Part shown: one piece after another, positions 1 through 64,000 of the stretch
How positions within the stretch are numbered: the first letter of the stretch is position 1
Layout: each line of letters starts with the position of its first letter
From: Marinobacter adhaerens HP15
GTDB lineage: Bacteria > Pseudomonadota > Gammaproteobacteria > Pseudomonadales > Oleiphilaceae
Assembly: GCF_000166295.1 (NCBI RefSeq)
Contig: NC_017506.1
Location: forward strand, 3,534,001 to 3,598,000
Length of the DNA: 64,000 nt
Reading direction: 5' to 3'
Program-made: the position numbers and the translations under genes
Notes under the pieces: generated by a model
Seen by the model: only the letters and a program-made list of their open reading frames with translations
Told to the model about the DNA's origin: nothing
Databases searched by the model: none

Positions 1-1268
1 CGAGCCAATTCCTCTGGTGTCAGGGACGGATCCCCCTGGAGCTCCCGGCCTTTGAGCTGGGCCAGTTCCGCCAGTTTTTCCGGCAGACCGTCAAACTGCT
101 CAGTAGCAATGGCCACCAGCAGCTCCGCAGGCAGATTCATTCGGCCCATGAGGACTTGTTGCCCCAACACCTGCCACGTTGCGGTGGAGTAGTTCAGGGA
201 AGACTGCAGCCAGAGCAGTTGCTCCGCACCCAGCAGGGTACGATTCGGACTGCCGACATCCGCAGTGAAGCGGGCGGCATCCAATCCTTCTCCCGTAAAG
301 TAGTCCATATAGTCCAGTTGCTGGTCGCGACCGATAATTCGGGTGTCGAGCATGTGCAGGTCCACCAGGTCGCCGAACCGGAAGGTCCGGAAGATGGCCT
401 CGTCGCTGCCCTCGATAACAGGGCGGATCGGCATCCATTCGAAATAGGCCTTCAGGGCATTGAGCTTACGCTGGGTGAAATCGCCCTCGCCCTCGTTATG
501 GTTTTCAGCTCCCTCTTCCCAGGCGTCGTTCGCCACCTCGTGGTCGTCCCACACCACAATGAACGGCACTCTCGCATGCAGGGACTGAAGATCCGGGTCC
601 GCACGATACGCAGCGTAACGTCTGCGATAGTCCACCAGTTCAATCAGCTCAAGATTGTTGTCCTCAGAAAAGGTCCTCCCCAGCGCCTGGGCATCCTGTG
701 CCGCATAACTGCCGCTGTCGGAGCTGTATTCGTAGATGTAGTCGCCCAGATGGACCACGGCATCCAGGTCATTCTGTTTACTGATTTCCCCGTAGACGTT
801 GAAATAACCGGCCGGATAATTCGCGCAGGAGACCACGGCCAGGCGCACTGAGTCGATACTGCCTTCCGGTAAGGTCCGGGTTACGCCCACCGGTGACTGC
901 CGATCGGTCGTCTGAAAGCGGTAATAGTAGCTCTGCCCCGGTGCCAGGCCGCGAACGTCCACCTTGACGGTGAAGTCATGGGCCTCAGTGGCCTCTGCCG
1001 TGCCGGAGTGCACAAGGTTCTCGAAACCCTCATCCGTCGATACCTCCCAGGCGACACCGACAGGTGCCGAACCGGTCGCCGGTGCAGCCCTGGTCCAGAG
1101 CATGACACCATCGGCAAGCGGGTCGCCGCTGGCCACTCCATGGGTAAAGCTGATTGTTCGCTTGTCGGAGCTGTCCAGTACACAGCCTGCGAGGCCGGTC
1201 GAAATCACCACGGCGCCCATACCCATGGCTGATGCCTTCAGAAAATCCCGTCGTGTCAGTCGTTTCAT
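1..1268 (-). CDS. PhoD-family alkaline phosphatase, Tat lipoprotein (3' end outside window)
   Basis: This secreted phosphomonoesterase/phosphodiesterase-type metallophosphatase runs off the left edge, so only about 422 N-terminal residues are visible. The protein begins MKRLTRRDFLKAS, a twin-arginine motif at residues 6-7. A hydrophobic stretch and the lipobox LAGC (Cys29) follow, so it is probably Tat-exported and lipidated. A fibronectin-like PhoD N-terminal domain (SFTHGVASGDPLADGVMLWT) comes next, then metal-site motifs of the PhoD catalytic domain, VVHLGDYIYEYS and VWDDHEVANDAW. The start is the ATG at 1268. PhoD enzymes release phosphate from organic phosphoesters outside the cytoplasm, which would fit the pst operon at 19-25 kb. 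No convincing Pho box was found upstream. The family call is firm; the substrate is unknown. Confidence 0.9.
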   Translation of the reverse strand, partial: MKRLTRRDFLKASAMGMGAVVISTGLAGCVLDSSDKRTISFTHGVASGDPLADGVMLWTRAAPATGSAPVGVAWEVSTDEGFENLVHSGTAEATEAHDFTVKVDVRGLAPGQSYYYRFQTTDRQSPVGVTRTLPEGSIDSVRLAVVSCANYPAGYFNVYGEISKQNDLDAVVHLGDYIYEYSSDSGSYAAQDAQALGRTFSEDNNLELIELVDYRRRYAAYRADPDLQSLHARVPFIVVWDDHEVANDAWEEGAENHNEGEGDFTQRKLNALKAYFEWMPIRPVIEGSDEAIFRTFRFGDLVDLHMLDTRIIGRDQQLDYMDYFTGEGLDAARFTADVGSPNRTLLGAEQLLWLQSSLNYSTATWQVLGQQVLMGRMNLPAELLVAIATEQFDGLPEKLAELAQLKGRELQGDPSLTPEELA

Positions 1269-1435
1269 TGTTATATCTTCCCCTGCGTTCGTCCCTTGTA
1301 GTCTCGGCGTTCTGCACCTTTCGCCGTTTCTACTCCAAATGAAGAAGCTAATCGGGCTTGGTTAAGAACGCATTGCCAATTTGCGACAGGGGGATGGCAA
1401 ATCACGACAAGTCTTTTGCAAGAAACAGAAACCAT

Positions 1436-1465
1436 AAAAAAGGGGAGCCAGTGGCTCCCCTTTTA
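1436..1465 (-). terminator. Rho-independent terminator of the Yip1-like gene
   Basis: Read on the minus strand, a stem AAAAGGGGAGCCA pairs with TGGCTCCCCTTTT with a two-base loop and is followed by a T run. It lies about 20 bases after the stop of the Yip1-like gene. Confidence 0.85.
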
Positions 1466-1484
1466 CGGTTCGTTTAAACCCGGT

Positions 1485-2096
1485 CTATCCGCTGATAAAT
1501 ACCGGACCGACTCCGAAGTTCCAGAGAATGACGGAACCCACTCGAGTGGATACCAGGATGACCAGGGCGACGGTCAGCAACGCTCCGGCGTACATGACCG
1601 CCCGCTCCTTTTCGATGCCCATGACAATCGGCAGTCCGTCATACATGAGATAGGCGCCATAGCAGGCGGCGGCCAGGAAGACGATGGCGTTGAACCAGGG
1701 CACTGGATACAACAGGGCAAATCCTGCCAGGAACAGAGGAGTGCAGGAGTAGGCTGCCAGGGCAATACCGTTCGAGGGTACGTGTTCTTCCTTGGCGCCG
1801 TAGGTTCTTGCCATCCAGTTGATGGCATAACCCAGCGCAAAAACGCCGACCAGCATTGCCAGATAGGTCAACACGCTGAGCTGCATTGCACTGATCTCGG
1901 TTAACTTGATCAGCCGCTCATTGCCAACCGTCCAGCCGAAATAGGCAGTCGATATGTAGGCACAAATGGGAGCTATCGCCGCCAGAATCAGAACATAGGC
2001 AACATAGACCCGGCGCGGAGTTTCATGTTCTTTTCGTATGGAAGCCCACTCTTCATCAGGATGGGTAAAGAGACCGAACGCATGTGACAGGAGCAT
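1485..2096 (-). CDS. Yip1-domain inner-membrane protein
   Basis: A 203-residue integral membrane protein of the bacterial Yip1 family, whose function is not established. About five hydrophobic segments are visible: VYVAYVLILAAIAPICAY, LSVLTYLAMLVGVFALGY, IALAAYSCTPLFLAGFALL, WFNAIVFLAAACYGAYLM and AVMYAGALLTVALVILVS. The N-terminus LLSHAFGLFTHPDEEWASI matches the usual Yip1 opening, in which a short amphipathic region precedes the membrane part. The start is the ATG at 2096, preceded by GAGAGGGGG about seven bases upstream. A longer open frame reaches 2213 but has no good ribosome binding site. The gene stands alone and ends at a strong terminator. Confidence 0.8.
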   Translation of the reverse strand: MLLSHAFGLFTHPDEEWASIRKEHETPRRVYVAYVLILAAIAPICAYISTAYFGWTVGNERLIKLTEISAMQLSVLTYLAMLVGVFALGYAINWMARTYGAKEEHVPSNGIALAAYSCTPLFLAGFALLYPVPWFNAIVFLAAACYGAYLMYDGLPIVMGIEKERAVMYAGALLTVALVILVSTRVGSVILWNFGVGPVFISG

Positions 2097-2290
2097 GGAT
2101 GACCCCCTCTCTCTTCTATTGTTGGTATTTATACGTACGGAACGCGGTAACCGGCAGATCAGACGCTGTTCCTTAATCTTAACTATAGTCAAGAACAGCG
2201 ATTGCGAAAGCAAAATGACGCAGGATGATCGGGCAAGTTTTTTTCAGCCTTGGCTGGAGGCGGCGGCCGGCGATTGCCGGCCGCGCGGAG

Positions 2291-2863
2291 TCAGGAATTG
2301 CGCGGATCGGTCTCGGCAACCCAGGGGTAAACCCGGTGGCTGTCGCGGAAGGATAACAGGCTCTCCACACCGGAAAAGTCCACAAGGTCCCTGAAATCCA
2401 GCCAGTCTACCAGGCAATAAAGACAGATGGCCGGGTAATTCCATTCCTCGAACTGGCCCTCTTCCGCCATTGCCGACAGCGTGCGCAAGGTTGTCATGAT
2501 GCGTTCACGTTGAAGGTTGTAGAACATCAGGTCGGCGCCGGTATCGATTCCGGACTTCTCCGAGAGCAGCAAGGTGACCGCGGAGTCATTGGCGCCATCA
2601 ATCATGGTCAGCTGGTTTTCCTGATCCCAGGTCAGCGGATCGCGGCCCTGTTTGGCACTGATGTAACGGGCGATAATCCGGGAATCATAGATTTCCTTGC
2701 CACCGTCTTCGAGTACCGGAATTTTCAGGGTCGGATTGTTTCGCCGCAGCTCGTCCCGGCCTTCACCATAGATATTGAGATTGAGGAATTCATAGGGCTC
2801 TTCGTCCAGCAGGATACGAATGCGCCGAACGTAAGGTGAAGTAGTGGATCCGATCAGTTTCAT
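2291..2863 (-). CDS. Glutathione S-transferase family protein
   Basis: A 190-residue protein with the thioredoxin-like GST N-terminal domain: MKLIGSTTSPYVRRIRILLD opens it, followed by NPTLKIPVLED and the glutathione-binding loop YDSRIIARYI. A helical C-terminal half follows. There is no Cys in the SPYVRR active-site segment, so a serine-type enzyme or a non-catalytic stress protein is possible. It is slightly shorter than the usual 200-220 residues. The gene lies just downstream of alanine dehydrogenase on the same strand with a 22-base gap, so the two may be co-transcribed. The substrate cannot be read from the sequence. Confidence 0.85.
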   Translation of the reverse strand: MKLIGSTTSPYVRRIRILLDEEPYEFLNLNIYGEGRDELRRNNPTLKIPVLEDGGKEIYDSRIIARYISAKQGRDPLTWDQENQLTMIDGANDSAVTLLLSEKSGIDTGADLMFYNLQRERIMTTLRTLSAMAEEGQFEEWNYPAICLYCLVDWLDFRDLVDFSGVESLLSFRDSHRVYPWVAETDPRNS

Positions 2864-2885
2864 GGTTTCTCCGAGGATTTCACAC

Positions 2886-4004
2886 TCAGGATCCCAACAG
2901 GGATTCAGGGTTGGTGTATGGGTGCCCGGTCGCTTCTGCCACTTCCCTGTAGGTCACCTTGCCCGCGGCCACGTTCAGCCCGGCCCTGAGGTGTTGATCT
3001 TCCTTCATCGCCCGATCCGGACCCTTATTGGCCAGGGCCGCCACAAAAGGCAAGGTGACGTTATTCAACGCCAGAGTCGACGTGCGCGCAACGGCACCCG
3101 GCATATTCGCCACGCAGTAATGTACCACACCATCAACAATATACGTGGGATCGTCGTGCGTCGTGGCCCGGGAGGTTTCGGCACAGCCACCCTGATCAAT
3201 GGCAACGTCCACGATAACGCTTCCCTCCGGCATCCGGCGGATCATATCGCGGGTGATCAGCTTTGGCGCAGAGGCCCCTGGAATGAGCACACTGCCGATG
3301 ACAAGATCGGATTCCGTCACCGCCTGATCCAGAGTCTGGGCCGTTGAAAACAGGGTTGTGATGCGGTTGCCGTAGAGATGGTCCAGGTTTCTGAGTACGT
3401 CCATGTTGCGGTCCAGAACCGTGACCTGGGCACTCAACCCGACCGCCATGGCAATCGCATTCTGGCCGACAACTCCGCCACCAACGACCGCTACCCGCGC
3501 CGGACTGACACCGGGTACGCCGCCCAATAGCACGCCGCGACCGCCCATGGCTTTCTCCAGGCAATGGGCACCGGCCTGGATCGACATGCGCCCGGCGACT
3601 TCCGACATAGGCGCCAGCAGGGGCAAATGTCCTCCATGGTCGGTCACTGTCTCATAGGCAATGCAGGTAGCGCCGGACTTCACCAGGTCGTCCGTCTGCG
3701 CTTTGTCCGGGGCCAGATGCAGATAGGTGAAAAGCGTGTGTTCCGGCTTCAGCATGGCCCGCTCTTCGGCCTGGGGCTCCTTGACCTTGACGATCAACTC
3801 TGCGGTATCGAAAACCTCCCCGGCCGTCTCAAGAATTCGCGCTCCGGCCTGCCGATAATCCTCGTCAGAAAAACCGATGGCGAGGCCAGCTCCGGTTTCC
3901 ACAAACACCTCATGATTGTGGCCGCACAGCTCATGAACGGCAGCGGGTGTCATGCCTACACGGTATTCACGGTTCTTGATTTCCCTGGGTACACCGATCC
4001 TCAT
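2886..4004 (-). CDS. ald: Alanine dehydrogenase
   Basis: NAD-dependent alanine dehydrogenase catalyses the reversible oxidative deamination of L-alanine to pyruvate and ammonia. The 372-residue length is typical of the family. The N-terminus [20 protein letters not shown] is diagnostic. The substrate-site lysine (IVKVKEPQ) and histidine (YLHLAPD) are present, as is the Rossmann loop [13 protein letters not shown]. The start is the ATG at 4004 with GGAGG at -7 to -12; the frame stays open to 4058 but the extension is not family-like. A GST gene follows closely. Confidence 0.95.
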
Positions 4005-4161
4005 ACACAACCTCCAGATCATTCGGGATTTGCGGGTGTCTGACTGTAGTGTAGTCAAAAGGTCCTATACTGGATTGGCAACTGATTGCATCGGTTTACC
4101 GGTTCCGGGCGTAGATTTCCGGACAAAAAGACAATCCGACCCAAAAGGAGTAGGACAGATC

Positions 4162-4965
4162 ATGACACCCCTAAAAGCAACAGCGGCAGCCGCAACCTTC
4201 TCAATAGCGCTGGCAAGCACGCAGGTACTGGCAGAAATGCAAACCAAGACTGTTGAATACAAGGTCGGTGAAACCACCTTCACCGGTTACATGGCCTGGG
4301 ATAATGAGTTCGAAGAGAAGCGCCCGGGTGTTCTGGTGGTGCATGAGTGGTGGGGCCACAATGACTTCGCCCGGGATCAGGCAGAGCGGCTTGCCGCCGC
4401 CGGCTATACCGCCTTTGCCCTGGATATGTATGGCTCCGGCAAGCAGGCGGACCACCCTGATACCGCCCAGAAGTTCATGCAGGAAGCGACCAAGGACATG
4501 GATCAGGTGAAGGCGCGCTTCATGAAGGCGACGGAGATCCTGCAAAACCATGAAAGCGTTGATGCGTCCCGCATCGCTGCACAAGGCTACTGTTTCGGCG
4601 GCGCGGTGGTCCTGAATATGGCACGTATGGGCGTGGATCTGGACGGCGTCGTCAGCTACCACGGTGCGCTTGGCAGCCCCATAACCGCCGAAGCCGGAAC
4701 AGTGAAGGCCAGGGTTCAGGTGTACACCGGTGGTGCCGACAAGATGGTTCCCTCGGACCAGGTCGCCGGCCTGGTGAAGGAGATGCAGGATGCAGAAGTC
4801 GATCTCACCCTGGTGAGCTTTCCCGGCGTGCTGCACTCATTCACCAATCCTGGCGCTGACAAGGTCGCCGAGGAGTTCGGCATGCCGCTAGGTTATGACG
4901 AAGAGGCCGCCACCCGTTCCTGGGAGGGAACCATGCGTTTCTACGAGGCTATTTTCGCCCGGTAA
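4162..4965 (+). CDS. Secreted dienelactone hydrolase-family protein
   Basis: A 267-residue alpha/beta hydrolase of the dienelactone hydrolase family with an N-terminal signal peptide (MTPLKATAAAATFSIALAST then QVLA). The family triad is visible: nucleophile Cys in GYCFGGAVV, Asp in GGADKMVPS and His in LHSFTNPGAD; the acidic residue of HEWWG is also present. Classical members hydrolyse dienelactone in chloroaromatic breakdown, but exported relatives have unknown substrates. The start is the ATG at 4162 with AAAGGAG upstream; an open frame runs back to 3952 without a binding site. It is transcribed divergently from ald. Confidence 0.88.
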   Translation: MTPLKATAAAATFSIALASTQVLAEMQTKTVEYKVGETTFTGYMAWDNEFEEKRPGVLVVHEWWGHNDFARDQAERLAAAGYTAFALDMYGSGKQADHPDTAQKFMQEATKDMDQVKARFMKATEILQNHESVDASRIAAQGYCFGGAVVLNMARMGVDLDGVVSYHGALGSPITAEAGTVKARVQVYTGGADKMVPSDQVAGLVKEMQDAEVDLTLVSFPGVLHSFTNPGADKVAEEFGMPLGYDEEAATRSWEGTMRFYEAIFAR

Positions 4966-4985
4966 CACCTTGCGCTGAACACCGG

Positions 4986-5007
4986 AACCCGGCCGGACGG
5001 CCGGGTT
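4986..5007. terminator. Hairpin between convergent genes, probable terminator
   Basis: AACCCGGCC pairs with GGCCGGGTT around a four-base loop, between the convergent 3' ends of the dienelactone hydrolase gene and plsC. Neither side has a clean T run, so it may terminate weakly. Confidence 0.5.
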
Positions 5008-5015
5008 CTTCTGCT

Positions 5016-5711
5016 TCAGAGGGACGACGCAATACTGTTGCGAACGTCTGTCATCAGATCATCCAGCGGCAAAGCCCCGGACGCCATCGGGGGATGAATG
5101 ACGATTTCAATGTCACCTCTGCTGAAGGCAGCACTTCCCTTGGGCAATCGCTGGTGGGACCCACAGATGGTGACGGGAAGAATCGGAAGCTCGCCATCCT
5201 GTGCAATGACGAAACCACCCTTCTTGAAGGGTAGTAATTTGCCATCCCACGAACGGGTTCCTTCCGGGAAAATCAGAATGCCGGTGCCGTCCGGGAGCTG
5301 GCCGACACCCCGCTTGATGCTCTCCAGTGCATCACTGCCTTTCGAACGATCGATAAACAAATTCCGCGAGGCTTCCAGTGCCAATCCGAACAGGGGCACC
5401 TTGCGCAACTCTTTCTTGATCACCCACCGATATTGCAGACCAAGGGCGAGCACCAGCGCCGGGGGATCAAGATAGGAGGCATGGTTGCTCAGAATGACAT
5501 ATCGCTGACCGGGCTCGATGTTTTCCCTGCCACGAACCTTGAGGCGGATACCGCAGACTTTCAGGATAATCCATGCATAGATCTGGGTGCCGTGGAACGC
5601 CGCATCCCCTCGCTTCCCCAAAAGGGCTGCAATAACAATCGGGAAGAACAGAATCAGGGTGAGCAGTATGGCCCAGAACAGGATCCAGGCGGCCTTGAGC
5701 AGTCGGAGCAT
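5016..5711 (-). CDS. plsC: 1-acylglycerol-3-phosphate O-acyltransferase (PlsC family)
   Basis: A 231-residue membrane-bound acyltransferase that adds the second acyl chain to lysophosphatidate, giving phosphatidate for phospholipid synthesis. The N-terminus carries a long hydrophobic segment (AAWILFWAILLTLILFFPIV). The catalytic motif I is NHASYLDPP (the NHxxxxD box), motif III is FPEGTRS, and the proline motif lies near LPILPVTICG. The start is the ATG at 5711 with AGGAATC upstream. Length and motif order are typical. The genome may hold other plsC-like genes, so it may not be the principal enzyme. Confidence 0.9.
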   Translation of the reverse strand: MLRLLKAAWILFWAILLTLILFFPIVIAALLGKRGDAAFHGTQIYAWIILKVCGIRLKVRGRENIEPGQRYVILSNHASYLDPPALVLALGLQYRWVIKKELRKVPLFGLALEASRNLFIDRSKGSDALESIKRGVGQLPDGTGILIFPEGTRSWDGKLLPFKKGGFVIAQDGELPILPVTICGSHQRLPKGSAAFSRGDIEIVIHPPMASGALPLDDLMTDVRNSIASSL

Positions 5712-5827
5712 GTAATGATTCCTGGAGATCTCGACTTCCGGTTAAACGAGCAGCAGGTCGGTAAAGATTACACAATGATGGGAAAATGACAAAAGCGTGC
5801 CACCTTGCCAGGCGTTTTTCAGCCATT

Positions 5828-5854
5828 AAAAAAGGCAGCCGAAGCTGCCTTTTT
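5828..5854 (-). terminator. Rho-independent terminator of the cold-shock gene
   Basis: On the minus strand AAAAAGGCAGC TTCG GCTGCCTTTTTTT forms a strong UUCG-capped stem with a seven-T tail, about 30 bases after the csp stop. Confidence 0.92.
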
Positions 5855-5881
5855 GGCGGTTATTGCCGAATCCATCAGGGA

Positions 5882-6088
5882 TTACAGGGCAACAACGTTC
5901 TCCGCCTGAGGACCTTTCTGGCCCTGGGTAACGGTGAACTCAACCTGCTGGCCTTCTGCCAGAGTTTTGAAACCGCTGCCCTGAATAGCGCTGTAGTGAA
6001 CAAAAACGTCCGGGCCGCCTTCACGAGTGATAAAGCCAAAGCCTTTTGCTTCGTTGAAGAACTTAACAGTACCGGTAGTAGTAGACAT
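5882..6088 (-). CDS. Cold-shock protein, CspA family
   Basis: A 68-residue single cold-shock domain that binds single-stranded nucleic acid and melts RNA structure. Both RNA-binding motifs are intact: RNP1 in KGFGFI and RNP2 in VFVHYSAI, in the order [20 protein letters not shown], then the RNP2 strand. The start is the ATG at 6088 with AGGAAG eight to nine bases upstream; the open frame extends eight codons further but without a binding site. About 240 bases separate it from the next gene upstream, room for the long 5' leader common in csp mRNAs. It ends at a strong terminator. Which csp paralogue it is cannot be decided. Confidence 0.95.
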
Positions 6089-6327
6089 ACTTAAACTTCC
6101 TGAAATCAATCATATTATCTGCCGCCTCGCACCTTCATGGTGTCAGGTCAGCGTTTTGCGGAAATACAGAACTCGCGGAATCAAAAACAGGACGGTCACT
6201 ACTAACTGCGGAGGTACGTCTTATTCATGAAATGCTTTACTGAATCTTTCCTACGCCCTTCACTCTACTCCTGAATCCGAAGCTTGCCAAGGGTATTTTC
6301 GAGAATTTGTGTAGGTAGTGGTACCCA

Positions 6328-6708
6328 TCATCCCTTCACCAGGCCAAAGGTGTAAATTCCCAGTGCAGTCATGAGGATGGAGCCGACAACGTGGGCCAGA
6401 ATACCGGTGATGGCCATGGCCCATTTGCCGTCCTGGATTGCAGCAAACATCTCGAGTGAAAACGTCGAAAAGGTGGTCAGCGCACCGCACAATCCGGTTA
6501 TGGCAAAGAGCCGCCACTCCGGTGCCAGCGTGGTGCCATGGCTGAAGTAACCGATCAGCAGCCCGATCAGCCAACCACCACTGAGATTGGCAACCAGCGT
6601 TCCGTAAGGAACGGCATGGTATGTCGTGTTCAACCACAATCCCAGAACCCAACGAAGGTTGGCGCCGATGACGGCGCCAACACTCACAGCAACGAACGAC
6701 AACCACAT
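6328..6708 (-). CDS. crcB: Fluoride-specific channel CrcB/FluC
   Basis: A 126-residue four-helix membrane protein that assembles as a dual-topology dimer and lets fluoride leave the cytoplasm. Family marks are the asparagine of VANLSGGWLIG and the glycine/threonine/phenylalanine run GLCGALTTFSTFS, which line the fluoride pores. The start is the ATG at 6708 with AGGAGA upstream. It begins 17 bases after the fadE stop on the same strand, so it is probably read as the second gene of a fadE-crcB unit. No fluoride riboswitch was recognised. A single crcB copy is seen. Confidence 0.95.
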   Translation of the reverse strand: MWLSFVAVSVGAVIGANLRWVLGLWLNTTYHAVPYGTLVANLSGGWLIGLLIGYFSHGTTLAPEWRLFAITGLCGALTTFSTFSLEMFAAIQDGKWAMAITGILAHVVGSILMTALGIYTFGLVKG

Positions 6709-6725
6709 GTCAGGGCTGTCTCCTG

Positions 6726-9176
6726 TCAGGCAGGGTTGTGATCAATCACTGTCTCCTTGTTGCGCGCAAACTCATCAAACGGGAAGTCATCGACCGTTAG
6801 CATCTCGAGTACCACCGTCTCATACTGGCGCATGAAATCGGCCTCTTCCTTGGTATAGATACCAGCCTTCAGGGCCGCCTCAAACCGCTCTTCCGGATGC
6901 AAGGCGGTCATCGGCAATTCACCTTTGGCGTAGGCCTTGGTCGCTTTCCGGTATAGCTGTTCTGCCTTGTCATAGTCCTTGAGCAGACCGTTGTAGCGAG
7001 CCACCGGATTCTCCACGGTGCCCTCGCCATTGGTATGCCAGATGCTGGCAATCAGCTTATTGCGGATAGGCGTGTCTGTGGATATTGCACGAGCCAGTTT
7101 GCGCGCAAGGTCGTCTTGCGGACTGCCCCAGCGACGGCCAAGCGGCATCGTGACGCCCCGCAGAACCAGCGCCACGGCGCGATTCGGCAGGTTCTGGAGG
7201 AACTCATCCAGGGCGTTTTCAGTGCGATGCAGCAGCATGCCCAGGCTGTACTCCATTACTTCCTTCTCACCCTCTACCGGCTGGGTCTCGTGCCAGTTCT
7301 TGAGGACCATGGAAGCCAGGTACAGGTTGGACAGCATATCCCCCAGCCGTGCAGAGATAAGCTCCCGCATTTTCAGTTCGCTGCCAAGCGTGGTCATCGC
7401 GGCATCCGAGCACAGACCAAAGGCTGCGCTGAAGCGGGCCACGGCCTGCGCGTACTTGCGACTGGCACTGTCAAACGGCACATCTGCCCGTCCAAGACCA
7501 AGAGCCTGGGTGAAGGCGCGGGCGGCATTGCCGAAAATCAGCCCGGCGTGGCCGAAGAACGCATCGTCAAACGCGTTGATATCATCGTTGTCCTTGGCCG
7601 CCAGCTCCTTGAGCACATAGGGATGGCAGCGAATGGCGCCCTGGCCGAAGATCATCAGGCTGCGGGTCATGATGTTGGCACCCTCAACAGTGATCGAGAC
7701 AGCGGCACCGCTGTAGCCTATGCCCAGGTAGTTACGCGGGCCAAGCGTGACGGTCTTGCCACCGTGAACGTCCATGGCATCGGTCAATACACCGCGCTGG
7801 AACTCGGTAAGGTGGTATTTAAGGATGGCAGACGGCACTGCCGGCTTCTCACCTTTATCAATCATATTGGCAGTGTGGTTTACAGCTGCCTGAGAGATAT
7901 AGGTCTTGGCGGCGATTCGGGCCAGAGGCTCCTGCACACCCTCCATATCAGCAACCGGCGTATTGAACTGACGGCGGATACGGGTGAAACCACCAGCGGT
8001 GCCAACGGCCGACGCAGCCGCACCGGCCGCACCGGACGGCAGGGTGATGCAGCGACCCACCGACAGGCACTCAACCAGCATACGCCAGCCCTGACCGGCC
8101 ATATCCACGCCACCGATGATGTAGTCCAGCGGAATGAAGACATCTTTACCCTTGATCGGGCCATTCAGGAACGGGCTGCCAATCGGGCAATGACGACGGC
8201 CGATCTCCATGCCTTTGGTGTCCCTGGGGATCAGTGCGCAGGTAATACCATAGTCTTCGGTTTCGCCCAGGAGCCCGTCCGGATCGAACATGCGGAAGGC
8301 AAGGCCAACAACCGTGGCGATGGGCGCCAGGGTGATCCAGCGCTTCTCGAAATTCAGCCGGATACCGACAACTTCCTTGCCATCGACTTTCTTTTTGCAA
8401 ACGATACCGGTGTCCGGAAGCGACGTCGCATCTGAACCAGCCCTTGGGCCCGTCAGACCAAAGCAAGGAATTTCACGACCGTCTGCAAGCCTTGGCAGGT
8501 AATGGTTTTTCTGCTCCTCGGTGCCGTACTTGACGAGCAGCTCGCCAGGACCAAGGGAATTGGGTACGCCCACAGACACCATGAGCGTCTCGTTGGATGC
8601 CAGTTTTTGCAGAACTGCAGACTGCGCCTTGGCAGAGAATTCGAGGCCACCGTATTCCTTGGGAATGATCATCCCGAAGAAACCTTCCTTCTTGAGGAAG
8701 TCCCACAGCTCTTTGGGCAGATCAGCCCGCTCGACCGCCACGTCCCAGGTGTTACACATGGAAATTGCCTGGACACACTGATTGTCGACGAAGGCCTGTT
8801 CTTCCTCGCTCAGGCCGGTATTGCGGTTGATCAGCAGGTTGTGCCAGTCAGGCCGACCAGTGAACAGTTCACCGTCCCAGCCGACCGTACCGGCTTCGAG
8901 AGCCACTTTCTCAGTCTCGGAAACCTTCGGTGCGACCTTCTTGAACATCGCGAAAATGCGGGGTGTCAGCCAGCTTTGGCGAAACCCGGGGAGGCCGGCA
9001 GCAGCTGTTAGGGCGGCACCAATAAACAAAACCAGGGCCAGCAAACCAGAGGCAAAAATCAGCGACAGCAGGCCGGTAACGGCCATTACGCCAATCGCGG
9101 ACGTTGCACCAGACTCGCGCCGCATCACAATCAGCAGGCCAGCCAGTGCCACTACAAACAGTATGAAAGTCATCAT
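6726..9176 (-). CDS. fadE: Acyl-CoA dehydrogenase FadE
   Basis: An 816-residue FadE-type acyl-CoA dehydrogenase, the first oxidation step of fatty-acid beta-oxidation; it passes electrons to ETF. Length matches the long FadE class (E. coli about 814). The N-terminus has two or three hydrophobic segments (FILFVVALAGLLIVM and the following stretch), suggesting membrane attachment. The central acyl-CoA dehydrogenase domain is recognisable by IIPKEYGGLEFSAKAQS, CFGLTGPRAGSDATS and ITVEGANIMTRS. A long C-terminal FadE-specific domain follows (to DFPFDEFARNKETVIDHNPA). The start is the ATG at 9176; a second ATG follows immediately. Confidence 0.95.
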   Translation of the reverse strand: MMTFILFVVALAGLLIVMRRESGATSAIGVMAVTGLLSLIFASGLLALVLFIGAALTAAAGLPGFRQSWLTPRIFAMFKKVAPKVSETEKVALEAGTVGWDGELFTGRPDWHNLLINRNTGLSEEEQAFVDNQCVQAISMCNTWDVAVERADLPKELWDFLKKEGFFGMIIPKEYGGLEFSAKAQSAVLQKLASNETLMVSVGVPNSLGPGELLVKYGTEEQKNHYLPRLADGREIPCFGLTGPRAGSDATSLPDTGIVCKKKVDGKEVVGIRLNFEKRWITLAPIATVVGLAFRMFDPDGLLGETEDYGITCALIPRDTKGMEIGRRHCPIGSPFLNGPIKGKDVFIPLDYIIGGVDMAGQGWRMLVECLSVGRCITLPSGAAGAAASAVGTAGGFTRIRRQFNTPVADMEGVQEPLARIAAKTYISQAAVNHTANMIDKGEKPAVPSAILKYHLTEFQRGVLTDAMDVHGGKTVTLGPRNYLGIGYSGAAVSITVEGANIMTRSLMIFGQGAIRCHPYVLKELAAKDNDDINAFDDAFFGHAGLIFGNAARAFTQALGLGRADVPFDSASRKYAQAVARFSAAFGLCSDAAMTTLGSELKMRELISARLGDMLSNLYLASMVLKNWHETQPVEGEKEVMEYSLGMLLHRTENALDEFLQNLPNRAVALVLRGVTMPLGRRWGSPQDDLARKLARAISTDTPIRNKLIASIWHTNGEGTVENPVARYNGLLKDYDKAEQLYRKATKAYAKGELPMTALHPEERFEAALKAGIYTKEEADFMRQYETVVLEMLTVDDFPFDEFARNKETVIDHNPA

Positions 9177-9306
9177 AGGTTCTCTCTGTCATCCATGGTT
9201 CGGGAATGTCGAAGACTATAAACCGTTACGTTTACGGTACCGCATCAGATGAGGGCTGACCAGCAAATGCCGCACAGTCAGCCAGTTACGGAGATCACAC
9301 CTGGCA

Positions 9307-12168
9307 TTATGCGGTCACGATCACACGAATGCCTTCCAATGCCAGACTGGCGTGCCCTATCGCCTCTTTTGCCGCTTCGAACTGATCGCGGAAAAAGTCG
9401 ATTTCCTCCTCACGAATCGCCGGATTCACCTTTTGCAATGCTTCCAGCCGACGGATTTCCGGTCCGAAACTGGCCTCCAACTGCTCAAGCGCCTGAGACT
9501 TCAGGGGCTCCAGATGAGGCTCCGACAACCGCTCCACGTGGTCCACCATGGTTTCCACCTGGGGCCGGATCTGCGGAACGATGGCCTGGGCCGTGCGCCG
9601 CCGGATATTCGAGCACATCTCGTTGAGCCGGTCGTGAGGCAACGCGCCCGAAAGCTCCTTGCCATTTACATCCACCAGCAGCCGAAGTGGCGAGACCGGC
9701 AGGTAGCGGGTCAGTTGGAGCGCTTCCGGTGCCGGGCAGTGCACAGTAAACAGGGCCTCCATCAACAGCGTTCCGGGCGGCAGCGCCTTTACGGAAAGAC
9801 TGGCGAGGGCGGCCTTGCCAAGGCCGGAGCTGGTCACCGAGTCCATCACCCCCGTGACCATCGGGTGCTCCCAGCTCATGAAAGCCAGGTCTTCCCGCTC
9901 CAAGGCATTCTGTCGGTCCCAGGTCACGGTAATCCCGTCTTCCGGTAATTCGGCGACATGGCCGGCCTGATATTGCTCGCCGGGTCGCAGAATGTCGGAG
10001 TGATCGGCATGGTCTTCGACATCCACGCCGAGGATGTCAAAAGCCTCCATCATGTAATCCCGAACCCGGGCCTCGGATTCTTCGTCTTCGATGGCGGCGA
10101 TCAGATCCTCTGCCACCTCAGGGCGACAGGAATTCAGCTCGATCAAGGCATCACGGCCAGCCTGCAAGAGCGTTTTCAGGCGCGTTGCTTCGTCCGCAGA
10201 GGCCTCGACCAGCCCATCAGCCACATCAAGGTCGCCATCAATAGCCTGCTGCCACTGGGCCTGCAACGCTTCCTGAACGGCAACGCCCACCGCGCAGCTC
10301 TCGGCAAAGGCGTTCAGGCCCTCGTGGAACCAGCGGAACTGCACCTCCTGACTGGTGCCACTGAGGTAGGGCACGTGAATATCAATCGCTTCTGTCTGAC
10401 CGATCCGGTCCAGCCGCCCGATGCGCTGCTCGAGCAAGTCCGGGTTTGCAGGCAGATCGAAGAGCACCAGATGATGGGCAAACTGGAAATTGCGGCCTTC
10501 GCTGCCGATTTCAGAGCAGATCAGCGCCTGGGCACCCTGCTCCGTGTCAGCGAAATAGGCGGCGGCTCGATCACGCTCGATCAGGCTCAGGTGTTCATGG
10601 AAGGCAGCACTGCGGATACCCGCTCGCAGCTGGAGATAATGCTCCAGGGCCATGGCAGTCTGGGCACTGGCACAGATCACCACCACTTTGGCGGGGCGCA
10701 GGCCGATCAGCTTTTTCTCAAGCCATTCAACCCGGGGATCGTCCGCCAGCCACTGCTCCTCGGGCACCAGTTGCTCCGGGGTCAACCCCTGAATACCTGA
10801 GGCCTGCCCTTCGTACATGGCCGGACAAGGCAACGGTTCAGGATCGGGTCGACGCTCGGGAAATCCCTGGATGGCCGCCCGGGTGTTCCGGAACAGCACG
10901 CGACCGGTACCATGCCGGTCCAGCAGGGCATCGATCACCGATTGCCTCGGATTGTCACCGGCAAACAGCTGGTCCAGCTCTTCACCCAACCATTCCCGCA
11001 GCAGCTTCTGATCGCCCTCGCTGATATCGGAGCTTTCGTCCTGAAGCCGTCGAACAACACTGTTGATGGCTTCATACTGCTGCTCTTCTCTGCGGAAGGT
11101 TTCCAGATCATGGAAACGGGCCGGGTCGAGAAGCCGCAGGCGGGCAAAGTGACTGGCGATACCCACCTGCTCGGGCGTTGCTGTCAGCAAGAGCAGGCCG
11201 CGGCTGACCGCCGACAGTTCCTCAACAATCCGGTATTCCGGGCTAACCTCTTCAGGGCTCCACGCAAGATGATGGGCCTCATCAACAATCATCAGGTCCC
11301 AGTGAGCCTTGAGGGCATCGTCCTGCGCCTTCTGGCTTTTCTTCAGGAAGTCGAGACTGCAGAGCACCAGCTGTTCGCTCTCGAACGGATTCACCGCATC
11401 TTCATCGCCAAAAATATGGTTAACCAGCGCATCCACGTCGCTTTCCTGCTCTTTCAGAGCGTCGTAGCGACCCTGATCCACTATGGAAAATCGCAGATTA
11501 AAGCGGCGGAGCATTTCCACCAGCCATTGATGGGTGAGGGAATCCGGTACCACGATCAAGGCACGCTTTGCCCGGCCAGTGTGCAGCTGATAGTGGAGGA
11601 TCAGCCCCGCCTCGATGGTTTTGCCAAGACCGACCTCATCTGCCAGAAGAACCCGTGGCGCATGGCGCCGGGCAACTTCATGGGCAATGTATATCTGGTG
11701 TGGCAGATGCTGCGTGCGGGCGCCGATCAACCCCTGGGCTGACGATGCCCGCAGGCGGTTCATGTGCTGAAGCGTGGCAAACCTCAGGCGAAAGGCGCCG
11801 TTGCGATCGAACTGGCCCGCAAACAGCCGCTGGTGCGGCGCAGAAAAATTCACGGATCCGGCGAGTTTCACCTCGGATATTTCTTGCAGATCGGTGCCGT
11901 CGTCCCCGTGATACAGGAGCACCCCGCCCCGGTCCTCAACTGCGCGGACGGTGTACCGTTCGCCATCGAAGGTCTCAATCTCTTCCCCCAACTGATAGAT
12001 GATGCGGGACAGCGGGGCGTTATCAATCGCGTAGGTGCGCTCCTCATCGGCGGCAGGAAACCCCAGGGTCACCCGGCGCCCGGAGATATCCGTGACGATC
12101 CCGAGCCCCAGGCCGGTATCACTGTGGCTGACCCAACGCTGACCAATAACAAATTCCGATGTATCCAA
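9307..12168 (-). CDS. rapA: RNA polymerase-associated SWI2/SNF2 ATPase RapA (HepA), TTG start
   Basis: A 953-residue Swi2/Snf2 ATPase that binds RNA polymerase and helps recycle it after transcription. Domain order: N-terminal tandem Tudor-like region (GQRWVSHSDTGLGLG), helicase lobe 1 with Walker A LLADEVGLGKTIEAG and box II DEAHHLAW, helicase lobe 2 (QRIGRLDRIGQTEAIDIHVPYL), and the RapA C-terminal region. The start is assigned to TTG at 12168 because GGAGG lies four bases upstream and the next residues, DTSEFVIGQRW, align with the family N-terminus; no ATG is nearby in frame. The frame continues upstream to 12255 into cysZ. It starts 16 bases after the cysZ stop, so the two are likely co-transcribed. 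Confidence 0.93.
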   Translation of the reverse strand: MDTSEFVIGQRWVSHSDTGLGLGIVTDISGRRVTLGFPAADEERTYAIDNAPLSRIIYQLGEEIETFDGERYTVRAVEDRGGVLLYHGDDGTDLQEISEVKLAGSVNFSAPHQRLFAGQFDRNGAFRLRFATLQHMNRLRASSAQGLIGARTQHLPHQIYIAHEVARRHAPRVLLADEVGLGKTIEAGLILHYQLHTGRAKRALIVVPDSLTHQWLVEMLRRFNLRFSIVDQGRYDALKEQESDVDALVNHIFGDEDAVNPFESEQLVLCSLDFLKKSQKAQDDALKAHWDLMIVDEAHHLAWSPEEVSPEYRIVEELSAVSRGLLLLTATPEQVGIASHFARLRLLDPARFHDLETFRREEQQYEAINSVVRRLQDESSDISEGDQKLLREWLGEELDQLFAGDNPRQSVIDALLDRHGTGRVLFRNTRAAIQGFPERRPDPEPLPCPAMYEGQASGIQGLTPEQLVPEEQWLADDPRVEWLEKKLIGLRPAKVVVICASAQTAMALEHYLQLRAGIRSAAFHEHLSLIERDRAAAYFADTEQGAQALICSEIGSEGRNFQFAHHLVLFDLPANPDLLEQRIGRLDRIGQTEAIDIHVPYLSGTSQEVQFRWFHEGLNAFAESCAVGVAVQEALQAQWQQAIDGDLDVADGLVEASADEATRLKTLLQAGRDALIELNSCRPEVAEDLIAAIEDEESEARVRDYMMEAFDILGVDVEDHADHSDILRPGEQYQAGHVAELPEDGITVTWDRQNALEREDLAFMSWEHPMVTGVMDSVTSSGLGKAALASLSVKALPPGTLLMEALFTVHCPAPEALQLTRYLPVSPLRLLVDVNGKELSGALPHDRLNEMCSNIRRRTAQAIVPQIRPQVETMVDHVERLSEPHLEPLKSQALEQLEASFGPEIRRLEALQKVNPAIREEEIDFFRDQFEAAKEAIGHASLALEGIRVIVTA

Positions 12169-12184
12169 GAAACCTCCAGACCAA

Positions 12185-12933
12185 TTAAGTTCTTGTGGCG
12201 CCGTTCTCACGCACCCAGTAAGCCGTCGCCCCACATACCGCCGCCGGCACCACAAACAGATTCAGCACCGGCACCATGGCAGCCAGCGCCACCGGCAGGC
12301 CAAAGCCAAAGGCAGACAGGCGTGTGTCGCCGAGCAACCGTCGCAGGGCAGGGAAACTCACCTTGTGGTTGTCTGCCGGGTAGTCCACGTATTGCAGCGC
12401 CATCATCCAGCTGTTGAACAGGAACCAGAGAACAGCAGCCACCAGATTAACAACCGGTATAAGACCGATGATCAGCAAACCGATAGCCCGCGGCAGGTAA
12501 TACAGGATCTTCTGAACCTCGCGCCAGAGTGCGCGGGGAATATCCTTGATGATCGATGCCCAACTGTCATCGGTATTCACCTCCTGGCCGGTCAGGTGCT
12601 TTTCTGTCAGTTCGGCAAGATAGCCATAGAAAGGGGCACCAATCAGATTGGCAACGATCACAAAGCCGTAGGCGAGCATCAGTACGATGACCGCCCCGTA
12701 CAGAATCCAGAACAGCCAATCCAGTGCCTGAAGCCACGCCCAGTCCGGCAACCACGACATCGCGGTGGCAATCAGGCCTGCAAACAGCTCTCCCATGAAG
12801 AAGAACAGCAATCCGAAGAGCAGAATATTGATAACCAGTGGAATGATGACGAACAGCCGAAGACCGGGCTGACGAATCAGGCGGAAACCCTCACCCAGGT
12901 AGCCCAGTCCACGAAAAAATTACCCTTGAGCAT
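12185..12933 (-). CDS. cysZ: Sulfate transporter CysZ, apparent -1 frameshift near N-terminus
   Basis: CysZ is an inner-membrane protein supplying sulfate for cysteine synthesis. The main frame encodes the family core: LIRQPGLRLFVIIPLVINI, IKDIPRALWREVQKILYYLP, VDYPADNHKVSFPALRR and the ending VVPAAVCGATAYWV. This frame has no ATG before a TAA at about 12920. The plausible start is the ATG at 12933 (MLKGNF) in another frame; it joins the main frame by a -1 step in the T-run heptamer at 12913-12919 (TTTTTTC on the coding strand), giving FFRGLGYLGEGFRLI. The joined protein would be 249 residues, as expected. This may be a one-base sequencing loss, a real mutation or programmed frameshifting. 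Confidence 0.85.
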
Positions 12934-13030
12934 AGCTGGCAGGACCTCCGCTTCAATGACAATGACGGGGCGCAAAGCATATCATGTTGGCAACATTCCC
13001 ACAGCCCGAGAACGCTCAGTGACTTCCCCG

Positions 13031-13435
13031 ATGGATACATTGAAACAACAACTGACCAGCCTGCTGCAATTCCGCCCCCTCTGGCAGGCAGCCTTTGTGG
13101 TTTCCGTTCTGGCCATCGGGTTTCTGGCGACAACCGACAGCCCTCATGCCATACCTTCATCGTCGAACGACAAGGTGAACCATCTGATCGCCTTCCTCGA
13201 GCTCACCATCCTCACCCGGCTGGCCTGGCCGGAGCTCCGGCCCATCTGGTTTGCGCCGGCCCTACTGGGCTTTGGCCTTGGCATTGAGCTTATCCAGGCA
13301 ACCCTGCCCTATCGGGAATTTTCCCTGGCCGATCTGGCTGCGGACGGCGCCGGCATTGCCATCGGACTTCTTCCCTGGCCCGGCATCCGAAACACCGGAA
13401 AACCGGATTTGCGAAATTCGCCAGAATCGCTGTGA
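13031..13435 (+). CDS. VanZ-like family membrane protein
   Basis: A 134-residue small membrane protein with the VanZ-like pattern. A first hydrophobic helix (LWQAAFVVSVLAIGFLA) is followed by NDKVNHLIAFLELTIL (the conserved DKxxHxxAF motif), then by WFAPALLGFGLGIELIQATL and a final helix with SLADLAADGAGIAIGLL. Function is unknown for this family outside glycopeptide resistance. The start is the ATG at 13031; the frame is open far upstream and the binding site is weak, so an upstream start near 12956 is possible. It is divergent from cysZ, and its stop codon overlaps the GacA-type operator of the sRNA that follows. Confidence 0.75.
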   Translation: MDTLKQQLTSLLQFRPLWQAAFVVSVLAIGFLATTDSPHAIPSSSNDKVNHLIAFLELTILTRLAWPELRPIWFAPALLGFGLGIELIQATLPYREFSLADLAADGAGIAIGLLPWPGIRNTGKPDLRNSPESL

Positions 13436-13448
13436 GATATCTCTTACA
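13431..13448. promoter_or_regulatory. GacA upstream activating sequence for the CsrB-type sRNA
   Basis: TGTGAGATATCTCTTACA differs at one position from the published GacA/UvrY operator TGTAAG-N2-AT-N2-CTTACA and is a near-perfect palindrome. It overlaps the stop codon of the vanZ-like gene and lies about 180 bases upstream of the predicted sRNA start. The GacS/GacA (BarA/UvrY) system classically activates csrB/rsmZ RNAs through such a site. Confidence 0.82.
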
Positions 13449-13605
13449 AAGGCGTGAGATCTTGCAGTGACGTTGTGTACGCGGCAGTGCCAGAAACTCT
13501 TCAGGGAAAAGCTAACTCACTGATAAATTTGTTTTATTGTAGACACCCACGCTGACATCTCCTGCGATGCGTGCACAGTTCACACGTTTGTCAGAATCCA
13601 GTTGG

Positions 13606-13611
13606 TATATT
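13606..13611 (+). promoter_or_regulatory. Predicted -10 element of the CsrB-type sRNA
   Basis: TATATT lies seven bases before the G at 13618, where the RNA would begin GUCAAGGAUGACAGGG, close in style to the E. coli CsrB 5' end. No good -35 hexamer sits 17 bases upstream, which fits an activator-dependent promoter. The start point is inferred. Confidence 0.55.
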
Positions 13612-13617
13612 GTTGTT

Positions 13618-13850
13618 GTCAAGGATGACAGGGAAATGGACGACGCACTGGATGCACCCCGGCAAGGACCGCGGGGAGAGGTAGGGACACAAGGACGCCT
13701 CGCTTAAGGGATAACTATTCGGATAGCCGGCTCGGATGCCGGCACCACGGAGTGGCTCAAGGATCTCGCAACACGGCTGTTGCCAAATGCGCAAGGATGC
13801 GCCGACCTGTTCCGAGAAAGGGTAACCGTTTGGTTGCCCTTTATTTTTTT
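13618..13850 (+). ncRNA. csrB: CsrB/RsmZ-type regulatory RNA that sequesters CsrA
   Basis: No protein gene occupies 13436-13879. Between 13618 and 13800 there are 14 GGA motifs, many in the loops of short hairpins: GCGCAAGGATGCGC near 13790, CTATTCGGATAG near 13716, GCCGGCTCGGATGCCGGC near 13727 and CCACGGAGTGG near 13745. This is the hallmark of CsrB/RsmX/Y/Z RNAs, which bind many CsrA/RsmA dimers and relieve translational repression. An intrinsic terminator closes the RNA, and a GacA-type operator lies upstream. Length about 230 nt is between RsmZ and E. coli CsrB (about 370). The csrA gene is not in this window. Confidence 0.88.
13817..13850 (+). terminator. Rho-independent terminator of the CsrB-type RNA
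   Basis: AAAGGGTAACC pairs with GGTTGCCCTTT (one mismatch) around a GTTT loop, followed by ATTTTTTT. Confidence 0.92.
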
Positions 13851-13879
13851 ATACCTTCTTTTTTCTCACCTCTGATCCA

Positions 13880-14539
13880 TCACTGGTTGTTCTCGGCCAG
13901 GTAGATACGAACCCTATTGAACTCCTCGAATTCGTTAAGATCCGGCCAGGTCCGGGCCTCAAGCGTTGTCTGCTTGCGGTAGGCATCGTCACCCAACACT
14001 TTCATCCGCGAATCCGCCAGCAGCACCCGAGGAGCCGCCTCGCGTAAAACGCCGAGCAACGGCCGGTTTTCCGGATCGTAGAGCACATCCGCCGCGGTCA
14101 CGACATCTATTTCGTCCGGTCGGGCTGCCCAGTCAGGGCAAAGGCCAACGGAAACACCATTGAGAGCCGCATTCGCATTAGCCGCGTCCAGCGCAGCCGG
14201 ATCAATGTCACAGGCGATGGCTTCCTTCGCTCCGGCCATTGCCGCCGCGACAGCCACGATTCCGGATCCCGAGCCGAAATCCAGGACGCGCTTGCCCTCA
14301 ACCCAATGGGGATTGTCCAGAATCCAGTTGGCGAGCACCTGGCCGCTGGCCCAGCAGAACGACCAGTAGGCGGGTTCGGCAACGACCGCCTGGGCCTCTT
14401 CGTGCGATAACGGCCCCTCAAGCACCCTCGGGTCAAAGAGGTACAGGGCAATGCGCTCACAACCGGCAGGACGGGAAACGGCCACCCGGCCTCGGGAGAG
14501 GGTTTTGCGCAGGTGCTGATTCAGACTGTCCACTGACAT
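13880..14539 (-). CDS. Class I SAM-dependent methyltransferase (PrmA/ETFB-methyltransferase-like)
   Basis: A 219-residue protein with a Rossmann methyltransferase fold: SAM loop VLDFGSGSGIVAVAAAMAG, acidic residue after strand 2 in AIACDIDPAALDAANANAAL, and motif IV VVTAADVLYDPENRPLL. The pattern resembles small protein-lysine or ribosomal-protein methyltransferases (PrmA, ETFB lysine methyltransferase, nicotinamide N-methyltransferase-like family), but the substrate cannot be assigned. The start is the ATG at 14539 (MSVDSLNQHL); the frame is open to 14692 but that stretch would overlap the mnmH start. It is transcribed divergently from mnmH. Confidence 0.82.
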   Translation of the reverse strand: MSVDSLNQHLRKTLSRGRVAVSRPAGCERIALYLFDPRVLEGPLSHEEAQAVVAEPAYWSFCWASGQVLANWILDNPHWVEGKRVLDFGSGSGIVAVAAAMAGAKEAIACDIDPAALDAANANAALNGVSVGLCPDWAARPDEIDVVTAADVLYDPENRPLLGVLREAAPRVLLADSRMKVLGDDAYRKQTTLEARTWPDLNEFEEFNRVRIYLAENNQ

Positions 14540-14672
14540 GGGGTACCCAACCTCAATTTTCCGGAAGGCGTCATTGTACCCGTGACCAGTCCGGGAAACA
14601 GGCGGCGACAAGCAGAAAAACCCCATTTCCGCTATACTGCCGCCTCCATCTGACAACTGGTTTACCGCTGAA

Positions 14673-15776
14673 ATGGCAAGCAGACCCGACACCGACGACT
14701 ACCTTTCCCTGTTCCTGAATGATGTGCCGCTGATGGACGTCCGGGCACCGGTAGAGTTCAGCCGTGGCAGCTTTCCGAATACCGAAAACGCGCCCCTGAT
14801 GAACGATGAGGAGCGCCATCGGGTTGGCATCTGTTACAAGGAGAAAGGTCAGGACAAGGCGATTGAATTGGGGCACCAGCTTGTGTCCGGTGACATCAAG
14901 GCCCAGCGCATTGAAGCCTGGAAACGTTTTGTCGCCCGCCACCCGAACGGCTACCTGTTCTGTTTTCGGGGCGGCCTGCGCTCCCGGCTCACACAGCAGT
15001 GGATCCGGGAGGCCGGCATTGACTACCCGCTGGTCAAAGGCGGCTACAAGGCATTGCGCCGATTCCTGATCGACAGCCTGGAAGCGCAGATCGAATCCGG
15101 CGAGTTCCGCATTCTCAGCGGGCGCACTGGAACCGGCAAAACGCGGGTTCTGCAACAGTTACCCAATCCGGTGGATCTTGAAGGCCTGGCCAATCACCGG
15201 GGCTCCAGTTTCGGGCGTCAGGTAACACCGCAGCCTTCACAGATCGATTTCGAGAACCGGCTGGCGGTAGCCATGCTCAAGGCCCGCCACCTGAACAGTG
15301 GTCCGGTCTATCTGGAAGATGAAAGCCGCCTGGTGGGCCGTTGCGCCCTGCCCGAATCCCTCAAGGAGCGCATGGCCAGGTCGCCGTTGCTGATCCTCGA
15401 GCAACCGATGGAAGAGCGTATTGGCATCATTCGCGAAGATTATGTTGAGGGAATGTACTCGGATTACGTGGATCGCGACGGGGCCGAAGCAGGGTGGCTG
15501 AATTTCCGGGACTATCTGCTTAGCGCCATTGACCGCATCCGCAAGCGCCTGGGCGGGGAGCGACACCAGCAGCTGCGCGGCCTGATGGAACAGGCACTCG
15601 TGCAGCAGGAAGCCACTGGAGAGACAGCGGCCCACAACGCCTGGATCCAGTCACTGCTCCAAGATTATTACGACCCCATGTACGACTACCAACTGGGCAA
15701 GAAAGAAGGCCGGATTCTTGTCCGCGGAGGCCCCGAGACCATTCTCGACTGGGCCAACAAGAGCTCGGTTGCGTAA
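14673..15776 (+). CDS. mnmH: tRNA 2-selenouridine synthase MnmH (SelU)
   Basis: A 367-residue enzyme that replaces sulfur by selenium (via a geranylated intermediate) at the wobble uridine of certain tRNAs. The N-terminal rhodanese domain carries the catalytic cysteine in YLFCFRGGLRSRLTQQW (about residue 97). The C-terminal half has a P-loop, LSGRTGTGKTRVL, and the family segment NHRGSSFGRQVTPQPSQIDFE. The start is the ATG at 14673. The enzyme needs selenophosphate from SelD, whose gene is not in this window; without SelD it could still geranylate tRNA. Length and domains are complete. Confidence 0.94.
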   Translation: MASRPDTDDYLSLFLNDVPLMDVRAPVEFSRGSFPNTENAPLMNDEERHRVGICYKEKGQDKAIELGHQLVSGDIKAQRIEAWKRFVARHPNGYLFCFRGGLRSRLTQQWIREAGIDYPLVKGGYKALRRFLIDSLEAQIESGEFRILSGRTGTGKTRVLQQLPNPVDLEGLANHRGSSFGRQVTPQPSQIDFENRLAVAMLKARHLNSGPVYLEDESRLVGRCALPESLKERMARSPLLILEQPMEERIGIIREDYVEGMYSDYVDRDGAEAGWLNFRDYLLSAIDRIRKRLGGERHQQLRGLMEQALVQQEATGETAAHNAWIQSLLQDYYDPMYDYQLGKKEGRILVRGGPETILDWANKSSVA

Positions 15777-15917
15777 GGCCCTGACTGAATATTACGCCTG
15801 CAGTACACAGCCCTGACATTTGTCTGCTATATAAGGAAATAGACGAATCAGGTTTTTGCAGTAATTTGTCCGTTAATCCGACACTTATGAAAAATACCAA
15901 CGAACAAGGAGTCCTTT

Positions 15918-16751
15918 ATGGAAGACCTATTTGGCGCTGAAGGCGGTGCCTCGGAACTCATGAATCAGGCCATGTCTCTGGTCATGACATACGCACCCAA
16001 GGTCGTGCTGGCGATTGTCACTCTGATTGTGGGCATGTGGCTGATCAACCGGTTTGTCGGCGTTCTAGATAACAAGCTGGGCAAAAAAGACCCCACCCTG
16101 AACAAGTTTCTCTGCGGCCTGATCGGAGCAATCCTCAAGATTCTGCTGCTGATCTCTGTCGCCTCCATGGTCGGCATTGCCACCACCTCCTTCATTGCCA
16201 TTATCGGTGCTGCCGGCCTGGCCGTGGGTCTTGCTCTTCAGGGCAGCCTCGCCAACTTCGCCGGCGGCGTGCTGATCCTGATCTTCAAACCGTTCAAGGT
16301 TGGTGACACGATTGATGCCCAGGGCTATCTCGGCTCCGTCCGCGAAATCTCCATCCTGTACACCATCGTCGACACCTTCGATAACCGCCGGATTGTGATC
16401 CCGAATGGTCAACTGGCCAACGCCAGCCTGACCAACCTGAGCGCCTATGAAACCCGTCGCTGCGACATGAGCTTCGGTATCGGCTACGGTGATGACATCG
16501 ACAAGGCCAAGGCCGTCTGCAAGCGCCTTATTGAAGAAGACGAGCGCGCACTGAAGGACCCCGAACCACTGATCGTTGTTGGTGCCCTGGGTGAAAGCTC
16601 CGTCGATCTGACCGTTCGGGCCTGGACCAAATCAGGTGACCTCTGGCCCTTCTACTGGGACATGCATGAGAAAGTGAAGAAAGCATTCGACGCCGAGGGC
16701 ATCAGCATTCCGTTCCCCCAGCGCGATGTTCATATGATTAAAACCGACTGA
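15918..16751 (+). CDS. mscS: Small-conductance mechanosensitive channel, MscS family
   Basis: A 277-residue inner-membrane channel that opens under membrane tension and releases solutes on hypo-osmotic shock. Three N-terminal transmembrane segments are visible. The third is the pore helix, with the Ala/Gly-rich packing pattern AAGLAVGLALQGSLANFAGGVLI. The beta domain follows (KPFKVGDTIDAQGYLGSVREISI, VIPNGQLANASLTNLSAYETRR) and then the cytoplasmic vestibule domain. Length is close to E. coli MscS (286). The start is the ATG at 15918 with AAGGAG upstream. It appears monocistronic. Confidence 0.93.
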   Translation: MEDLFGAEGGASELMNQAMSLVMTYAPKVVLAIVTLIVGMWLINRFVGVLDNKLGKKDPTLNKFLCGLIGAILKILLLISVASMVGIATTSFIAIIGAAGLAVGLALQGSLANFAGGVLILIFKPFKVGDTIDAQGYLGSVREISILYTIVDTFDNRRIVIPNGQLANASLTNLSAYETRRCDMSFGIGYGDDIDKAKAVCKRLIEEDERALKDPEPLIVVGALGESSVDLTVRAWTKSGDLWPFYWDMHEKVKKAFDAEGISIPFPQRDVHMIKTD

Positions 16752-16921
16752 GATTCGCGATCGGTTTCTCATTGATACATCCGGTTACTCGCAAACTGCG
16801 TAACCTCGACTAAGCTGACCATTAATGGCGGGGTTGACCAACCCCGCCAGGCCATCGGGGCCAGGCAATTAGATCAACACAGGCTCCGGAACGCTGTCAT
16901 TGCTGGTAGGAGGTTGTCACT

Positions 16922-17479
16922 ATGCCGGTACAGCAGTTGAAGGAATTCCTCGATGAGGCAGGTGTGGAATACATGTGCCTCTCCCACCCTCCTGCATTTA
17001 CCGCCCAGGAACTCGCCCACCACGTCAAGATTGCCGGCGACCGTGTCGTCAAAACGGTGATCATCGAACTGGATGGCAAAATGGCAATGCTGGTGATGCC
17101 GGCCACCTGGCGAATCCGCTGGGACAGGTTATCCCGCATCCTAGACACCGACTTTCTTGACCTCGCTGACGAACAGGAATTCCAGGACCGCTTCCCGGAT
17201 TGCGAGGTAGGCGCCATGCCCCCCTTTGGCAACCTGTTCGGAATGACCGTCTATTGCGCCGAAGCGCTGACCGAGCAGCCCGAACTGGCGTTCGCCGCAG
17301 GCAGCCACAGTGAATCGGTACATATGAAAACCTCGGATTTCCTGACCCTCGTGCAACCCATGGTCCTGAACCAGGGATTCAACAAACCGGGTGCACAGAA
17401 GCCCGCCTGGCTGATCAAGAACCGTCGCAGGCCTGACGACACTGCCGAGCCGCGGGTGTCAGGTATGGCAGGCTATTGA
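16922..17479 (+). CDS. YbaK/EbsC-domain aminoacyl-tRNA deacylase-like protein
   Basis: A 185-residue protein whose first 145 residues match the YbaK/ProX editing fold: FTAQELAHHVKIAGDRVVKTVIIELDGK contains the conserved lysine region, and GAMPPFGNLFGMTVYCAEAL the GxxxPxG loop. Family members hydrolyse mischarged tRNAs such as Cys- or Ala-tRNAPro. A C-terminal tail of about 40 residues is extra and rich in basic and polar residues. The start is the ATG at 16922 with TAGGAGG upstream. It stands alone between mscS and the ubiF-like gene. The substrate is not assigned. Confidence 0.85.
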   Translation: MPVQQLKEFLDEAGVEYMCLSHPPAFTAQELAHHVKIAGDRVVKTVIIELDGKMAMLVMPATWRIRWDRLSRILDTDFLDLADEQEFQDRFPDCEVGAMPPFGNLFGMTVYCAEALTEQPELAFAAGSHSESVHMKTSDFLTLVQPMVLNQGFNKPGAQKPAWLIKNRRRPDDTAEPRVSGMAGY

Positions 17480-17561
17480 GGGTTTTCATTCCGGCTTGAT
17501 CCCGGTCTCTTGTCTGGCTGCCGTCATCGCGTAAACTGAGGGCATCAGACAGGAAACCGAT

Positions 17562-18857
17562 ATGACTCAAGTCTTTGATATTGTCGTAGTTGGTGCCGGC
17601 ATGGTCGGCGCTGCTCTCGCCACTGGCCTCGGCCAGAATGGCTTCCGCGTTGCCCTTGTCGACCGGGCTCAGCCCCCCGACTTTGACCCGGAAAGCGCCC
17701 CGGACATCCGGGTTTCTGCCCTGAGCGCCGGCAGTGAGCGCTATCTCCAGAGCCTGGGCGCCTGGGACCACATCCTCGGGATGCGCTCAACGCCCTATAG
17801 GCGACTGGCCGTGTGGGATGAAACCCGCTATCCACTGCAGAACCTGGTGCCCCGAAAACTGGCTGAGGTCCAATTCGACGCCACCGAGCTGGGCGCCCAC
17901 CACCTGGGACACATCGTCGAAAACTCAGTAACCCAACAGGCGCTCTGGCAAACCGCCGAGGCCTGCCCCCAGGTATCCCTGTTCCACGGTCAGGGTGTCG
18001 CCTCACTGGCGCAGTCCGGTGATACAGCCACGGTCACCCTGGATGACGACCGCGAGCTGCTAGCAAGCCTGGTAGTCGGTTGCGATGGCGCCCAATCCCG
18101 GATCCGGGACCTGGCCGGCATCGGCGTAACCCGTAACCAGTATGACCAGCAGGCAATGGTCATTTCGGTACGCTATCAGGGGCCTGTTGAAGACATTACC
18201 TGGCAGGGCTTTCACCCCTCGGGGCCCCGAGCCTTCCTGCCCTTGCACAGTGCCGGTCCGGAACATCCCGGCGAAAGCTGGGGCTCCCTGGTCTGGTACG
18301 ATTCGCCCGAGGAGCTTGCTCGCCTGAAAGCAATGGACGACAGCACCCTGATGAACGAGATTCAGTCGTCGTTTCCCGCGAGCCTGCCGCTGCTGACACA
18401 CATCGACAGCAAGGCCTCGTTTCCCATCGCGCGCCAACATGCCAAACACTATCACTCCGGACGGGTCGTCCTGGCTGGCGACTCGGCCCACACCATCAAC
18501 CCGCTGGCCGGACAGGGCGTAAACCTGGGCTTCCAGGATGCGCAGGCGTTACAGTCGGCTCTGAAAGAAGCCAAGCGCGCTGGAGATGATCTGGCAAATC
18601 CGAAGTGGCTGAACCTCTACGAACAACAGCGCCGGCCGGCGAACCGCAGAATGATGCTGACCATGGATGTGTTCTACCATCTTTTCAGCAACCGGATTCC
18701 ACCGGTCCACCTGCTACGCAACCTCGGCCTCGGCGCCGCCCGCGCCCTGCCCTTCGCCCGCAACCGGGTTGCCCGCTACGCCATGGGCATCGACGAGGAA
18801 CTGCCGGCCGTGGTCAGGCAGATAACTGCCCGGATTCCCGGCCTTAGTCAGATTTGA
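17562..18857 (+). CDS. ubiF: UbiH/UbiF/COQ6-family FAD-dependent ubiquinone hydroxylase, UbiF-like
   Basis: A 431-residue flavoprotein monooxygenase of the ubiquinone pathway. The FAD dinucleotide loop is at the N-terminus (DIVVVGAGMVGAALATGLGQ), the family motif VVGCDGAQSRIRDLAGI in the middle, and the second FAD motif VVLAGDSAHTINPLAGQGVNLGFQD near residue 310. Compared with UbiH/UbiI the sequence is closest in style to UbiF: WQGFHPSGPRAFLPL, SLVWYDSPEEL, and RNLGLGAARALPF near the end. UbiF hydroxylates C6 of the quinone ring. The start is the ATG at 17562. hinT follows 41 bases later, possibly in the same transcript. Confidence 0.86.
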   Translation: MTQVFDIVVVGAGMVGAALATGLGQNGFRVALVDRAQPPDFDPESAPDIRVSALSAGSERYLQSLGAWDHILGMRSTPYRRLAVWDETRYPLQNLVPRKLAEVQFDATELGAHHLGHIVENSVTQQALWQTAEACPQVSLFHGQGVASLAQSGDTATVTLDDDRELLASLVVGCDGAQSRIRDLAGIGVTRNQYDQQAMVISVRYQGPVEDITWQGFHPSGPRAFLPLHSAGPEHPGESWGSLVWYDSPEELARLKAMDDSTLMNEIQSSFPASLPLLTHIDSKASFPIARQHAKHYHSGRVVLAGDSAHTINPLAGQGVNLGFQDAQALQSALKEAKRAGDDLANPKWLNLYEQQRRPANRRMMLTMDVFYHLFSNRIPPVHLLRNLGLGAARALPFARNRVARYAMGIDEELPAVVRQITARIPGLSQI

Positions 18858-18898
18858 AGCCAAACAACAATCCCAAGGACACGCGAAAAGGAGCCACC

Positions 18899-19264
18899 AT
18901 GTCAGAGACGATTTTCACCAAGATCATCAACCGGGAAATTCCCGCGGACATCCTGTACGAGGACGACATCGCCCTCGCCTTCAGCGACATCAACCCCCAG
19001 GCGCCGGTTCATTTCCTGGTCATCCCGAAAAAGGCCATCGCCACCATTAACGACATCACCGAGGAAGATCGGGAACTGGTGGGGCATCTGTATCTGGTGG
19101 CAGCGAAGATTGCCCAAGAGAAAGGCTTTGCCGACGACGGCTATCGCGTCGTCATGAACTGCGGGGAAAATTCGGGGCAGACGGTGTTCCACATCCACTT
19201 GCACGTTCTTGCCGGCAAACCTTTGGGCTGGCCGCCTTATACCGACAAGATGAAGCAGGCCTGA
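18899..19264 (+). CDS. hinT: HIT-family purine nucleoside phosphoramidase HinT
   Basis: A 121-residue histidine-triad hydrolase that cleaves AMP from phosphoramidates and aminoacyl-adenylates. The diagnostic motif HIHLHVLAG lies near the C-terminus, preceded by the nucleotide-binding segment NCGENSGQTVF. The N-terminal SETIFTKIINREIPADILYED is typical of bacterial HinT. The start is the ATG at 18899 with AAAAGGAG upstream. Palindromic repeat copy A begins 31 bases after the stop, between this gene and the convergent phoU. Confidence 0.95.
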   Translation: MSETIFTKIINREIPADILYEDDIALAFSDINPQAPVHFLVIPKKAIATINDITEEDRELVGHLYLVAAKIAQEKGFADDGYRVVMNCGENSGQTVFHIHLHVLAGKPLGWPPYTDKMKQA

Positions 19265-19295
19265 TTTTCTAGGCTTGGGTGGAGGGACGGCATGT

Positions 19296-19393
19296 GGGCT
19301 GGTAGTGCTGTTTGGGACTATCTTTCGCCAAGGATGGCGAAAGCTAAGCGCGCATGGATGCCTTGAGCGTGTCCCAAACAGCACTACCAGCCC
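19296..19393 (+). repeat. Palindromic GGA-hairpin repeat, copy A
   Basis: Perfect 23-base inverted arms at 19296-19318 and 19371-19393 enclose a 52-base core. The core has a hairpin with an 8-bp stem TTTCGCCA/TGGCGAAA and loop AGGA at 19323-19342, then AAGCG, then a second short hairpin GCATGGATGC with loop TGGA, then AGCGT before the right arm. The imperfect pairing continues outward. It sits between the convergent 3' ends of hinT and phoU. Copies B, C and D share this core but have different arms. Confidence 0.9.
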
Positions 19394-19416
19394 GCTTGCT
19401 CCCTCCAAAGCAAAAA

Positions 19417-20139
19417 TCAGCGTCCGACCACCTTCTCAGCTTCTTCCACCGGCGTATGACGAACGTCCTCGCCTTTGACCATGAAGATCACGTTCTCAGC
19501 AATGTTACATGCGTGGTCACCCACCCGCTCCAGGGCACGGAGCACCCACATTACGGACATGCACCGTGAGATGTTGCGGGTGTCTTCCATCATGAACGTC
19601 AGCAAGGTACGGGCCGCAGCCTGATATTCCTCATCGACACGCTTGTCTTCCTTCATGATCCGCAACGCCTGCTCGGAATCCAGCCGGGCAAAGGCATCCA
19701 GGGCATCGTGAAGCATGCTGAGCACGTGGGTGCCAATGTGGCGTACTTCCACATAGCCCCGCGGGGCCTGGCCCTCTTCCTGCAGCTTGATCGCCAGCTT
19801 GGCGATTTTCTTGGCCTCGTCGCCAACCCGCTCAAGGTCGGCCACCATCTTGATGACCGAGATCACCAGACGCAGATCCCGGGCCGTCGGCTGGCGACGG
19901 GCGATGATCAGGGTGGCTTCCTCGTCGATTTCCACTTCCATCCGGTCAACTTTCTTGTCGTTGGCACGGATTTCGTCAGCCAGATGACCATCGCCATCCA
20001 CCAGGGCCAGGATGGCATTATCGACCTGGGCCTCAACCATGCCGCCCATTTTGAGGAACTCGGTCTTGAGTTCCATCAGTTCGTCATTGAACTTGTGGGA
20101 GATGTGATCCCCGTAAACGTCGTCCTTCTTTGTAGGCAT
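19417..20139 (-). CDS. phoU: Phosphate signalling regulator PhoU
   Basis: A 240-residue all-helical protein with two PhoU repeats. It connects the PstSCAB transporter to the PhoR sensor and represses the Pho regulon when phosphate is plentiful. Typical segments: SHKFNDELMELKTEFLKMGG, VEIDEEATLIIARRQPTARDLR and MWVLRALERVGDHACNIAE. The start is the ATG at 20139 with GGAGAAG about nine bases upstream; a TTG start five codons earlier is less likely. It is the last gene of pstSCAB-phoU, 33 bases after pstB. Confidence 0.95.
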   Translation of the reverse strand: MPTKKDDVYGDHISHKFNDELMELKTEFLKMGGMVEAQVDNAILALVDGDGHLADEIRANDKKVDRMEVEIDEEATLIIARRQPTARDLRLVISVIKMVADLERVGDEAKKIAKLAIKLQEEGQAPRGYVEVRHIGTHVLSMLHDALDAFARLDSEQALRIMKEDKRVDEEYQAAARTLLTFMMEDTRNISRCMSVMWVLRALERVGDHACNIAENVIFMVKGEDVRHTPVEEAEKVVGR

Positions 20140-20172
20140 ACTGTTCTTCTCCAAAATTCCTCAGGTCCGGAA

Positions 20173-21060
20173 TCAGCCAAAACGGCCGGTGATGTAGGAC
20201 TCGGTCAGTTCATGTTCCGGCGAGGTGAATACCTTGTTGGTCTCGTTCACTTCAACCAGGTGTCCCAGGTGGAAGTAGGCCGTACGGTGAGATACCCGGG
20301 CCGCCTGCTGCATCGAGTGGGTCACGATAACGATCGTGTAGCTTTCGGACAGCTCGGCAATCAGCTCTTCCACTTTGGCGGTCGCAATAGGGTCCAGGGC
20401 CGAGCAGGGCTCATCCATCAGCACCACTTCCGGGCTGACGGCAATGGCACGGGCAATACACAGACGCTGTTGCTGGCCGCCGGACATGCCGGTTGCGTTG
20501 GCGTCCAGGCGATCCTTTACTTCTTCCCAGAGGCCGGCCTTGCGCAGGCTGTTTTCCACTATCTCGTCCAGATCCGACTTGCGGTTGGCCAGCCCGTGAA
20601 TCCGGGGGCCGTAAGCCACGTTGTCATAGATGGACTTGGGAAAGGGGTTCGGCTTCTGGAATACCATACCGACCCTGGCCCGCAGTTCGACCACATCCCG
20701 CTTGGGGTCGTAAATGTCGTGGTCGTCCAGTTGCAGGGAACCCTTCACACGACAGATATCGATACTGTCGTTCATGCGATTCAGGCAGCGCAGGAAGGTG
20801 GATTTGCCGCAACCGGATGGGCCGATGAAGGCAATGACTTCGTTACGGCCAATATCCAGGCTGATCTTCTTGATCGCGGGGGCATCCCCGTAGAATACCT
20901 CGACATCCCGAAGCTTGAACTTGGGGTCGTCCGAGTATGGCTTACCAACGGTCTTGCCTTCCTCGATGATGGTTTCAGCGGGCTTCGATTCCTGAACTGG
21001 CACGGCAACCTCGTCCGGTTGGGTAACTTCACTGGTAATGGTTGTATTCACACTATTCAT
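20173..21060 (-). CDS. pstB: Phosphate ABC transporter ATP-binding protein PstB
   Basis: A 295-residue ATPase that powers high-affinity phosphate uptake. Walker A is [21 protein letters not shown], the Q-loop [20 protein letters not shown], the ABC signature [15 protein letters not shown], Walker [14 protein letters not shown] and the H-loop [15 protein letters not shown]. It is about 40 residues longer than E. coli PstB because of an N-terminal extension rich in Glu, Pro and Val before [15 protein letters not shown]. The start is the ATG at 21060 with AAGGAGA upstream. It follows pstA by 11 bases. Confidence 0.97.
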
Positions 21061-21071
21061 CTTGATTCTCC

Positions 21072-22346
21072 TTACCACCGGCGCTCGAGACGTTTGCGCA
21101 TCCAGATGGCCAATGCGTTCATACTGATCAGGAAGGCCAGCAGCACCATGATGGCTGCCGACGCTCGCTCAATAAAGGCCAGCTCCGGGCTGCCCGCCCA
21201 CAGGAACACCTGCACAGGCAGCACCGTCGCCGAATCGAAGAACCCGTCGGGTACGTCCACAATGAACGCCACCATACCGATCAGCAGCAGCGGTGCGGTT
21301 TCACCGAGTGCCTGCGCCATTCCGATGATGGAACCGGTGAGCATGCCAGGCATGGCCAGCGGCAGCACATGGTGCAGAACTACCTGCATCTTGGATGCAC
21401 CGATACCTTCAGCGGCCTCGCGGATCGAGGGCGGAACGCTTTTGATCGCGGCCCGGCTGGAAATGATGATGGTCGGCAGCGTCATCAATGTCAGAACCAG
21501 ACCACCAACCACAGGAACCGAACGTGGCATCCCGAACAGGTTGATAAACACCGCGAGGCCAAGCAGACCAAAGATGATGGACGGCACCGCCGCCAGGTTG
21601 TTGATATTTACCTCGATGAAATCGGTGAATTTGTTCTGGGGCGCAAACTCTTCCAGATAGATCGCGGCCGCGACACCGATCGGGAACGACAATATCAGGG
21701 TGACGAACATCGTCAGCAGCGAACCGACAATCGCCCCGAGAATACCTGCCTTGGACGGATCACGGGAATCGCCGCCACTGAAGAACACATCATTGAACGA
21801 TGTCTCGATAATGCCCCGCTCCAGAAGATCATCTACCCAGGCTTTTTGCTGGTCGTTCAGCTTGATCGAGTAGGCATCATCCCCTGCATGCTTGACGTAG
21901 ACATCCACATCAGTGTGCGTGAGAAACGTCATGGTCTGGGTGGTACCCAACCACTCGGGATTTGCCTTCAGGGCATCCCGGAGCGTCACCGAGGCGTAAG
22001 GGTTGATCAGCTCGCGAACCTGTTTCCGGTCGTCCTCCGTTGCTCCGGGGATCTCCTTGATCAGCGCCTGAACCAGAGGCTCGACAAAATCGGCCATCTT
22101 GATCTGGCGCTCGTCCGTGGGATCATCCAGGTACATCATCTCACCATCCAACTGCACATCCATGGTGATGGTGGTCTTCACGAAGCCGGTATAACCCTTG
22201 CCGATGATATCGGTGAACAGGATTAACAGAGCCCCCAGGGCAATGGCGATGGCCAAGATGCCGTAGGCGCGGAAACGGCGTTCCTTACGGTAGCGGCGCT
22301 TGAGCGACTGGCGGACAATCTCCGCCTGTGAACGTTGGTCAGTCAT
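21072..22346 (-). CDS. pstA: Phosphate ABC transporter permease PstA (extended form)
   Basis: A 424-residue permease, about 130 residues longer than E. coli PstA. The first transmembrane helix ([19 protein letters not shown]) is followed by a large, probably periplasmic, insert of about 170 residues before the transport domain. The domain has [46 protein letters not shown] and the EAA-like loop [20 protein letters not shown]. This long form with a DUF3333-type N-terminus is common in marine gammaproteobacteria. The start is the ATG at 22346, overlapping the pstC end by 8 bases, so translation is probably coupled. Confidence 0.96.
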
Positions 22347-23727
22347 ACTGTTCCCGATATTTGCGTACGATTTTCAGTGCAATGACGTTGAGCAACAGGG
22401 TTGCCAGGAAGAGCATGGCGCCCAATGCAAAAGCGGCCAGCGTCTTGGCGCTGTCGAATTCCTGGTCACCGGTAAGCAGGGTCACGATTTGCACGGTCAC
22501 GGTGGTAACGGTTTCCAGCGGGTTGGCCGTCAGGTTGGCCGCCAGCCCTGCGGCCATGACCACGATCATGGTCTCGCCGATCGCCCGGGAGACCGCCAGC
22601 AGAATACCGCCCATGATGCCGGGCAGCGCAGCCGGGAAAATTACCTTCTTCATGGTCTCGGACTGAGTGGCGCCAAGTGCCAGAGAGCCATCACGCATAG
22701 CCTGTGGCACGGCATTGATCACGTCATCCGACAAGGAAGACACAAACGGAATGATCATGATGCCCATAACGGCACCGGCGGCCAGGGCACTCTGGGATGA
22801 CGCCTCGATACCCATGGAGGCGGCCACATCGCTGATAAATGGCGCTACGGTCAGGGCGGCGAAGAAGCCGTAAACCACGGTGGGAATACCCGCCAGCATT
22901 TCCAGCAACGGCTTGACCACACCGCGCACTTTTCTACCCGCGTATTCCGACAGGTAAATAGCCGACAGCAAGCCGACCGGCACGGCCACAACCATGGCAA
23001 TGGCAGAAATCAGCAGAGTGCCGGTAAACAGGGGGATCATGCCAAAGGCACCCTGGGAAGCTACCTGATCAGCACGAAGGGCGGTCTGAGGACTCCAGTG
23101 ACTACCAAAGATAAATTCGGTGAACGGGACCTTGCCAAAGAAACGAAAAGTCTCGAACGCCACCGAGAAAATGATTCCGACGGTCGTCAATATAGCCAGG
23201 GCTGCACAGGCGAAAAATACCCACTTGAGAATGGACTCAACCTGGGAACGGGCATTCAGCCGCGGACGGATTCTCAACCAGCCAAGGAAACCGGCGAGCA
23301 CGGCAACCGAGATAACAAGGCCAGACATCAGGAACCGACTCTGCGTGCGCAGCGTCTGTAAACGCTCGGCGGCCTCGGCTATCGGGGCTTCAACAAAGCC
23401 CGGAGGCAAGGCTCCGCTGGCCACATTGCTGATTTTGCTCAACAGCAGGCTCGCTTCACCGTCGGTCGCCGGAATCATGCCGTCCGGCAAACCACCAATA
23501 ACAATCAGCTGAATGACTTTGCCCTGAAATGCGGCCCATAAACCGAGCACGATGAGGGCCGGGATACCACTCCACAATGCCGCTCTGGCTCCGTAGTAGA
23601 AAGGGAGGGATTTGAGATGACGGATCCCACCCAGCGGCATCGCCAACGACCGGGAGCGAGCGTAACCGAGCCAATAGGCTACGATCGCCAGCACCAGAGT
23701 CAGTAATAAAAGATTAGCCGGTTGCAT
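22339..23727 (-). CDS. pstC: Phosphate ABC transporter permease PstC (extended form)
   Basis: A 462-residue permease, again well above the usual 310-320 residues, with extra N-terminal helices and a soluble segment (residues about 75-145) before the transport domain. The transport domain shows FIFGSHWSPQTALR, GLLSAIYLSEYAGRKVRG, LEMLAGIPTVVYGFFAALTV and the EAA-like loop MRDGSLALGATQSETMKKVIFP. With PstA it forms the channel through which PstS delivers phosphate. The start is the ATG at 23727. It is 137 bases downstream of pstS, separated by a hairpin that probably lowers its expression relative to pstS. Confidence 0.96.
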   Translation of the reverse strand: MQPANLLLLTLVLAIVAYWLGYARSRSLAMPLGGIRHLKSLPFYYGARAALWSGIPALIVLGLWAAFQGKVIQLIVIGGLPDGMIPATDGEASLLLSKISNVASGALPPGFVEAPIAEAAERLQTLRTQSRFLMSGLVISVAVLAGFLGWLRIRPRLNARSQVESILKWVFFACAALAILTTVGIIFSVAFETFRFFGKVPFTEFIFGSHWSPQTALRADQVASQGAFGMIPLFTGTLLISAIAMVVAVPVGLLSAIYLSEYAGRKVRGVVKPLLEMLAGIPTVVYGFFAALTVAPFISDVAASMGIEASSQSALAAGAVMGIMIIPFVSSLSDDVINAVPQAMRDGSLALGATQSETMKKVIFPAALPGIMGGILLAVSRAIGETMIVVMAAGLAANLTANPLETVTTVTVQIVTLLTGDQEFDSAKTLAAFALGAMLFLATLLLNVIALKIVRKYREQYD

Positions 23728-23808
23728 GAAAATTCCTGTATTCGACTTCGGATTGGCGCACAGTTTACAGATTCAGGTCCGCACTGGCACCGGATCGTCC
23801 AAACGTGC

Positions 23809-23840
23809 AAAAGGTGCGGGCCTCCAACGAGACCCGCACC
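23809..23840 (-). terminator. Attenuating terminator between pstS and pstC
   Basis: On the minus strand GGTGCGGG pairs with CCCGCACC around a 12-base loop and is followed by TTTTGC. Placed 25 bases after the pstS stop and inside the operon, it likely ends most transcripts and lets a fraction read into pstC, so the binding protein outnumbers the permease. Confidence 0.75.
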
Positions 23841-23864
23841 TCCATTCTTGACCGGACGACGGTG

Positions 23865-24905
23865 TTACTTGAGCTCGTCCAGGGTCAGGTTCGGCATGCT
23901 TTCTGCCTTATCCATCAGGTCCATCAGCGCAGCACGGGGCGGCACGATCAGGCCTACATCTTTCAGGTAGCCGTTCTGGCCCATGGCAGCGTTACTGATG
24001 AACTCGCCAATGTATTCCTGGATTCCCGGGACCACACCAACGTGGGCCTTCTTCACGTAGAAGAACAGTGAACGGGCCACCGGATACTCATCCGCAGCAA
24101 TGGCTTCGGCAGTCGGGATCATACCGTTCAGGGTGGCAGCCTGCAGACGGTCTGCGTTTTCTTCCAGGAAGCTGTAACCGAACACGCCGTACATGCCGGT
24201 ATCACCGATAAGCTTCTGCACGATCAGGTTGTCGTTCTCACCCGCTTCGATAAAGGCGCCGTCTTCACGAACGCTTTCGCAGATGGAGGCGTGCTCGTCC
24301 TTACCCAGATTGGCGGCTTCAGGCAGCTGGTCACAACCTGCGGCCAGGGCCAGCTCGTTGAAGGAGTCACGGGTACCGGAAGTCGGGGGCGGACCCATTA
24401 CACGAATCGGCTTGTTCGGCAGGCTGGAGTCAACATCGCTCCAGTTTTTGTTCGGGTTGGCTACCCACTCGCCGTTAACAGGCACTTTGGAGCCCAGGGC
24501 CAGGAACAGCTGCTCGAGGGTGATATCCAGGTTCTCGGCTTCTTTGGAGCTGGCGATCACAATGCCGTCAGAACCGATACGGAACTCGGTAATGTCTGTA
24601 ACGCCGTTGCTCTGGCAGAGCTCAAGCTCGGAGGTCTTCATACGGCGTGAAGCGTTGGTGATATCCGGGTGCTGGGTACCAATACCCTGACAGAACAACT
24701 TGAGACCGCCGCCAGAACCGGTGGATTCCAGCTTCGGAGTGCTGAAGTCGGTCTTGGTGCCAAAACGCTCGGCAACAACCGTGGCGAACGGATAAACGGT
24801 AGAGGAACCCACGATGCTGATGGTGTCACGGGCCATGGCCGGTGCAGACATGGCGGCAACGGAGCCAGCCAGTGCTACAGTCGCGAGTGCTTTGTTCAGT
24901 TTCAT
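23865..24905 (-). CDS. pstS: Phosphate ABC transporter substrate-binding protein PstS
   Basis: A 346-residue periplasmic phosphate-binding protein. A signal peptide (MKLNKALATVALAGSVAAMS then APAMA) precedes the mature start RDTISIVGSS. Ligand-site segments are SIVGSSTVYPFATVVAERFG, ESTGSGGGLKLFCQG and PTSGTRDSFNELALAAG. The start is the ATG at 24905, with GGAG nine bases upstream; a GTG one codon earlier is not needed. It is the first gene of pstSCAB-phoU and has a Pho box about 80-95 bases upstream. Confidence 0.96.
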   Translation of the reverse strand: MKLNKALATVALAGSVAAMSAPAMARDTISIVGSSTVYPFATVVAERFGTKTDFSTPKLESTGSGGGLKLFCQGIGTQHPDITNASRRMKTSELELCQSNGVTDITEFRIGSDGIVIASSKEAENLDITLEQLFLALGSKVPVNGEWVANPNKNWSDVDSSLPNKPIRVMGPPPTSGTRDSFNELALAAGCDQLPEAANLGKDEHASICESVREDGAFIEAGENDNLIVQKLIGDTGMYGVFGYSFLEENADRLQAATLNGMIPTAEAIAADEYPVARSLFFYVKKAHVGVVPGIQEYIGEFISNAAMGQNGYLKDVGLIVPPRAALMDLMDKAESMPNLTLDELK

Positions 24906-24982
24906 CACGTCAAGTCTCCATTATTCGGTTTGGACGTTGTGTCGGATGTGTTTTACCGATGTGTGCAGACTAATGGCACTCT

Positions 24983-25000
24983 GTGACAACTTTGTTACAG
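24983..25000 (-). promoter_or_regulatory. Pho box (PhoB binding site) upstream of pstS
   Basis: On the minus strand CTGTAACAAAGTTGTCAC consists of two 7-base PhoB half-sites (CTGTAAC, TTGTCAC) 11 bases apart in phase, matching the CTGTNAN-N4-CTGTNAN consensus. The second half can replace the -35, with an A/T-rich -10 candidate around ATTAGT downstream. This predicts induction of pstSCAB-phoU on phosphate starvation. Confidence 0.88.
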
Positions 25001-25102
25001 CTTCTGAAATATAGTCCGGAATGTTCAAATTTGCTTGCAGCGGTGCCTCAGCCCGCTACCATGCGTGTTAAAACAATTCCAGGCTCGCAAGAAGGCAGTA
25101 CT

Positions 25103-25507
25103 ATGACAGCGTTAGATGATGACAAACCCACGCCCCGTGGCGAACTCACCCTGCAGATTATCCCGCTCCCCTCAGACACCAATGCCAATGGCGACGTCTT
25201 CGCAGGCTGGCTGGTAAAACAGATGGATCTCGCCGCTGCGACCATGGCCGGACGGATTTCCCAGGGCCGTAACGCCACCGTGGCCATGGACCGGATGGAG
25301 TTCCTGTCACCGTTGCGAGTAGGTTCTCAGGTAGGTTGCTACTGCGAACTCGTCGATATCGGCCGCAGTTCCATGAAAATCAGCGTGGAAGTGTGGACCC
25401 TTGACCGCACTGCCAAGAATCCACGTAAGGTCACCGAGGGTCTGTTCGTCTACGTTGCCATTGATGAGCACGGTCGGATCCGCGAGGTGCCGGAGCAGGT
25501 TCTCTGA
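25103..25507 (+). CDS. Acyl-CoA thioesterase, hotdog fold (YciA-like)
   Basis: A 134-residue single hotdog-domain thioesterase that hydrolyses acyl-CoA. The family pattern is clear: PSDTNANGDVFAGWLVKQMDLAAATMA contains the conserved N-x-x-G-D-x-F-x-G-x-x-x-x-x-x-D catalytic helix, followed by TVAMDRMEFLSPLRVGSQVGCYCELVDIGRSSMKISVEVW. The start is the ATG at 25103 (MTALDDDKPTPRGELTL). It is divergent from pstS; its upstream region therefore shares the Pho box area, but no own regulation can be inferred. Chain-length preference is unknown. Confidence 0.9.
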   Translation: MTALDDDKPTPRGELTLQIIPLPSDTNANGDVFAGWLVKQMDLAAATMAGRISQGRNATVAMDRMEFLSPLRVGSQVGCYCELVDIGRSSMKISVEVWTLDRTAKNPRKVTEGLFVYVAIDEHGRIREVPEQVL

Positions 25508-25519
25508 CCCTGATCCGCT

Positions 25520-26512
25520 CTAGTTCCAGCCGTGCAGAAGGCGGGCGTAGTTGAGACGCTCCCAGGTTCGGGCATTGGGGGCGTTCGCCATTGACAGAAC
25601 GCCCCGGGCTTCCGCCAGCGAGCGGTATCCCATTCCGGAGAGCCGAGCCGTCATTTCCCGGGTAATCCTCGACAGGGCGCCAGCACCCTCCGACAACACG
25701 GCCGAGACCACCTGCACAGCGGAAGCGCCCGAAAGGATGGCTTTTGCCGCATCGTCACCACTGTGAACGCCGCCCGAAACTGCCATCTCCAGTGTTGTCT
25801 GGCCATACAACATGGCGGCTGCGTGTAACCGCAACGGCAGCTCCGCACTGGTCGACAGCACCACCTCCCGGCTTAACTCCAGCTCGTCCAGATCCATATC
25901 CGGCTGATAGAACCGGTTGAACAAAACCACGCCCCGTGCTCCTGACTCTTCGATACCGGCGACGAACGCAGGCAAGGCCGAGTAGAAAGGCGACAGCTTG
26001 ACGCTGACCGGAATGCTCACCTGCTCAGTCACTGACCTCACAACCGAGAGTTGCCTCTGTTCCAGTGCCTCCGCAGTTTCCTCCGGATCCGAGGCCAGGT
26101 CGTAGAGATTCAGTTCGATGGCATGGGCGCCCGCCGCTTCCAGCTCACGTGCATGCCGGGTCCAGCCACCCGCTGAAATACCGTTGAGCGAGGCAACCAC
26201 CGGCACACCCAGTGAATGTCGCAACAGCTCCAACCGCTGCAGGTAGCTGTCCGATCCCATCTCGAAGAGTTCGGATTCGGGAAAAAACGATCGGGCCTCG
26301 GCGTCCATGTTGATCCGCGAATCAATAAACCGGTGAGCCGCCAGCTGCTCCTCCACAAGCTGCTCCTCGAAGAGGGAATGCATCACCACGGCACCGGCGC
26401 CAGCGTCAACACAGGCCTTCAGCGCGTCCAGGTCATCGGTCAGGGGGCTGGCGCCGACCACAAGGGGCGAGCGAAGCTCCAACCCCAGCCAACGGGTTGC
26501 CAATTCAGTCAT
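25520..26512 (-). CDS. Dihydroorotate dehydrogenase-like flavoprotein paired with NifJ
   Basis: A 330-residue TIM-barrel FMN protein of the dihydroorotate dehydrogenase superfamily: TRWLGLELRSPLVVGASPLTDD at the start, VPVVASLNGISAGGW and AHAIELNLYDLASDPEE in the middle, VKLSPFYSALPAFVAGIEESG, and the phosphate-binding end AVSGGVHSGDDAAKAILSGASAVQVVSAVL. The classical pyrimidine-pathway active-site context is only partly kept. ATG (26512) overlaps the nifJ stop by 8 bases, so translation is coupled. The same pairing with nifJ occurs in other bacteria, suggesting a role in pyruvate:ferredoxin redox chemistry rather than pyrimidine synthesis. The function is inferred. Confidence 0.85.
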   Translation of the reverse strand: MTELATRWLGLELRSPLVVGASPLTDDLDALKACVDAGAGAVVMHSLFEEQLVEEQLAAHRFIDSRINMDAEARSFFPESELFEMGSDSYLQRLELLRHSLGVPVVASLNGISAGGWTRHARELEAAGAHAIELNLYDLASDPEETAEALEQRQLSVVRSVTEQVSIPVSVKLSPFYSALPAFVAGIEESGARGVVLFNRFYQPDMDLDELELSREVVLSTSAELPLRLHAAAMLYGQTTLEMAVSGGVHSGDDAAKAILSGASAVQVVSAVLSEGAGALSRITREMTARLSGMGYRSLAEARGVLSMANAPNARTWERLNYARLLHGWN

Positions 26513-29500
26513 GACGTTCACCCTTTTCGTTGTCAGCGTCAGAAGTTTCATGGGGCTCGAAGTGGATCCCCGCCAGCTGCTTGTAGAGCTCACGCTGCTC
26601 AGTTGCAGCCTCAGAAGCTGCCGCCACCAGCTGTTCGTAACGTTGGGGATCCCGCAGCTCCAGCATCCGGAACCGGGCCTCTTCCTGCATGTAGGCTTTC
26701 ATGGTGACTTTCTGGCGCAGGGAGTCCAGCTGCAGGGGCGGCAGCCCTTCGTGGATGCGCCGGGGATCAAACCGGTACAGCGGCCAGGCCCAGCTGTCTA
26801 CCGCCCGCTTCTGCTGTGCGGGCGAGTGCACCAGGTCGTAACCGTGGGCAATGCAGGGGCTGTGGGCGATGATCAGTGCCGGGCCGTCGAAGCTCTCAGC
26901 TTCCTGCAGGGCCTTGGTGGTGTGATTGCTGTGGGATTGCATGGCAATCTGGGCCACGTAGACGTGACCATAACTCATGGCCAGCAGACCCAGATCCTTC
27001 TTGCGAGTAGCCTTGCCGGCGGCGGCGAACTTGGCAATTGCACCCATGGGGGTGGCCTTAGACTGCTGCCCACCGGTGTTGGAATAGACTTCGGTATCGA
27101 GTACCAGCAGTTTCACATTCTGACCCGAGGCCAGGGCGTGGTCGAGACCGCCATAACCAATATCGTAGGCCCAGCCGTCGCCCCCTACTACCCAGACACT
27201 CTTCGGGCAGAGTTCATCGGCCAGGCTGTCCAGCTCCCGGGCCTCTGGCGTCTGCTTGTCCGCCAGCCAGTTCCGCAGTTGCTCAATCGCTGTGCGTCTG
27301 GCTGCCATTGCCGATTCATCAACGGTGGTGCAGGCGCTGGTCAGCTCCGGGTAGAGTCCGTCAGGCAGTTCTTCCCGGAACCCTTCCAGTAACTGCCGGG
27401 CCCGACCGACAAGCTTGTCCAGCCCCAGACGCATGCCCAGGCCCAGTTCCGCCGCGTCCTCAAACAACGAGTTGTTCCAGGTAGGACCACGGCCGTCGGC
27501 GTTCACTGTGTAAGGCGTGGTGGGCAGATTGCCACCATAGATCGAGGAACATCCGGTGGCGTTGGCAATCAGCAACCGATCGCCCACCAGCTGGGTCAGC
27601 AGACGGATATAGGGTGTTTCACCGCAGCCGGAGCAGGCGCCGGAATATTCAAACAGGGGAATCAGCAGCGGCAGCGATTTGAAGTCCCGGGGGATACGAT
27701 CCCGGGGCACATCCGGCAATTGCCGGAAAAACGCCAGGTTCTCTGCCTCCACCTCACGGTACGCTTCGATCGGCTGCATATTGATGGCTTTGCGTTTGGG
27801 CTGGGTGCGGTCCTTTGCCGGGCAGACCTCGACACACAAGCCACAGCCGGTGCAGTCATCCGGCGCCACCTGAATCCGGTAATCCAGGCCCTCCAGTTCA
27901 GACGTCTGGGTTTCCGGCACCACCTCGAACGCCTCCGGCGCCCCTTTGACCGACTCGGGCTCAAACACCTTGCTGGTGATCGCGGTGTGCGGGCAAATCA
28001 TCGCGCAGAAGTTGCACTGCACGCAGAGGTCGGATTCCCAGATCGGGATTTCCAGGGCGATGGTTCGCTTCTCGTACTGGCTGGTTCCCGTTGGCCAGGT
28101 ACCGTCCGGCGGGAACGCGCTGACCGGCAGTTTGTCCCCCTGCCCCTCCAGTAACAGGCGAGTGACTTTCTGCACAAAGTCCGGCGCATTCTCGGGCACC
28201 CTTGGCGGTCGGGTGCGGGTGGCCGTCACCTTGTGCGGGACCGGCACCTCATGCAGGTCGTCCAGGGCCGAGTCCACAGCTTCCACGTTGCGGCGCACCA
28301 CCTCCGGCCCACGGCGACCCCAGGTTTTGCGAATGGATTCCTTGATATGGGCAATGGCCTCTTCCCGGGGCAGGATATCTGCCAGGGCGAAGAAGCAGAC
28401 CTGCATCACGGTGTTGATCCGCCGCTCCAGACCCGCCTTTTCCGCCACCTCGGCGGCATCAATCACGAACAGCCGGGCCTTGCGCTCGACCAATACCCGC
28501 TGGACTTCGACCGAGAGCCGATCCCAGATCTCGTCCTTTGACCAGGGCACATTGAGCAGCACCGTGGCACCCTCGGCAGCGTGTTCGAGCACATCAAACC
28601 GCTCCAGAAACTGGGGCGCGTGAATGGCGACGAACTGGGCCCTGTTGATCTGGTAACTGGAGCGGATCGGCAGCGGCCCGAACCTCAGATGGGAGACAGT
28701 GGTAGCGCCGGATTTCTTGGAGTCATAGACAAAATGGCCCTGGGCGAACAGCTCCGTGCCCTCACCCAGGATCTTGATGCTGGCCTTGTTGCTGCTGACA
28801 GTGCCATCGGCACCGAGACCGAAGAACAGCGCCCGGCGGGTTTTCGGGGATTCAATATCCAGTTCGCTATCCACCTCCAGCGAAAGGTGGCTGACATCGT
28901 CCCGCACGCCCACGGTAAAGCGGGTTTTCGGCGCTTCGGCTTTCAGCTCGTCGAAAATAGCGCAGACCATGGCCGGGGTAAATTCACGGGAAGACAGACC
29001 ATAACGGCCCCCGATCACCCGTGGCAGTACCTTCCGATCGCCCCGACTGTAGGCCTCCATCAAGGCACCACTCACCTCCAACAACAACGGCTCGCCCTGG
29101 GCCCCCGGTTCCTTGGTGCGATCCAACACCGCGAGATGTTCGACGGTGTCGGGCAAAGCGTCCAGAAAACGCGCCGTGGCAAAGGGTCGGAACAGGCGGA
29201 CCTTGAGAACCCCGACCTTCTCACCCTGCTCCAGCAGCCACTCCACCGTTTCATGGGCGCATTCGGCCCCGGAACCCATCAGGATGACCACTCTGTCGGC
29301 CTCAGGGTGCCCAACATAATCAAACAGACGGTATTGCCGACCGGTAATACCGGCGAAACGGTCCATCACGGCTGCCAGCTTCTCCGGAAAGGCCTCGTAG
29401 AAAGGATTAATCGCTTCCCGGGCCTGGAAGAAGGCGTCCGGATTCTGGGAGGTGCCCCGAACCACCGGTCGGTCCGGCGTCATCCGGCGACTACGATGCG

Positions 29501-30098
29501 CCTCCACCCCTTCGTGAGATACCAGCGCCTGCAAATCTTCGTTACTCAGCGCTGCGATCTTGGAAATCTCATGGGAAGTCCGGAAGCCGTCGAAGAAATG
29601 CATCACCGGCACCCGGCTTTCCAGGGTGACGGCGTGGCCGATGGCCGCAAGGTCCTGGGCCTCCTGTACCGACCCCGAAGCCAGCAGGGCGAATCCGGTA
29701 CCGCGGGCACTCATTACATCGGAATGGTCACAGAAGATCGACAAGGCATGGGTGGCGATGCTGCGCGCAGCAATATGCATGCAGAAGGGCGACAGCTCAC
29801 CGGCAATCTTGTACAGATTGGGCAACATCAGCAGCAGCCCTTGGGACGCGGTAAAGGTGGTCACCAGTGAACCGGCCTGCAGTGCCCCGTGCATGGCACC
29901 GGCGGCACCAGCCTCGGACTGCATTTCGACCACACTGGGCACCTGCCCCCAGAGATTGGGTTTGCCCAGGGCCGCCCAGTCATCGGCATGCTCGCCCATG
30001 ACCGAGGCAGGGGTAATGGGATAGATGGCAATGGTCTCGCTCAGGCGATAAGCCACCGAAGACACCGCTTCATTGCCATCGAGGGTATGAAACTCCAT
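26505..30098 (-). CDS. nifJ: Pyruvate:ferredoxin (flavodoxin) oxidoreductase, NifJ type
   Basis: A 1197-residue single-chain enzyme oxidising pyruvate and CoA to acetyl-CoA and CO2 with reduction of ferredoxin or flavodoxin. Domain order follows the family. The pyruvate/TPP pyrimidine domain opens TLDGNEAVSSVAYRLSETIA. The two-cluster ferredoxin domain has CVQCNFCAMICPHTAI and CTGCGLCVEVCPAKDR. The C-terminal TPP domain has YSGACSGCGETPYIRL, the diphosphate motif GGDGWAYDIGYGGLDH and LVLDTEVYSNTGGQQSKAT. The start is the ATG at 30098, eight bases after AAGGAG; GTG two codons earlier is too close to the site. Such an oxygen-sensitive enzyme is notable in a mostly aerobic lineage. Confidence 0.96.
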   Translation of the reverse strand: MEFHTLDGNEAVSSVAYRLSETIAIYPITPASVMGEHADDWAALGKPNLWGQVPSVVEMQSEAGAAGAMHGALQAGSLVTTFTASQGLLLMLPNLYKIAGELSPFCMHIAARSIATHALSIFCDHSDVMSARGTGFALLASGSVQEAQDLAAIGHAVTLESRVPVMHFFDGFRTSHEISKIAALSNEDLQALVSHEGVEAHRSRRMTPDRPVVRGTSQNPDAFFQAREAINPFYEAFPEKLAAVMDRFAGITGRQYRLFDYVGHPEADRVVILMGSGAECAHETVEWLLEQGEKVGVLKVRLFRPFATARFLDALPDTVEHLAVLDRTKEPGAQGEPLLLEVSGALMEAYSRGDRKVLPRVIGGRYGLSSREFTPAMVCAIFDELKAEAPKTRFTVGVRDDVSHLSLEVDSELDIESPKTRRALFFGLGADGTVSSNKASIKILGEGTELFAQGHFVYDSKKSGATTVSHLRFGPLPIRSSYQINRAQFVAIHAPQFLERFDVLEHAAEGATVLLNVPWSKDEIWDRLSVEVQRVLVERKARLFVIDAAEVAEKAGLERRINTVMQVCFFALADILPREEAIAHIKESIRKTWGRRGPEVVRRNVEAVDSALDDLHEVPVPHKVTATRTRPPRVPENAPDFVQKVTRLLLEGQGDKLPVSAFPPDGTWPTGTSQYEKRTIALEIPIWESDLCVQCNFCAMICPHTAITSKVFEPESVKGAPEAFEVVPETQTSELEGLDYRIQVAPDDCTGCGLCVEVCPAKDRTQPKRKAINMQPIEAYREVEAENLAFFRQLPDVPRDRIPRDFKSLPLLIPLFEYSGACSGCGETPYIRLLTQLVGDRLLIANATGCSSIYGGNLPTTPYTVNADGRGPTWNNSLFEDAAELGLGMRLGLDKLVGRARQLLEGFREELPDGLYPELTSACTTVDESAMAARRTAIEQLRNWLADKQTPEARELDSLADELCPKSVWVVGGDGWAYDIGYGGLDHALASGQNVKLLVLDTEVYSNTGGQQSKATPMGAIAKFAAAGKATRKKDLGLLAMSYGHVYVAQIAMQSHSNHTTKALQEAESFDGPALIIAHSPCIAHGYDLVHSPAQQKRAVDSWAWPLYRFDPRRIHEGLPPLQLDSLRQKVTMKAYMQEEARFRMLELRDPQRYEQLVAAASEAATEQRELYKQLAGIHFEPHETSDADNEKGERHD

Positions 30099-30208
30099 GG
30101 CCACGACTCCTTGTGGTGAGGCCGAAAGACAGTTCTGAGTCTAGTATCGGCCGGGCCAACCGCAAAGGATCGGGATTGATCTGAGACAGATTTGAAGAAG
30201 AAACAGGT

Positions 30209-31327
30209 TCAGGAACTGGCTGATCCTGCCTGAATCAAATCCTGGAACAGGGAATGATAATCGCCGGCCAGGCTGGATGCCCGCCAACCCTCCGGCGGGC
30301 AGGCCAGAAGCTGTCCTTCCAGCAGCTGTTCAAGCGTGTCGGCAGCCACTTCAGCCTCCAGCGCCGCATCTTCCTGATGACTCTCATAGCGACACAGATC
30401 CGGCACGTACTCGCGATAGGCCAGGCGATCCGGCGCCAGTGGCACGCAACCTGAAGCCATGGCTTCCAGCATCGACAGCCCCTGGAAATCGTGCAGTGCC
30501 GTGGAGATCACAATATCGGCCTGACGCAGCAACTGATCATAGTCTTCACGATTCTCGAGAAACCCCCAGTGTTCGATGCAAGGACCAAACTGTTCCCGGA
30601 TCCGGTCAAATGCCTTCGGATAGCTGCGAAATCGCTCACCCACCACACTCAACCTGAACGGCATCGAACGCTGGTCCAGCACCTGCAGGAACTTCAGCAG
30701 ACGATCAGGCCCCTTGTCGTATTCCCAGCGATGGTTCCAGAGCAGATGGGGGCAGGCCCGGTTCATAAGTGACCGGCGATCAGCAAACAACCGGTCCTCG
30801 ATCGGCACCGGTATCACGCGGGACTTGTCACGCAGCGTTTCGATCAGTCCTTCGGGCACTTCATCGGGCAACTTCTTGAGGAAAGAGTCGGCGCCTGCCA
30901 GGAAACTGTTCCGGTTCCAGCCACTGTTGAATACCACACAGTCGGCAGAAAGCGCGCTATAGAGGTTCACCATCTGCGGATCGGCACTGGCGTTCTGGCC
31001 ACTGGATACCGGGAAGGCGAACTGGTTTTCATGCATGTACAGCAGGCAGGGGGTATTGGCTAGGCGCGGATGTAGCCCCCGCAAGGTTGCCAGGTCCACC
31101 ATGGAGGTGGCGATGATCAAATCCCAGGATTCCTGCAGGAGTGGCTCGTTCAGCCAGCTCAGTGGATTGCCACGGATACGCCAGCGGAAGAACCTGGGCG
31201 GCAGAACAAGACTCTGCCATTCATAACGCGGAAACATGGCGCCTAACTGCTCCCGCCAGCGCCTGTGACTGGCGGCATCGTAGCCAGACAGAAGGAGTAT
31301 TCTCGGCGTGGTTCCAGAGGTCGTCAT
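30209..31327 (-). CDS. tRNA-queuosine mannosyltransferase-like glycosyltransferase (DUF3524)
   Basis: A 372-residue GT-B glycosyltransferase. The N-terminal domain matches DUF3524 (RILLLSGYDAASHRRWREQL, PPRFFRWRIRGNPLSW, NTPCLLYMHENQFAFP, VFNSGWNRNSF), the domain of animal QTMAN/GTDC1, which adds mannose to queuosine in tRNAAsp. The C-terminal GT1 domain has HLLWNHRWEYDKGPDRLL, HWGFLENREDYDQLLRQADIVISTALHDFQGLSMLEAMASGCVPLAP with the donor-site Glu. The start is the ATG at 31327, 12 bases after the preceding MFS gene; a GTG at 31339 is an alternative. It is the last gene of the fetA-fetB-MFS operon. The RNA substrate is inferred from the family. Confidence 0.85.
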   Translation of the reverse strand: MTTSGTTPRILLLSGYDAASHRRWREQLGAMFPRYEWQSLVLPPRFFRWRIRGNPLSWLNEPLLQESWDLIIATSMVDLATLRGLHPRLANTPCLLYMHENQFAFPVSSGQNASADPQMVNLYSALSADCVVFNSGWNRNSFLAGADSFLKKLPDEVPEGLIETLRDKSRVIPVPIEDRLFADRRSLMNRACPHLLWNHRWEYDKGPDRLLKFLQVLDQRSMPFRLSVVGERFRSYPKAFDRIREQFGPCIEHWGFLENREDYDQLLRQADIVISTALHDFQGLSMLEAMASGCVPLAPDRLAYREYVPDLCRYESHQEDAALEAEVAADTLEQLLEGQLLACPPEGWRASSLAGDYHSLFQDLIQAGSASS

Positions 31328-31338
31328 ACGATGTCTCA

Positions 31339-32523
31339 CTAACCAGCCTGAACCTCAGGCCGAGCCCGGGAGAGCGCGCAAAGCCCGAGCACCGGACCGG
31401 GGAACAGCAAGAGAACCACCCAGACATTCAACTGGCCCCAGAGCCCACTGGTCAGCCAGATGGCAGGCAGCGTCAGACCAAACCCGACCGCATTCATCAC
31501 CGCCAGAGAGGAGCCTACCGACTCCCTCGGTGCCGTTGCCGATGCCAGCGCCGAGAATTGAGGTGAATCGGCAACCACAGCAATGCCCCAGACTATCAGC
31601 AAAACGATCAGCAAGGCCGGCGATAGTCCGTTCAGCCAAGGGTAAACCAGGCAGAAGGCTCCGGACACCATCAGGGCTCGCCGGGCCACCCATTCACTAC
31701 CCCGTGTTCGGCTGAGCCGGCCACCACCGACGCAACCTGCCGCACCAATGCCAATGACAGCAAACGACAACCAGGGAATAAGTGAGTCACTCTGCCCCAT
31801 CCGCTGCAGCTCCCGGCCGATGAGCAGGGGGGTTAATGTCCAGAACGCGTAGAGTTCCCACATATGGCCGAAGTAACCACCGGCCACTGCCCGGAATCTC
31901 GGAATGCGCAGAGCCGCCAGCCCCTGGCTGAGGGGCAATCGCCCGCTGCTTTTAGGCAGGTGCGGGCCGTCACCCAGCAGAAACACCAGCAGCCCTCCGG
32001 CCACGGCAAGACAGGACGCTGCCATCAGAGGCCACTCCCAGGGCATGCCCAGGGTTGCTCCGCGCATCAGGTGTGGCAGCGCCGTTCCCAGTGTCAGCAT
32101 GCCCACCAGCCAGGCCAGGGCAGCCCCGGCGTACTTTGGCGTCCAGGCGATTACCATTTTCATGCCCAGGGGATAGATGCCGGCCAGACACAGCCCGGTG
32201 GCAAAGCGCAGGAGGAAATCGAGCGGCGGCGCACCGGCAGCGAAAATAAATCCACCGTTAACCAGAGCCCCCAACAGGCTCGACAGCGCAAAGATCCGAC
32301 TCGCGCCAAAGCGGTCGGCCAGGCCGGTCACCGCAATGGTCAGGGTGCCCGCGATAAACCCGGCCTGCACCGCCAATGTCAGCCGCCCGAGATCACTCTC
32401 GGTCAGGCCCAGCTCGCCGGCCAGCGACAACCAGACACCGTTGATACTGAACCAGAGCGAGGTGCCGAAAAGCTGGGCCAGAACGATCACAGGGAGGGGG
32501 TAACGTCGTAGCAGGTCGATCAT
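31339..32523 (-). CDS. MFS transporter
   Basis: A 394-residue major-facilitator permease with 12 predicted helices. The start is the ATG at 32523, where fetB ends with ATGA overlap (4 bases); the open frame upstream to 33294 is a shadow of fetB. The first helix is PLPVIVLAQLFGTSLWFSINGV, the loop 2-3 motif is GLADRFGASRIF (MFS signature D-R-x-G), and the second half contains HMWELYAFWTLTPLLIG. The substrate is not recognisable. Its position between fetB and the queuosine-mannosyltransferase-like gene does not reveal a function. Product length and motif order are normal. Confidence 0.88.
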   Translation of the reverse strand: MIDLLRRYPLPVIVLAQLFGTSLWFSINGVWLSLAGELGLTESDLGRLTLAVQAGFIAGTLTIAVTGLADRFGASRIFALSSLLGALVNGGFIFAAGAPPLDFLLRFATGLCLAGIYPLGMKMVIAWTPKYAGAALAWLVGMLTLGTALPHLMRGATLGMPWEWPLMAASCLAVAGGLLVFLLGDGPHLPKSSGRLPLSQGLAALRIPRFRAVAGGYFGHMWELYAFWTLTPLLIGRELQRMGQSDSLIPWLSFAVIGIGAAGCVGGGRLSRTRGSEWVARRALMVSGAFCLVYPWLNGLSPALLIVLLIVWGIAVVADSPQFSALASATAPRESVGSSLAVMNAVGFGLTLPAIWLTSGLWGQLNVWVVLLLFPGPVLGLCALSRARPEVQAG

Positions 32524-33317
32524 TGTTTCACCAGTCGGTCCAGTCGCAGGCGCTCCCGGTCGTCGAACAGTCTTCGCCCGCCCCAGGAAACTGCCATCAG
32601 GGCACCGAATCCGGTGCCGACGGTGATGATCAGCATCACCAGAATCTGGTATTTCACCGCCACTGCCGGCGGGCTGCCTGCGAGAATCTGGCCGGTCATC
32701 ATACCGGGCAGGCTGACGATACCGGCAGCGGCCATGGCGTTGATGGAAGGCATCATACCACTGCGCATGGCGTCCCTCCGGATATCCTCCAGTGCCTGCT
32801 TCCAGGTCTGGCCCAGCATCAGGCGGTTTTCGATGACGGCCCGCTGCCGCCAGACCGATTCGTTCAAACGATCCAGCGCCAGGCTGACGCCTGTCATGGT
32901 GTTTCCGAGCATCATGCCCAGAAGGGGAATGGCGTACTGTGGGGTGTACCAGGGGTCTGGGCCGATCACTACCGAGAGCGCCAGTACCGTCACCGAGAAG
33001 GACGATACGAACATCGATCCGGTGCCGATACCGAACGCCCACCAGCCCTGGAGTCTTCGGCCCTGACGCGCAACAACCTCCCGGCCGGCAACCAGAAGCA
33101 TGACCAGGGCCATCAGGGCGATCCAGTAGAACCCGGACGACGCAAACAGTGCCTCCAGAACCAGCCCGATCAGCGCCAGCTGAATCACTGTTCGAAGTGC
33201 AGCGATCAACAGGTTTCGGGTAATGCCCAGTCGGGCCAGATACCCCGTCCCAGCCAGGGCGAGCACCAGCAGCGCCGCCAGCCCCAACTTCCACCAGGCC
33301 AGATCAATCACTTCCAT
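32520..33317 (-). CDS. fetB: ABC transporter permease FetB (iron export)
   Basis: A 265-residue membrane protein of the UPF0014/FetB family: LLIAALRTVIQLALIGLVLEALF, ALMALVMLLVAGREVVARQGRR, AIPLLGMMLGNTMTGVSLALDRL and SGMMPSINAMAAAGIVSLPGMMTGQILAGSPP are diagnostic blocks. In E. coli FetA-FetB exports iron and protects against peroxide. The start is the ATG at 33317, inside the 3' end of fetA (14-base overlap). The protein ends at an ATGA overlap with the next gene. Confidence 0.9.
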   Translation of the reverse strand: MEVIDLAWWKLGLAALLVLALAGTGYLARLGITRNLLIAALRTVIQLALIGLVLEALFASSGFYWIALMALVMLLVAGREVVARQGRRLQGWWAFGIGTGSMFVSSFSVTVLALSVVIGPDPWYTPQYAIPLLGMMLGNTMTGVSLALDRLNESVWRQRAVIENRLMLGQTWKQALEDIRRDAMRSGMMPSINAMAAAGIVSLPGMMTGQILAGSPPAVAVKYQILVMLIITVGTGFGALMAVSWGGRRLFDDRERLRLDRLVKQ

Positions 33318-33912
33318 CGGCGCGCTCCAGACTGGTGCCAATAATCCGGTAATGGGCATCGGCCACCCGATGAATCTGGCCAACATCATGGGCGACCCAG
33401 AGCACTGCGATCTGCCGCCTCCGGATTTCCTCAAGCAACCAGGTTTCAATCGCTTCTGTGCTGTCGTTGTCGAGGTTGGCGGTGGGTTCGTCCAGTAAGA
33501 GAACCTCAGGCTCAAGCAGCAGGGCCCGCCAGAGCGCCAGCCGCTGCCGCTCACCGGAAGACAACCGGCTTACCGACCACTCCATAACCTCGGGCGGGAA
33601 GCCCAGCGCTGACGGCAAATCTGCCTTCACATGATCCGGGAAGTGACCTCCAACCTCATCAAACCACCACTGGCTGTCTGCCGGCACCATCACCACCCGG
33701 CTTCGCCATTGGTGGGCGGGCAAATCCTCCTGGCAGGTATCAGCCACAGACACGGTGCCCCCATGGGGCTCCAGGTCCGCCACGGCTCTCAGCAGCCGAC
33801 TCTTGCCACTGCCTGACGGACCGGACAGACAGACAACCTGTCCACCAGGTACCGTCAAAGACACGTTACTGAGAGTGCCAACACAGAGATTTTTCAGGAC
33901 CAAATCTGTCAA
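33304..33912 (-). CDS. fetA: ABC transporter ATP-binding protein FetA, TTG start
   Basis: A 202-residue ATPase partner of FetB. Walker A CLSGPSGSGKSRLLRAVADL, signature SRLSSGERQRLALWRALLL, Walker B VLLLDEPTANLDND and the H-loop AVLWVAHDVGQIHRV are complete. No ATG exists near the family N-terminus. TTG at 33912 has GAGG five bases upstream and gives MTDLVLKNLCVGTLSNVSL, which fits FetA; a TTG at 33936 would add eight residues. It is the first gene of fetA-fetB-MFS-glycosyltransferase. The promoter must lie between 33912 and the divergent 34002 gene. Confidence 0.86.
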   Translation of the reverse strand: MTDLVLKNLCVGTLSNVSLTVPGGQVVCLSGPSGSGKSRLLRAVADLEPHGGTVSVADTCQEDLPAHQWRSRVVMVPADSQWWFDEVGGHFPDHVKADLPSALGFPPEVMEWSVSRLSSGERQRLALWRALLLEPEVLLLDEPTANLDNDSTEAIETWLLEEIRRRQIAVLWVAHDVGQIHRVADAHYRIIGTSLERADGSD

Positions 33913-34001
33913 GATAGCCTCATCAGGGCTCGCCAATGTTCATAACGGATATACCATTGCACAGTGTCCTGCCAACAACCAGCCACACAGGCCAGGGATG
34001 T

Positions 34002-34628
34002 ATGAAGCTTCGATCTCTTGTTACGTTCACACTGGCAGCTGCACTGATTGCCCCGCCGTTGGCAGCAGAAGTCAGTCTGGCACCGTTTGCCGGTTTTCGC
34101 ATGAGCAGTTCGGTGGATATCGAGACCGCTGGCGCCAGCACCTCAGACCAGATCGACTTCCGGGATTCCGCCAGCCAGGGACTGGTGTTCAATTTTGATC
34201 TGGCAGAGCCCGGCAAACAGGGAGAGATTTATTTCGGCCAGCAGAGCACCTCGGCCCGACTGGACAATGGTCTGTTTGCACCGGGCCTGGATTCCATCGA
34301 CCTGACCATCTACCAGCTCCAGTTCGGCGGGCTGTATTTCCCGGGTGGCCAGAATCACGGCGGGTTTGTCTCTGGTGTGTTCGGCGTTACCCGCCTAGAG
34401 CCGGACGATTCACGGTATGAAACCCACCACCGGGCCGCCCTGTCCATTGGCGGCGGGTACCAGTTTTTCCTGACGGAACAGCTGCGCCTGAGGCTTGATC
34501 TGCGTGGCGTTTACACAGCCCTGAACTCGGGCGGCTCCGCGTTTTGCTCCGGCGGCTGCGAACTCAGATTCGACAGCAGCGGCTACCTGCAGGTGGAAGC
34601 CGCCGCAGGGCTGGCCATTCGGTTCTGA
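34002..34628 (+). CDS. Probable small outer-membrane beta-barrel protein
   Basis: A 208-residue protein with a signal peptide (MKLRSLVTFTLAAALIAPPL then AA). The mature part shows alternating polar/hydrophobic strands (SLAPFAGFRMSSSV, GGLYFPGGQNHGGFVSGVFGVTRL, SIGGGYQFFLTEQLRLRLDLRGVYTAL) and ends AAGLAIRF with a terminal Phe, which is typical of outer-membrane barrels. A short loop FCSGGCELRF holds two cysteines. I do not recognise a family. It is divergent from fetA. The convergent arsJ ends only seven bases beyond its stop. Confidence 0.75.
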   Translation: MKLRSLVTFTLAAALIAPPLAAEVSLAPFAGFRMSSSVDIETAGASTSDQIDFRDSASQGLVFNFDLAEPGKQGEIYFGQQSTSARLDNGLFAPGLDSIDLTIYQLQFGGLYFPGGQNHGGFVSGVFGVTRLEPDDSRYETHHRAALSIGGGYQFFLTEQLRLRLDLRGVYTALNSGGSAFCSGGCELRFDSSGYLQVEAAAGLAIRF

Positions 34629-34635
34629 AGCCCGG

Positions 34636-35829
34636 TCAGGCCGTCACTGGCCGACGCTCCGGCAACAAAACCGACAGCAACGCGGCCATGGCCACCAGAC
34701 CCGACGATATCCACAAGCAGGCCTCCAGCCCCCAGGCCTGGTAGACCCAGCCGGACAGAATCGTTCCCAGCAATCGCCCGGCCGCATTCGACATATAATA
34801 GAAACCCACATCCAGCGACACCCCATCCCCACGGGCGTAGCTAACGATGAGATAGCTGTGCAGGGAAGAGTTGACGGCAAACAGCACGCCAAACAGCAGC
34901 AGACCACCAACAATCACGATTTGGGGTGACCAGCCCGCCATCAGGCCAATGGCAATCGCCGCCGGAATCAGCGCCAGCGCTGCTGCCCAGAGCACAGCAG
35001 GCTGTTTGCCTTCCATGTTGCCGGTGATGCGCGGGGCAATGGTCTGGATAAAGCCATAGCCGATAATCCAGCTCGCCATAAAGCCGCCTACTTTCCAGAA
35101 ATCCCAGCCAAAGACCGTGTGCAGGTATACTGGCAAGGCCACCACAAACCAGACATCCCGGGCGCCGAACAGAAACATCCGGGCTGCGGACAAAACGTTG
35201 ATGGCCCGGCTTTTGGAGAGGATCTCGCTGAACTTCGGTTTGGCTTTGCTCTTGCCCAGATCCTGTCCCAGCAGGAACAGGCTGGACAGCCAGACCAGTC
35301 CCAAAGCCACCGCCATGATAATCACGGCACCCTTGAAGCCGGCCGCCATCAGCAGGAGCCCACCGAGGAAAAAGCCCACACCTTTGAGGGTATTCTTGGA
35401 GCCCGTCAGAATGGCCACCCACTTGTACAGGGTGCCCTGCTGCTCATCCGGCACCAGCAGCTTGATGCCGCTCTTGGCGGACATCTTGTTCAGATCCTTG
35501 GCAATGCCTGAGAGCGCCTGCGCCGCCATTACCCAGGGCACGGTCAGCATCGCCGCCGGTACCGCCAGCATGGCCAGCGCCACAATCTGCAGGAACAACC
35601 CGATGTTCATGGTGCGGTTCAGCCCCATGCGGGCGCCCAGGTAACCACCCACCAGATTGGTGACCACCCCGAAGAACTCGTAAAAGACGAACAGCAGGGC
35701 GATTTCCAGGGGCGAGTAGCCCAACTGGTGAAAATGCAGCACTACCAGCATCCGCAGGGCGCCATCGGTAAGGGTGAAAGCCCAGTAGTTGCCGGTGATT
35801 ACCAGATACTGTCGGATGGCAGCCGTCAT
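34636..35829 (-). CDS. arsJ: Organoarsenical efflux MFS transporter ArsJ
   Basis: A 397-residue MFS permease that exports 1-arseno-3-phosphoglycerate made by the neighbouring GAPDH. Diagnostic ArsJ segments include NYWAFTLTDGALRMLVVLHFH near the N-terminus, EFFGVVTNLVGGYLGARMGLN, and SGIAKDLNKMSAKSGIKLLVPD. Its start (ATG 35829) is one base after the stop of the GAPDH gene, so the pair is co-translated, as in other arsJ loci. Together the two genes form the second arsenate-resistance route that does not need arsenate reduction. Confidence 0.94.
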   Translation of the reverse strand: MTAAIRQYLVITGNYWAFTLTDGALRMLVVLHFHQLGYSPLEIALLFVFYEFFGVVTNLVGGYLGARMGLNRTMNIGLFLQIVALAMLAVPAAMLTVPWVMAAQALSGIAKDLNKMSAKSGIKLLVPDEQQGTLYKWVAILTGSKNTLKGVGFFLGGLLLMAAGFKGAVIIMAVALGLVWLSSLFLLGQDLGKSKAKPKFSEILSKSRAINVLSAARMFLFGARDVWFVVALPVYLHTVFGWDFWKVGGFMASWIIGYGFIQTIAPRITGNMEGKQPAVLWAAALALIPAAIAIGLMAGWSPQIVIVGGLLLFGVLFAVNSSLHSYLIVSYARGDGVSLDVGFYYMSNAAGRLLGTILSGWVYQAWGLEACLWISSGLVAMAALLSVLLPERRPVTA

Positions 35830-35830
35830 A

Positions 35831-36835
35831 TCAGGCCAGACCCACCCTGCGCGCCAGTTCCGCGGTGCGGTTGGCGTAGCCCCATTCGTTGTCGTACCAG
35901 GCGTAGATTTTCACCTGGGTGCCATTCACCACCATGGTGGACAGGGCATCGACGATGGAGGAACGCGGGTCGGTCTTGTAATCGATCGACACCAGCGGTC
36001 GCTCTTCGTAACCCAGGATGCCTTTGAGCTCGCCTTCCGCGGCTTCTTTCAAGAGCTGGTTTACTGTATCCCTGTCCGTGGCCGTTTCAACTTCAAACAC
36101 GCAATCGGTGAGCGACGCATTGGTCAGCGGAACGCGCACTGCGTGGCCATCCAGACGCCCTTTCAGCTCGGGGAATATTTCGATAATCGCCGTTGCCGAA
36201 CCGGTGCTGGTAGGAATCAGTGAACTCCCGCAGGCCCGCGCCCGGCGCAGGTCCTTGTGGGGCGCATCAATAATGGTCTGGGTGTTGGTCAGGCTGTGAA
36301 TGGTGGTGATAGAGCCGTGCTTGATGCCCAGCTTCTCGTGAATCACCTTTACCACCGGTGCCAGGCAGTTGGTGGTGCAGGAAGCAGCGGTCACAATGCG
36401 GTCGCTGGCCGGCTCGAAAATATCGTCGTTCACACCAACCACAATGTTCTTGGCGCCCGCCTCCTTCACCGGTGCGGTGACCACGACGCGTTTCACGCCC
36501 TGATCCAGATACGCCTGCAGGGCACTGACCTTCTTGTTGACGCCACTGGCCTCGATCACCAGATCGCAGCCGGACCAGTCAGTTTCGCCAATGGTGCGGT
36601 TATGGGTCACGCGGATGCGCTTCCCTTCGATCTCGATCTCCGTTCCATCGGCTGTTGCGTCATGGCTCCAACGACCATGGATGCTGTCAAAGTTGAGCAG
36701 ATGCGCCAGCGTAGCTGCGTCGGCACCCGGATCGTTGATGGCTACAAACTCCATGTCTGGCCAGCCCCAGGCGGCCCGCAAGGCCAGACGACCGATACGG
36801 CCGAATCCATTAATGCCTACTTTGATTTTGCTCAT
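35831..36835 (-). CDS. ArsJ-associated glyceraldehyde-3-phosphate dehydrogenase
   Basis: A 334-residue GAPDH that in arsJ operons uses arsenate in place of phosphate to make 1-arseno-3-phosphoglycerate for export by ArsJ. The NAD-binding N-terminus is [19 protein letters not shown] and the catalytic cysteine is in [19 protein letters not shown], with [21 protein letters not shown] and [16 protein letters not shown] also present. Its placement between arsC-arsR and arsJ, rather than any special residue, identifies it as the arsenic paralogue and not the glycolytic enzyme. The start is the ATG at 36835. Confidence 0.93.
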
Positions 36836-36881
36836 AATCTGCTCCTGATGGACCTGTTCCCTGAATTTAACCGCGCGGGCA

Positions 36882-37646
36882 CTACAGGCATTGGACAGCC
36901 GGGCGGTCTGCCATGGCCAGCAATCGCGCCAGCGGGCTCTCTATCAATTGTTCGTTATGGCTGGCGGTTTCATCGAGCACCCGGGCCAACCACTGTGGAA
37001 TTCCCGGGCTGAGGGAATAGTAGATCCACTGGCCCCGACGCTCCGTGGCCAGCAGGCCTGCATCCCTCAGAGTGGCCAGATGCCGGCTGACCTTTGGCTG
37101 GGGCGCCTCAAAGGCTTCCGTAAGCTCGCAGACGCAGAGTTGTTCCTGGCTTCGAATCAGCAGCAGGGCTGCCAGGCGTAAGTCGTCAGCCATGGCCTTG
37201 AATACTGTAACCGGGTCATAGCTGGCGGGTTTTGGTCCGGTTTTTTTCTCATGCACCATTGCGAACAGCGCAATGCGCTCTTTGATTTCCTTGAGAGTGA
37301 GGGCGAAGGTGGAGTGGCGGTTTGCCGGTACCGGATCGGCAAAATCCCAGGCAATCTGCTGGGCCGGCTGGCAGACCGTGCCGCACTCGCTGGAGGCTTT
37401 CTCGCAGAGGGTAATCACGTAATCCCAATACTGTTCCTTCAGATCTGCCAGCTGCTTGCTGTGTAAGCCTTGGGTGGAGATGCCGGCTTCCTCCAGCACC
37501 TGCAGTGCTATGGGGTGGGGCCTGGTTGGCTCGGTACCGGCGCTGGCGACTTCAAACCGGTCCCCCGCCATGTCGCGAAGCAAGGCTTCTGCCATCAGGG
37601 AACGGGCACTGTTGGCGGTACAGACAAATAGAACGCGGCGCTTCAT
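36882..37646 (-). CDS. Fused arsenate reductase (ArsC) - ArsR regulator
   Basis: A 254-residue two-domain fusion. Residues 1-145 are a low-molecular-weight phosphatase-type arsenate reductase with the P-loop [16 protein letters not shown] (Cys-X5-Arg) and Asp of WDFADPV. Residues about 150-254 are an ArsR-type winged helix: [17 protein letters not shown], the metalloid-binding [11 protein letters not shown], and the DNA-recognition helix [25 protein letters not shown]. One protein thus reduces arsenate and senses arsenite. It starts the arsC-arsR, GAPDH, arsJ operon and is divergent from the ACR3 pump. A palindromic operator lies in the 91-base divergent gap. The start is the ATG at 37646. 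Confidence 0.93.
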
Positions 37647-37660
37647 ATCTGGAGTTCCGT

Positions 37661-37680
37661 ATATTCGGTTTTATGAATAT
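37661..37680. promoter_or_regulatory. Probable ArsR operator in the divergent ars promoter
   Basis: ATATTCGGTTTTATGAATAT has perfect 6-base inverted half-sites (ATATTC, GAATAT) separated by eight bases, as in ArsR/SmtB operators. It lies between the arsC-arsR start (37646, minus) and the ACR3 start (37738, plus). A -10-like CATAAT at 37692-37697 faces ACR3. Confidence 0.68.
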
Positions 37681-37737
37681 CTAATTTTGTGCATAATAGA
37701 TTCAGCGTCCCTACGAGTAAAGGAATCATCAAACAGG

Positions 37738-38808
37738 ATGAGCACCAACACAGAAATAACCCGGGCTGAAGACGCCGACGGCGGCATGGATTTGTTCGGC
37801 AAGTTCCTGTCGGTATGGGTGGCCCTGGCCATCATCGCCGGCGTGGCGCTCGGTCAGCTCGCACCAGTGGTACCCGAAACCCTGTCCCGTTTCGAGTACG
37901 CGCAGGTCTCCATCCCCATCGCCATTCTGATCTGGGCAATGATTTTCCCGATGATGGCGCAGATTGATTTCAGTGCAGTGGTCGGCGTCAGAAAAGAACC
38001 GAAAGGCCTGGCGATCACCACCATCGTCAACTGGCTGATCAAGCCTTTCACCATGTTTGCCATTGCCTGGTTTTTTCTGATGGTGGTGTTCGAGCCATGG
38101 ATCGCTCCGGGACTGGCCAGCGAATACCTGGCTGGCGCAATCCTGCTAGGCGCGGCGCCCTGCACCGCCATGGTGTTCGTCTGGAGTTACCTGACGAAAG
38201 GCGATGCCGCCTACACCCTGGTCCAGGTATCTCTCAACGACATCATCATGCTGTTCGCCTTCGCGCCAATTGTTGTTTTCCTGCTGGGCATTTCGGACAT
38301 ACAGGTGCCCTGGGATACCGTGCTGCTGTCCGTAGTCCTGTACATCGTGATTCCGCTAGCGGCCGGGTACCTGACCCGCCGCGCCCTGATCTCGCGGCAC
38401 GGTCAGCAATGGTACGACGACGTTTTCATGAAGCGCCTCAGCCCGGTCACCCCGGCGGCGCTGATCGTCACTCTGGTGTTGCTGTTCGCCTTCCAGGGTG
38501 AAGTGATCCTGAACAATCCCCTGCACATTGCACTGATCGCCGTGCCGCTGATTGTTCAGACTTTCCTGATTTTCTTCCTGGCCTACGGCTGGGCGAGGCT
38601 GTGGAAAGTCCGCCATTGCATCGCGGCGCCAGGCGCCATGATTGGTGCCAGCAACTTCTTCGAACTGGCCGTGGCCGCCGCCATCGCACTGTTCGGCCTG
38701 CAATCCGGCGCAGCGCTGGCAACCGTCGTCGGGGTTTTGGTGGAGGTACCTCTGATGCTGGTGCTCGTTCGCATCGCCAACAAGACCCGGGATAGGTTCC
38801 CGGCATAA
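37738..38808 (+). CDS. acr3: Arsenite efflux permease ACR3
   Basis: A 356-residue arsenite exporter of the BART superfamily with ten predicted transmembrane segments. The conserved Cys is in LLGAAPCTAMVFVWSYLTKGDAAYTL; other typical blocks are QVSLNDIIMLFAFAPIVVFLLGI and GAMIGASNFFELAVAAAIALFGLQSGAALATVVGV near the end. The start is the ATG at 37738 (MSTNTEITRAED); the frame is open upstream, but that region is the divergent promoter and the antisense of arsC. It pumps the arsenite made by the ArsC domain of its divergent neighbour. Confidence 0.95.
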   Translation: MSTNTEITRAEDADGGMDLFGKFLSVWVALAIIAGVALGQLAPVVPETLSRFEYAQVSIPIAILIWAMIFPMMAQIDFSAVVGVRKEPKGLAITTIVNWLIKPFTMFAIAWFFLMVVFEPWIAPGLASEYLAGAILLGAAPCTAMVFVWSYLTKGDAAYTLVQVSLNDIIMLFAFAPIVVFLLGISDIQVPWDTVLLSVVLYIVIPLAAGYLTRRALISRHGQQWYDDVFMKRLSPVTPAALIVTLVLLFAFQGEVILNNPLHIALIAVPLIVQTFLIFFLAYGWARLWKVRHCIAAPGAMIGASNFFELAVAAAIALFGLQSGAALATVVGVLVEVPLMLVLVRIANKTRDRFPA

Positions 38809-38937
38809 ATCGCGGCGGCCACCGCCGGGCTTTTGGTCACGGCGCTGGCCTCACTCGCATTACCTGTTCAGCTCACCGTCACCCTGCTAATATCGCGGCC
38901 ACATTTCTGACGTACTGAATCTGACGGAATCCACGCA

Positions 38938-39735
38938 ATGGACGTTTTCCAGGCCCTTTTCCTTGGCCTTCTCCAGGGACTGACCGAATTCCTACCCATC
39001 TCCAGCTCCGCTCACCTGATCCTCACCCCGGCGCTGTTCGGCTGGACCGATCAGGGCGTAGGCTTCGACCTGTCGGTGCACGTCGGGACCTTGCTGGCGG
39101 TTGTGCTCTATTTCCGGAGGGATGTTTTTGGTATTGCCCGGGACGGAATGATTTCCGTCAGCCGCCGCAAAATCGTTGGCCAGGGCGCCCTGGCCTGGTA
39201 CCTCGTCATCGGCACCATCCCTGCGGGCCTGGCCGGCCTGGCGTTGCTCGATATGATCGACAACGAACTGCGGGCGGTGGAAGTCATCTTCTTCACCACC
39301 CTGTTCTTCGGCCTGCTGCTCGGTCTCGCCGACTGGCTGCCCAAACGTCAGCGCACGCTCGACAAACTGAACTGGAAAGACGCCGTCCTGGTAGGCATTG
39401 CCCAGGCCATGGCTTTGGTCCCCGGGACGTCTCGCTCTGGCGTTACCATCACCGCCGGTCTGTTCCTGGGCATGACCCGCGAAACCGCCTCCAGGTTCTC
39501 ATTCCTGTTGGCAATCCCGATCATCGTGCTGGCATCGGCAGTGAAACTGCTGGAAGTGGCAACTTCGGATGTGATCGTCGACTGGAGTGGTTTTCTGATT
39601 GGCGGAGTGACCTCATTCCTGATGGCCATTACCGCAATCCACTTCTTCCTGAAGTGGCTCAACAAGGTAGGCATGTGGCCGTACGTTATCTATCGGATTG
39701 TTCTGGCGGGCGTGATTTACGCAGTTCTTATGTAA
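38938..39735 (+). CDS. uppP: Undecaprenyl-diphosphatase UppP (BacA)
   Basis: A 265-residue integral membrane phosphatase that recycles the lipid carrier of peptidoglycan and O-antigen synthesis. Both family motifs are intact: LLQGLTEFLPISSSAHLIL near residue 13 and the PGTSRSG motif in ALVPGTSRSGVTITAGLFLGM. The start is the ATG at 38938. Palindromic repeat copy B begins 29 bases after its stop, in the convergent gap with uvrD. Confidence 0.96.
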   Translation: MDVFQALFLGLLQGLTEFLPISSSAHLILTPALFGWTDQGVGFDLSVHVGTLLAVVLYFRRDVFGIARDGMISVSRRKIVGQGALAWYLVIGTIPAGLAGLALLDMIDNELRAVEVIFFTTLFFGLLLGLADWLPKRQRTLDKLNWKDAVLVGIAQAMALVPGTSRSGVTITAGLFLGMTRETASRFSFLLAIPIIVLASAVKLLEVATSDVIVDWSGFLIGGVTSFLMAITAIHFFLKWLNKVGMWPYVIYRIVLAGVIYAVLM

Positions 39736-39764
39736 ACGCGGCGCCCAGCAAAGAGTCTGAAGCG

Positions 39765-39955
39765 CAGGGTTGGGGTGGCCTTTCCAAAACTGTGCGGAGC
39801 CAAGGATGGCGGAGCCCAAGCGCCACATGGGTGAGGCCGAGCGCTTATGAAGCGAAGCTTCATGCGACAGCCGAACGACTGCAATCTGTGATTGCAGGCT
39901 GGACCCCGGAGGGGTGCCGCAAGGAGCGTGTTTTGGAAAGGCCACCCCAACCCTG
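39765..39955 (+). repeat. Palindromic GGA-hairpin repeat, copy B (long core)
   Basis: Perfect 26-base inverted arms at 39765-39790 and 39930-39955 enclose a 139-base core. The first part matches copies A, C and D (GCCAAGGATGGC with AGGA loop, AAGCG, then CACATGGGTG) and the last bases before the right arm are again AGCGT. An extra stretch of roughly 85 bases holds further hairpins: ATGAAGCGAAGCTTCAT near 39848, CTGCAATCTGTGATTGCAG near 39881 and ACCCCGGAGGGGT near 39903. It lies between convergent uppP and uvrD. Confidence 0.88.
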
Positions 39956-39969
39956 TGCACGCACCCAAA

Positions 39970-42135
39970 CTAGCAGGCCTCCAACGGCGCATACGCCAGA
40001 ACCAGCCACTTGGCGCCCTCATCAAAGTTCACCTGCACCCGAGTATGGTGCCCGGTACCCTCCGAATTCATCACGATGCCCTCGCCAAACTTGGGATGGC
40101 GTACGCGCTGACCCAGGCTAAAGCCTGACTGCTGCGCCGAATCCTGGCTGAACATGCTCTCATTCGGACGCTCGACCATGGCCGGACGGGTGACGGTATT
40201 TCGCAGCCGTACTTCCTGTAGACAGTCGCCCGGAATCTCCCGCACAAACCGGGACAACGCGTTGAACTTTTCCTGACCGTACAAACGCCGGGATTCGGCG
40301 TAAGTGAGTACCAGCTTCTTCATTGCCCGGGTTATGCCTACGTAGGCCAGTCGGCGCTCCTCTTCCATGCGACCCGGCTCTTCCAGGGACATGCCGTGGG
40401 GAAACAGCCCCTCTTCCACACCGGCCAGGAACACCAGGGGAAACTCCAGGCCCTTGGCAGAGTGCAGGGTCATCAGCTGAACGCTGTCTTCATGATCCCC
40501 GGCCTGGGACTCACCCGCATCCAGAGCCGCCTGGGCGATGAATTCCGACAGCGCGTCGACCCCATCCTCCACTTCGTAATCAGACAGGGCATTCACCAGT
40601 TCCTCCAGGTTTTCCACCCGGGCCTGGCCTTTCTCGCCTTTTTCGCTGGCGTGATAATCCTTCAAGCCGCTGTTTTCGATGGTCTGTTTCATCAGGCCAT
40701 GCAATGACGCATCGCCGACCATTTCGGAGAGGCCTTCGATGATCGCAATGAAAGACTGCAGGCCGGTTTTGGCCCGGCCTTTCACCTGCCCGGCGTCCAG
40801 CAGCCGCTCGGCGGATTCCCACAAGGAGATGCTTTGCTCGGTGGCGTATTCCCGAAGTTCAGCGAGACTTTTTGCGCCTATGCCACGGGGCGGCACATTC
40901 ACCACTCGCTCAAATGCTGCATCGTCGCGGCGATACTGGACCAGCCTCAGGTACGCCAGGGCGTTTCGGATTTCCTGGCGGTCGTAGAAACGCAGACCTC
41001 CATAGACCCGATAAGGGATCCCCTGGCGCATCAGGGATTCTTCCAGAACCCGGGACTGGGCGTTGGAGCGATAGAGAATCGCGGATTCACTGCGCAGATT
41101 GCCGTCCTGCACCCAGGCGGAAATGCTGTCGGCAATGTAGTTGGCTTCGTCCTGCTCGTTGAACGCCGCGTACAGGCTGATCGGTTCACCTTCAGGACCG
41201 TCGGTCCAGAGCTCCTTGCCCAGCCGGCCCTGGTTGTTGGCGATCACCGCGTTGGCCGCCTTCAGGATCATCTGGGTGGAGCGGTAGTTCTGCTCCAGAC
41301 GCACCAACCGGGCATTGGGGAAATCCCGCTGGTACTGCTGGATGTTTTCGACCTTGGCGCCCCGCCAGCCGTAGATAGACTGATCGTCGTCCCCCACCAC
41401 CGTCATTGGCACGCGATTGCTGGCCAGCACCTGCAGCCAGGCGTATTGAATGGTGTTGGTGTCCTGAAACTCGTCCACCAGGATATGCTGGAACCGGCTC
41501 TGGTAATGGGCCAGCAGCTCCGGGCGATGCAGCCACAGTTCATGGGATCGGAGCAACAACTCGCCAAAATCCACCAGACCACCCTGCTGGCAGAGTTTTT
41601 CGTACTGGCGATAGATCTTCAGCATGATCGACAGGAAATGGTCGCCCGGATTCTCCTGGATATGATCCACCCGCAGCCCTTCGTCTTTCTGGCTACTGAT
41701 AAACCACTGGGCCTGCTTCGGCGGCCACTTGCTCTCATCAATCTGGTTTTCCCGCATCACCCGCTTGATCAGCCGCAGCTGGTCGTCACTGTCCAGCACC
41801 TGGAAGTTCTCCGGCAAGCCAGCGTCTTTCCAGTGCGAGCGCAGCAGACGGTGCGCGATGCCGTGAAAGGTGCCGAACCAGAGGCCGCGAGCCGGAATGT
41901 CCATCATCTGCTCAATGCGGTAACGCATCTCCTTGGCGGCCTTGTTGGTAAACGTAACCGCCAGGATGCCAGTGGGCGGTACCCGATCCACGGTCATCAA
42001 CCACGCAATCCGATGGACCAAAACGCGGGTTTTGCCGCTACCTGCGCCGGCCAGAACCAAGAGGTGATCGTTCTGAGCGGTAACAGCTTCACGCTGGGCA
42101 TCGTTCAACGGATCGATGATGTGGGAGACGTCCAT
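39970..42135 (-). CDS. uvrD: DNA helicase II UvrD
   Basis: A 721-residue superfamily 1A helicase that acts in nucleotide-excision and mismatch repair. Motifs in order: Q-motif PLNDAQREAV, Walker A LVLAGAGSGKTRVLVHRIAW, motif II LVDEFQDTN, motif III VVGDDDQSIYGWRGA, motif IV VRLEQNYRST, motif V LMTLHSAKGLEFPLVFLAG and motif VI RRLAYVGITRAMKKLVLTYA. The C-terminus has the UvrD/PcrA Tudor-like segment LGQRVRHPKFGEGIVMNSEG. The start is the ATG at 42135. Repeat copy C lies in its upstream gap and copy B follows its 3' end. Confidence 0.96.
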   Translation of the reverse strand: MDVSHIIDPLNDAQREAVTAQNDHLLVLAGAGSGKTRVLVHRIAWLMTVDRVPPTGILAVTFTNKAAKEMRYRIEQMMDIPARGLWFGTFHGIAHRLLRSHWKDAGLPENFQVLDSDDQLRLIKRVMRENQIDESKWPPKQAQWFISSQKDEGLRVDHIQENPGDHFLSIMLKIYRQYEKLCQQGGLVDFGELLLRSHELWLHRPELLAHYQSRFQHILVDEFQDTNTIQYAWLQVLASNRVPMTVVGDDDQSIYGWRGAKVENIQQYQRDFPNARLVRLEQNYRSTQMILKAANAVIANNQGRLGKELWTDGPEGEPISLYAAFNEQDEANYIADSISAWVQDGNLRSESAILYRSNAQSRVLEESLMRQGIPYRVYGGLRFYDRQEIRNALAYLRLVQYRRDDAAFERVVNVPPRGIGAKSLAELREYATEQSISLWESAERLLDAGQVKGRAKTGLQSFIAIIEGLSEMVGDASLHGLMKQTIENSGLKDYHASEKGEKGQARVENLEELVNALSDYEVEDGVDALSEFIAQAALDAGESQAGDHEDSVQLMTLHSAKGLEFPLVFLAGVEEGLFPHGMSLEEPGRMEEERRLAYVGITRAMKKLVLTYAESRRLYGQEKFNALSRFVREIPGDCLQEVRLRNTVTRPAMVERPNESMFSQDSAQQSGFSLGQRVRHPKFGEGIVMNSEGTGHHTRVQVNFDEGAKWLVLAYAPLEAC

Positions 42136-42245
42136 AAAGAATCGGTTCGCTACTGGTTAAATAAACAGGTCTGAGAGTATAACAGGAGAAATGCGGGATT
42201 TCTTTTGGGCTTGGGTTAGCCCTTTTCTTGAGGGGAAAAGCACGA

Positions 42246-42341
42246 GGGCGGGGCTCTGTTCAGGACACGCTACGAGCACATCCATGTGCGCTTGGCTGTG
42301 GCCATCCCTGGCCACAGACAGTCCTGAACAGAGCCCCGCCC
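42246..42341 (-). repeat. Palindromic GGA-hairpin repeat, copy C
   Basis: Perfect 21-base arms at 42246-42266 and 42321-42341 enclose a 54-base core. On the minus strand the core contains a hairpin with a 9-bp stem and loop GGGA (inner part TGGCCAGGGATGGCCA), AAGCG, a second hairpin GCACATGGATGTGC (5-bp stem, loop TGGA) and AGCGT. The gap 42136-42375 holds this element and the uvrD promoter region. The core reads in the sense of the gabD transcript, whose stop is 35 bases upstream. Confidence 0.9.
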
Positions 42342-42375
42342 CCGCGCTTATCTCGCTTTGGAGATGGCTTCTCTG

Positions 42376-43827
42376 TTAAAAACCCCTTGGTACAGTCTGC
42401 GCTTCAACAAACTCGAACAGACCTTCCAGGCCGCCTTCACGACCAATACCAGAGGCTTTCATGCCACCAAACGGCGCTTCCGGTGTCGGGCCGGTGCCGG
42501 TGTTCCAGCCGCAGTGGCCGAAACGAAGGCCAGCAGCCACGCGCTGGGCGCGTTCGGCATCGTTGGTGAACACGTAGGAGGCGAGACCGAACTCGGTGTC
42601 GTTACCAGCTTCGATGACTTCCTCTTCCGTGCGGAACAGGGCCATGGGCACCAGCGGACCGAAGGTTTCTTCCTGGTAGCAGCACATATCCCGGTTTACG
42701 CCGTGCACGACGGTCGGCGGGAAGAACAGGTCGTTACCCAGATCTTCCGGTTTCTTGCCGGCAACCAGGGTAGCGCCTTTTTCGAGGGCATCCTGTACGT
42801 GACGCTTGACCTTGTCGTAGCCGGCCTGGTTGATCAGGGGGCCAAGGTCCACGTCGCCGTTGATGCCGTCGCCGACGGTCATCTTGTTGACCCGCTCGGC
42901 CAGTTTTTCACCGAAGGCATCGGCCACTTTCTCGTGCACAAAAATCCGGTTAGCACAGACACAAGTCTGACCGCCACCCCGGAATTTGTTGGCGATGAGG
43001 TTATCCGCCGCCGCATCCAGATCGGCATCATCAAAGACAATGAACGGCGCGTTGCCGCCCAGCTCCAGGGCCAGTTTCTTGACCTGATCCGCCGTATCGA
43101 CAATGAGCTTGCGGCCCACTTCGGTGGAACCGGTAAAGCTGAGCATGGGCACGTCGGGGCTCTCGCAGAGAACCTTGCCGATCACGCTGGCTTTACCCAT
43201 CACCAGGTTCACCATGCCGTCGGGTATGTCGGTGTGCTTATCCATCAGGCTGAAGAGGGCAATCATGGTCAGCGGGGTTTCACTGGCCGGTTTGATCACC
43301 GAGGGGCAGCCTGCCGCCAGCGCAGCGGAGAGCTTCTTCGCGATCATGCCAATGGGGAAGTTCCAGGGCGTGATCAGGCCGGTGACACCAATGGGCCGGT
43401 AATGGACCGTCCAGGTGCAGTCTTTCGGCTTTTCCGGAATGGTATGGGCATCCAGGGCCTGGATGTGCTTGGAGCAGTAATCGAAGAACCCGGCGGCGTA
43501 ATCCACTTCACCCTGGGCCTCCTGCAGCGGCTTGCCGTGCTCCATGCACAGGATCCGACCGACTTCCTCCTTGTTGGCCTTGAGCGCGTCCCGGATGTCT
43601 TCCAGCCACTTGCGGCGGGTCTCGATGCTGTAGGGACTGGTCAGTCGCAGTGCCGACTTGCCGGAGGCAACGGCGGCGTTCACTTCGTCTTCAGACATGG
43701 ATGCGACCTGGGCGATCACCTTACCCGTTGCCGGGTTATAGACATCGAAGGTGTTGCCATGTTCATTGTCAGTCCAGCGACCACCGATATAGCCGGTCAG
43801 CTTTTCCAGCAGGGGTGACTCGATCAT
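42376..43827 (-). CDS. gabD: NAD(P)-dependent succinate-semialdehyde dehydrogenase
   Basis: A 483-residue aldehyde dehydrogenase, best matched to GabD-type succinate-semialdehyde dehydrogenases (GABA and related catabolism to succinate). Key parts: PWNFPIGMIAKKLSAALAAG (cofactor loop), FTGSTEVGRKL, the base Glu in LALELGGNAPFIVFDD, the catalytic Cys in GGGQTCVCANRIFVHE, and the C-terminal EAPFGGMKASGIGREGG. The start is the ATG at 43827 with GAGGAG upstream. No gabT is adjacent, so the exact aldehyde is inferred. Repeat copy C follows the stop. Confidence 0.9.
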   Translation of the reverse strand: MIESPLLEKLTGYIGGRWTDNEHGNTFDVYNPATGKVIAQVASMSEDEVNAAVASGKSALRLTSPYSIETRRKWLEDIRDALKANKEEVGRILCMEHGKPLQEAQGEVDYAAGFFDYCSKHIQALDAHTIPEKPKDCTWTVHYRPIGVTGLITPWNFPIGMIAKKLSAALAAGCPSVIKPASETPLTMIALFSLMDKHTDIPDGMVNLVMGKASVIGKVLCESPDVPMLSFTGSTEVGRKLIVDTADQVKKLALELGGNAPFIVFDDADLDAAADNLIANKFRGGGQTCVCANRIFVHEKVADAFGEKLAERVNKMTVGDGINGDVDLGPLINQAGYDKVKRHVQDALEKGATLVAGKKPEDLGNDLFFPPTVVHGVNRDMCCYQEETFGPLVPMALFRTEEEVIEAGNDTEFGLASYVFTNDAERAQRVAAGLRFGHCGWNTGTGPTPEAPFGGMKASGIGREGGLEGLFEFVEAQTVPRGF

Positions 43828-44012
43828 CTCGGCTCCTCTTCTGTGATTGGCTCCGCCCCGAGTGGGGCGCAGTAAGGGTAATCTGGTTGCGTCAGTGTTT
43901 TATGTCTTTCATAGTGGATGTTGTATCCCAACCTGTAAAGTCAAGGGCAGGCTTTTGATCATCGCCTGAGTGTGCCTATACTCGGGGGATCAGCCACCCA
44001 GGAGACCGAACA

Positions 44013-45025
44013 ATGAAGGCATTTTCCATCCCGCACAGGATGAGCATGTTCCACAGACCTACTTTACCCGGGGACAGATGCGCCAGCCCCAGGAAATTCC
44101 TGCCCGCACTGGTGAAATGCTGGGCGGACTCAGGGAACTGGGCATCTCTGTGCTGCAGCCAGCAGACCAGGGCGCGGGGCCGATTTCAAAAGTCCACGAT
44201 CTGGGCTACCTGCGCTTTCTAGAATCTGCGCATCGGCGCTGGAAGCAGATGGATGACTGGGGCGATGAGGTTATTTCGAATATCTTCGTCCGCTCCCCGA
44301 ATCACCTGACTGGCATTCTCGCCGAGGCGGCCCGCTATCAGGCCGATGGCAGCTGCCCGATTGGCGAACACACTTGGCATGCCGCGTACTGGTCTGCCCA
44401 GAGCGCGCTGGGTGCGGCTGATGCACTGATCGCCGGCGACAGAACGTCGTACGCCGTGTGCCGTCCGCCTGGGCACCATGCCCGCCGGGATGCCGCCGGT
44501 GGTTTCTGTTACCTGAACAACGCCGCAATTGCTGCCGAGCATATGAAGGCCCGGTTCCCGAAAATCGTTATCCTGGATACCGACATGCACCACGGCCAGG
44601 GTATCCAGGAGATTTTCTACGATCGCAGCGATGTGCTGTACATCTCCATCCACGGCGATACCACCAACTTCTACCCGGTAGTCAGCGGCTTCGAGAACGA
44701 ACGTGGCGAAGGGGAAGGGTTTGGCTACAACATCAACATGCCGATGCCCCATGGTTCCACGGAAGATGACTTCTTCGCGAAACTGGACGACGCCCTTGCA
44801 GCGATCAAGCTGTTCCAGCCGGACGCCATCATTCTGGCCCTCGGGTTCGACATCTACAAGAACGATCCCCAGGCCAAAGTATCGGTATCATCGGAAGGTT
44901 TCTGCAGGCTCAGCACCCATGTGCGCCAGCTGGGACTGCCTACTCTGGTGGTGCAGGAAGGCGGATATGACCTGGACGCCCTGAGCGAGAACGTCCAGCA
45001 GTTCTTCAAAGGCCTGGCCGGCTGA
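44013..45025 (+). CDS. Histone deacetylase-family (acetylpolyamine amidohydrolase-type) enzyme, apparent frameshift near start
   Basis: The main frame encodes a class II-type deacetylase: VCRPPGHHARRDAAGGFCYLNNAAIAAEHM (active-site His pair), ILDTDMHHGQGIQEIFYDR (zinc Asp/His), ALGFDIYKNDP and VVQEGGYDLDAL. Bacterial members deacetylate acetylpolyamines or other N-acetyl compounds. The frame has no proper start. The ATG at 44013 with AGGAGA eight bases upstream reads MKAF and joins the main frame (FHPAQDEHVPQTYFTRGQMR) only with one more T in the run at 44022-44025; the corrected protein would be 337 residues. GTG at 43970 could start the uncorrected frame but lacks a binding site. Error or real mutation cannot be told apart here. 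Confidence 0.85.
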
Positions 45026-45029
45026 TATT

Positions 45030-46484
45030 TCAGGCAGCGGGCGCGTAAACCTTTACGTTTTCGTGCCCCTCGGCCCTGAGGTGCCCCGCATGCATGCGGC
45101 TCATGGTGCCGCGATCGCAATACAGGAGATACTGCCGGTTGGCCGGCAACTCCGGCAGCTGTTGATTCAGCTCGTAGAACGGAATCTGCAGAATTTCGTT
45201 GTTAGTCAGTTTCAGCGGTGACTGCTCCCCCTCGGAAGGGTGGCGGACATCAATGATCACGTCGTCCACGGAGGGCGTCTGCACCATTTCCACTTCCTCG
45301 GGGGTCACGGTCGTTTCCAGCAACCGATTGACCGGCGTTTCTTCCCGGGCCTCGATTGCGCTTGCAAGCACGGAAAAATCCATCCGGGATTCATCTTCCT
45401 CTACCCGGTGTAACTTGGCACGAGTGGCCGGCTTCTGGGAAATCACACCACAGTATTCCGGCATGTTGCGGGCATAGACTTCGGTACCAATCTCCCTGGC
45501 GATGCGGATAATGGATTCCTTGTCCATGGACACCAATGGGCGCAGGACCACTTCGTCACTGGCCCGATCCACCACATTGAGGTTACTCAGGGTCTGGCTG
45601 GACACCTGGGCCACGGCATCTCCTGTCACCACCCCCGAGGCGTTGTTTTTGCGGGCAATCTCTGCTGCCGCCATCAGCATCTGACGCTTGAGCACCACGC
45701 CCCAGTGACGGTGACTCACCGAACGCATGATTTCAGCGACAACACCCTCGAAGGGCACCGAGATAAACTTGGCACTGTGGGAGGCACCGTAGCGATCCCA
45801 CAGGTAGTGCACCACCTGGCGCACACCAACCTCGTGAGCCGTGCCTCCGAGGTTGAAAAACAGGAAGTGATTGCGCAAACCCCGACGCATCATCAGGTAA
45901 GCCGCCACCGACGAATCATAGCCCCCGGAAATCAGGGTCAGCACATTTTCGACACTGCCCAGCGGATAGCCGCCCAACCCCCGGTGCTTGCGATGGGCAA
46001 TATGGAACTGGTCGTCCTGGACTTCAATCCGCACCTCAACCTGTGGGGATTTCAGGTCAACCCCACTGGCACCCGATGCCTGCATAAGCGCGGCACCCAC
46101 GGTGCGCTCCAGATCAATAGAGCGGAAACTGTGTTCACCGTGACGTCGGGCCCTGACGGCAAAGGTTTTGCCAGTCAACCTGTCCGCAAAGGCCTCAACA
46201 GCCTTCTTGGCAACGTCTTCCAGACTGACAAATGGAAACGCTCCGATTTCCTGGATCGTGGAAATGCCCGGTATGCGCAAAAGCAGCTCAAGGGCCGGCC
46301 CGGACAACCCGCGACCGTCTGGCACCTCCACGTCTACCCTGTCCCAGCTGCCTTCAACCCGAATCTCCGGATCAAGCCGCGCCAGCAGCTTTCGGATGTT
46401 CTGGCGCAGATGACGCATCTGCTGGCGACGGACGGGTTTACTCTTGATAGCAACTTCCGGAGCGGGACGAATAAGCAGTTTCAT
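45030..46484 (-). CDS. thiI: tRNA uracil 4-sulfurtransferase ThiI
   Basis: A 484-residue enzyme making 4-thiouridine at position 8 of tRNAs and supplying sulfur for thiazole synthesis. Domain order: ferredoxin-like N-terminus (KLLIRPAPEVAIKSKPVRRQ), THUMP domain (PFVSLEDVAKKAVEAFADRL), PP-loop ATPase (VLTLISGGYDSSVAAYLMMRRG) and C-terminal rhodanese with catalytic Cys in YLLYCDRGTMSRMHAGHL. Length equals E. coli ThiI (482). The start is the ATG at 46484; the frame extends to 46589 but would run into the divergent ppnN leader. Its stop is four bases from the convergent deacetylase stop. Confidence 0.96.
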   Translation of the reverse strand: MKLLIRPAPEVAIKSKPVRRQQMRHLRQNIRKLLARLDPEIRVEGSWDRVDVEVPDGRGLSGPALELLLRIPGISTIQEIGAFPFVSLEDVAKKAVEAFADRLTGKTFAVRARRHGEHSFRSIDLERTVGAALMQASGASGVDLKSPQVEVRIEVQDDQFHIAHRKHRGLGGYPLGSVENVLTLISGGYDSSVAAYLMMRRGLRNHFLFFNLGGTAHEVGVRQVVHYLWDRYGASHSAKFISVPFEGVVAEIMRSVSHRHWGVVLKRQMLMAAAEIARKNNASGVVTGDAVAQVSSQTLSNLNVVDRASDEVVLRPLVSMDKESIIRIAREIGTEVYARNMPEYCGVISQKPATRAKLHRVEEDESRMDFSVLASAIEAREETPVNRLLETTVTPEEVEMVQTPSVDDVIIDVRHPSEGEQSPLKLTNNEILQIPFYELNQQLPELPANRQYLLYCDRGTMSRMHAGHLRAEGHENVKVYAPAA

Positions 46485-46594
46485 AAATCGGAATTTTGTC
46501 GGGTGGCGTATTGTACTGAAAGGCCTTAGTCTACCCTTTTGACTGCGCGCCTCAAAATCGGGCATTTCCGCAACATCCAGGAGTTTCACCGTTA

Positions 46595-47977
46595 ATGCAG
46601 GAAACCACCATCAATGCCCTCGTCTCACCAGAGGGCAGCCTTGAAATTCTCTCCAATCATGAGGTCAACCGCCTCAAGGACCGCAGCGAAGGCGGGCTTT
46701 ACCGGCTGTTTCGCCAATGCGCGCTGGCGGTTCTCAATACGGGCATCGAGACTGACGACTGCAAGGCATTGATGGAATCTCATGCCGACTTTGATGTCCG
46801 CCTGGTACCGCAGCCCCGGGGCCTCAAACTGGAACTGATCAATGCGCCCGGCCATGCCTTTGTTGATGGCGAAATGCTGAGGGCGATCCGCGAGCACCTG
46901 TTCTCGGTTTTACGAGACATTATCTACTCGCATTCAATCCCTCAGACAGCCGCCGGTTTTCGCCGGGATGATCCGGAGGACCTGACCAATTACGTATTCC
47001 ACATTCTCCGCAACGCCCGGGTGCTGCAGGCGGGAAGACAACCAGACCTCGTGGTCTGCTGGGGTGGCCACTCCATCGGGCATGAAGAATACCAGTACAG
47101 CAAGGATGTCGGTCATCAGTTGGGGCTCAGGGCCCTGAGCATCTGCACCGGATGTGGCCCGGGTGCCATGAAAGGTCCCATGAAAGGTGCCACCATTGGC
47201 CACGCCAAGCAGCGGGTAAAGAACGGTCGCTACATCGGTATTACAGAACCCGGCATCATTGGCGCCGAAGCCCCAAACCCGATCGTCAATGAACTGGTCA
47301 TCATGCCGGACATTGAAAAGCGCCTGGAAGCGTTCGTCCGCTGTGGTCACGGCGTGATTGTATTCCCAGGCGGTGTCGGCACCGCCGAGGAAATTCTCTA
47401 CCTGCTCGGGATCCTGCTGCATCCGGACAATGCAGATCTGCCCTTCCCGGTGGTATTTACCGGCCGGCAGGAAAACGCGGAATACTTCGAGATGATCGAT
47501 AAGTTTATCCGGAACGCCCTCGGGGATGAGGCTGCGAGCAAATACGAGATCATCATCGACGATCCGGTGCGCGTGGCCCAGACCATGAAAAAAGGAATGA
47601 AGGAGGTCGAGACGTTCCGGCGCGCCATGCAGGATGCCTATTATTTCAACTGGATGCTGAAGATCGACCCGGTGTTCCAGCTGCCGTTCGAGCCCAATCA
47701 CGACAACATGCGGGCGCTGGAGCTGCATCGGGACCAGCCTGTGCACCTGATCGCTGCGAATTTGCGCAAGGCCTTCAGTGGCATTGTTGCCGGTAACGTC
47801 AAGGAGGGTGGTATACGACAGGTTCAGGAGAAGGGGCCGTTCGAAATCGCAGGCGACCCGACTCTGATAAAACCGCTCGAAGCCATGCTCGAGCAGTTTG
47901 TGACCCAGAACCGGATGAAACTACCGGGTTCTTCGGCCTACAGACCGAGCTATCGCATCGTCAGCGGAGCGGCCTGA
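46595..47977 (+). CDS. ppnN: Pyrimidine/purine nucleotide 5'-monophosphate nucleosidase PpnN (YgdH)
   Basis: A 460-residue LOG-family nucleosidase splitting nucleoside monophosphates into base and ribose 5-phosphate; in E. coli it is controlled by (p)ppGpp. The Rossmann core shows CWGGHSIGHEEYQYSKDVGHQLG, ICTGCGPGAMKGPMKGATIGHA and the LOG motif IVFPGGVGTAEEILYLLGILL. The N-terminal domain starts MQETTINALVSPEGSLEILSN as in PpnN, and the C-terminal domain ends SSAYRPSYRIVSGAA. Length is close to E. coli (454). The start is the ATG at 46595, divergent from thiI. Confidence 0.94.
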   Translation: MQETTINALVSPEGSLEILSNHEVNRLKDRSEGGLYRLFRQCALAVLNTGIETDDCKALMESHADFDVRLVPQPRGLKLELINAPGHAFVDGEMLRAIREHLFSVLRDIIYSHSIPQTAAGFRRDDPEDLTNYVFHILRNARVLQAGRQPDLVVCWGGHSIGHEEYQYSKDVGHQLGLRALSICTGCGPGAMKGPMKGATIGHAKQRVKNGRYIGITEPGIIGAEAPNPIVNELVIMPDIEKRLEAFVRCGHGVIVFPGGVGTAEEILYLLGILLHPDNADLPFPVVFTGRQENAEYFEMIDKFIRNALGDEAASKYEIIIDDPVRVAQTMKKGMKEVETFRRAMQDAYYFNWMLKIDPVFQLPFEPNHDNMRALELHRDQPVHLIAANLRKAFSGIVAGNVKEGGIRQVQEKGPFEIAGDPTLIKPLEAMLEQFVTQNRMKLPGSSAYRPSYRIVSGAA

Positions 47978-48001
47978 GCCGCTTCGCTGACAGGGTAAGG
48001 C

Positions 48002-48337
48002 TTACTTGCCGCCGTCTGCCGGCAGGCTCGCGAAGTAGGCCGCCAGATTGGCAATGTCGGCGTCACTTAGGGCAGCAGCCTGCCCCTGCATAATCGCGGC
48101 CTGGCCGCCAGAGCGTTGCTTGTTCTTGTACGCCTTCAGGGCCGATACCAGGTACTGCTCGTTCTGGCCCGCCAGGTTGGGGTATGTCGGGATTTGCGCA
48201 AGACCATTCTGGCCATGGCACGCAGCACAGACAGCCGCCTTGGCCTTGCCGGCTTCGGCATCTGCGGCAGAAACTACTGCAGGCACAGCAGCGCCAAGCG
48301 CAAAAATTCCCGCAACAGCGTAGTGTTTCAGATTCAT
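48002..48337 (-). CDS. Periplasmic monoheme cytochrome c (c553/c4-like)
   Basis: A 111-residue c-type cytochrome with signal peptide [20 protein letters not shown] followed by VVSAAD. A single heme site [12 protein letters not shown] is seen, with an axial-Met candidate in [26 protein letters not shown]. It transfers electrons in the periplasm, probably to an oxidase. The start is the ATG at 48337. It ends 25 bases from the convergent ppnN stop. The 219-base gap upstream (48338-48556), shared with the next divergent gene, shows no RNA gene. Confidence 0.92.
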
Positions 48338-48556
48338 TGTTATTACCCTCTCATCGTCATTTTCCAGATTTTAAGGCCGGTTCGGAGGCCGGGCGCTAAA
48401 CTGACTTGCACTTATAGCACAGAGCGGGGCAACCTCAAATGCGATAGGTCAAGGACATCTTTTCGACGTTAGTCCTCTTTCCTGTTCTGGCTATTAGGGT
48501 GAAAGTACGTTCGATTCCGTATCCAAGATTGATTTAATTCTCCGGAGAAAACGCCA

Positions 48557-49660
48557 ATGTCTGTAGAGGCCGAGGAACTTGCATGCCGCGAAGGGCACAT
48601 GGGTGTTCTTACACTGAACTCCCCGGGCACTCTCAACGCGCTTTCCGAACACATGATCGAGCAGATCCAGGACATCCTGGACCGCTGGGCCAATGATGAC
48701 CGAATCTGCATCGTGGTCATTCAGGGCGCCGGTGAGAGAGCCTTTTGCGCCGGCGGTGATATCCGCGAACTCTATGATGCAATTCTCGACGGGCAAGAGC
48801 CGGAGAAACCGGTACGGTTTTTCAGCCGGGAATACCGGATGGATTACAACATCCATCGCTTCCCAAAGCCCGTGCTGGGTATAGCCCACGGCGTGGTGAT
48901 GGGCGGCGGTCTTGGTGTGTTCTCAGGCTGCCGGTATCGGCTGGTTACGCCGGATGTCACGCTGGCAATGCCCGAGATCACGATCGGGCTGTTTCCGGAT
49001 GTGGGTGCCAGCTGGTTTTTGAAACGGCTGCCAGGAAGGCTGGGGCTGTTCATGGGGTTGACCGGCGCCCGTTTGAACGTCAGCGATACGCTGCGGGTTG
49101 GTCTCGCCGACATGGCCATCCTGCCGGAGGACCGGGATCGCCTGCTTGACCGACTGGCCTCGGAACGCTGGACCGGCCAAACCGCCGCCGATGACAATCG
49201 ACTGTTCAGGTTACTCAACCAGATCCAGACACCGGATTACCGGACACTGCCACCCAGTCACCTCGCCCGGCACGAACAGCGGATTGCCAGGCTGAGCGCC
49301 GGCGATGAACTTCCGGACATCGTTGATCAACTGCTGGCAGCGGAGGTTGACTGCGACTGGTGGCATGCCTGTATGAACACGCTCAGAAACGGATGCCCGG
49401 TCTCTGCATGGCTGGTCTGGACCCAGTTACAGAAAGCGCAGCAAATGTCCCTGAAGGACGCCTTCCGCATGGAACTGGCGATGGTTTCCGAATGCATCCG
49501 CCGGCCTGATCTGACAGAGGGAATCCGGGCTCTGGCTATCGACAAGGACCGCCAGCCAAAATGGAGTTACCCGAGCGTGGCCGATGTGCCGGAAGACGTG
49601 GTTGCGGCTCATTTCACCCCGGAGTGGGATGACGAGACGGATCCGATGGGCCTGGAGTAA
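48557..49660 (+). CDS. Enoyl-CoA hydratase/isomerase family protein (3-hydroxyisobutyryl-CoA hydrolase-like)
   Basis: A 367-residue crotonase-fold protein. CoA-binding and oxyanion-hole segments are GERAFCAGGDIRELYDAIL and HGVVMGGGLGVFSGCRYRLVTP; the catalytic region reads LAMPEITIGLFPDVGASWFLKRLPG, matching the PEx-xGxFPDxG pattern of 3-hydroxyisobutyryl-CoA hydrolases, and the C-terminal extension (about 110 residues beyond a simple hydratase) also fits HIBCH, an enzyme of valine breakdown. No other valine genes are adjacent, so this remains a family call. The start is the ATG at 48557 with CGGAG upstream. Confidence 0.86.
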   Translation: MSVEAEELACREGHMGVLTLNSPGTLNALSEHMIEQIQDILDRWANDDRICIVVIQGAGERAFCAGGDIRELYDAILDGQEPEKPVRFFSREYRMDYNIHRFPKPVLGIAHGVVMGGGLGVFSGCRYRLVTPDVTLAMPEITIGLFPDVGASWFLKRLPGRLGLFMGLTGARLNVSDTLRVGLADMAILPEDRDRLLDRLASERWTGQTAADDNRLFRLLNQIQTPDYRTLPPSHLARHEQRIARLSAGDELPDIVDQLLAAEVDCDWWHACMNTLRNGCPVSAWLVWTQLQKAQQMSLKDAFRMELAMVSECIRRPDLTEGIRALAIDKDRQPKWSYPSVADVPEDVVAAHFTPEWDDETDPMGLE

Positions 49661-49671
49661 GCCGGTCGGCG

Positions 49672-50169
49672 CTAGAATTCGGCGCCCGCCTGCACCAGCA
49701 ACATTTCCAGATCCCGATTGTTGGTGGCGCGGGCAACGTCCAGTGCCGTTTGTCCGTCGCTCGCCTCGTAATTGACGTCGGCTCCGGCCGCCACCAGCCT
49801 CTCCGCCGTCAGCAAATCCCCGTTGGCCACGATTTTCATCAGCAAAGATTCGCCTCCCTGACTCACGTTGACGTTGGCACCGGCTGCCACCAATACCTTC
49901 ACCACCGACAGATGGCCGTTTTCCGCCGCCCGCATCACGGGGGTATACCCGTACGGGTCACTGGTGTTCACATCGGCGCCGGCCGATAACAACAGCTGCA
50001 CGCGCCGCTTTTCACCATTCCCGGCGGCTGAAACCAGCAGTGCATCCGCCTCGGCCAGGGCCTCGGGGCTCAGGGCAACCGGTTGGTTCGGGGAGGCGCA
50101 GGCGGACAGGAAAACAACAAGCGGAAGCAATATGAGCAAAACACGGAAGGCGCCGGTTCCCTTGGCCAT
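49672..50169 (-). CDS. Ankyrin-repeat lipoprotein
   Basis: A 165-residue protein with a lipoprotein signal (VLLILLPLVVFLSACAS, Cys after the SA) and four ankyrin-like repeats of about 33 residues: AGNGEKRRVQLLLSAGADVN, GYTPVMRAAENGHLSVVKVL, GGESLLMKIVANGDLLTAER and DGQTALDVARATNNRDLEML. Such repeats mediate protein-protein contact in the periplasm. The start is the ATG at 50169 (MAKGTGAF); the frame is open to 50268 without a lipoprotein-like start. It follows tmcA on the same strand after 82 bases. Partner and function are unknown. Confidence 0.85.
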   Translation of the reverse strand: MAKGTGAFRVLLILLPLVVFLSACASPNQPVALSPEALAEADALLVSAAGNGEKRRVQLLLSAGADVNTSDPYGYTPVMRAAENGHLSVVKVLVAAGANVNVSQGGESLLMKIVANGDLLTAERLVAAGADVNYEASDGQTALDVARATNNRDLEMLLVQAGAEF

Positions 50170-50251
50170 AACAAACAGTCTCTGTGGATCTCGTTGAAAG
50201 GATACGAGGGCCCATTCTGGGCAGACACCGGCGGAAATTAAATCGAGCGAG

Positions 50252-52408
50252 TCACAAACCCGGGCCATCCTTCAAAAGATCACGCACCACCTGTCGCAGA
50301 CGATCTTCGCCTTCTCTCTGGCCCAGGCAAAGCCTGTCCGCCTGCAGCGCGGACCAGGGCCGCCCCTGAAGAACACCCTGGCACCAGACCGCAAGCGCCT
50401 CATGGCTTTTCAGCCACGCCATGATCCCCGGTGCCTGACTCAGCTTCCGCAATACCGGGACCGTGACCTGAAAGCCACGATGCCCATTGGCGAAATTGCG
50501 GAGATCCCGCAAATCATCCCTGTCCAGCGTCGGCCCGGGGGGCAGATCGGCGGTTATCCCGGCCAGCAATGTCGGCTCCAGCCCCTGCCAGTTGCCGGGC
50601 AAGAGAGTAAGCCAATGGTCGGCCAGGCGGTTGCGGATGCGTTCTTCCAGATCGCGACCAGCCTGCGAAAAGCCGGCCACCATCTGCAGTGGATATTCGC
50701 CACTGGATGCTTCCTGCTGCCAGCCAACCCTGACAACATGCAGACCGCAGGTCTGCCAAAACGCGAGCAGGTCAGCGCTGCCACCGAAGCTGGTTCCGAG
50801 GTAATCAACATCCTGCTCGGCGGCATACGCCCTGGCAGCCTGCACCATGCTTTGGCCAATGCCCGCGCGTCTGACCTCGTCTGATACTGCAATGCGGACA
50901 ACCCTCAGACCCCGCAGGACCGCGGCCTCGGGATAGCCGCTGTGGCTGGCCAACGATTGCGGCAGCAGATGGCCCCGTATTCGCCGGGTGCCCAGACTGA
51001 CCTGTTCTGCCAGCTCAGCCGGAAGGCCACCCTCAAGCGCGCACCAGAGCACACCAACCGTCTGATCGCCAATTCGCGCGCGCCAGCTACGGGCGGCCGG
51101 GTCATCCAGCCACTGCCTCAGATCAGCGGGGCTGGTCCGGTAATGGGCATCCACCAGCAACCCAAAGGCACGGGACAGGGCTCCGTCACTTGCCTCTGCC
51201 GGCTCCCAGGGTTCGATGACCAGCTCCCCGGCGCTGTATTCAGTTTTCCCGGGCAAGCGACCACCGTCGGCAGCCAGCAGAAAGAGTCGGGTGATCAGGG
51301 CTTCCAGCGGATCGTTCAGGGTCCAGCGTACCGGCTCGCTCAACGTTACCGACTGCCACTGGGGCGTTGATTGATCAAGGACCTGCCGAAAACGAATGGC
51401 AAAGCCCCGGCCGGCCCCTTCGTAACCATGGACCGTGGTGGCGAACGCCACTCTCGGCCAGCCGAGCAGAACCGATTTCAGCAGCGGCGCCGGAATCGCT
51501 GCTGCCTCATCCACCAGGACCACTTCGGCTTCCGGCCGCAAAGTCAGCAATTCACGTACCGGCATAAACCTCAGGCGGCCACCGGCTCGGGAGCTGAGTA
51601 TCCCTGGGCTGGCTTCGGCCAACTGGTCTCCGAGAGTCTCACAGGCGTGGCGAAAGAGGGTCTCCACATTCTGCTCCGAGGGCGCGGTAACCACGATGTC
51701 CTGCCTGCCTTGGCGCAACAATTCGGCTGCAGCCATACCCATCGCCGCAGATTTGCCACGGCCCCGGTCCGCCGTCACTACCAGCGGCCTGCGCCGGCGG
51801 CCTAGGCCAAAACGGACGAGGCGCTGAACCAATTGTTCCTGATCCCGGGTGGCGGCGATTCGAAAGCGTTTCTCAGGCAGGGGCGGAACCGGCGGCCGTG
51901 ATTCCGGACGGTCGGGTGACACCCGGATGACCGCATCATCGTCGGCAAGCAGGTCGGCCATACGGGCAGCAAACGGATGGTTCGGACCATGCTCCAGACC
52001 GGTTCTCGAGTAATCGGGATCCGCAAAGCGGGACCACTCTGCCAGCGGCGGCATCAGCCAGAACAGCAGGCCACCAGCGGTGAGCGCACCCGAGAGCGCG
52101 GCAAAGGCATCCGGAGGATTGCCGTGCCAGCCATCCCAGACGATAAGCGAGACTTCACACCCGAGCCACTTTCGAGCCCCGGGAGGCGTGACCCGGGTCA
52201 GCCGGGTATCGGGGCTATGATCCGCTGGTCCCGTCCATAGGCCGCTCTGTATTTCCAACCCGGGTAACAGACCGGAAAGCCACCTGAGGTTCTGTTCCCG
52301 ATCACCCTCAAGCAGAACCAGTCGGCGTTCACCGTTGGCGGTGAGGCTGTCCTGCAGGGCACGCCATGCGGACGGATCCGCTTTGGCATCGGGTCCGGAA
52401 TGGCTCAT
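50252..52408 (-). CDS. tmcA: tRNA(Met) cytidine acetyltransferase TmcA
   Basis: A 718-residue enzyme placing N4-acetylcytidine at the wobble base of elongator tRNAMet. Domain order: N-terminal TmcA domain, RNA-helicase-like module with Walker A VVTADRGRGKSAAMGMAAAEL and the DEAD-like VVLVDEAAAIPAPLLKSVL, GNAT acetyltransferase (VRIAVSDEVRRAGIGQSMVQAARAY, LGTSFGGSADLLAFWQ) and a C-terminal tRNA-binding tail. Length is typical (E. coli 671). Its ATG (52408) shares one base with the TGA of the upstream DUF2237 gene. Confidence 0.95.
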   Translation of the reverse strand: MSHSGPDAKADPSAWRALQDSLTANGERRLVLLEGDREQNLRWLSGLLPGLEIQSGLWTGPADHSPDTRLTRVTPPGARKWLGCEVSLIVWDGWHGNPPDAFAALSGALTAGGLLFWLMPPLAEWSRFADPDYSRTGLEHGPNHPFAARMADLLADDDAVIRVSPDRPESRPPVPPLPEKRFRIAATRDQEQLVQRLVRFGLGRRRRPLVVTADRGRGKSAAMGMAAAELLRQGRQDIVVTAPSEQNVETLFRHACETLGDQLAEASPGILSSRAGGRLRFMPVRELLTLRPEAEVVLVDEAAAIPAPLLKSVLLGWPRVAFATTVHGYEGAGRGFAIRFRQVLDQSTPQWQSVTLSEPVRWTLNDPLEALITRLFLLAADGGRLPGKTEYSAGELVIEPWEPAEASDGALSRAFGLLVDAHYRTSPADLRQWLDDPAARSWRARIGDQTVGVLWCALEGGLPAELAEQVSLGTRRIRGHLLPQSLASHSGYPEAAVLRGLRVVRIAVSDEVRRAGIGQSMVQAARAYAAEQDVDYLGTSFGGSADLLAFWQTCGLHVVRVGWQQEASSGEYPLQMVAGFSQAGRDLEERIRNRLADHWLTLLPGNWQGLEPTLLAGITADLPPGPTLDRDDLRDLRNFANGHRGFQVTVPVLRKLSQAPGIMAWLKSHEALAVWCQGVLQGRPWSALQADRLCLGQREGEDRLRQVVRDLLKDGPGL

Positions 52409-52785
52409 CAGCTAAGGTCGGCACCATGAGACTTGAGGTCGTCCAGGGCGCATTTTTCAAGGGCAGCCCGATGGGTAGCCCGCAGTCGGACCCTGGGGGC
52501 GCAGCCGGCTTCAAAGGCTTCCTGCCACCGGCCGGCACACAGGCACCAGCTATCGCCCGCTTTCAGGCCTTCGAAGCCGAATTCAGGCCTGGGGGTGCTG
52601 AGGTCGTTGCCCTGGGCTTTGGAGAATTCGAGGAATTCGTCGGTTACCACGGCGCAGACGGCGTGCAGGCCAAAATCATCCGGGCCGACGTTGCAGCAGC
52701 CATCGCGGTAAAAGCCGGTGATCGGGTCTTTGCCGCAGGTTTCGAGTTTTTCGCCAAGTACGTTTACCGATTCGGACATTTCCAT
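52408..52785 (-). CDS. DUF2237 family protein
   Basis: A 125-residue protein of the DUF2237 family, function unknown. Typical pattern: NVLGEKLETCGKDPITGFYRDGCC, HAVCAVVTDEFLEFSKAQGNDLSTPRPEFGF, GLKAGDSWCLCAGRWQEAFEAGCAPRV and a final ALEKCALDDLKSHGADLS. Several conserved Cys residues suggest metal or redox chemistry. The start is the ATG at 52785; a frame of 12 more codons reaches 52821. It overlaps tmcA by one base, so the two are coupled. Confidence 0.88.
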   Translation of the reverse strand: MEMSESVNVLGEKLETCGKDPITGFYRDGCCNVGPDDFGLHAVCAVVTDEFLEFSKAQGNDLSTPRPEFGFEGLKAGDSWCLCAGRWQEAFEAGCAPRVRLRATHRAALEKCALDDLKSHGADLS

Positions 52786-52871
52786 GTTTAAGACCCTTTC
52801 GCTCTCATGTTTTGATCGCAATTATGCGGGAGCGGTATCCGCTCTACCAGCAGGCCGTTACAATACCGGCC

Positions 52872-55145
52872 ATGCCGACCGAACCCCAAATTCCTGAGAC
52901 CACCAACCTCCCGGATTTCCTCACCGATGAGCAGCGGGCGATTATCACCGCGGGCTATGAGAATTCGGTGATTACCGCCGTAGCCGGCAGTGGCAAGACG
53001 TCGACGCTGGCCTGGCGAATCCGGTATCTGCTGGAACAGGGCCACGATCCGGACCGGATGCTGGTGTTGATGTTCAACCGCAGCGCCCGGGTGGATTTCG
53101 AGCGCAAGCTGCAGGAGGTGTGCGCCCGGAGCGGGCTGGCGCTGCCGGAGATACGGACGTATCACGCCATGGGCTTGAGGTTGTACAAGAGGTTTGTTCG
53201 GGAGGGCTATCTGCCGGGGTTTTCGGACAAAATCCTGACCGAGCAGGAGATCAGCTTCCAGGCCTGGCAGTTGACCCGACGGCTGGCGCCGGAGGATCTG
53301 GCGGATGAAATCCGGCGCAACAAGAAAGATTTTGTCGAGACGGCGACGGGGTTTATTGATCTGGTGAAAACAACGCTGTCGCCGGCGGAGATCGTGTTTG
53401 AGGAGCTGGGGTACTCGGACAAGCACAAATACCTCATTGACCTGTTCCACAGCTTTGAACAGTGGCGTAAGAGCCAGGGGCGGATCAGCTACGCCGACAT
53501 GCTGTACGAGCCGGTGATGGCGATTCACCAGAATCCGCCTTTGCAGCGGCTGGTAGGCAACAAGATGGATCTGATTCTGGTAGATGAGTACCAGGACACC
53601 AATGAAATCCAGCACCTGCTGCTGCGCTACGTGGCTGGAGACCGGGCCCGGGTGACGGTTGTTGGCGACCCGGACCAGACGATCTACGAGTTCCGGGGCG
53701 CAAAGCCCGAGTTCATTCTCAAGCGGTTCAGCGATGAGTTCGAAAGCCCGCTGGAGCAGACGCTCAGCTATACCTTCCGGTACGGCCATCGCGTCGCTTT
53801 GCTCGCCAACCATCTGATCTGTCACAACACCGGTCGCAAAGATGTGCTTTGCCATTCCCACGCTTCCACGCCCGGCACGGAGATCACCCTGCATCGGTCG
53901 GAAAGCGATGCCGATACCGTGCTGCAGATTCTTCAGGGCCAATCGGAACCGGCTCTGGCAGGCACGGCCATACTGTTCCGGGTCTGGAGTCAGAGTGTCC
54001 CTATCGAGCTGAAGTTGCTGGCTCGTCAGATTCCCTACCGGATTGATGCCGGCAAAGGCGCGCTGTTCAGCCGGGAAGTTCAGGCGATCACTGCCCTTCT
54101 GATGGTGGTGACCGGGAAACTGGAAAACCTGCCGGACGAGGATCGCCTGGAGCTGGCACGACAGCTGTTGCGCTTTCCTCATGTGGGTCTGAAAGAGCCG
54201 GAGCTGGAGCAGTTGGCGCGTTTCCTGGCAGGATTTTCCAGTGGCTGGCACGAGCGTCTGCTGGCGATGGACTTCGACGCGCTTGCGCCCATGGCCGCCC
54301 GCAAGCTCAGGAAACTCGGCGAAGTGCTTGCCCAACTGCACAGCTACGGAGGTCCGGTTGCAGGACTGATCAGTGTCTATGCCGAGCACACTGATCTTTA
54401 CGAGGGCATCCGCAGCCTGGCGCTGACGCATGAGAGTGCCGAGGAACGGATCGATACGATACAAGGATTCCGGCAGTACCTTAAAAGCCTTGATGTCACA
54501 GCTGAAGGCGCCCTGGAGCACCTGAAAACCCTCAAGCAACAGGCGGGTGAAAAACAGCAGGGTGGGGTGCTGCTCTCAACGATTCACCGCACCAAGGGTC
54601 TGGAATGGCCAACAGTTATCATTCCCGGACTGCAGGAGAAATACCTGCCGTACAGCCCCCGCCCCCAGGACAATGCCAGAGCATTTCTGGAAAGCGAGCG
54701 ACGGCTGCTGTATGTGGCCATGACACGCACACGCCAGCAGCTTCACCTGATCACCCGACCGGCCAGCAAGCAACCGCACCTGGACGGCGATCTGGGCCCA
54801 AGCCGTTTCGTGGAAGAGTGCTGCTTTGAGCTTGCCGAGGAATTCGGTCGCTGGCTGGATGAGCGATCTCCGGCAGAATCATCAACCACTCGGTTAACTG
54901 CCCCCCTGACACCGGTCAGCCAGCGTTACGCCGACCGGGAGAGCGTCACCCTTGAGGGCCAGGCGGCAACATTCGAAAACTCAACGGAACCACTCTGGCA
55001 TCAAAAACGTCTTGGCCACGCGATCTTTGGTCCCGGCTCGGTGGTCGCCGAAGATGAGAATTCTTTCGAGGTACATTTCGACAACGGCGAGGTGCTTAAC
55101 TTCAGTAAAAAAAGCGCGCATCTGTATTTTTCCGCTCTGGCCTGA
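52872..55145 (+). CDS. UvrD/Rep-family ATP-dependent helicase (second in window)
   Basis: A 757-residue SF1 helicase distinct from uvrD at 40-42 kb. Motifs: FLTDEQRAIITAGYENSVITAVAGSGKTSTLAWR (Q-motif and Walker A), YHAMGLRLYKRF, LVDEYQDTNEIQHLLL (motif II), VVGDPDQTIYEFRGAKPEFI (III), SYTFRYGHRV (IV), LLSTIHRTKGLEWPTVIIPG (V) and LLYVAMTRTRQQLHLI (VI). The C-terminal 40 residues (LGHAIFGPGSVVAEDENSF then EVHFDNGEVLNF) are a Tudor-like domain as in UvrD/PcrA. The start is the ATG at 52872; ATG at 52824 is possible and the binding sites are weak. It is divergent from the DUF2237 gene. Its specific role is unknown. Confidence 0.9.
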   Translation: MPTEPQIPETTNLPDFLTDEQRAIITAGYENSVITAVAGSGKTSTLAWRIRYLLEQGHDPDRMLVLMFNRSARVDFERKLQEVCARSGLALPEIRTYHAMGLRLYKRFVREGYLPGFSDKILTEQEISFQAWQLTRRLAPEDLADEIRRNKKDFVETATGFIDLVKTTLSPAEIVFEELGYSDKHKYLIDLFHSFEQWRKSQGRISYADMLYEPVMAIHQNPPLQRLVGNKMDLILVDEYQDTNEIQHLLLRYVAGDRARVTVVGDPDQTIYEFRGAKPEFILKRFSDEFESPLEQTLSYTFRYGHRVALLANHLICHNTGRKDVLCHSHASTPGTEITLHRSESDADTVLQILQGQSEPALAGTAILFRVWSQSVPIELKLLARQIPYRIDAGKGALFSREVQAITALLMVVTGKLENLPDEDRLELARQLLRFPHVGLKEPELEQLARFLAGFSSGWHERLLAMDFDALAPMAARKLRKLGEVLAQLHSYGGPVAGLISVYAEHTDLYEGIRSLALTHESAEERIDTIQGFRQYLKSLDVTAEGALEHLKTLKQQAGEKQQGGVLLSTIHRTKGLEWPTVIIPGLQEKYLPYSPRPQDNARAFLESERRLLYVAMTRTRQQLHLITRPASKQPHLDGDLGPSRFVEECCFELAEEFGRWLDERSPAESSTTRLTAPLTPVSQRYADRESVTLEGQAATFENSTEPLWHQKRLGHAIFGPGSVVAEDENSFEVHFDNGEVLNFSKKSAHLYFSALA

Positions 55146-55305
55146 AACGACCTCGGGGTCGTAAAGGTCAACTGGGTACAATTGCGGACGTAACAATCCG
55201 TATCATTTTTTTGTTTTTTTTGGCCTACTGGCCTAAATTCCGGGTATACAAGCACTTTTCATGTGGAAGTGCGGTACCACAACGACAATGAACAGGAGGT
55301 TCTGC

Positions 55306-56514
55306 ATGAACGTCATGCGTCCGATTTCCGCGGCTGTACTGGCCGCTACCCTGGCAACCCCGGCCATGGCCGATCGTCAGGAAACCGTTTACATCAACCC
55401 GTTTGCCGGTTTTCAGCTGTTTGACGACAAGCGCGATCTGAGCGAAACCGGCACCTTCGGCGTTGGTGTGGAATACCGCTTCCGTCCCCACTGGTCGGTA
55501 GAGGCGCTTTACTCACGTGCCGATGCAGACCGCAAATACGTGCCGGGCGAATCGGAATTTGATGAAGTCCGGGTTGACGGTACCTACTACTTTGCAGGCC
55601 CGGACGAAGCCTGGAACCCATACGTGTCTCTGGGCGCAGGCCATGCAGACTTTGGTTCGGACAACAGTGGCGTTCGCACCGCGGGCAGCAATCATGACGA
55701 AACCCGAGTGAACGTGGGTACCGGCTTCCGCTACAACATCAACGACGCCGTATCACTGCGCGGCGACCTCCGTGAATTCCACGGCATCGATGAGAGCACC
55801 TTCGACACTCAGGTCTCTCTGGGCATCAGTTTTGCGTTTACCCGCACCGTGGCACAAGCGGCTCCGGCGCCTGCGCGCCCGGCAGATGCAGATGGTGATG
55901 GCGTGCCGGATTCACGGGACCAGTGCCCCGGCACCCCGGCAGGCGCAACCGTTGACAGCAATGGCTGCGAGCCGGATTCGGATCGCGACGGCGTGGCCGA
56001 CAGTCGTGACCAGTGCCCGGACACACCGCGCGGTGCGGAAGTAAACAGCCGTGGATGTGAGCTGGACAGCGATAATGACGGCGTGGTCAACAGCAAAGAC
56101 CAGTGCCCGGATACCACCGCTGGCGCGGACGTGGATGCATCCGGCTGTGAAGGTGTAACTGAAACCATCCAGACCTTCACCATCGAAGTCCAGTTCCCGA
56201 CCAACAGCTCGGTCATCGGCAATGCCTACGATGAGGAAATTCGTCGCGTCGCAGACTTTATGCAGGAAAACCCGGAAACCATCGTGGAAATTGCCGGCCA
56301 CTCTGACAGCCGCGGTGACGCGGACTACAACCAGTTCCTGTCCCAGCGTCGCGCTGAAGCAGTTGCCGGCCGTCTGACCGGGCCTCTGGGTGTTGATCCG
56401 GCACGAGTGGAAGCCGTAGGTTACGGTGAGGAGCAGCCGATCGCGTCCAACAACACAGCGGACGGCCGAGCTGCCAACCGCCGGGTTGAAGCGCGCATTC
56501 AGGTTCGCCGTTAA
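55306..56514 (+). CDS. OmpA-family outer-membrane protein with thrombospondin type 3 repeats
   Basis: A 402-residue protein. Signal peptide MNVMRPISAAVLAATLATP is followed by AMA. Residues about 25-180 form an eight-strand OmpA-like barrel (ETVYINPFAGFQLFDDK, FGVGVEYRFRPHWSVEALYS). Three calcium-binding TSP3 repeats follow (DADGDGVPDSRDQCPGTPAG, DSDRDGVADSRDQCPDTPRG, DSDNDGVVNSKDQCPDTTAG), then an OmpA C-terminal peptidoglycan-binding domain (EIAGHSDSRGDADYNQFLSQ, AVGYGEEQPIASNNT). It anchors the outer membrane to the cell wall. The start is the ATG at 55306 with AGGAGG upstream. A strong terminator follows. Confidence 0.94.
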   Translation: MNVMRPISAAVLAATLATPAMADRQETVYINPFAGFQLFDDKRDLSETGTFGVGVEYRFRPHWSVEALYSRADADRKYVPGESEFDEVRVDGTYYFAGPDEAWNPYVSLGAGHADFGSDNSGVRTAGSNHDETRVNVGTGFRYNINDAVSLRGDLREFHGIDESTFDTQVSLGISFAFTRTVAQAAPAPARPADADGDGVPDSRDQCPGTPAGATVDSNGCEPDSDRDGVADSRDQCPDTPRGAEVNSRGCELDSDNDGVVNSKDQCPDTTAGADVDASGCEGVTETIQTFTIEVQFPTNSSVIGNAYDEEIRRVADFMQENPETIVEIAGHSDSRGDADYNQFLSQRRAEAVAGRLTGPLGVDPARVEAVGYGEEQPIASNNTADGRAANRRVEARIQVRR

Positions 56515-56540
56515 TTTAAGGTTTTACCTGAGTGGTTTGA

Positions 56541-56566
56541 AAAGGCGCCTTCGGGCGCCTTTTTTG
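56541..56566 (+). terminator. Rho-independent terminator of the OmpA-family gene
   Basis: AAAGGCGCC TTCG GGCGCCTTTTTT is a UUCG-capped GC-rich stem with a T tail, about 25 bases after the stop. Confidence 0.93.
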
Positions 56567-56590
56567 TTTCTGAAAAAATGCGAGGAACCG

Positions 56591-57070
56591 ATGCTCAGAG
56601 CCATGGCACTGATCTTCACGCTCTCTGTTCTGGCAGTGCCGGCGCAGTCCCAGGTTTTTCGCTGCGAAAAAGACGGCAATACGGTGTTCTCGGACCAGCC
56701 CTGCGGCGAGGATGCTGAATCGCTTGAGCTACGGGATAACCGCATTGGCGGCAGTTTCAATCAGAACCTCCCGGTGCAGGAGTCCCCTGATCCAGAAGAA
56801 CAGACAGAAGAGTCAGAACAAGAAAAAGAGGCCGGCACATGCCGTTTTATCAACTCCACCGATTTGCGTCGTTATCTGGTTCGCGAGCAGGTGGTGCGGG
56901 GCATGACCCGGGACAACGTGCGCCGTGCTTTCGGCAACCCTCCTGAAACCTACACCAGCCCCCAGGAAGTCTGGATCTACCAGACCCGCTATTATGGCGC
57001 GCTCTATGAGCTGACCTATGTGTATTTCAGGGATGGCTGTGTTGAACGGGTTGAGTACCGGAAACCCTGA
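56591..57070 (+). CDS. Secreted DUF4124 / SmpA-like protein
   Basis: A 159-residue protein with a signal peptide (MLRAMALIFTLSVLAVPAQS). Residues 20-50 match DUF4124 (QVFRCEKDGNTVFSDQPCGEDAESL). After an acidic linker, the C-terminal 80 residues resemble the BamE/SmpA-OmlA fold: VRGMTRDNVRRAFGNPPETYTSPQEVWIYQTRYY and LTYVYFRDGCVERVEY. It may thus be an envelope protein, but no function is established. The start is the ATG at 56591 with GAGGAACC upstream. Its 3' end overlaps the convergent methyltransferase gene by 44 bases. Confidence 0.78.
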   Translation: MLRAMALIFTLSVLAVPAQSQVFRCEKDGNTVFSDQPCGEDAESLELRDNRIGGSFNQNLPVQESPDPEEQTEESEQEKEAGTCRFINSTDLRRYLVREQVVRGMTRDNVRRAFGNPPETYTSPQEVWIYQTRYYGALYELTYVYFRDGCVERVEYRKP

Positions 57071-58301
57071 CCGCATCGAGCAGGAGGTTGCGGGGTGTCA
57101 GTGAACGATCGCAGAAATGCCCCAGCCTGACCCTGTACCCCTGCTCTTCCAGAAAGAGCGCGTAATCCAAGACCATCCAGAGCTCCAGAGGACGCCGGAA
57201 CAGATGCCTGACCAGCTCATGGCGGCGAACCTCGGCCAGCCGTTGCACGCCAAACGCCTGCCAGTGATCAAAGTCCACCGTATCGGGTAATCGGAGCTGC
57301 TTTTTTGCCGCCGCCCAACGGCAAAAGGCGGGAAAGCCTTCGTTCAAAAGGCGGGGCGGATTCGAAGGAACCGGCAGATACTCATCACACCCACGAAGTT
57401 GCCGCTGCAGACCATCAAATCCCAGGCGCCACTGGCTGACAAGGCGGGTCTGTTCCCTCACCCGGGCCGGTGCCGTCACGGTTTCCTGAACCGCAAGCCG
57501 AAGATCGTTACGGCTCGGCTGCAGCGCTTTTGGGTGATCCGCCGCCCGCTGTGAAAGCGGCCGGTAGTGTTCCATCTCAGTGAGGTGGTAGCAGCAGGGC
57601 GAGACACTCAATCTTGGCAACCCGGCTTCACTGCCTCGCTTCAGCAACTGTCGGTGCAGATCGCCACAAGCATGCAGTGCAACACCGTGGTGACGGCTGG
57701 GAAGCGACAAATCCTCTGCCATGACATCCTGGCAGCGGATCGACACGGGATCTCCGAACTGTTGTGCCAGTCGGTTGCCATCGCGCACCAGCTCCGGATT
57801 CCACTCGAAACCCTGTATCTCACCGGGGCAAAACGGCGCCAGTGTCCGGGACAGATGGCCCTTACCACAACACCAGTCCAGGGCGGGGTGTTCCAGCGGT
57901 ATCAGTGCCGCCGTAAAGGCGCCCGACTGCAGGCGTTTCCGACCGGGCATATCCGTGGCCCGGATTTCCGGGAGCGTCGCCTCTGATGCCTTTTCGGGTG
58001 CCGGCAACAGCTCCGGCAGTTGAACCATGTCGGCGTAACGGTCGAGGGACGGCAACCATGAGGCAACCCGAGCCGCCAACTCAACCGGGCTGCCATCCAG
58101 TTGCTGGCATTCCCCATCGGTTAGTTCCGCCAGCATGGTGCCCAGTTCCGGATAAAGACGCGCCCAGGCAGGCTCCGGCGTCATGAACGGCGCCGGTTGC
58201 CAGAACTCGGAATGCTGTACCAGCCAGTCGTTCAGCTGCTGCCAATGCTGGTAAAAAGATTCCGCGCCGTGGTGTAAACTCGCCGCCGGAGGTAACGTCA
58301 T
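57027..58301 (-). CDS. SAM-dependent methyltransferase (GSTCD-like, unknown substrate)
   Basis: A 424-residue protein with a methyltransferase domain around residues 145-265: ALDWCCGKGHLSRTLAPFCPGEIQGFEWN (SAM loop), RCQDVMAEDL and GVALHACGDLHRQLLKRGSE, then LSVSPCCYHLTEMEHYRPLS. This DWCCGKGH block is shared with the methyltransferase half of animal GSTCD. The long flanking regions are not recognised. The start is the ATG at 58301, which shares a CATG with the ATG of the divergent yjtD-like gene. Its 3' end overlaps the DUF4124 gene by 44 bases. Substrate unknown. Confidence 0.8.
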   Translation of the reverse strand: MTLPPAASLHHGAESFYQHWQQLNDWLVQHSEFWQPAPFMTPEPAWARLYPELGTMLAELTDGECQQLDGSPVELAARVASWLPSLDRYADMVQLPELLPAPEKASEATLPEIRATDMPGRKRLQSGAFTAALIPLEHPALDWCCGKGHLSRTLAPFCPGEIQGFEWNPELVRDGNRLAQQFGDPVSIRCQDVMAEDLSLPSRHHGVALHACGDLHRQLLKRGSEAGLPRLSVSPCCYHLTEMEHYRPLSQRAADHPKALQPSRNDLRLAVQETVTAPARVREQTRLVSQWRLGFDGLQRQLRGCDEYLPVPSNPPRLLNEGFPAFCRWAAAKKQLRLPDTVDFDHWQAFGVQRLAEVRRHELVRHLFRRPLELWMVLDYALFLEEQGYRVRLGHFCDRSLTPRNLLLDAVRVSGTQPVQHSHP

Positions 58302-59028
58302 GCAACTGGCCTTTGTACTTGTTGAACCCAAGGTTCCGGAAAACGTCGGTGCAGCCGCCCGTGCGCTGTGCACCATGGGTTTCGGCGAACTGTGGTTGGT
58401 CAATTCCGATCTGCACACCCGCCCGGAAGCCCACTGGCTGGCCCATGGCAGCGACCATATCCTGGACAATGCGCGCATTTTCCCCGATCTGGCTGCGGTA
58501 AGAAACTCCGTAGACCTGCTGATGGGGACCTCCGCCAAGACCCGGCATCAGCGCCAGGATTGGCACGGCCCCTCAGATCTGCGGAAGGTTCTGGCCACGA
58601 AGGGTGCGTCCGTGGCAACCGCAGCACTGGTGTTTGGCCGGGAAGATCGCGGGCTGTCCAATGAAGAGCTGGCTCTCTGCGATCTGTTAACCGGCATCCC
58701 CATGAAGGTCACCTACCCCTCCCTGAACCTTGCCCAGTCGGTGATGCTCTACGCCTGGGAAATGTCCGGGCTTTCGGATGCCATGGATATCCGGCATGAA
58801 CCTGCCGATGACAATCGTCTTGGCGCGCTCCGCGGCCGGCTCGAAACCTTACTACCGGAGCTGGACACTCCGCCGGAAGGGAAACTGTCCCAGTGGGTCT
58901 TTGAGCGGCTGCCGTTATTGTCTGATCGGGATATCGGGTTTGTTCATACGCTGTGCTCGAACATTGAGCGCGCTGTGGATTGCAGATCTCAGTCGCGCTC
59001 GAATTCCAAGGCGGAGCAGGACGGATAG
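58300..59028 (+). CDS. yjtD: tRNA/rRNA methyltransferase, SpoU/TrmJ family (LasT/YjtD-like)
   Basis: A 242-residue SPOUT methyltransferase. Family blocks: FVLVEPKVPENVGAAARALCTMGFGELWLVN, HGSDHILDNARIF, ALVFGREDRGLSNEELALCDLLTGIPM and the knot segment YPSLNLAQSVMLYAWEM. The arrangement and C-terminal half (WVFERLPLLSDRDIGFVHTLCSNIERAV) match E. coli LasT/YjtD better than TrmJ. The start is the ATG at 58300 with CGGAGG upstream; it overlaps the start of the divergent methyltransferase. The last codons (KAEQDG and the stop) lie inside palindromic repeat copy D, so the element supplies part of the C-terminus. Confidence 0.9.
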   Translation: MQLAFVLVEPKVPENVGAAARALCTMGFGELWLVNSDLHTRPEAHWLAHGSDHILDNARIFPDLAAVRNSVDLLMGTSAKTRHQRQDWHGPSDLRKVLATKGASVATAALVFGREDRGLSNEELALCDLLTGIPMKVTYPSLNLAQSVMLYAWEMSGLSDAMDIRHEPADDNRLGALRGRLETLLPELDTPPEGKLSQWVFERLPLLSDRDIGFVHTLCSNIERAVDCRSQSRSNSKAEQDG

Positions 59029-59121
59029 CCCCTCCCGGGATACGCTGTGAATACGTCCATGTACGCTCGACGAAAACATCCATGTTTTCGACGCTCCCGG
59101 GAGGGGCTATCCGCCCTGCTC
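59014..59121 (-). repeat. Palindromic GGA-hairpin repeat, copy D
   Basis: 27-base arms with one mismatch at 59014-59040 and 59095-59121 (19 inner bases perfect, 59022-59040 and 59095-59113) enclose a 54-base core. On the minus strand: hairpin GAAAACATGGATGTTTTC (loop TGGA), AGCG, second hairpin TACATGGACGTA, then CAGCGTA. The left arm contains the stop codon of the yjtD-like gene. It lies between the convergent yjtD-like and dadA-like genes. Confidence 0.9.
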
Positions 59122-59153
59122 TCGGGCCTTTTGCGCGCACCGGGGTATTGAGC

Positions 59154-60425
59154 CTACTCCCGGAATCTTCCTGGGCGGAAGGCATCCAGGCAAACGGACG
59201 GTTCCTCGCCTTCAATTACCTGGGCGATGACATCGGCACTGCCGGCAGAGAGAGTCCAGCCGAAGGTGCCGTGGCCGGTATTCAAATAGAGGTTCTCTCT
59301 GGGGCCTCGCCCGATAATCGCAGGGCCATCCGGGGTCATGGGGCGGAAGCCGGTCCAGGTTTCGGCGGCGTCGAGATCGGCGCAGCCGGGGAACCGGGAC
59401 TCCACCGATTTTCGGATCGTGGCCAGCCTCGCCTCCGGAATGTCTCTATTGAAATCCGCCAGCTCGACAAACCCTGTGGCGCGTAATCGATCGCCCAGAC
59501 GAGTAGAAACCACTTTGAAGTTGTCATCGTGAATGGTGGAAGCGGGGCCTTGTTCCGGGTCCTTCATGGGGACCGTCAGGCTGTAACCTTTTACCGGATA
59601 GATGGGCAGTTCGAGGCCGAGGGGCTGAACCAGGTGGTTGGACCAACACCCGGCGCTGATCACCACGGCATCCACTTCCAGGGCTTCCATGACTCCATCG
59701 CTGTTTCTGACTGAAATTGCGCTGACCCTCTGGTCATCGGCAATCAGCTTTTCCGCTTCCACGTTGTAACGAACCACTATCCCCTTTGCCTCGCAGACTT
59801 TAGCGAGTTCCCGGGAAAATTTGTGGCAATCGCCGGTTCCGTCGGTGTCATAGCTCAGGGCGCCATAAAGCGGACCATTGCCAACCATGCCGGGCTCGGC
59901 GTCGCGCACCTGTTCGGGTGTGAGCAAACGGGAAGGGATGCCCAGTTCGTTCAGCAGTTCATGGGTCGTCCGGTAGCCTTCCAGCGCTTCCGGTGTGCTC
60001 GCCAGGTGCAGCAGACCCTGGTGGTCGCCATCGAAGGACAGATCAAGCTCCTTCTCAAGCGCCATGAATCGCTCCCGGCTGTGGATACCGAGGCGCAACA
60101 TGGCGCGGCGATTCAACCCGAACAGCCCTGGCGACCAGGCGTAACGGAGCGTAGCAAACATGAACTTGAGTGTTTCCACAGACGGCGGGAAGCGAAGTTT
60201 CAGGGGGCCATCCTGCTTGAGGATCCAGGGGATGGCCTTGAACACAATCGCGGGATCGGCCCAGGGGTACACCACCCCATAGGATCGCTGGGCCGCGTTG
60301 GCCTTGCTGGTCTCGTTGCCGGCCATTGAATGACGTTCCAGCACAGTCACCTGGTGGCCCCGGCGATTCAGTTCATAGGCGGTGGTCATTCCCACCACGC
60401 CGCCACCAACAACAGCAATGTGCAT
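59154..60425 (-). CDS. dadA: D-amino acid dehydrogenase (DadA family)
   Basis: A 423-residue FAD-dependent D-amino-acid dehydrogenase/DadA-type oxidase. The FAD loop is at the N-terminus ([30 protein letters not shown]), NETSKANAAQ is conserved in DadA, and the C-terminal GFRPMTPDGPAIIGRG and LNTGHGTFGWTLSAGSADVIAQVI are typical. It converts D-amino acids to keto acids, passing electrons to the respiratory chain. The start is the ATG at 60425 with GGGAGG upstream; an ATG five codons earlier lies before that site. No alanine racemase is adjacent, so substrate preference is open. Confidence 0.9.
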   Translation of the reverse strand: MHIAVVGGGVVGMTTAYELNRRGHQVTVLERHSMAGNETSKANAAQRSYGVVYPWADPAIVFKAIPWILKQDGPLKLRFPPSVETLKFMFATLRYAWSPGLFGLNRRAMLRLGIHSRERFMALEKELDLSFDGDHQGLLHLASTPEALEGYRTTHELLNELGIPSRLLTPEQVRDAEPGMVGNGPLYGALSYDTDGTGDCHKFSRELAKVCEAKGIVVRYNVEAEKLIADDQRVSAISVRNSDGVMEALEVDAVVISAGCWSNHLVQPLGLELPIYPVKGYSLTVPMKDPEQGPASTIHDDNFKVVSTRLGDRLRATGFVELADFNRDIPEARLATIRKSVESRFPGCADLDAAETWTGFRPMTPDGPAIIGRGPRENLYLNTGHGTFGWTLSAGSADVIAQVIEGEEPSVCLDAFRPGRFRE

Positions 60426-60442
60426 GCATTCCTCCCTCATGT

Positions 60443-61276
60443 TTACTCCACGCCGGTCTTCGCCAGAAGACGCCGGTACTCTTTTAAAACGCTTTCATCT
60501 TCTTTCGGATATTCCGGCGCCAGTTTCTGCAATTGCTCAGCCAGTATGGCTGCGACAATCGGGCGCGCCTGGGGCTTCCGATCGCCCGGCACGATAAACC
60601 AGGGTGCCTGCTCTGTATGGGTCGCGGCAATGGCTTCCTCGGCAAACGCTTCGTACTCCCTGCGTTTTTCCCAGCCATCGATATCGGACCGATCAAACTT
60701 CCAGCGCTTGCGCGGCTTGTCCAGACGCTTGAGAAGCCTCTGGCGATGCTCATCCTCAGACAGGTTGAGCCAGATCTTGATCACCGTGGTGCCCTCTTCC
60801 ACGAGATGATTCTCGAAGTTCCGGATGGAGCGGTAACGGTTTTCCCAGTTATAGCTGTCTGCTTCATGAACCGGCCAGACCCGTTCTGCGATCACAGCCT
60901 CATGATGGCTGCGATTGAAGGCGACCATCTCACCAAAGCCGGGCAGAAACGGCGTGACCCGCCAGAGAAAGTCATGGCGGGTTTCGGCCCCCCTCGGCCG
61001 GCTGAACGACCAGGCATGGAAACCAGCGGGGTCGGCGTAGGTTGCCAGAGTACGGATCAGGCTGTCTTTTCCACTGGTGTCCGGGCCGTGGGTAACCAAT
61101 AGAACCGCCCTGGACTGGTTGGCCCAGAGCCGGCGCTGGTATTCACCGATCTGATCCAGACTGGCTTCCAACCCTGGCAGGGTGGTGTCATCGCCATCCA
61201 GAAAAGTCGGGTAATCCCGGAATCTGGGTTTTCCAGGGTCGTAGAGAAAAGAACTGGCAAACGCCGACAATTTCAT
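60443..61276 (-). CDS. Polyphosphate kinase 2 family protein (PPK2)
   Basis: A 277-residue PPK2-fold kinase using polyphosphate to phosphorylate nucleotides. Walker A is LLVTHGPDTSGKDSLIRTLATY (around residue 65), the lid region includes SFSRPRGAETRHDFLWRVTPFLPGFG, and the Walker B segment is VIKIWLNLSEDEHRQRLLKRLDKPRKRWKF. The Gly-Lys-Asp P-loop form belongs to a PPK2 subgroup; class and nucleotide preference are not certain. The start is the ATG at 61276 (MKLSAFASSFLYDPGK); a longer frame extends to 61405 and would abut tatD. It sits 17 bases upstream of the dadA-like gene on the same strand. Confidence 0.9.
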   Translation of the reverse strand: MKLSAFASSFLYDPGKPRFRDYPTFLDGDDTTLPGLEASLDQIGEYQRRLWANQSRAVLLVTHGPDTSGKDSLIRTLATYADPAGFHAWSFSRPRGAETRHDFLWRVTPFLPGFGEMVAFNRSHHEAVIAERVWPVHEADSYNWENRYRSIRNFENHLVEEGTTVIKIWLNLSEDEHRQRLLKRLDKPRKRWKFDRSDIDGWEKRREYEAFAEEAIAATHTEQAPWFIVPGDRKPQARPIVAAILAEQLQKLAPEYPKEDESVLKEYRRLLAKTGVE

Positions 61277-61404
61277 CCAATGCTCCGTGCAAGTCCCTAT
61301 GAATGTAATACAGGTCAACAATCGTACAAACTGGTAAACTTGTAAGATTGAATTCACAGAATAGCAGCCCGAATACAGGTTGCGATGGAGTGTAGTACCC
61401 GGCA

Positions 61405-62214
61405 ATGAGTAAAAAACGTCGCGAGATTCCCGTATTCGATCAGCCGATCATCGAAACCCACTGTCACCTGGATTACCTCACGGACCGCCCGCTTGAGGAA
61501 ACCCTGGAGCAGGCAAAAGGGGTCAATATCGAGAAAGTGATCACCATTGCGGTGTCCCCGGACAACCTTGCCAGAGTACGCGAACTCAGCCAGGTTGCGC
61601 CTTGGGTTTATGGTACTCAGGGGATCCACCCCCACGATGCTGAAAGCTATTCTGATGACGTGGAAGCCGAAATCCGTGCCCACGCCCGGGACGAGAAGAT
61701 CGTTGCGGTGGGCGAGATCGGGCTGGACTATTTTTACGACAACGCCGACCGGGACGTGCAGCGCGAGGTGTTCCGGCGCCAGCTCCAGATCGCCTGTGAC
61801 ACAGACAGACCCGTGGTGATTCATAGCCGGGAAGCCGACGAGGATACCATCGAGATCCTGGGCGAGTTTGAGACCACCCTCAAGCGCCGTGGCGTCATTC
61901 ACAGCTTCACGTCCGGCCCCGGGCTTGCACGCTATGCCCTGGATCAGGGCTGGTGCCTGGGCTTCAACGGTATCACCACGTTCAACAAGGCGGAGAATGT
62001 ACGGGACATCGTGCGCATGGCGCCGATCGAGCAGATCCTGCTGGAAACCGATTCCCCCTTCCTGACCCCGGTGCCCTACCGCGGGAAGGAAAATGCACCG
62101 TTTTACCTGCCTTTTGTCGCCGAGAAAATCGCCGAGGTGAAAGAACTGCCTCTGGACGAGGTGATTGGTAAGACTTACGCAAACAGCCTGAGGACGTTTT
62201 TCCCCGGCGAATGA
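61405..62214 (+). CDS. TatD-family metal-dependent hydrolase
   Basis: A 269-residue TatD DNase/amidohydrolase-fold protein. Metal-binding blocks: IIETHCHLDYL (His-x-His), EIGLDYFYDNADRDVQREVF (catalytic Glu), PVVIHSREADEDTIEIL, VIHSFTSGPGLARYALDQGW and LLETDSPFLTPVPYRGKENAP. Members act as 3'-5' nucleases in repair or quality control. The start is the ATG at 61405, divergent from ppk2. It overlaps the following HD-GYP gene by four bases (ATGA), so the two are translationally coupled. Confidence 0.93.
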   Translation: MSKKRREIPVFDQPIIETHCHLDYLTDRPLEETLEQAKGVNIEKVITIAVSPDNLARVRELSQVAPWVYGTQGIHPHDAESYSDDVEAEIRAHARDEKIVAVGEIGLDYFYDNADRDVQREVFRRQLQIACDTDRPVVIHSREADEDTIEILGEFETTLKRRGVIHSFTSGPGLARYALDQGWCLGFNGITTFNKAENVRDIVRMAPIEQILLETDSPFLTPVPYRGKENAPFYLPFVAEKIAEVKELPLDEVIGKTYANSLRTFFPGE

Positions 62215-63419
62215 TCAAACGCGTCCCCATTTCAGCACTCAAGGTCGGCATGTACATAACCGACCTGAACAACGACTGGATTCCCCACAACACCCAGCGC
62301 AAGCGCGGTGTGATCAAAAAAGAGGAAACCATCGAGAAAATCCGCCGTATGGGCGTGGAGTTTGTCTATATCGATGCCTCGAAGGGGCTCGACACCCAGG
62401 ACTCGGAAACCGCCGCCGAGGTGGATCGCCGGAATGAGTCGGCCCTGCAAAAGGCGGGTGAACTGACGCCCGGCCTGCGGCCCTATGTACCACTTGCCGA
62501 AGAAATGGTCATCGCCCAGCAGATCCATAGCCAGGCCCAGGGGCTGGTGGGCGAGTTCATGAATCACGCCAAGGTGGGCGGCGCCATTGATGTGGCCCCC
62601 ATCCATCAGTTGGCAGACGAACTACAGCATTCTGTGCTCCGAAATGCCAACGCCCTGAGCTGTCTGGGACGCATCCGGGAAAAGGACAATTACCTGCTGG
62701 AACACTCGGTCAATCTGAGTGTGCTGATGTCCCTTTTCGGAAACTACCGGGGCCTGTCGTCTGACGTCCTGCACCAGACCATCGTTGGCGCCCTGCTCCA
62801 CGACCTTGGCAAGATCCTTACACCCGACGAGATACTGCACAAACCCGGCCGCCTGACTGCCGAAGAGTTCGAGGTGATGAAACTCCACGCCCGCCATTCA
62901 CGGGACATTCTGGCTACCACAGAGGGCATTGGCGAGCTCACCGTCATCACGGCGGCCCAGCACCACGAACGCCTCGACGGCACAGGCTATCCAGAGGGTC
63001 TGAAGGGTGATGAGATCTCGGAATACGGTCGCATGGTGGCGATCAGCGATGTATACGATGCCATCACCGCAGACCGGGTCTATCACAAGGGCATGACACC
63101 AACACAGGGTCTGAAGAAGCTTCTGGAGTGGAGCGGCACTCACCTCGATCCCAGTCTGGTCAAACAGTTTATCCGGTGCCTGGGCCTTTACCCGGTGGGC
63201 TCGCTGGTGCTTCTGGAAAGTGGTCGCCTTGGCGTCGTGGTTGAAGCCAATGAAAGTGACCAGAGGCTGCCGACTGTGCGCATTATGTACCACACCAAAT
63301 TCCGAATGCCGATCACGCTAGAAACCCTCGATCTCGCGAAACCGGGCACACAGGACCGGATTCTGCGAGCCGTTGATCCGGAAACCTACAAGATTGATGT
63401 CCGGAAATTCCTCGCCTGA
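62211..63419 (+). CDS. HD-GYP domain cyclic-di-GMP phosphodiesterase
   Basis: A 402-residue protein with an N-terminal DUF3391-type domain (MIKRVPISALKVGMYITDLN) and an HD-GYP catalytic domain from about residue 150. Signature residues are present: HD in GALLHDLGKILTPDE (about 197), LHARHSRDILATTEGI, and the GYP motif AQHHERLDGTGYPEGLKG (about 251). It should hydrolyse cyclic di-GMP, lowering its level and favouring motility. The start is the ATG at 62211 at the ATGA overlap with tatD. The convergent downstream gene encodes a GGDEF protein, the opposing activity. Confidence 0.94.
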   Translation: MIKRVPISALKVGMYITDLNNDWIPHNTQRKRGVIKKEETIEKIRRMGVEFVYIDASKGLDTQDSETAAEVDRRNESALQKAGELTPGLRPYVPLAEEMVIAQQIHSQAQGLVGEFMNHAKVGGAIDVAPIHQLADELQHSVLRNANALSCLGRIREKDNYLLEHSVNLSVLMSLFGNYRGLSSDVLHQTIVGALLHDLGKILTPDEILHKPGRLTAEEFEVMKLHARHSRDILATTEGIGELTVITAAQHHERLDGTGYPEGLKGDEISEYGRMVAISDVYDAITADRVYHKGMTPTQGLKKLLEWSGTHLDPSLVKQFIRCLGLYPVGSLVLLESGRLGVVVEANESDQRLPTVRIMYHTKFRMPITLETLDLAKPGTQDRILRAVDPETYKIDVRKFLA

Positions 63420-63470
63420 GAACGCTGACAGCCGCGGACAGCTCGGAATGGAGTGGTTCAACGGCTGCTA

Positions 63471-64000
63471 TCAGGAAGATGGATCAGAGAATCGGACATA
63501 GCGATTGCGGCCCCGGTGCTTGGCCTGATACATGGCCTGGTCGGCCTGGCGCAGGAGCTGGTCGCCGTCCAGATCCTCTGCCTGCGGGAACAGCGTGTAG
63601 CCGATACTGGCTGAAACTTCGACGCTGTGGTCCGCTACCCAGACCGGTTCGGCCACCCGGGCCAGCAAACGCATCAAGAGGCTTTCCAGGGCCGGATCGT
63701 CCTGAACATTCATGACAATGGCCGCGAACTCATCACCTCCGATCCGCGCCAGGGTGTCCTCTTCCCGGAGTTCCGAACGCATTCGGTGTGCGATCTCGAC
63801 CAGCAACTGGTCACCCGCCTCATGGCCGAAGGCATCGTTTACCGGCTTGAACTCGTCCAGATCAATATAAACCACAGCCAGTTTGCCGCTCTGTCGGCGT
63901 GTCAGGGCCATGGCCTGCTGCAACCGGTCGGCAAACAGAACCCGGTTAGGCATTCCGGTCAGGGCATCGTAATGGGCCATGATCCGGAGCTTTCTTTCCT
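63471..64000 (-). CDS. Diguanylate cyclase (GGDEF) protein, C-terminal part only
   Basis: The gene continues beyond the right edge; only the C-terminal 175 or so residues are visible. They form a GGDEF domain: MAHYDALTGMPNRVLFADRL, VVYIDLDEFKPVNDAFGHEAGDQLL, the catalytic ARIGGDEFAAIVM and the end SIGYTLFPQAEDLDGDQLLRQADQAMYQAKHRGRNRY. An inhibitory I-site RxxD (REED) lies five residues before GGDEF, so product feedback is likely. The ATG at 63980 is internal: the upstream reading ERKLRIM fits the usual linker to a PAS or sensory domain outside the window. Active residues are intact. Confidence 0.9.
   Translation of the reverse strand, partial: ERKLRIMAHYDALTGMPNRVLFADRLQQAMALTRRQSGKLAVVYIDLDEFKPVNDAFGHEAGDQLLVEIAHRMRSELREEDTLARIGGDEFAAIVMNVQDDPALESLLMRLLARVAEPVWVADHSVEVSASIGYTLFPQAEDLDGDQLLRQADQAMYQAKHRGRNRYVRFSDPSS

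What the first reader, a model, noticed from the sequence alone, without database searches (positions are those of the whole stretch)
19296..59121. Family of four long palindromes with variable arms and a conserved two-hairpin core
Copies at 19296-19393, 39765-39955, 42246-42341 and 59014-59121 have arms of 21 to 27 bases that are perfectly or almost perfectly self-complementary, yet unrelated between copies. Inside, three of the four cores are 52-54 bases long and share the order: hairpin with GGA loop, (A)AGCG, short CATGGA hairpin, AGCGT. Conserved core plus covarying arms means the stem as a structure, not its sequence, is maintained, either by selection or by how the element is made (for example inverted duplication of flanking bases on insertion). 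I do not recognise it as ERIC, REP/BIME or a known MITE, but I cannot exclude a described Marinobacter repeat.
Basis: partly seen in the sequence, partly recalled or inferred. Interest (0 to 1): 0.78.

Follow-up and report, generated by a model that had tools for sequence, protein, structure and literature searches.

The report
Repeated CsrA-type RNA hairpin elements
The four palindromes belong to a family of at least 86 dispersed copies in this marine bacterium; each looks like a segment that makes an RNA hairpin with two loops of the kind bound by the global regulator CsrA, and, oddly, copies share the inner part but each has its own, different, well-matched stem.

Summary
Confirmed and extended. 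The palindromes belong to a family of at least 86 copies in this Marinobacter-type genome, 3 to 136 in 18 congeners. One strand (the GGA strand) folds into a stem of about 28 bp carrying two hairpins; 84 of 86 copies have two CANGGANG loops, the CsrA/RsmA signature. Rfam TwoAYGGAY (RF01731) hits 34 copies, all on that strand, two over its cut-off. So the class is known, and CsrA binding was proposed in 2014 (PMC4333381). Not found in print in my searches: stems are nearly independent of core relatedness, and at orthologous sites half are unchanged while a third are largely replaced, both arms together. Stem mismatches are strand-asymmetric (G.U 66, A.C 9), pointing to folding of the GGA strand. 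Copies within 400 bp form divergent doublets, 62 of 62 in five genomes. There is no preferred gene strand, no Y1-transposase link and hardly any U-tract. Expression and CsrA binding are untested. Inverted duplication of the target is not supported.

The parts
19296..19318 (+). copy 1, 5' arm (GGA strand is +)
   Evidence: 23 perfect pairs with 19371-19393
19319..19370 (+). copy 1, 52-nt core with two GGA hairpins
19329..19336 (+). copy 1, hairpin A loop CAAGGATG (CANGGANG)
19353..19360 (+). copy 1, hairpin B loop CATGGATG
19371..19393 (+). copy 1, 3' arm
39765..39790 (+). copy 2, 5' arm (26 perfect pairs)
39791..39929 (+). copy 2, core with intact hairpin A and a hairpin B interrupted by about 80 extra nt
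   Evidence: same kind of insert at G000:C1:544237 and in the G009 orthologue of C1:2567131
39801..39808 (+). copy 2, hairpin A loop CAAGGATG
39930..39955 (+). copy 2, 3' arm
42246..42266 (-). copy 3, 3' arm of the GGA strand
   Evidence: 21 perfect pairs with 42321-42341
42267..42320 (-). copy 3, 54-nt core
42279..42286 (-). copy 3, hairpin B loop CATGGATG
42303..42310 (-). copy 3, hairpin A loop CAGGGATG
42321..42341 (-). copy 3, 5' arm of the GGA strand
59014..59041 (-). copy 4, 3' arm of the GGA strand (19 perfect pairs within it); overlaps the last codons of the upstream + strand gene (58300-59028)
59042..59093 (-). copy 4, 52-nt core
59054..59061 (-). copy 4, hairpin B loop CATGGACG (the base after GGA is not T, so the A before the first N has no partner)
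59077..59084 (-). copy 4, hairpin A loop CATGGATG
59094..59121 (-). copy 4, 5' arm of the GGA strand

Best explanation
Each palindrome is a copy of a high-copy Marinobacter form of the TwoAYGGAY kind of RNA element. The GGA strand is the working strand: as a single strand it folds into a stem of about 28 bp capped by two short hairpins with GGA in the loop, 23-25 nt apart, a layout that would suit a CsrA/RsmA dimer. I think it is transcribed and that the copies together bind (titrate) the cell's CsrA/RsmA, or recruit it to transcript ends. The core is what copies have in common by descent; the stem is locus-specific and is re-made or exchanged, often in large steps, with the two arms kept matched. 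Shown here by computation: copy number, anatomy, pairing, strand-specific mismatch bias, near-independence of stem and core, doublet geometry, presence of two csrA genes. Inferred: transcription, CsrA binding, titration. The process that re-makes stems is unknown.
For: CANGGANG occurs at least twice in 84 of 86 copies, exactly twice in 83 (the model that found the copies was built from such copies, so this is partly ascertained). The base after GGA in hairpin B is not T in 35 of 84 although the A before the first N stays, so the loop is ANGGAN and not just a CATGGATG palindrome. This fits the SELEX consensus RUACARGGAUGU (passage in PMC7652899). RF01731 hits 34 copies, all on the GGA strand. 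Two csrA genes are present. On the GGA strand G.U mismatches outnumber their mirror image A.C 63:15 and 59:11 and 66:9; purine-purine outnumber pyrimidine-pyrimidine 51:14, 41:12 (summed) and 51:1. The direction is the same in both chromosomal orientations and in tandem, convergent and divergent gene contexts. Stem difference hardly depends on core difference: 13.8 of 28 for near-identical cores, 14.6 for others, 14.6 expected from column composition.
Against: No strand preference relative to tandem genes: 19 same, 19 opposite in this genome; 13 and 17 in other species. Sigma70-like scores upstream do not exceed shuffles of the same sequence (p 0.77), though they exceed those downstream (p 1e-5). 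No expression data. In two genomes of other families the mismatch bias was not seen (4:3 from only 6 parsed copies) and in G010 it was weak (23:12, p 0.09), both with less exact boundaries. Only 6 of 30 loci of those two other-family genomes gave two strict CANGGANG sites; by eye most others keep GGA in a loop but with a flipped closing pair or a 5-nt loop, and one (L291) has GGC in hairpin B. The first Y of AYGGAY is often a purine here. Near-identical cores do have slightly more similar arms (p 0.06 here, 0.02 in G009).
Confidence: 0.6

Rival explanations
1. A mobile DNA element recognised as a folded single DNA strand (in the manner of REP/IS200-type or attC substrates): the GGA strand folds as DNA, a recombinase moves or copies the core, and the CsrA-like loops are a coincidence or a by-product.
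For: Copy number varies from 3 to 136 between congeners; neighbours within 400 bp form doublets of one geometry only, 62 of 62; three orthologous copies lie in inverted orientation; folding of one DNA strand would give the same G.T/A.C asymmetry; near-identical cores sit in very different stems.
Against: No Y1 transposase (PF01797) in 7 of 19 congeners (own genome counted), including this genome (86 copies) and G009 (94); rank correlation with copy number 0.08, p 0.74. 80 of 86 copies have orthologous flanks in G009 and 78 of these 80 have a hit there, so movement is not frequent. The loop signature matches CsrA sites. Other recombinase families were not searched.
Confidence: 0.22
2. Bidirectional transcription terminators or mRNA 3'-end stabilisers placed between convergent genes.
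For: 30 of 86 copies and 37 of 90 in other species lie between convergent genes; all gaps of 100 bp or more in the latter loci, element-bearing ones included, are convergent in 39 of 202.
Against: T runs of 4 or more within 25 nt after the stem: 1 of 149 on the GGA strand, 26 of 149 on the other; 12 and 5 copies lie between divergent genes; conserved GGA loops are not needed for a terminator.
Confidence: 0.1
3. Ordinary slow compensatory evolution of a vertically inherited structured RNA, with no special process that re-makes stems.
For: Intermediate loci exist (12 of 75 orthologous pairs with 2-6 left-arm changes); covariation is pervasive; near-identical cores have slightly more similar arms.
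Against: 38 of 75 orthologous pairs have 0-1 left-arm changes while 25 have 7 or more of 28, with flank identity little different (96.7% for 31 loci with at most one change per arm, 95.7% for the 25); 25 element-free intergenic regions of the window are 85-100% identical to G009; near-identical cores would have to outlive almost complete turnover of their stems.
Confidence: 0.2

Closest known systems
TwoAYGGAY RNA, Rfam RF01731 (Weinberg 2010, PMC2864571; CsrA-binding proposal in PMC4333381; passages read of both)
   Same: Two GGA-loop hairpins under a long outer stem on the same strand; 34 of 34 RF01731 hits in this genome are these copies, two over the cut-off; multi-copy in several other gammaproteobacterial families.
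   Different: 32 of the 34 hits score below the gathering cut-off; loop is ANGGAN rather than AYGGAY; stem differs between copies with the same core. In G297, by eye, the stems of several copies are alike.
RsmX/Y/Z and CsrB/C sponge RNAs
   Same: Repeated GGA hairpins that fit CsrA/RsmA dimers (PMC7652899 and PMC4333381, passages read; otherwise recalled).
   Different: Those are single-locus sRNAs with many sites each (recalled); here 86 or more loci with two sites each. RF00166 (PrrB_RsmZ) gives no match over its cut-off in 29 genomes of the order; RsmY, CsrB and CsrC were not searched genome-wide.
REP / REPIN elements with RAYT transposases
   Same: Dispersed intergenic palindromes, often in inverted doublets (REPIN anatomy recalled).
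   Different: No Y1 transposase in this genome or in G009; stem sequence not shared between copies.
ERIC, BIME, MITEs
   Same: Palindromic intergenic repeats (recalled).
   Different: Strings CACCAAA and AGGCTAG are enriched on one side, but no fixed terminal repeat or target duplication was established; one empty site was compared. No direct comparison with these families was run.

Membership tests
TwoAYGGAY (RF01731) | score at or above Rfam gathering cut-off (43 bits) | tested here: inconclusive
   2 of 34 hits over it (44.7, 43.6); the other 32 between 21.7 and 42.9; all 34 overlap the copies on the GGA strand (150 of 203 candidates scored)
TwoAYGGAY (RF01731) | two hairpins with AYGGAY loops | tested here: inconclusive
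   two ANGGAN loops in 84 of 86 copies; first N is a pyrimidine in 45 of 84 (hairpin A) and 63 of 84 (hairpin B), last N in 82 and 79 of 84
TwoAYGGAY (RF01731) | long outer stem | tested here: met
   stem of about 28 bp; an outer stem is part of the Rfam model
TwoAYGGAY (RF01731) | tandem G.A in one hairpin stem (as stated in PMC4333381) | tested here: inconclusive
   A.G followed by G.A or G.G in hairpin A of 39 of 86 copies
CsrA-binding RNA | binds CsrA/RsmA | not testable with these tools
   sequence signature only; csrA present twice
REPIN/RAYT | cognate Y1 (RAYT) transposase in the genome | tested here: not met
   0 matches to PF01797 in this genome and in G009
MITE | terminal repeats and target-site duplication at an empty site | tested here: inconclusive
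   one empty site (copy 2) compared, not clean, no duplication seen by eye
intrinsic terminator | U-tract after the stem | tested here: not met
   T4 within 25 nt in 1 of 149 (GGA strand) and 26 of 149 (other strand)
integron attC site | fixed outer core sites RYYYAAC / GTTRRRY (recalled) | tested here: not met
   the arm base next to the core is C in 41, A in 34, G in 6, T in 3 of 84 copies, so AAC/GTT is not fixed

The most novel reading that the evidence does not exclude
A dispersed CsrA/RsmA-binding RNA system of about 90-150 loci per genome in which a short conserved core is propagated or homogenised between loci while every locus builds its own complementary stem, replaced as a whole from time to time: a repeat whose structure, not its sequence, is what is copied, and which may act as a many-locus sponge in place of, or beside, an RsmZ-like RNA.
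Probability: 0.3. Interest if true: 0.82.

Novelty: new variant of a known kind. Interest (0 to 1): 0.62.

Why it matters
If the GGA strand is transcribed and binds CsrA, some Marinobacter genomes would carry on the order of 150-300 CsrA sites spread through the genome, a different architecture from a few sRNA sponges. Independently of function, a repeat whose core is shared between loci while its 28-bp stems are very different yet well matched, and are often either kept or largely replaced at orthologous sites, is hard to explain by ordinary transposition or by slow compensation, and gives a tractable system (hundreds of copies, many sequenced species) to study how long palindromes are renewed.

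Tried and rejected
Rfam scan of the window at gathering threshold: only a cspA thermoregulator, nothing on the palindromes. Sigma70-like promoters upstream of the GGA strand: no excess over shuffles of the same sequence. Source of replaced stems: for the 25 orthologous loci with 7 or more left-arm differences, the nearest arm elsewhere in the two genomes differs at 4-12 of 28; the closest (4) belong to inverted doublets at the same locus (1443069/1443346, 3553295), the rest (5-12) lie in the range of ordinary paralogues in this genome (5-13), so no donor was found. Y1 transposase as the agent: rejected. Virus and plasmid collections: no exact match to a core 26-mer in viral contigs, none to a 22-mer of the copy 2 insert, no blastn match of copy 3 or of the core of copy 2 in the plasmid collection. 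Inverted duplication of target: not supported. A first automatic parse of 20 stretches around RF01731 hits returned one element only and was replaced by folding at the reported coordinates. Literature: listings of searches showed no paper on these repeats in Marinobacter; the 11 papers were not opened, one search was swamped by 14,415 loose matches, and supplements could not be read, so the 2010 alignments were not checked.
Full report
What is there. The four palindromes exist as described and fold with z-scores of -8 to -14. A pattern search of the window's own genome gave 10 copies; a covariance model (R1) built from 11 copies gave 88 rows at E<=1, of which one is the opposite strand of copy 4 and one a partial hit; 86 copies remain, 84 if two near-duplicates are dropped. 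Only 150 of 2161 first-look candidates were scored, so 86 is a lower bound. Copy 2 is not among the 86 because its core is interrupted (14 bits). The close relative used below, G009, has a contig of the same length (768,252) as NZ_PSSW01000001.1, M. flavimaris LMG 23834. From memory, the contig lengths fit M. adhaerens HP15 for the window; this was not verified.

Anatomy. Read on the GGA strand each element is: 5' arm of about 28 nt; usually TGT or CGT; hairpin A with loop ANGGAN; a linker such as CAAGCG or CGAGCC; hairpin B with loop ANGGAN; a short piece ending GCG plus one base; 3' arm. For 84 distinct copies own arms pair at 94-100% at positions 1-15, 90-96% at 16-20 and 76-88% at 21-28, then fall to 44% at 29 and near the level of swapped arms from 30 on. 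Swapped arms pair at 28-75% over positions 1-28, except at position 2, which is always A. A set of 84 copies on the contigs (G009's own locus left out, 6 copies too near an end dropped) shows a similar profile. Formal pair counts on the 11-copy alignment: 94.2% of cells paired against 67.7% in shuffles, 114 doubly changed cells against 34.4, and a steep loss when the partner is slid by one column (the structure was taken from one of these copies, so the slide control favours it).

The loops. 83 of 86 copies contain exactly two CANGGANG sites, one three, two only one; first-to-second spacing is 23-25 nt in all 84. The search model was built from such copies, which favours this count. In hairpin B the base after GGA is T in 49, C in 30, A in 4 and G in 1 of 84, while the A before the first N stays. 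So the pair that would make a longer palindrome is not kept but the CsrA-type signature is. A review gives the SELEX consensus RUACARGGAUGU with GGA in hairpin loops (PMC7652899, passage). The genome has two csrA genes. In two genomes of other families (G021, G023) strict CANGGANG twice was found in 6 of 30 loci. By eye, two of the 30 were wrongly centred and could not be read; of the other 28, 27 have two GGA strings in place, many with a flipped closing pair or a 5-nt loop, and one (L291) has GGC in hairpin B. In G021 several copies share the same core and have different stems.

Known family. Rfam RF01731, TwoAYGGAY, matches 34 places in the genome at E<=10 (150 of 203 candidates scored); all 34 overlap these copies and lie on the GGA strand; two exceed the cut-off. 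Of 14 control genomes one gave a match at that E-value and none over the cut-off. In 274 gammaproteobacteria 18 have a match at E<=0.001 and 13 one over the cut-off, with at most nine candidates scored per genome. Weinberg 2010 lists the motif in a table (PMC2864571, passages). [quoted passage not shown] So the finding is a Marinobacter form of a named but functionally open RNA class.

Which strand works. In stems, G.U mismatches read on the GGA strand outnumber A.C, their mirror image, 63:15 in this genome and 59:11 in G009 copies that are not near-identical to orthologues, and 66:9 in the multi-species set. Purine-purine against pyrimidine-pyrimidine is 51:14 and 41:12 (summed) and 51:1. Copies with fewer than 16 paired positions in the inner arm were left out of these counts (1 of 84 in this genome; 2 of 84). 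The direction of the bias is the same in both chromosomal orientations and in the tandem-same, tandem-opposite, convergent and divergent contexts, with small numbers in some, so neither replication nor read-through of neighbours explains it simply. G010 gave 23:12 (p 0.09) and the other families 4:3, both with less exact boundaries. This points to folding of the GGA strand as a single strand; it does not by itself separate RNA from single-stranded DNA, nor selection from a transcription-linked mutation bias.

Context. With simple codon-score gene calls, the 86 copies lie between convergent genes in 30 cases, tandem genes in 38 (19 on the gene strand, 19 opposite), divergent in 12, inside a called frame in 4, one neighbour missing in 2. 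In 90 places of other species: 37 convergent, 13 and 17 tandem, 5 divergent, 6 inside, 12 at an edge; all gaps of 100 bp or more in those loci, element-bearing ones included, are 39 convergent of 202. Window neighbours look like housekeeping or metabolic genes: HinT-like, PhoU, UppP, UvrD, a succinate-semialdehyde-type dehydrogenase, a TrmJ-type methyltransferase, a D-amino-acid dehydrogenase. There is hardly any U-tract (1 of 149 on the GGA strand, 26 of 149 on the other) and no promoter signal above shuffles, although upstream scores exceed downstream ones (p 1e-5). Downstream of the stem on the GGA strand CACCAA (28 of 149, 7.2 in shuffles) and AGGCTA (25, 2.0) are enriched. Two listed copies within 400 bp have CATCC strands + then -, that is GGA strands pointing apart: 9 in this genome, 15 in G009, 23 in G010, 6 in G021, 9 in G023, 62 of 62. 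Among RF01731 hits of the class search, three of four such pairs (G186, G297 twice) have this geometry; one (G118, both below the cut-off) is head to tail.

Stem and core come apart. Pairs of copies whose cores differ at no more than one position have arms differing at 13.8 of 28 on average; other pairs of equal core length 14.6; column composition alone predicts 14.6. In G009: 13.6, 14.2, 14.3. A small similarity remains (p 0.06, 0.02). In the multi-species set eight identical cores have a median arm difference of 12 of 28, with a minimum of 4. At orthologous sites in G009, 80 of 86 copies have both flanks; two of these have no hit inside, three are in inverted orientation, leaving 75 pairs (two G009 copies are each used twice because of the near-duplicates). 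One of the two without a hit (C1:2567131) is in fact occupied by an interrupted copy. Left-arm differences: 38 pairs have 0-1, 12 have 2-6, 25 have 7 or more of 28; 270 arm positions changed on both sides with pairing in both genomes, 129 on one side, 28 on both without pairing in both. Some of the 25 are mis-matched members of inverted or lost doublets (1443069/1443346, 3553295). In five (2431193, 2472741, 3917906, 2612120, 3449255) the core is closest to its own orthologue with no tie among 93 others while the arms are 7-15 of 28 different. In three of six alignments shown (2472741, 2686812, 3502200) the change covers arms plus some tens of bases outside while sequence further out is near identical; the other three, at doublets or doublet/single sites, differ over longer stretches. 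Ordinary intergenic regions of the window are more alike: 25 without an element are 85-100% identical to G009, 24 of them 91.9% or more.

Reading. I take the element to be an RNA of the TwoAYGGAY kind, working as CsrA/RsmA binding sites in large number. The evolutionary pattern needs more: cores are related between loci, stems hardly, and stems often change in large steps with both arms together. Possible routes are exchange with diverged alleles of other strains, local re-templating of one arm from the other, or movement of cores between pre-existing palindromes. I could not choose between them. A Y1 transposase is not the agent: absent from 7 of 19 congeners including two with 86 and 94 copies, rank correlation 0.08; other recombinases were not searched. 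Copy numbers from 3 to 136 in 18 congeners (at most 139 candidates scored each; 146 rows from 150 scored in G010, so larger in truth) show gain and loss. RF00166 (RsmZ) has no match over its cut-off in 29 genomes, which leaves room for these elements as the sponge, but RsmY, CsrB and CsrC were not searched genome-wide.

Noticed in passing
window about 39830-39912; L083 (C1:544237); L181 (G009 orthologue of C1:2567131): About 80 extra nt (with CATGAAGCTTCGCTTCAT) sit at a similar place in hairpin B of three copies; at C1:2567131 they are present in G009 and absent here, so this may be a nested element. A longer string of it also occurs in L405.
   Followed up: partly
G000 C1:2431193 onward (about 2.43-2.83 Mb): 24 of 85 chromosomal copies lie within 400 kb; random placement gave a mean maximum of 14 and never more than 22 in 2000 trials.
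   Followed up: partly
G000 C1:1033 and C1:1015879; C2:91261 and C1:4077603: Two near-identical pairs of copies with their near flanks: a repeated chromosomal stretch, and a copy shared by the 187-kb second contig and the chromosome.
   Followed up: no
window 5826-6236, strand -: cspA thermoregulator RNA (RF01766), 79.4 bits, just over its cut-off of 78.
   Followed up: no
window 37738-37746: G009 carries about 725 bp more here than the own genome.
   Followed up: no
doublet spacers, e.g. L086: Overlapping strings of ATCCGACCTAC, reminiscent of box C repeats (recalled), are enriched upstream of the GGA strand in 10-13 of 149 copies.
   Followed up: no
L375: The core 26-mer also occurs in a contig binned as Rhodopirellula (a MAG); probably a mis-binned Marinobacter contig.
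   Followed up: no
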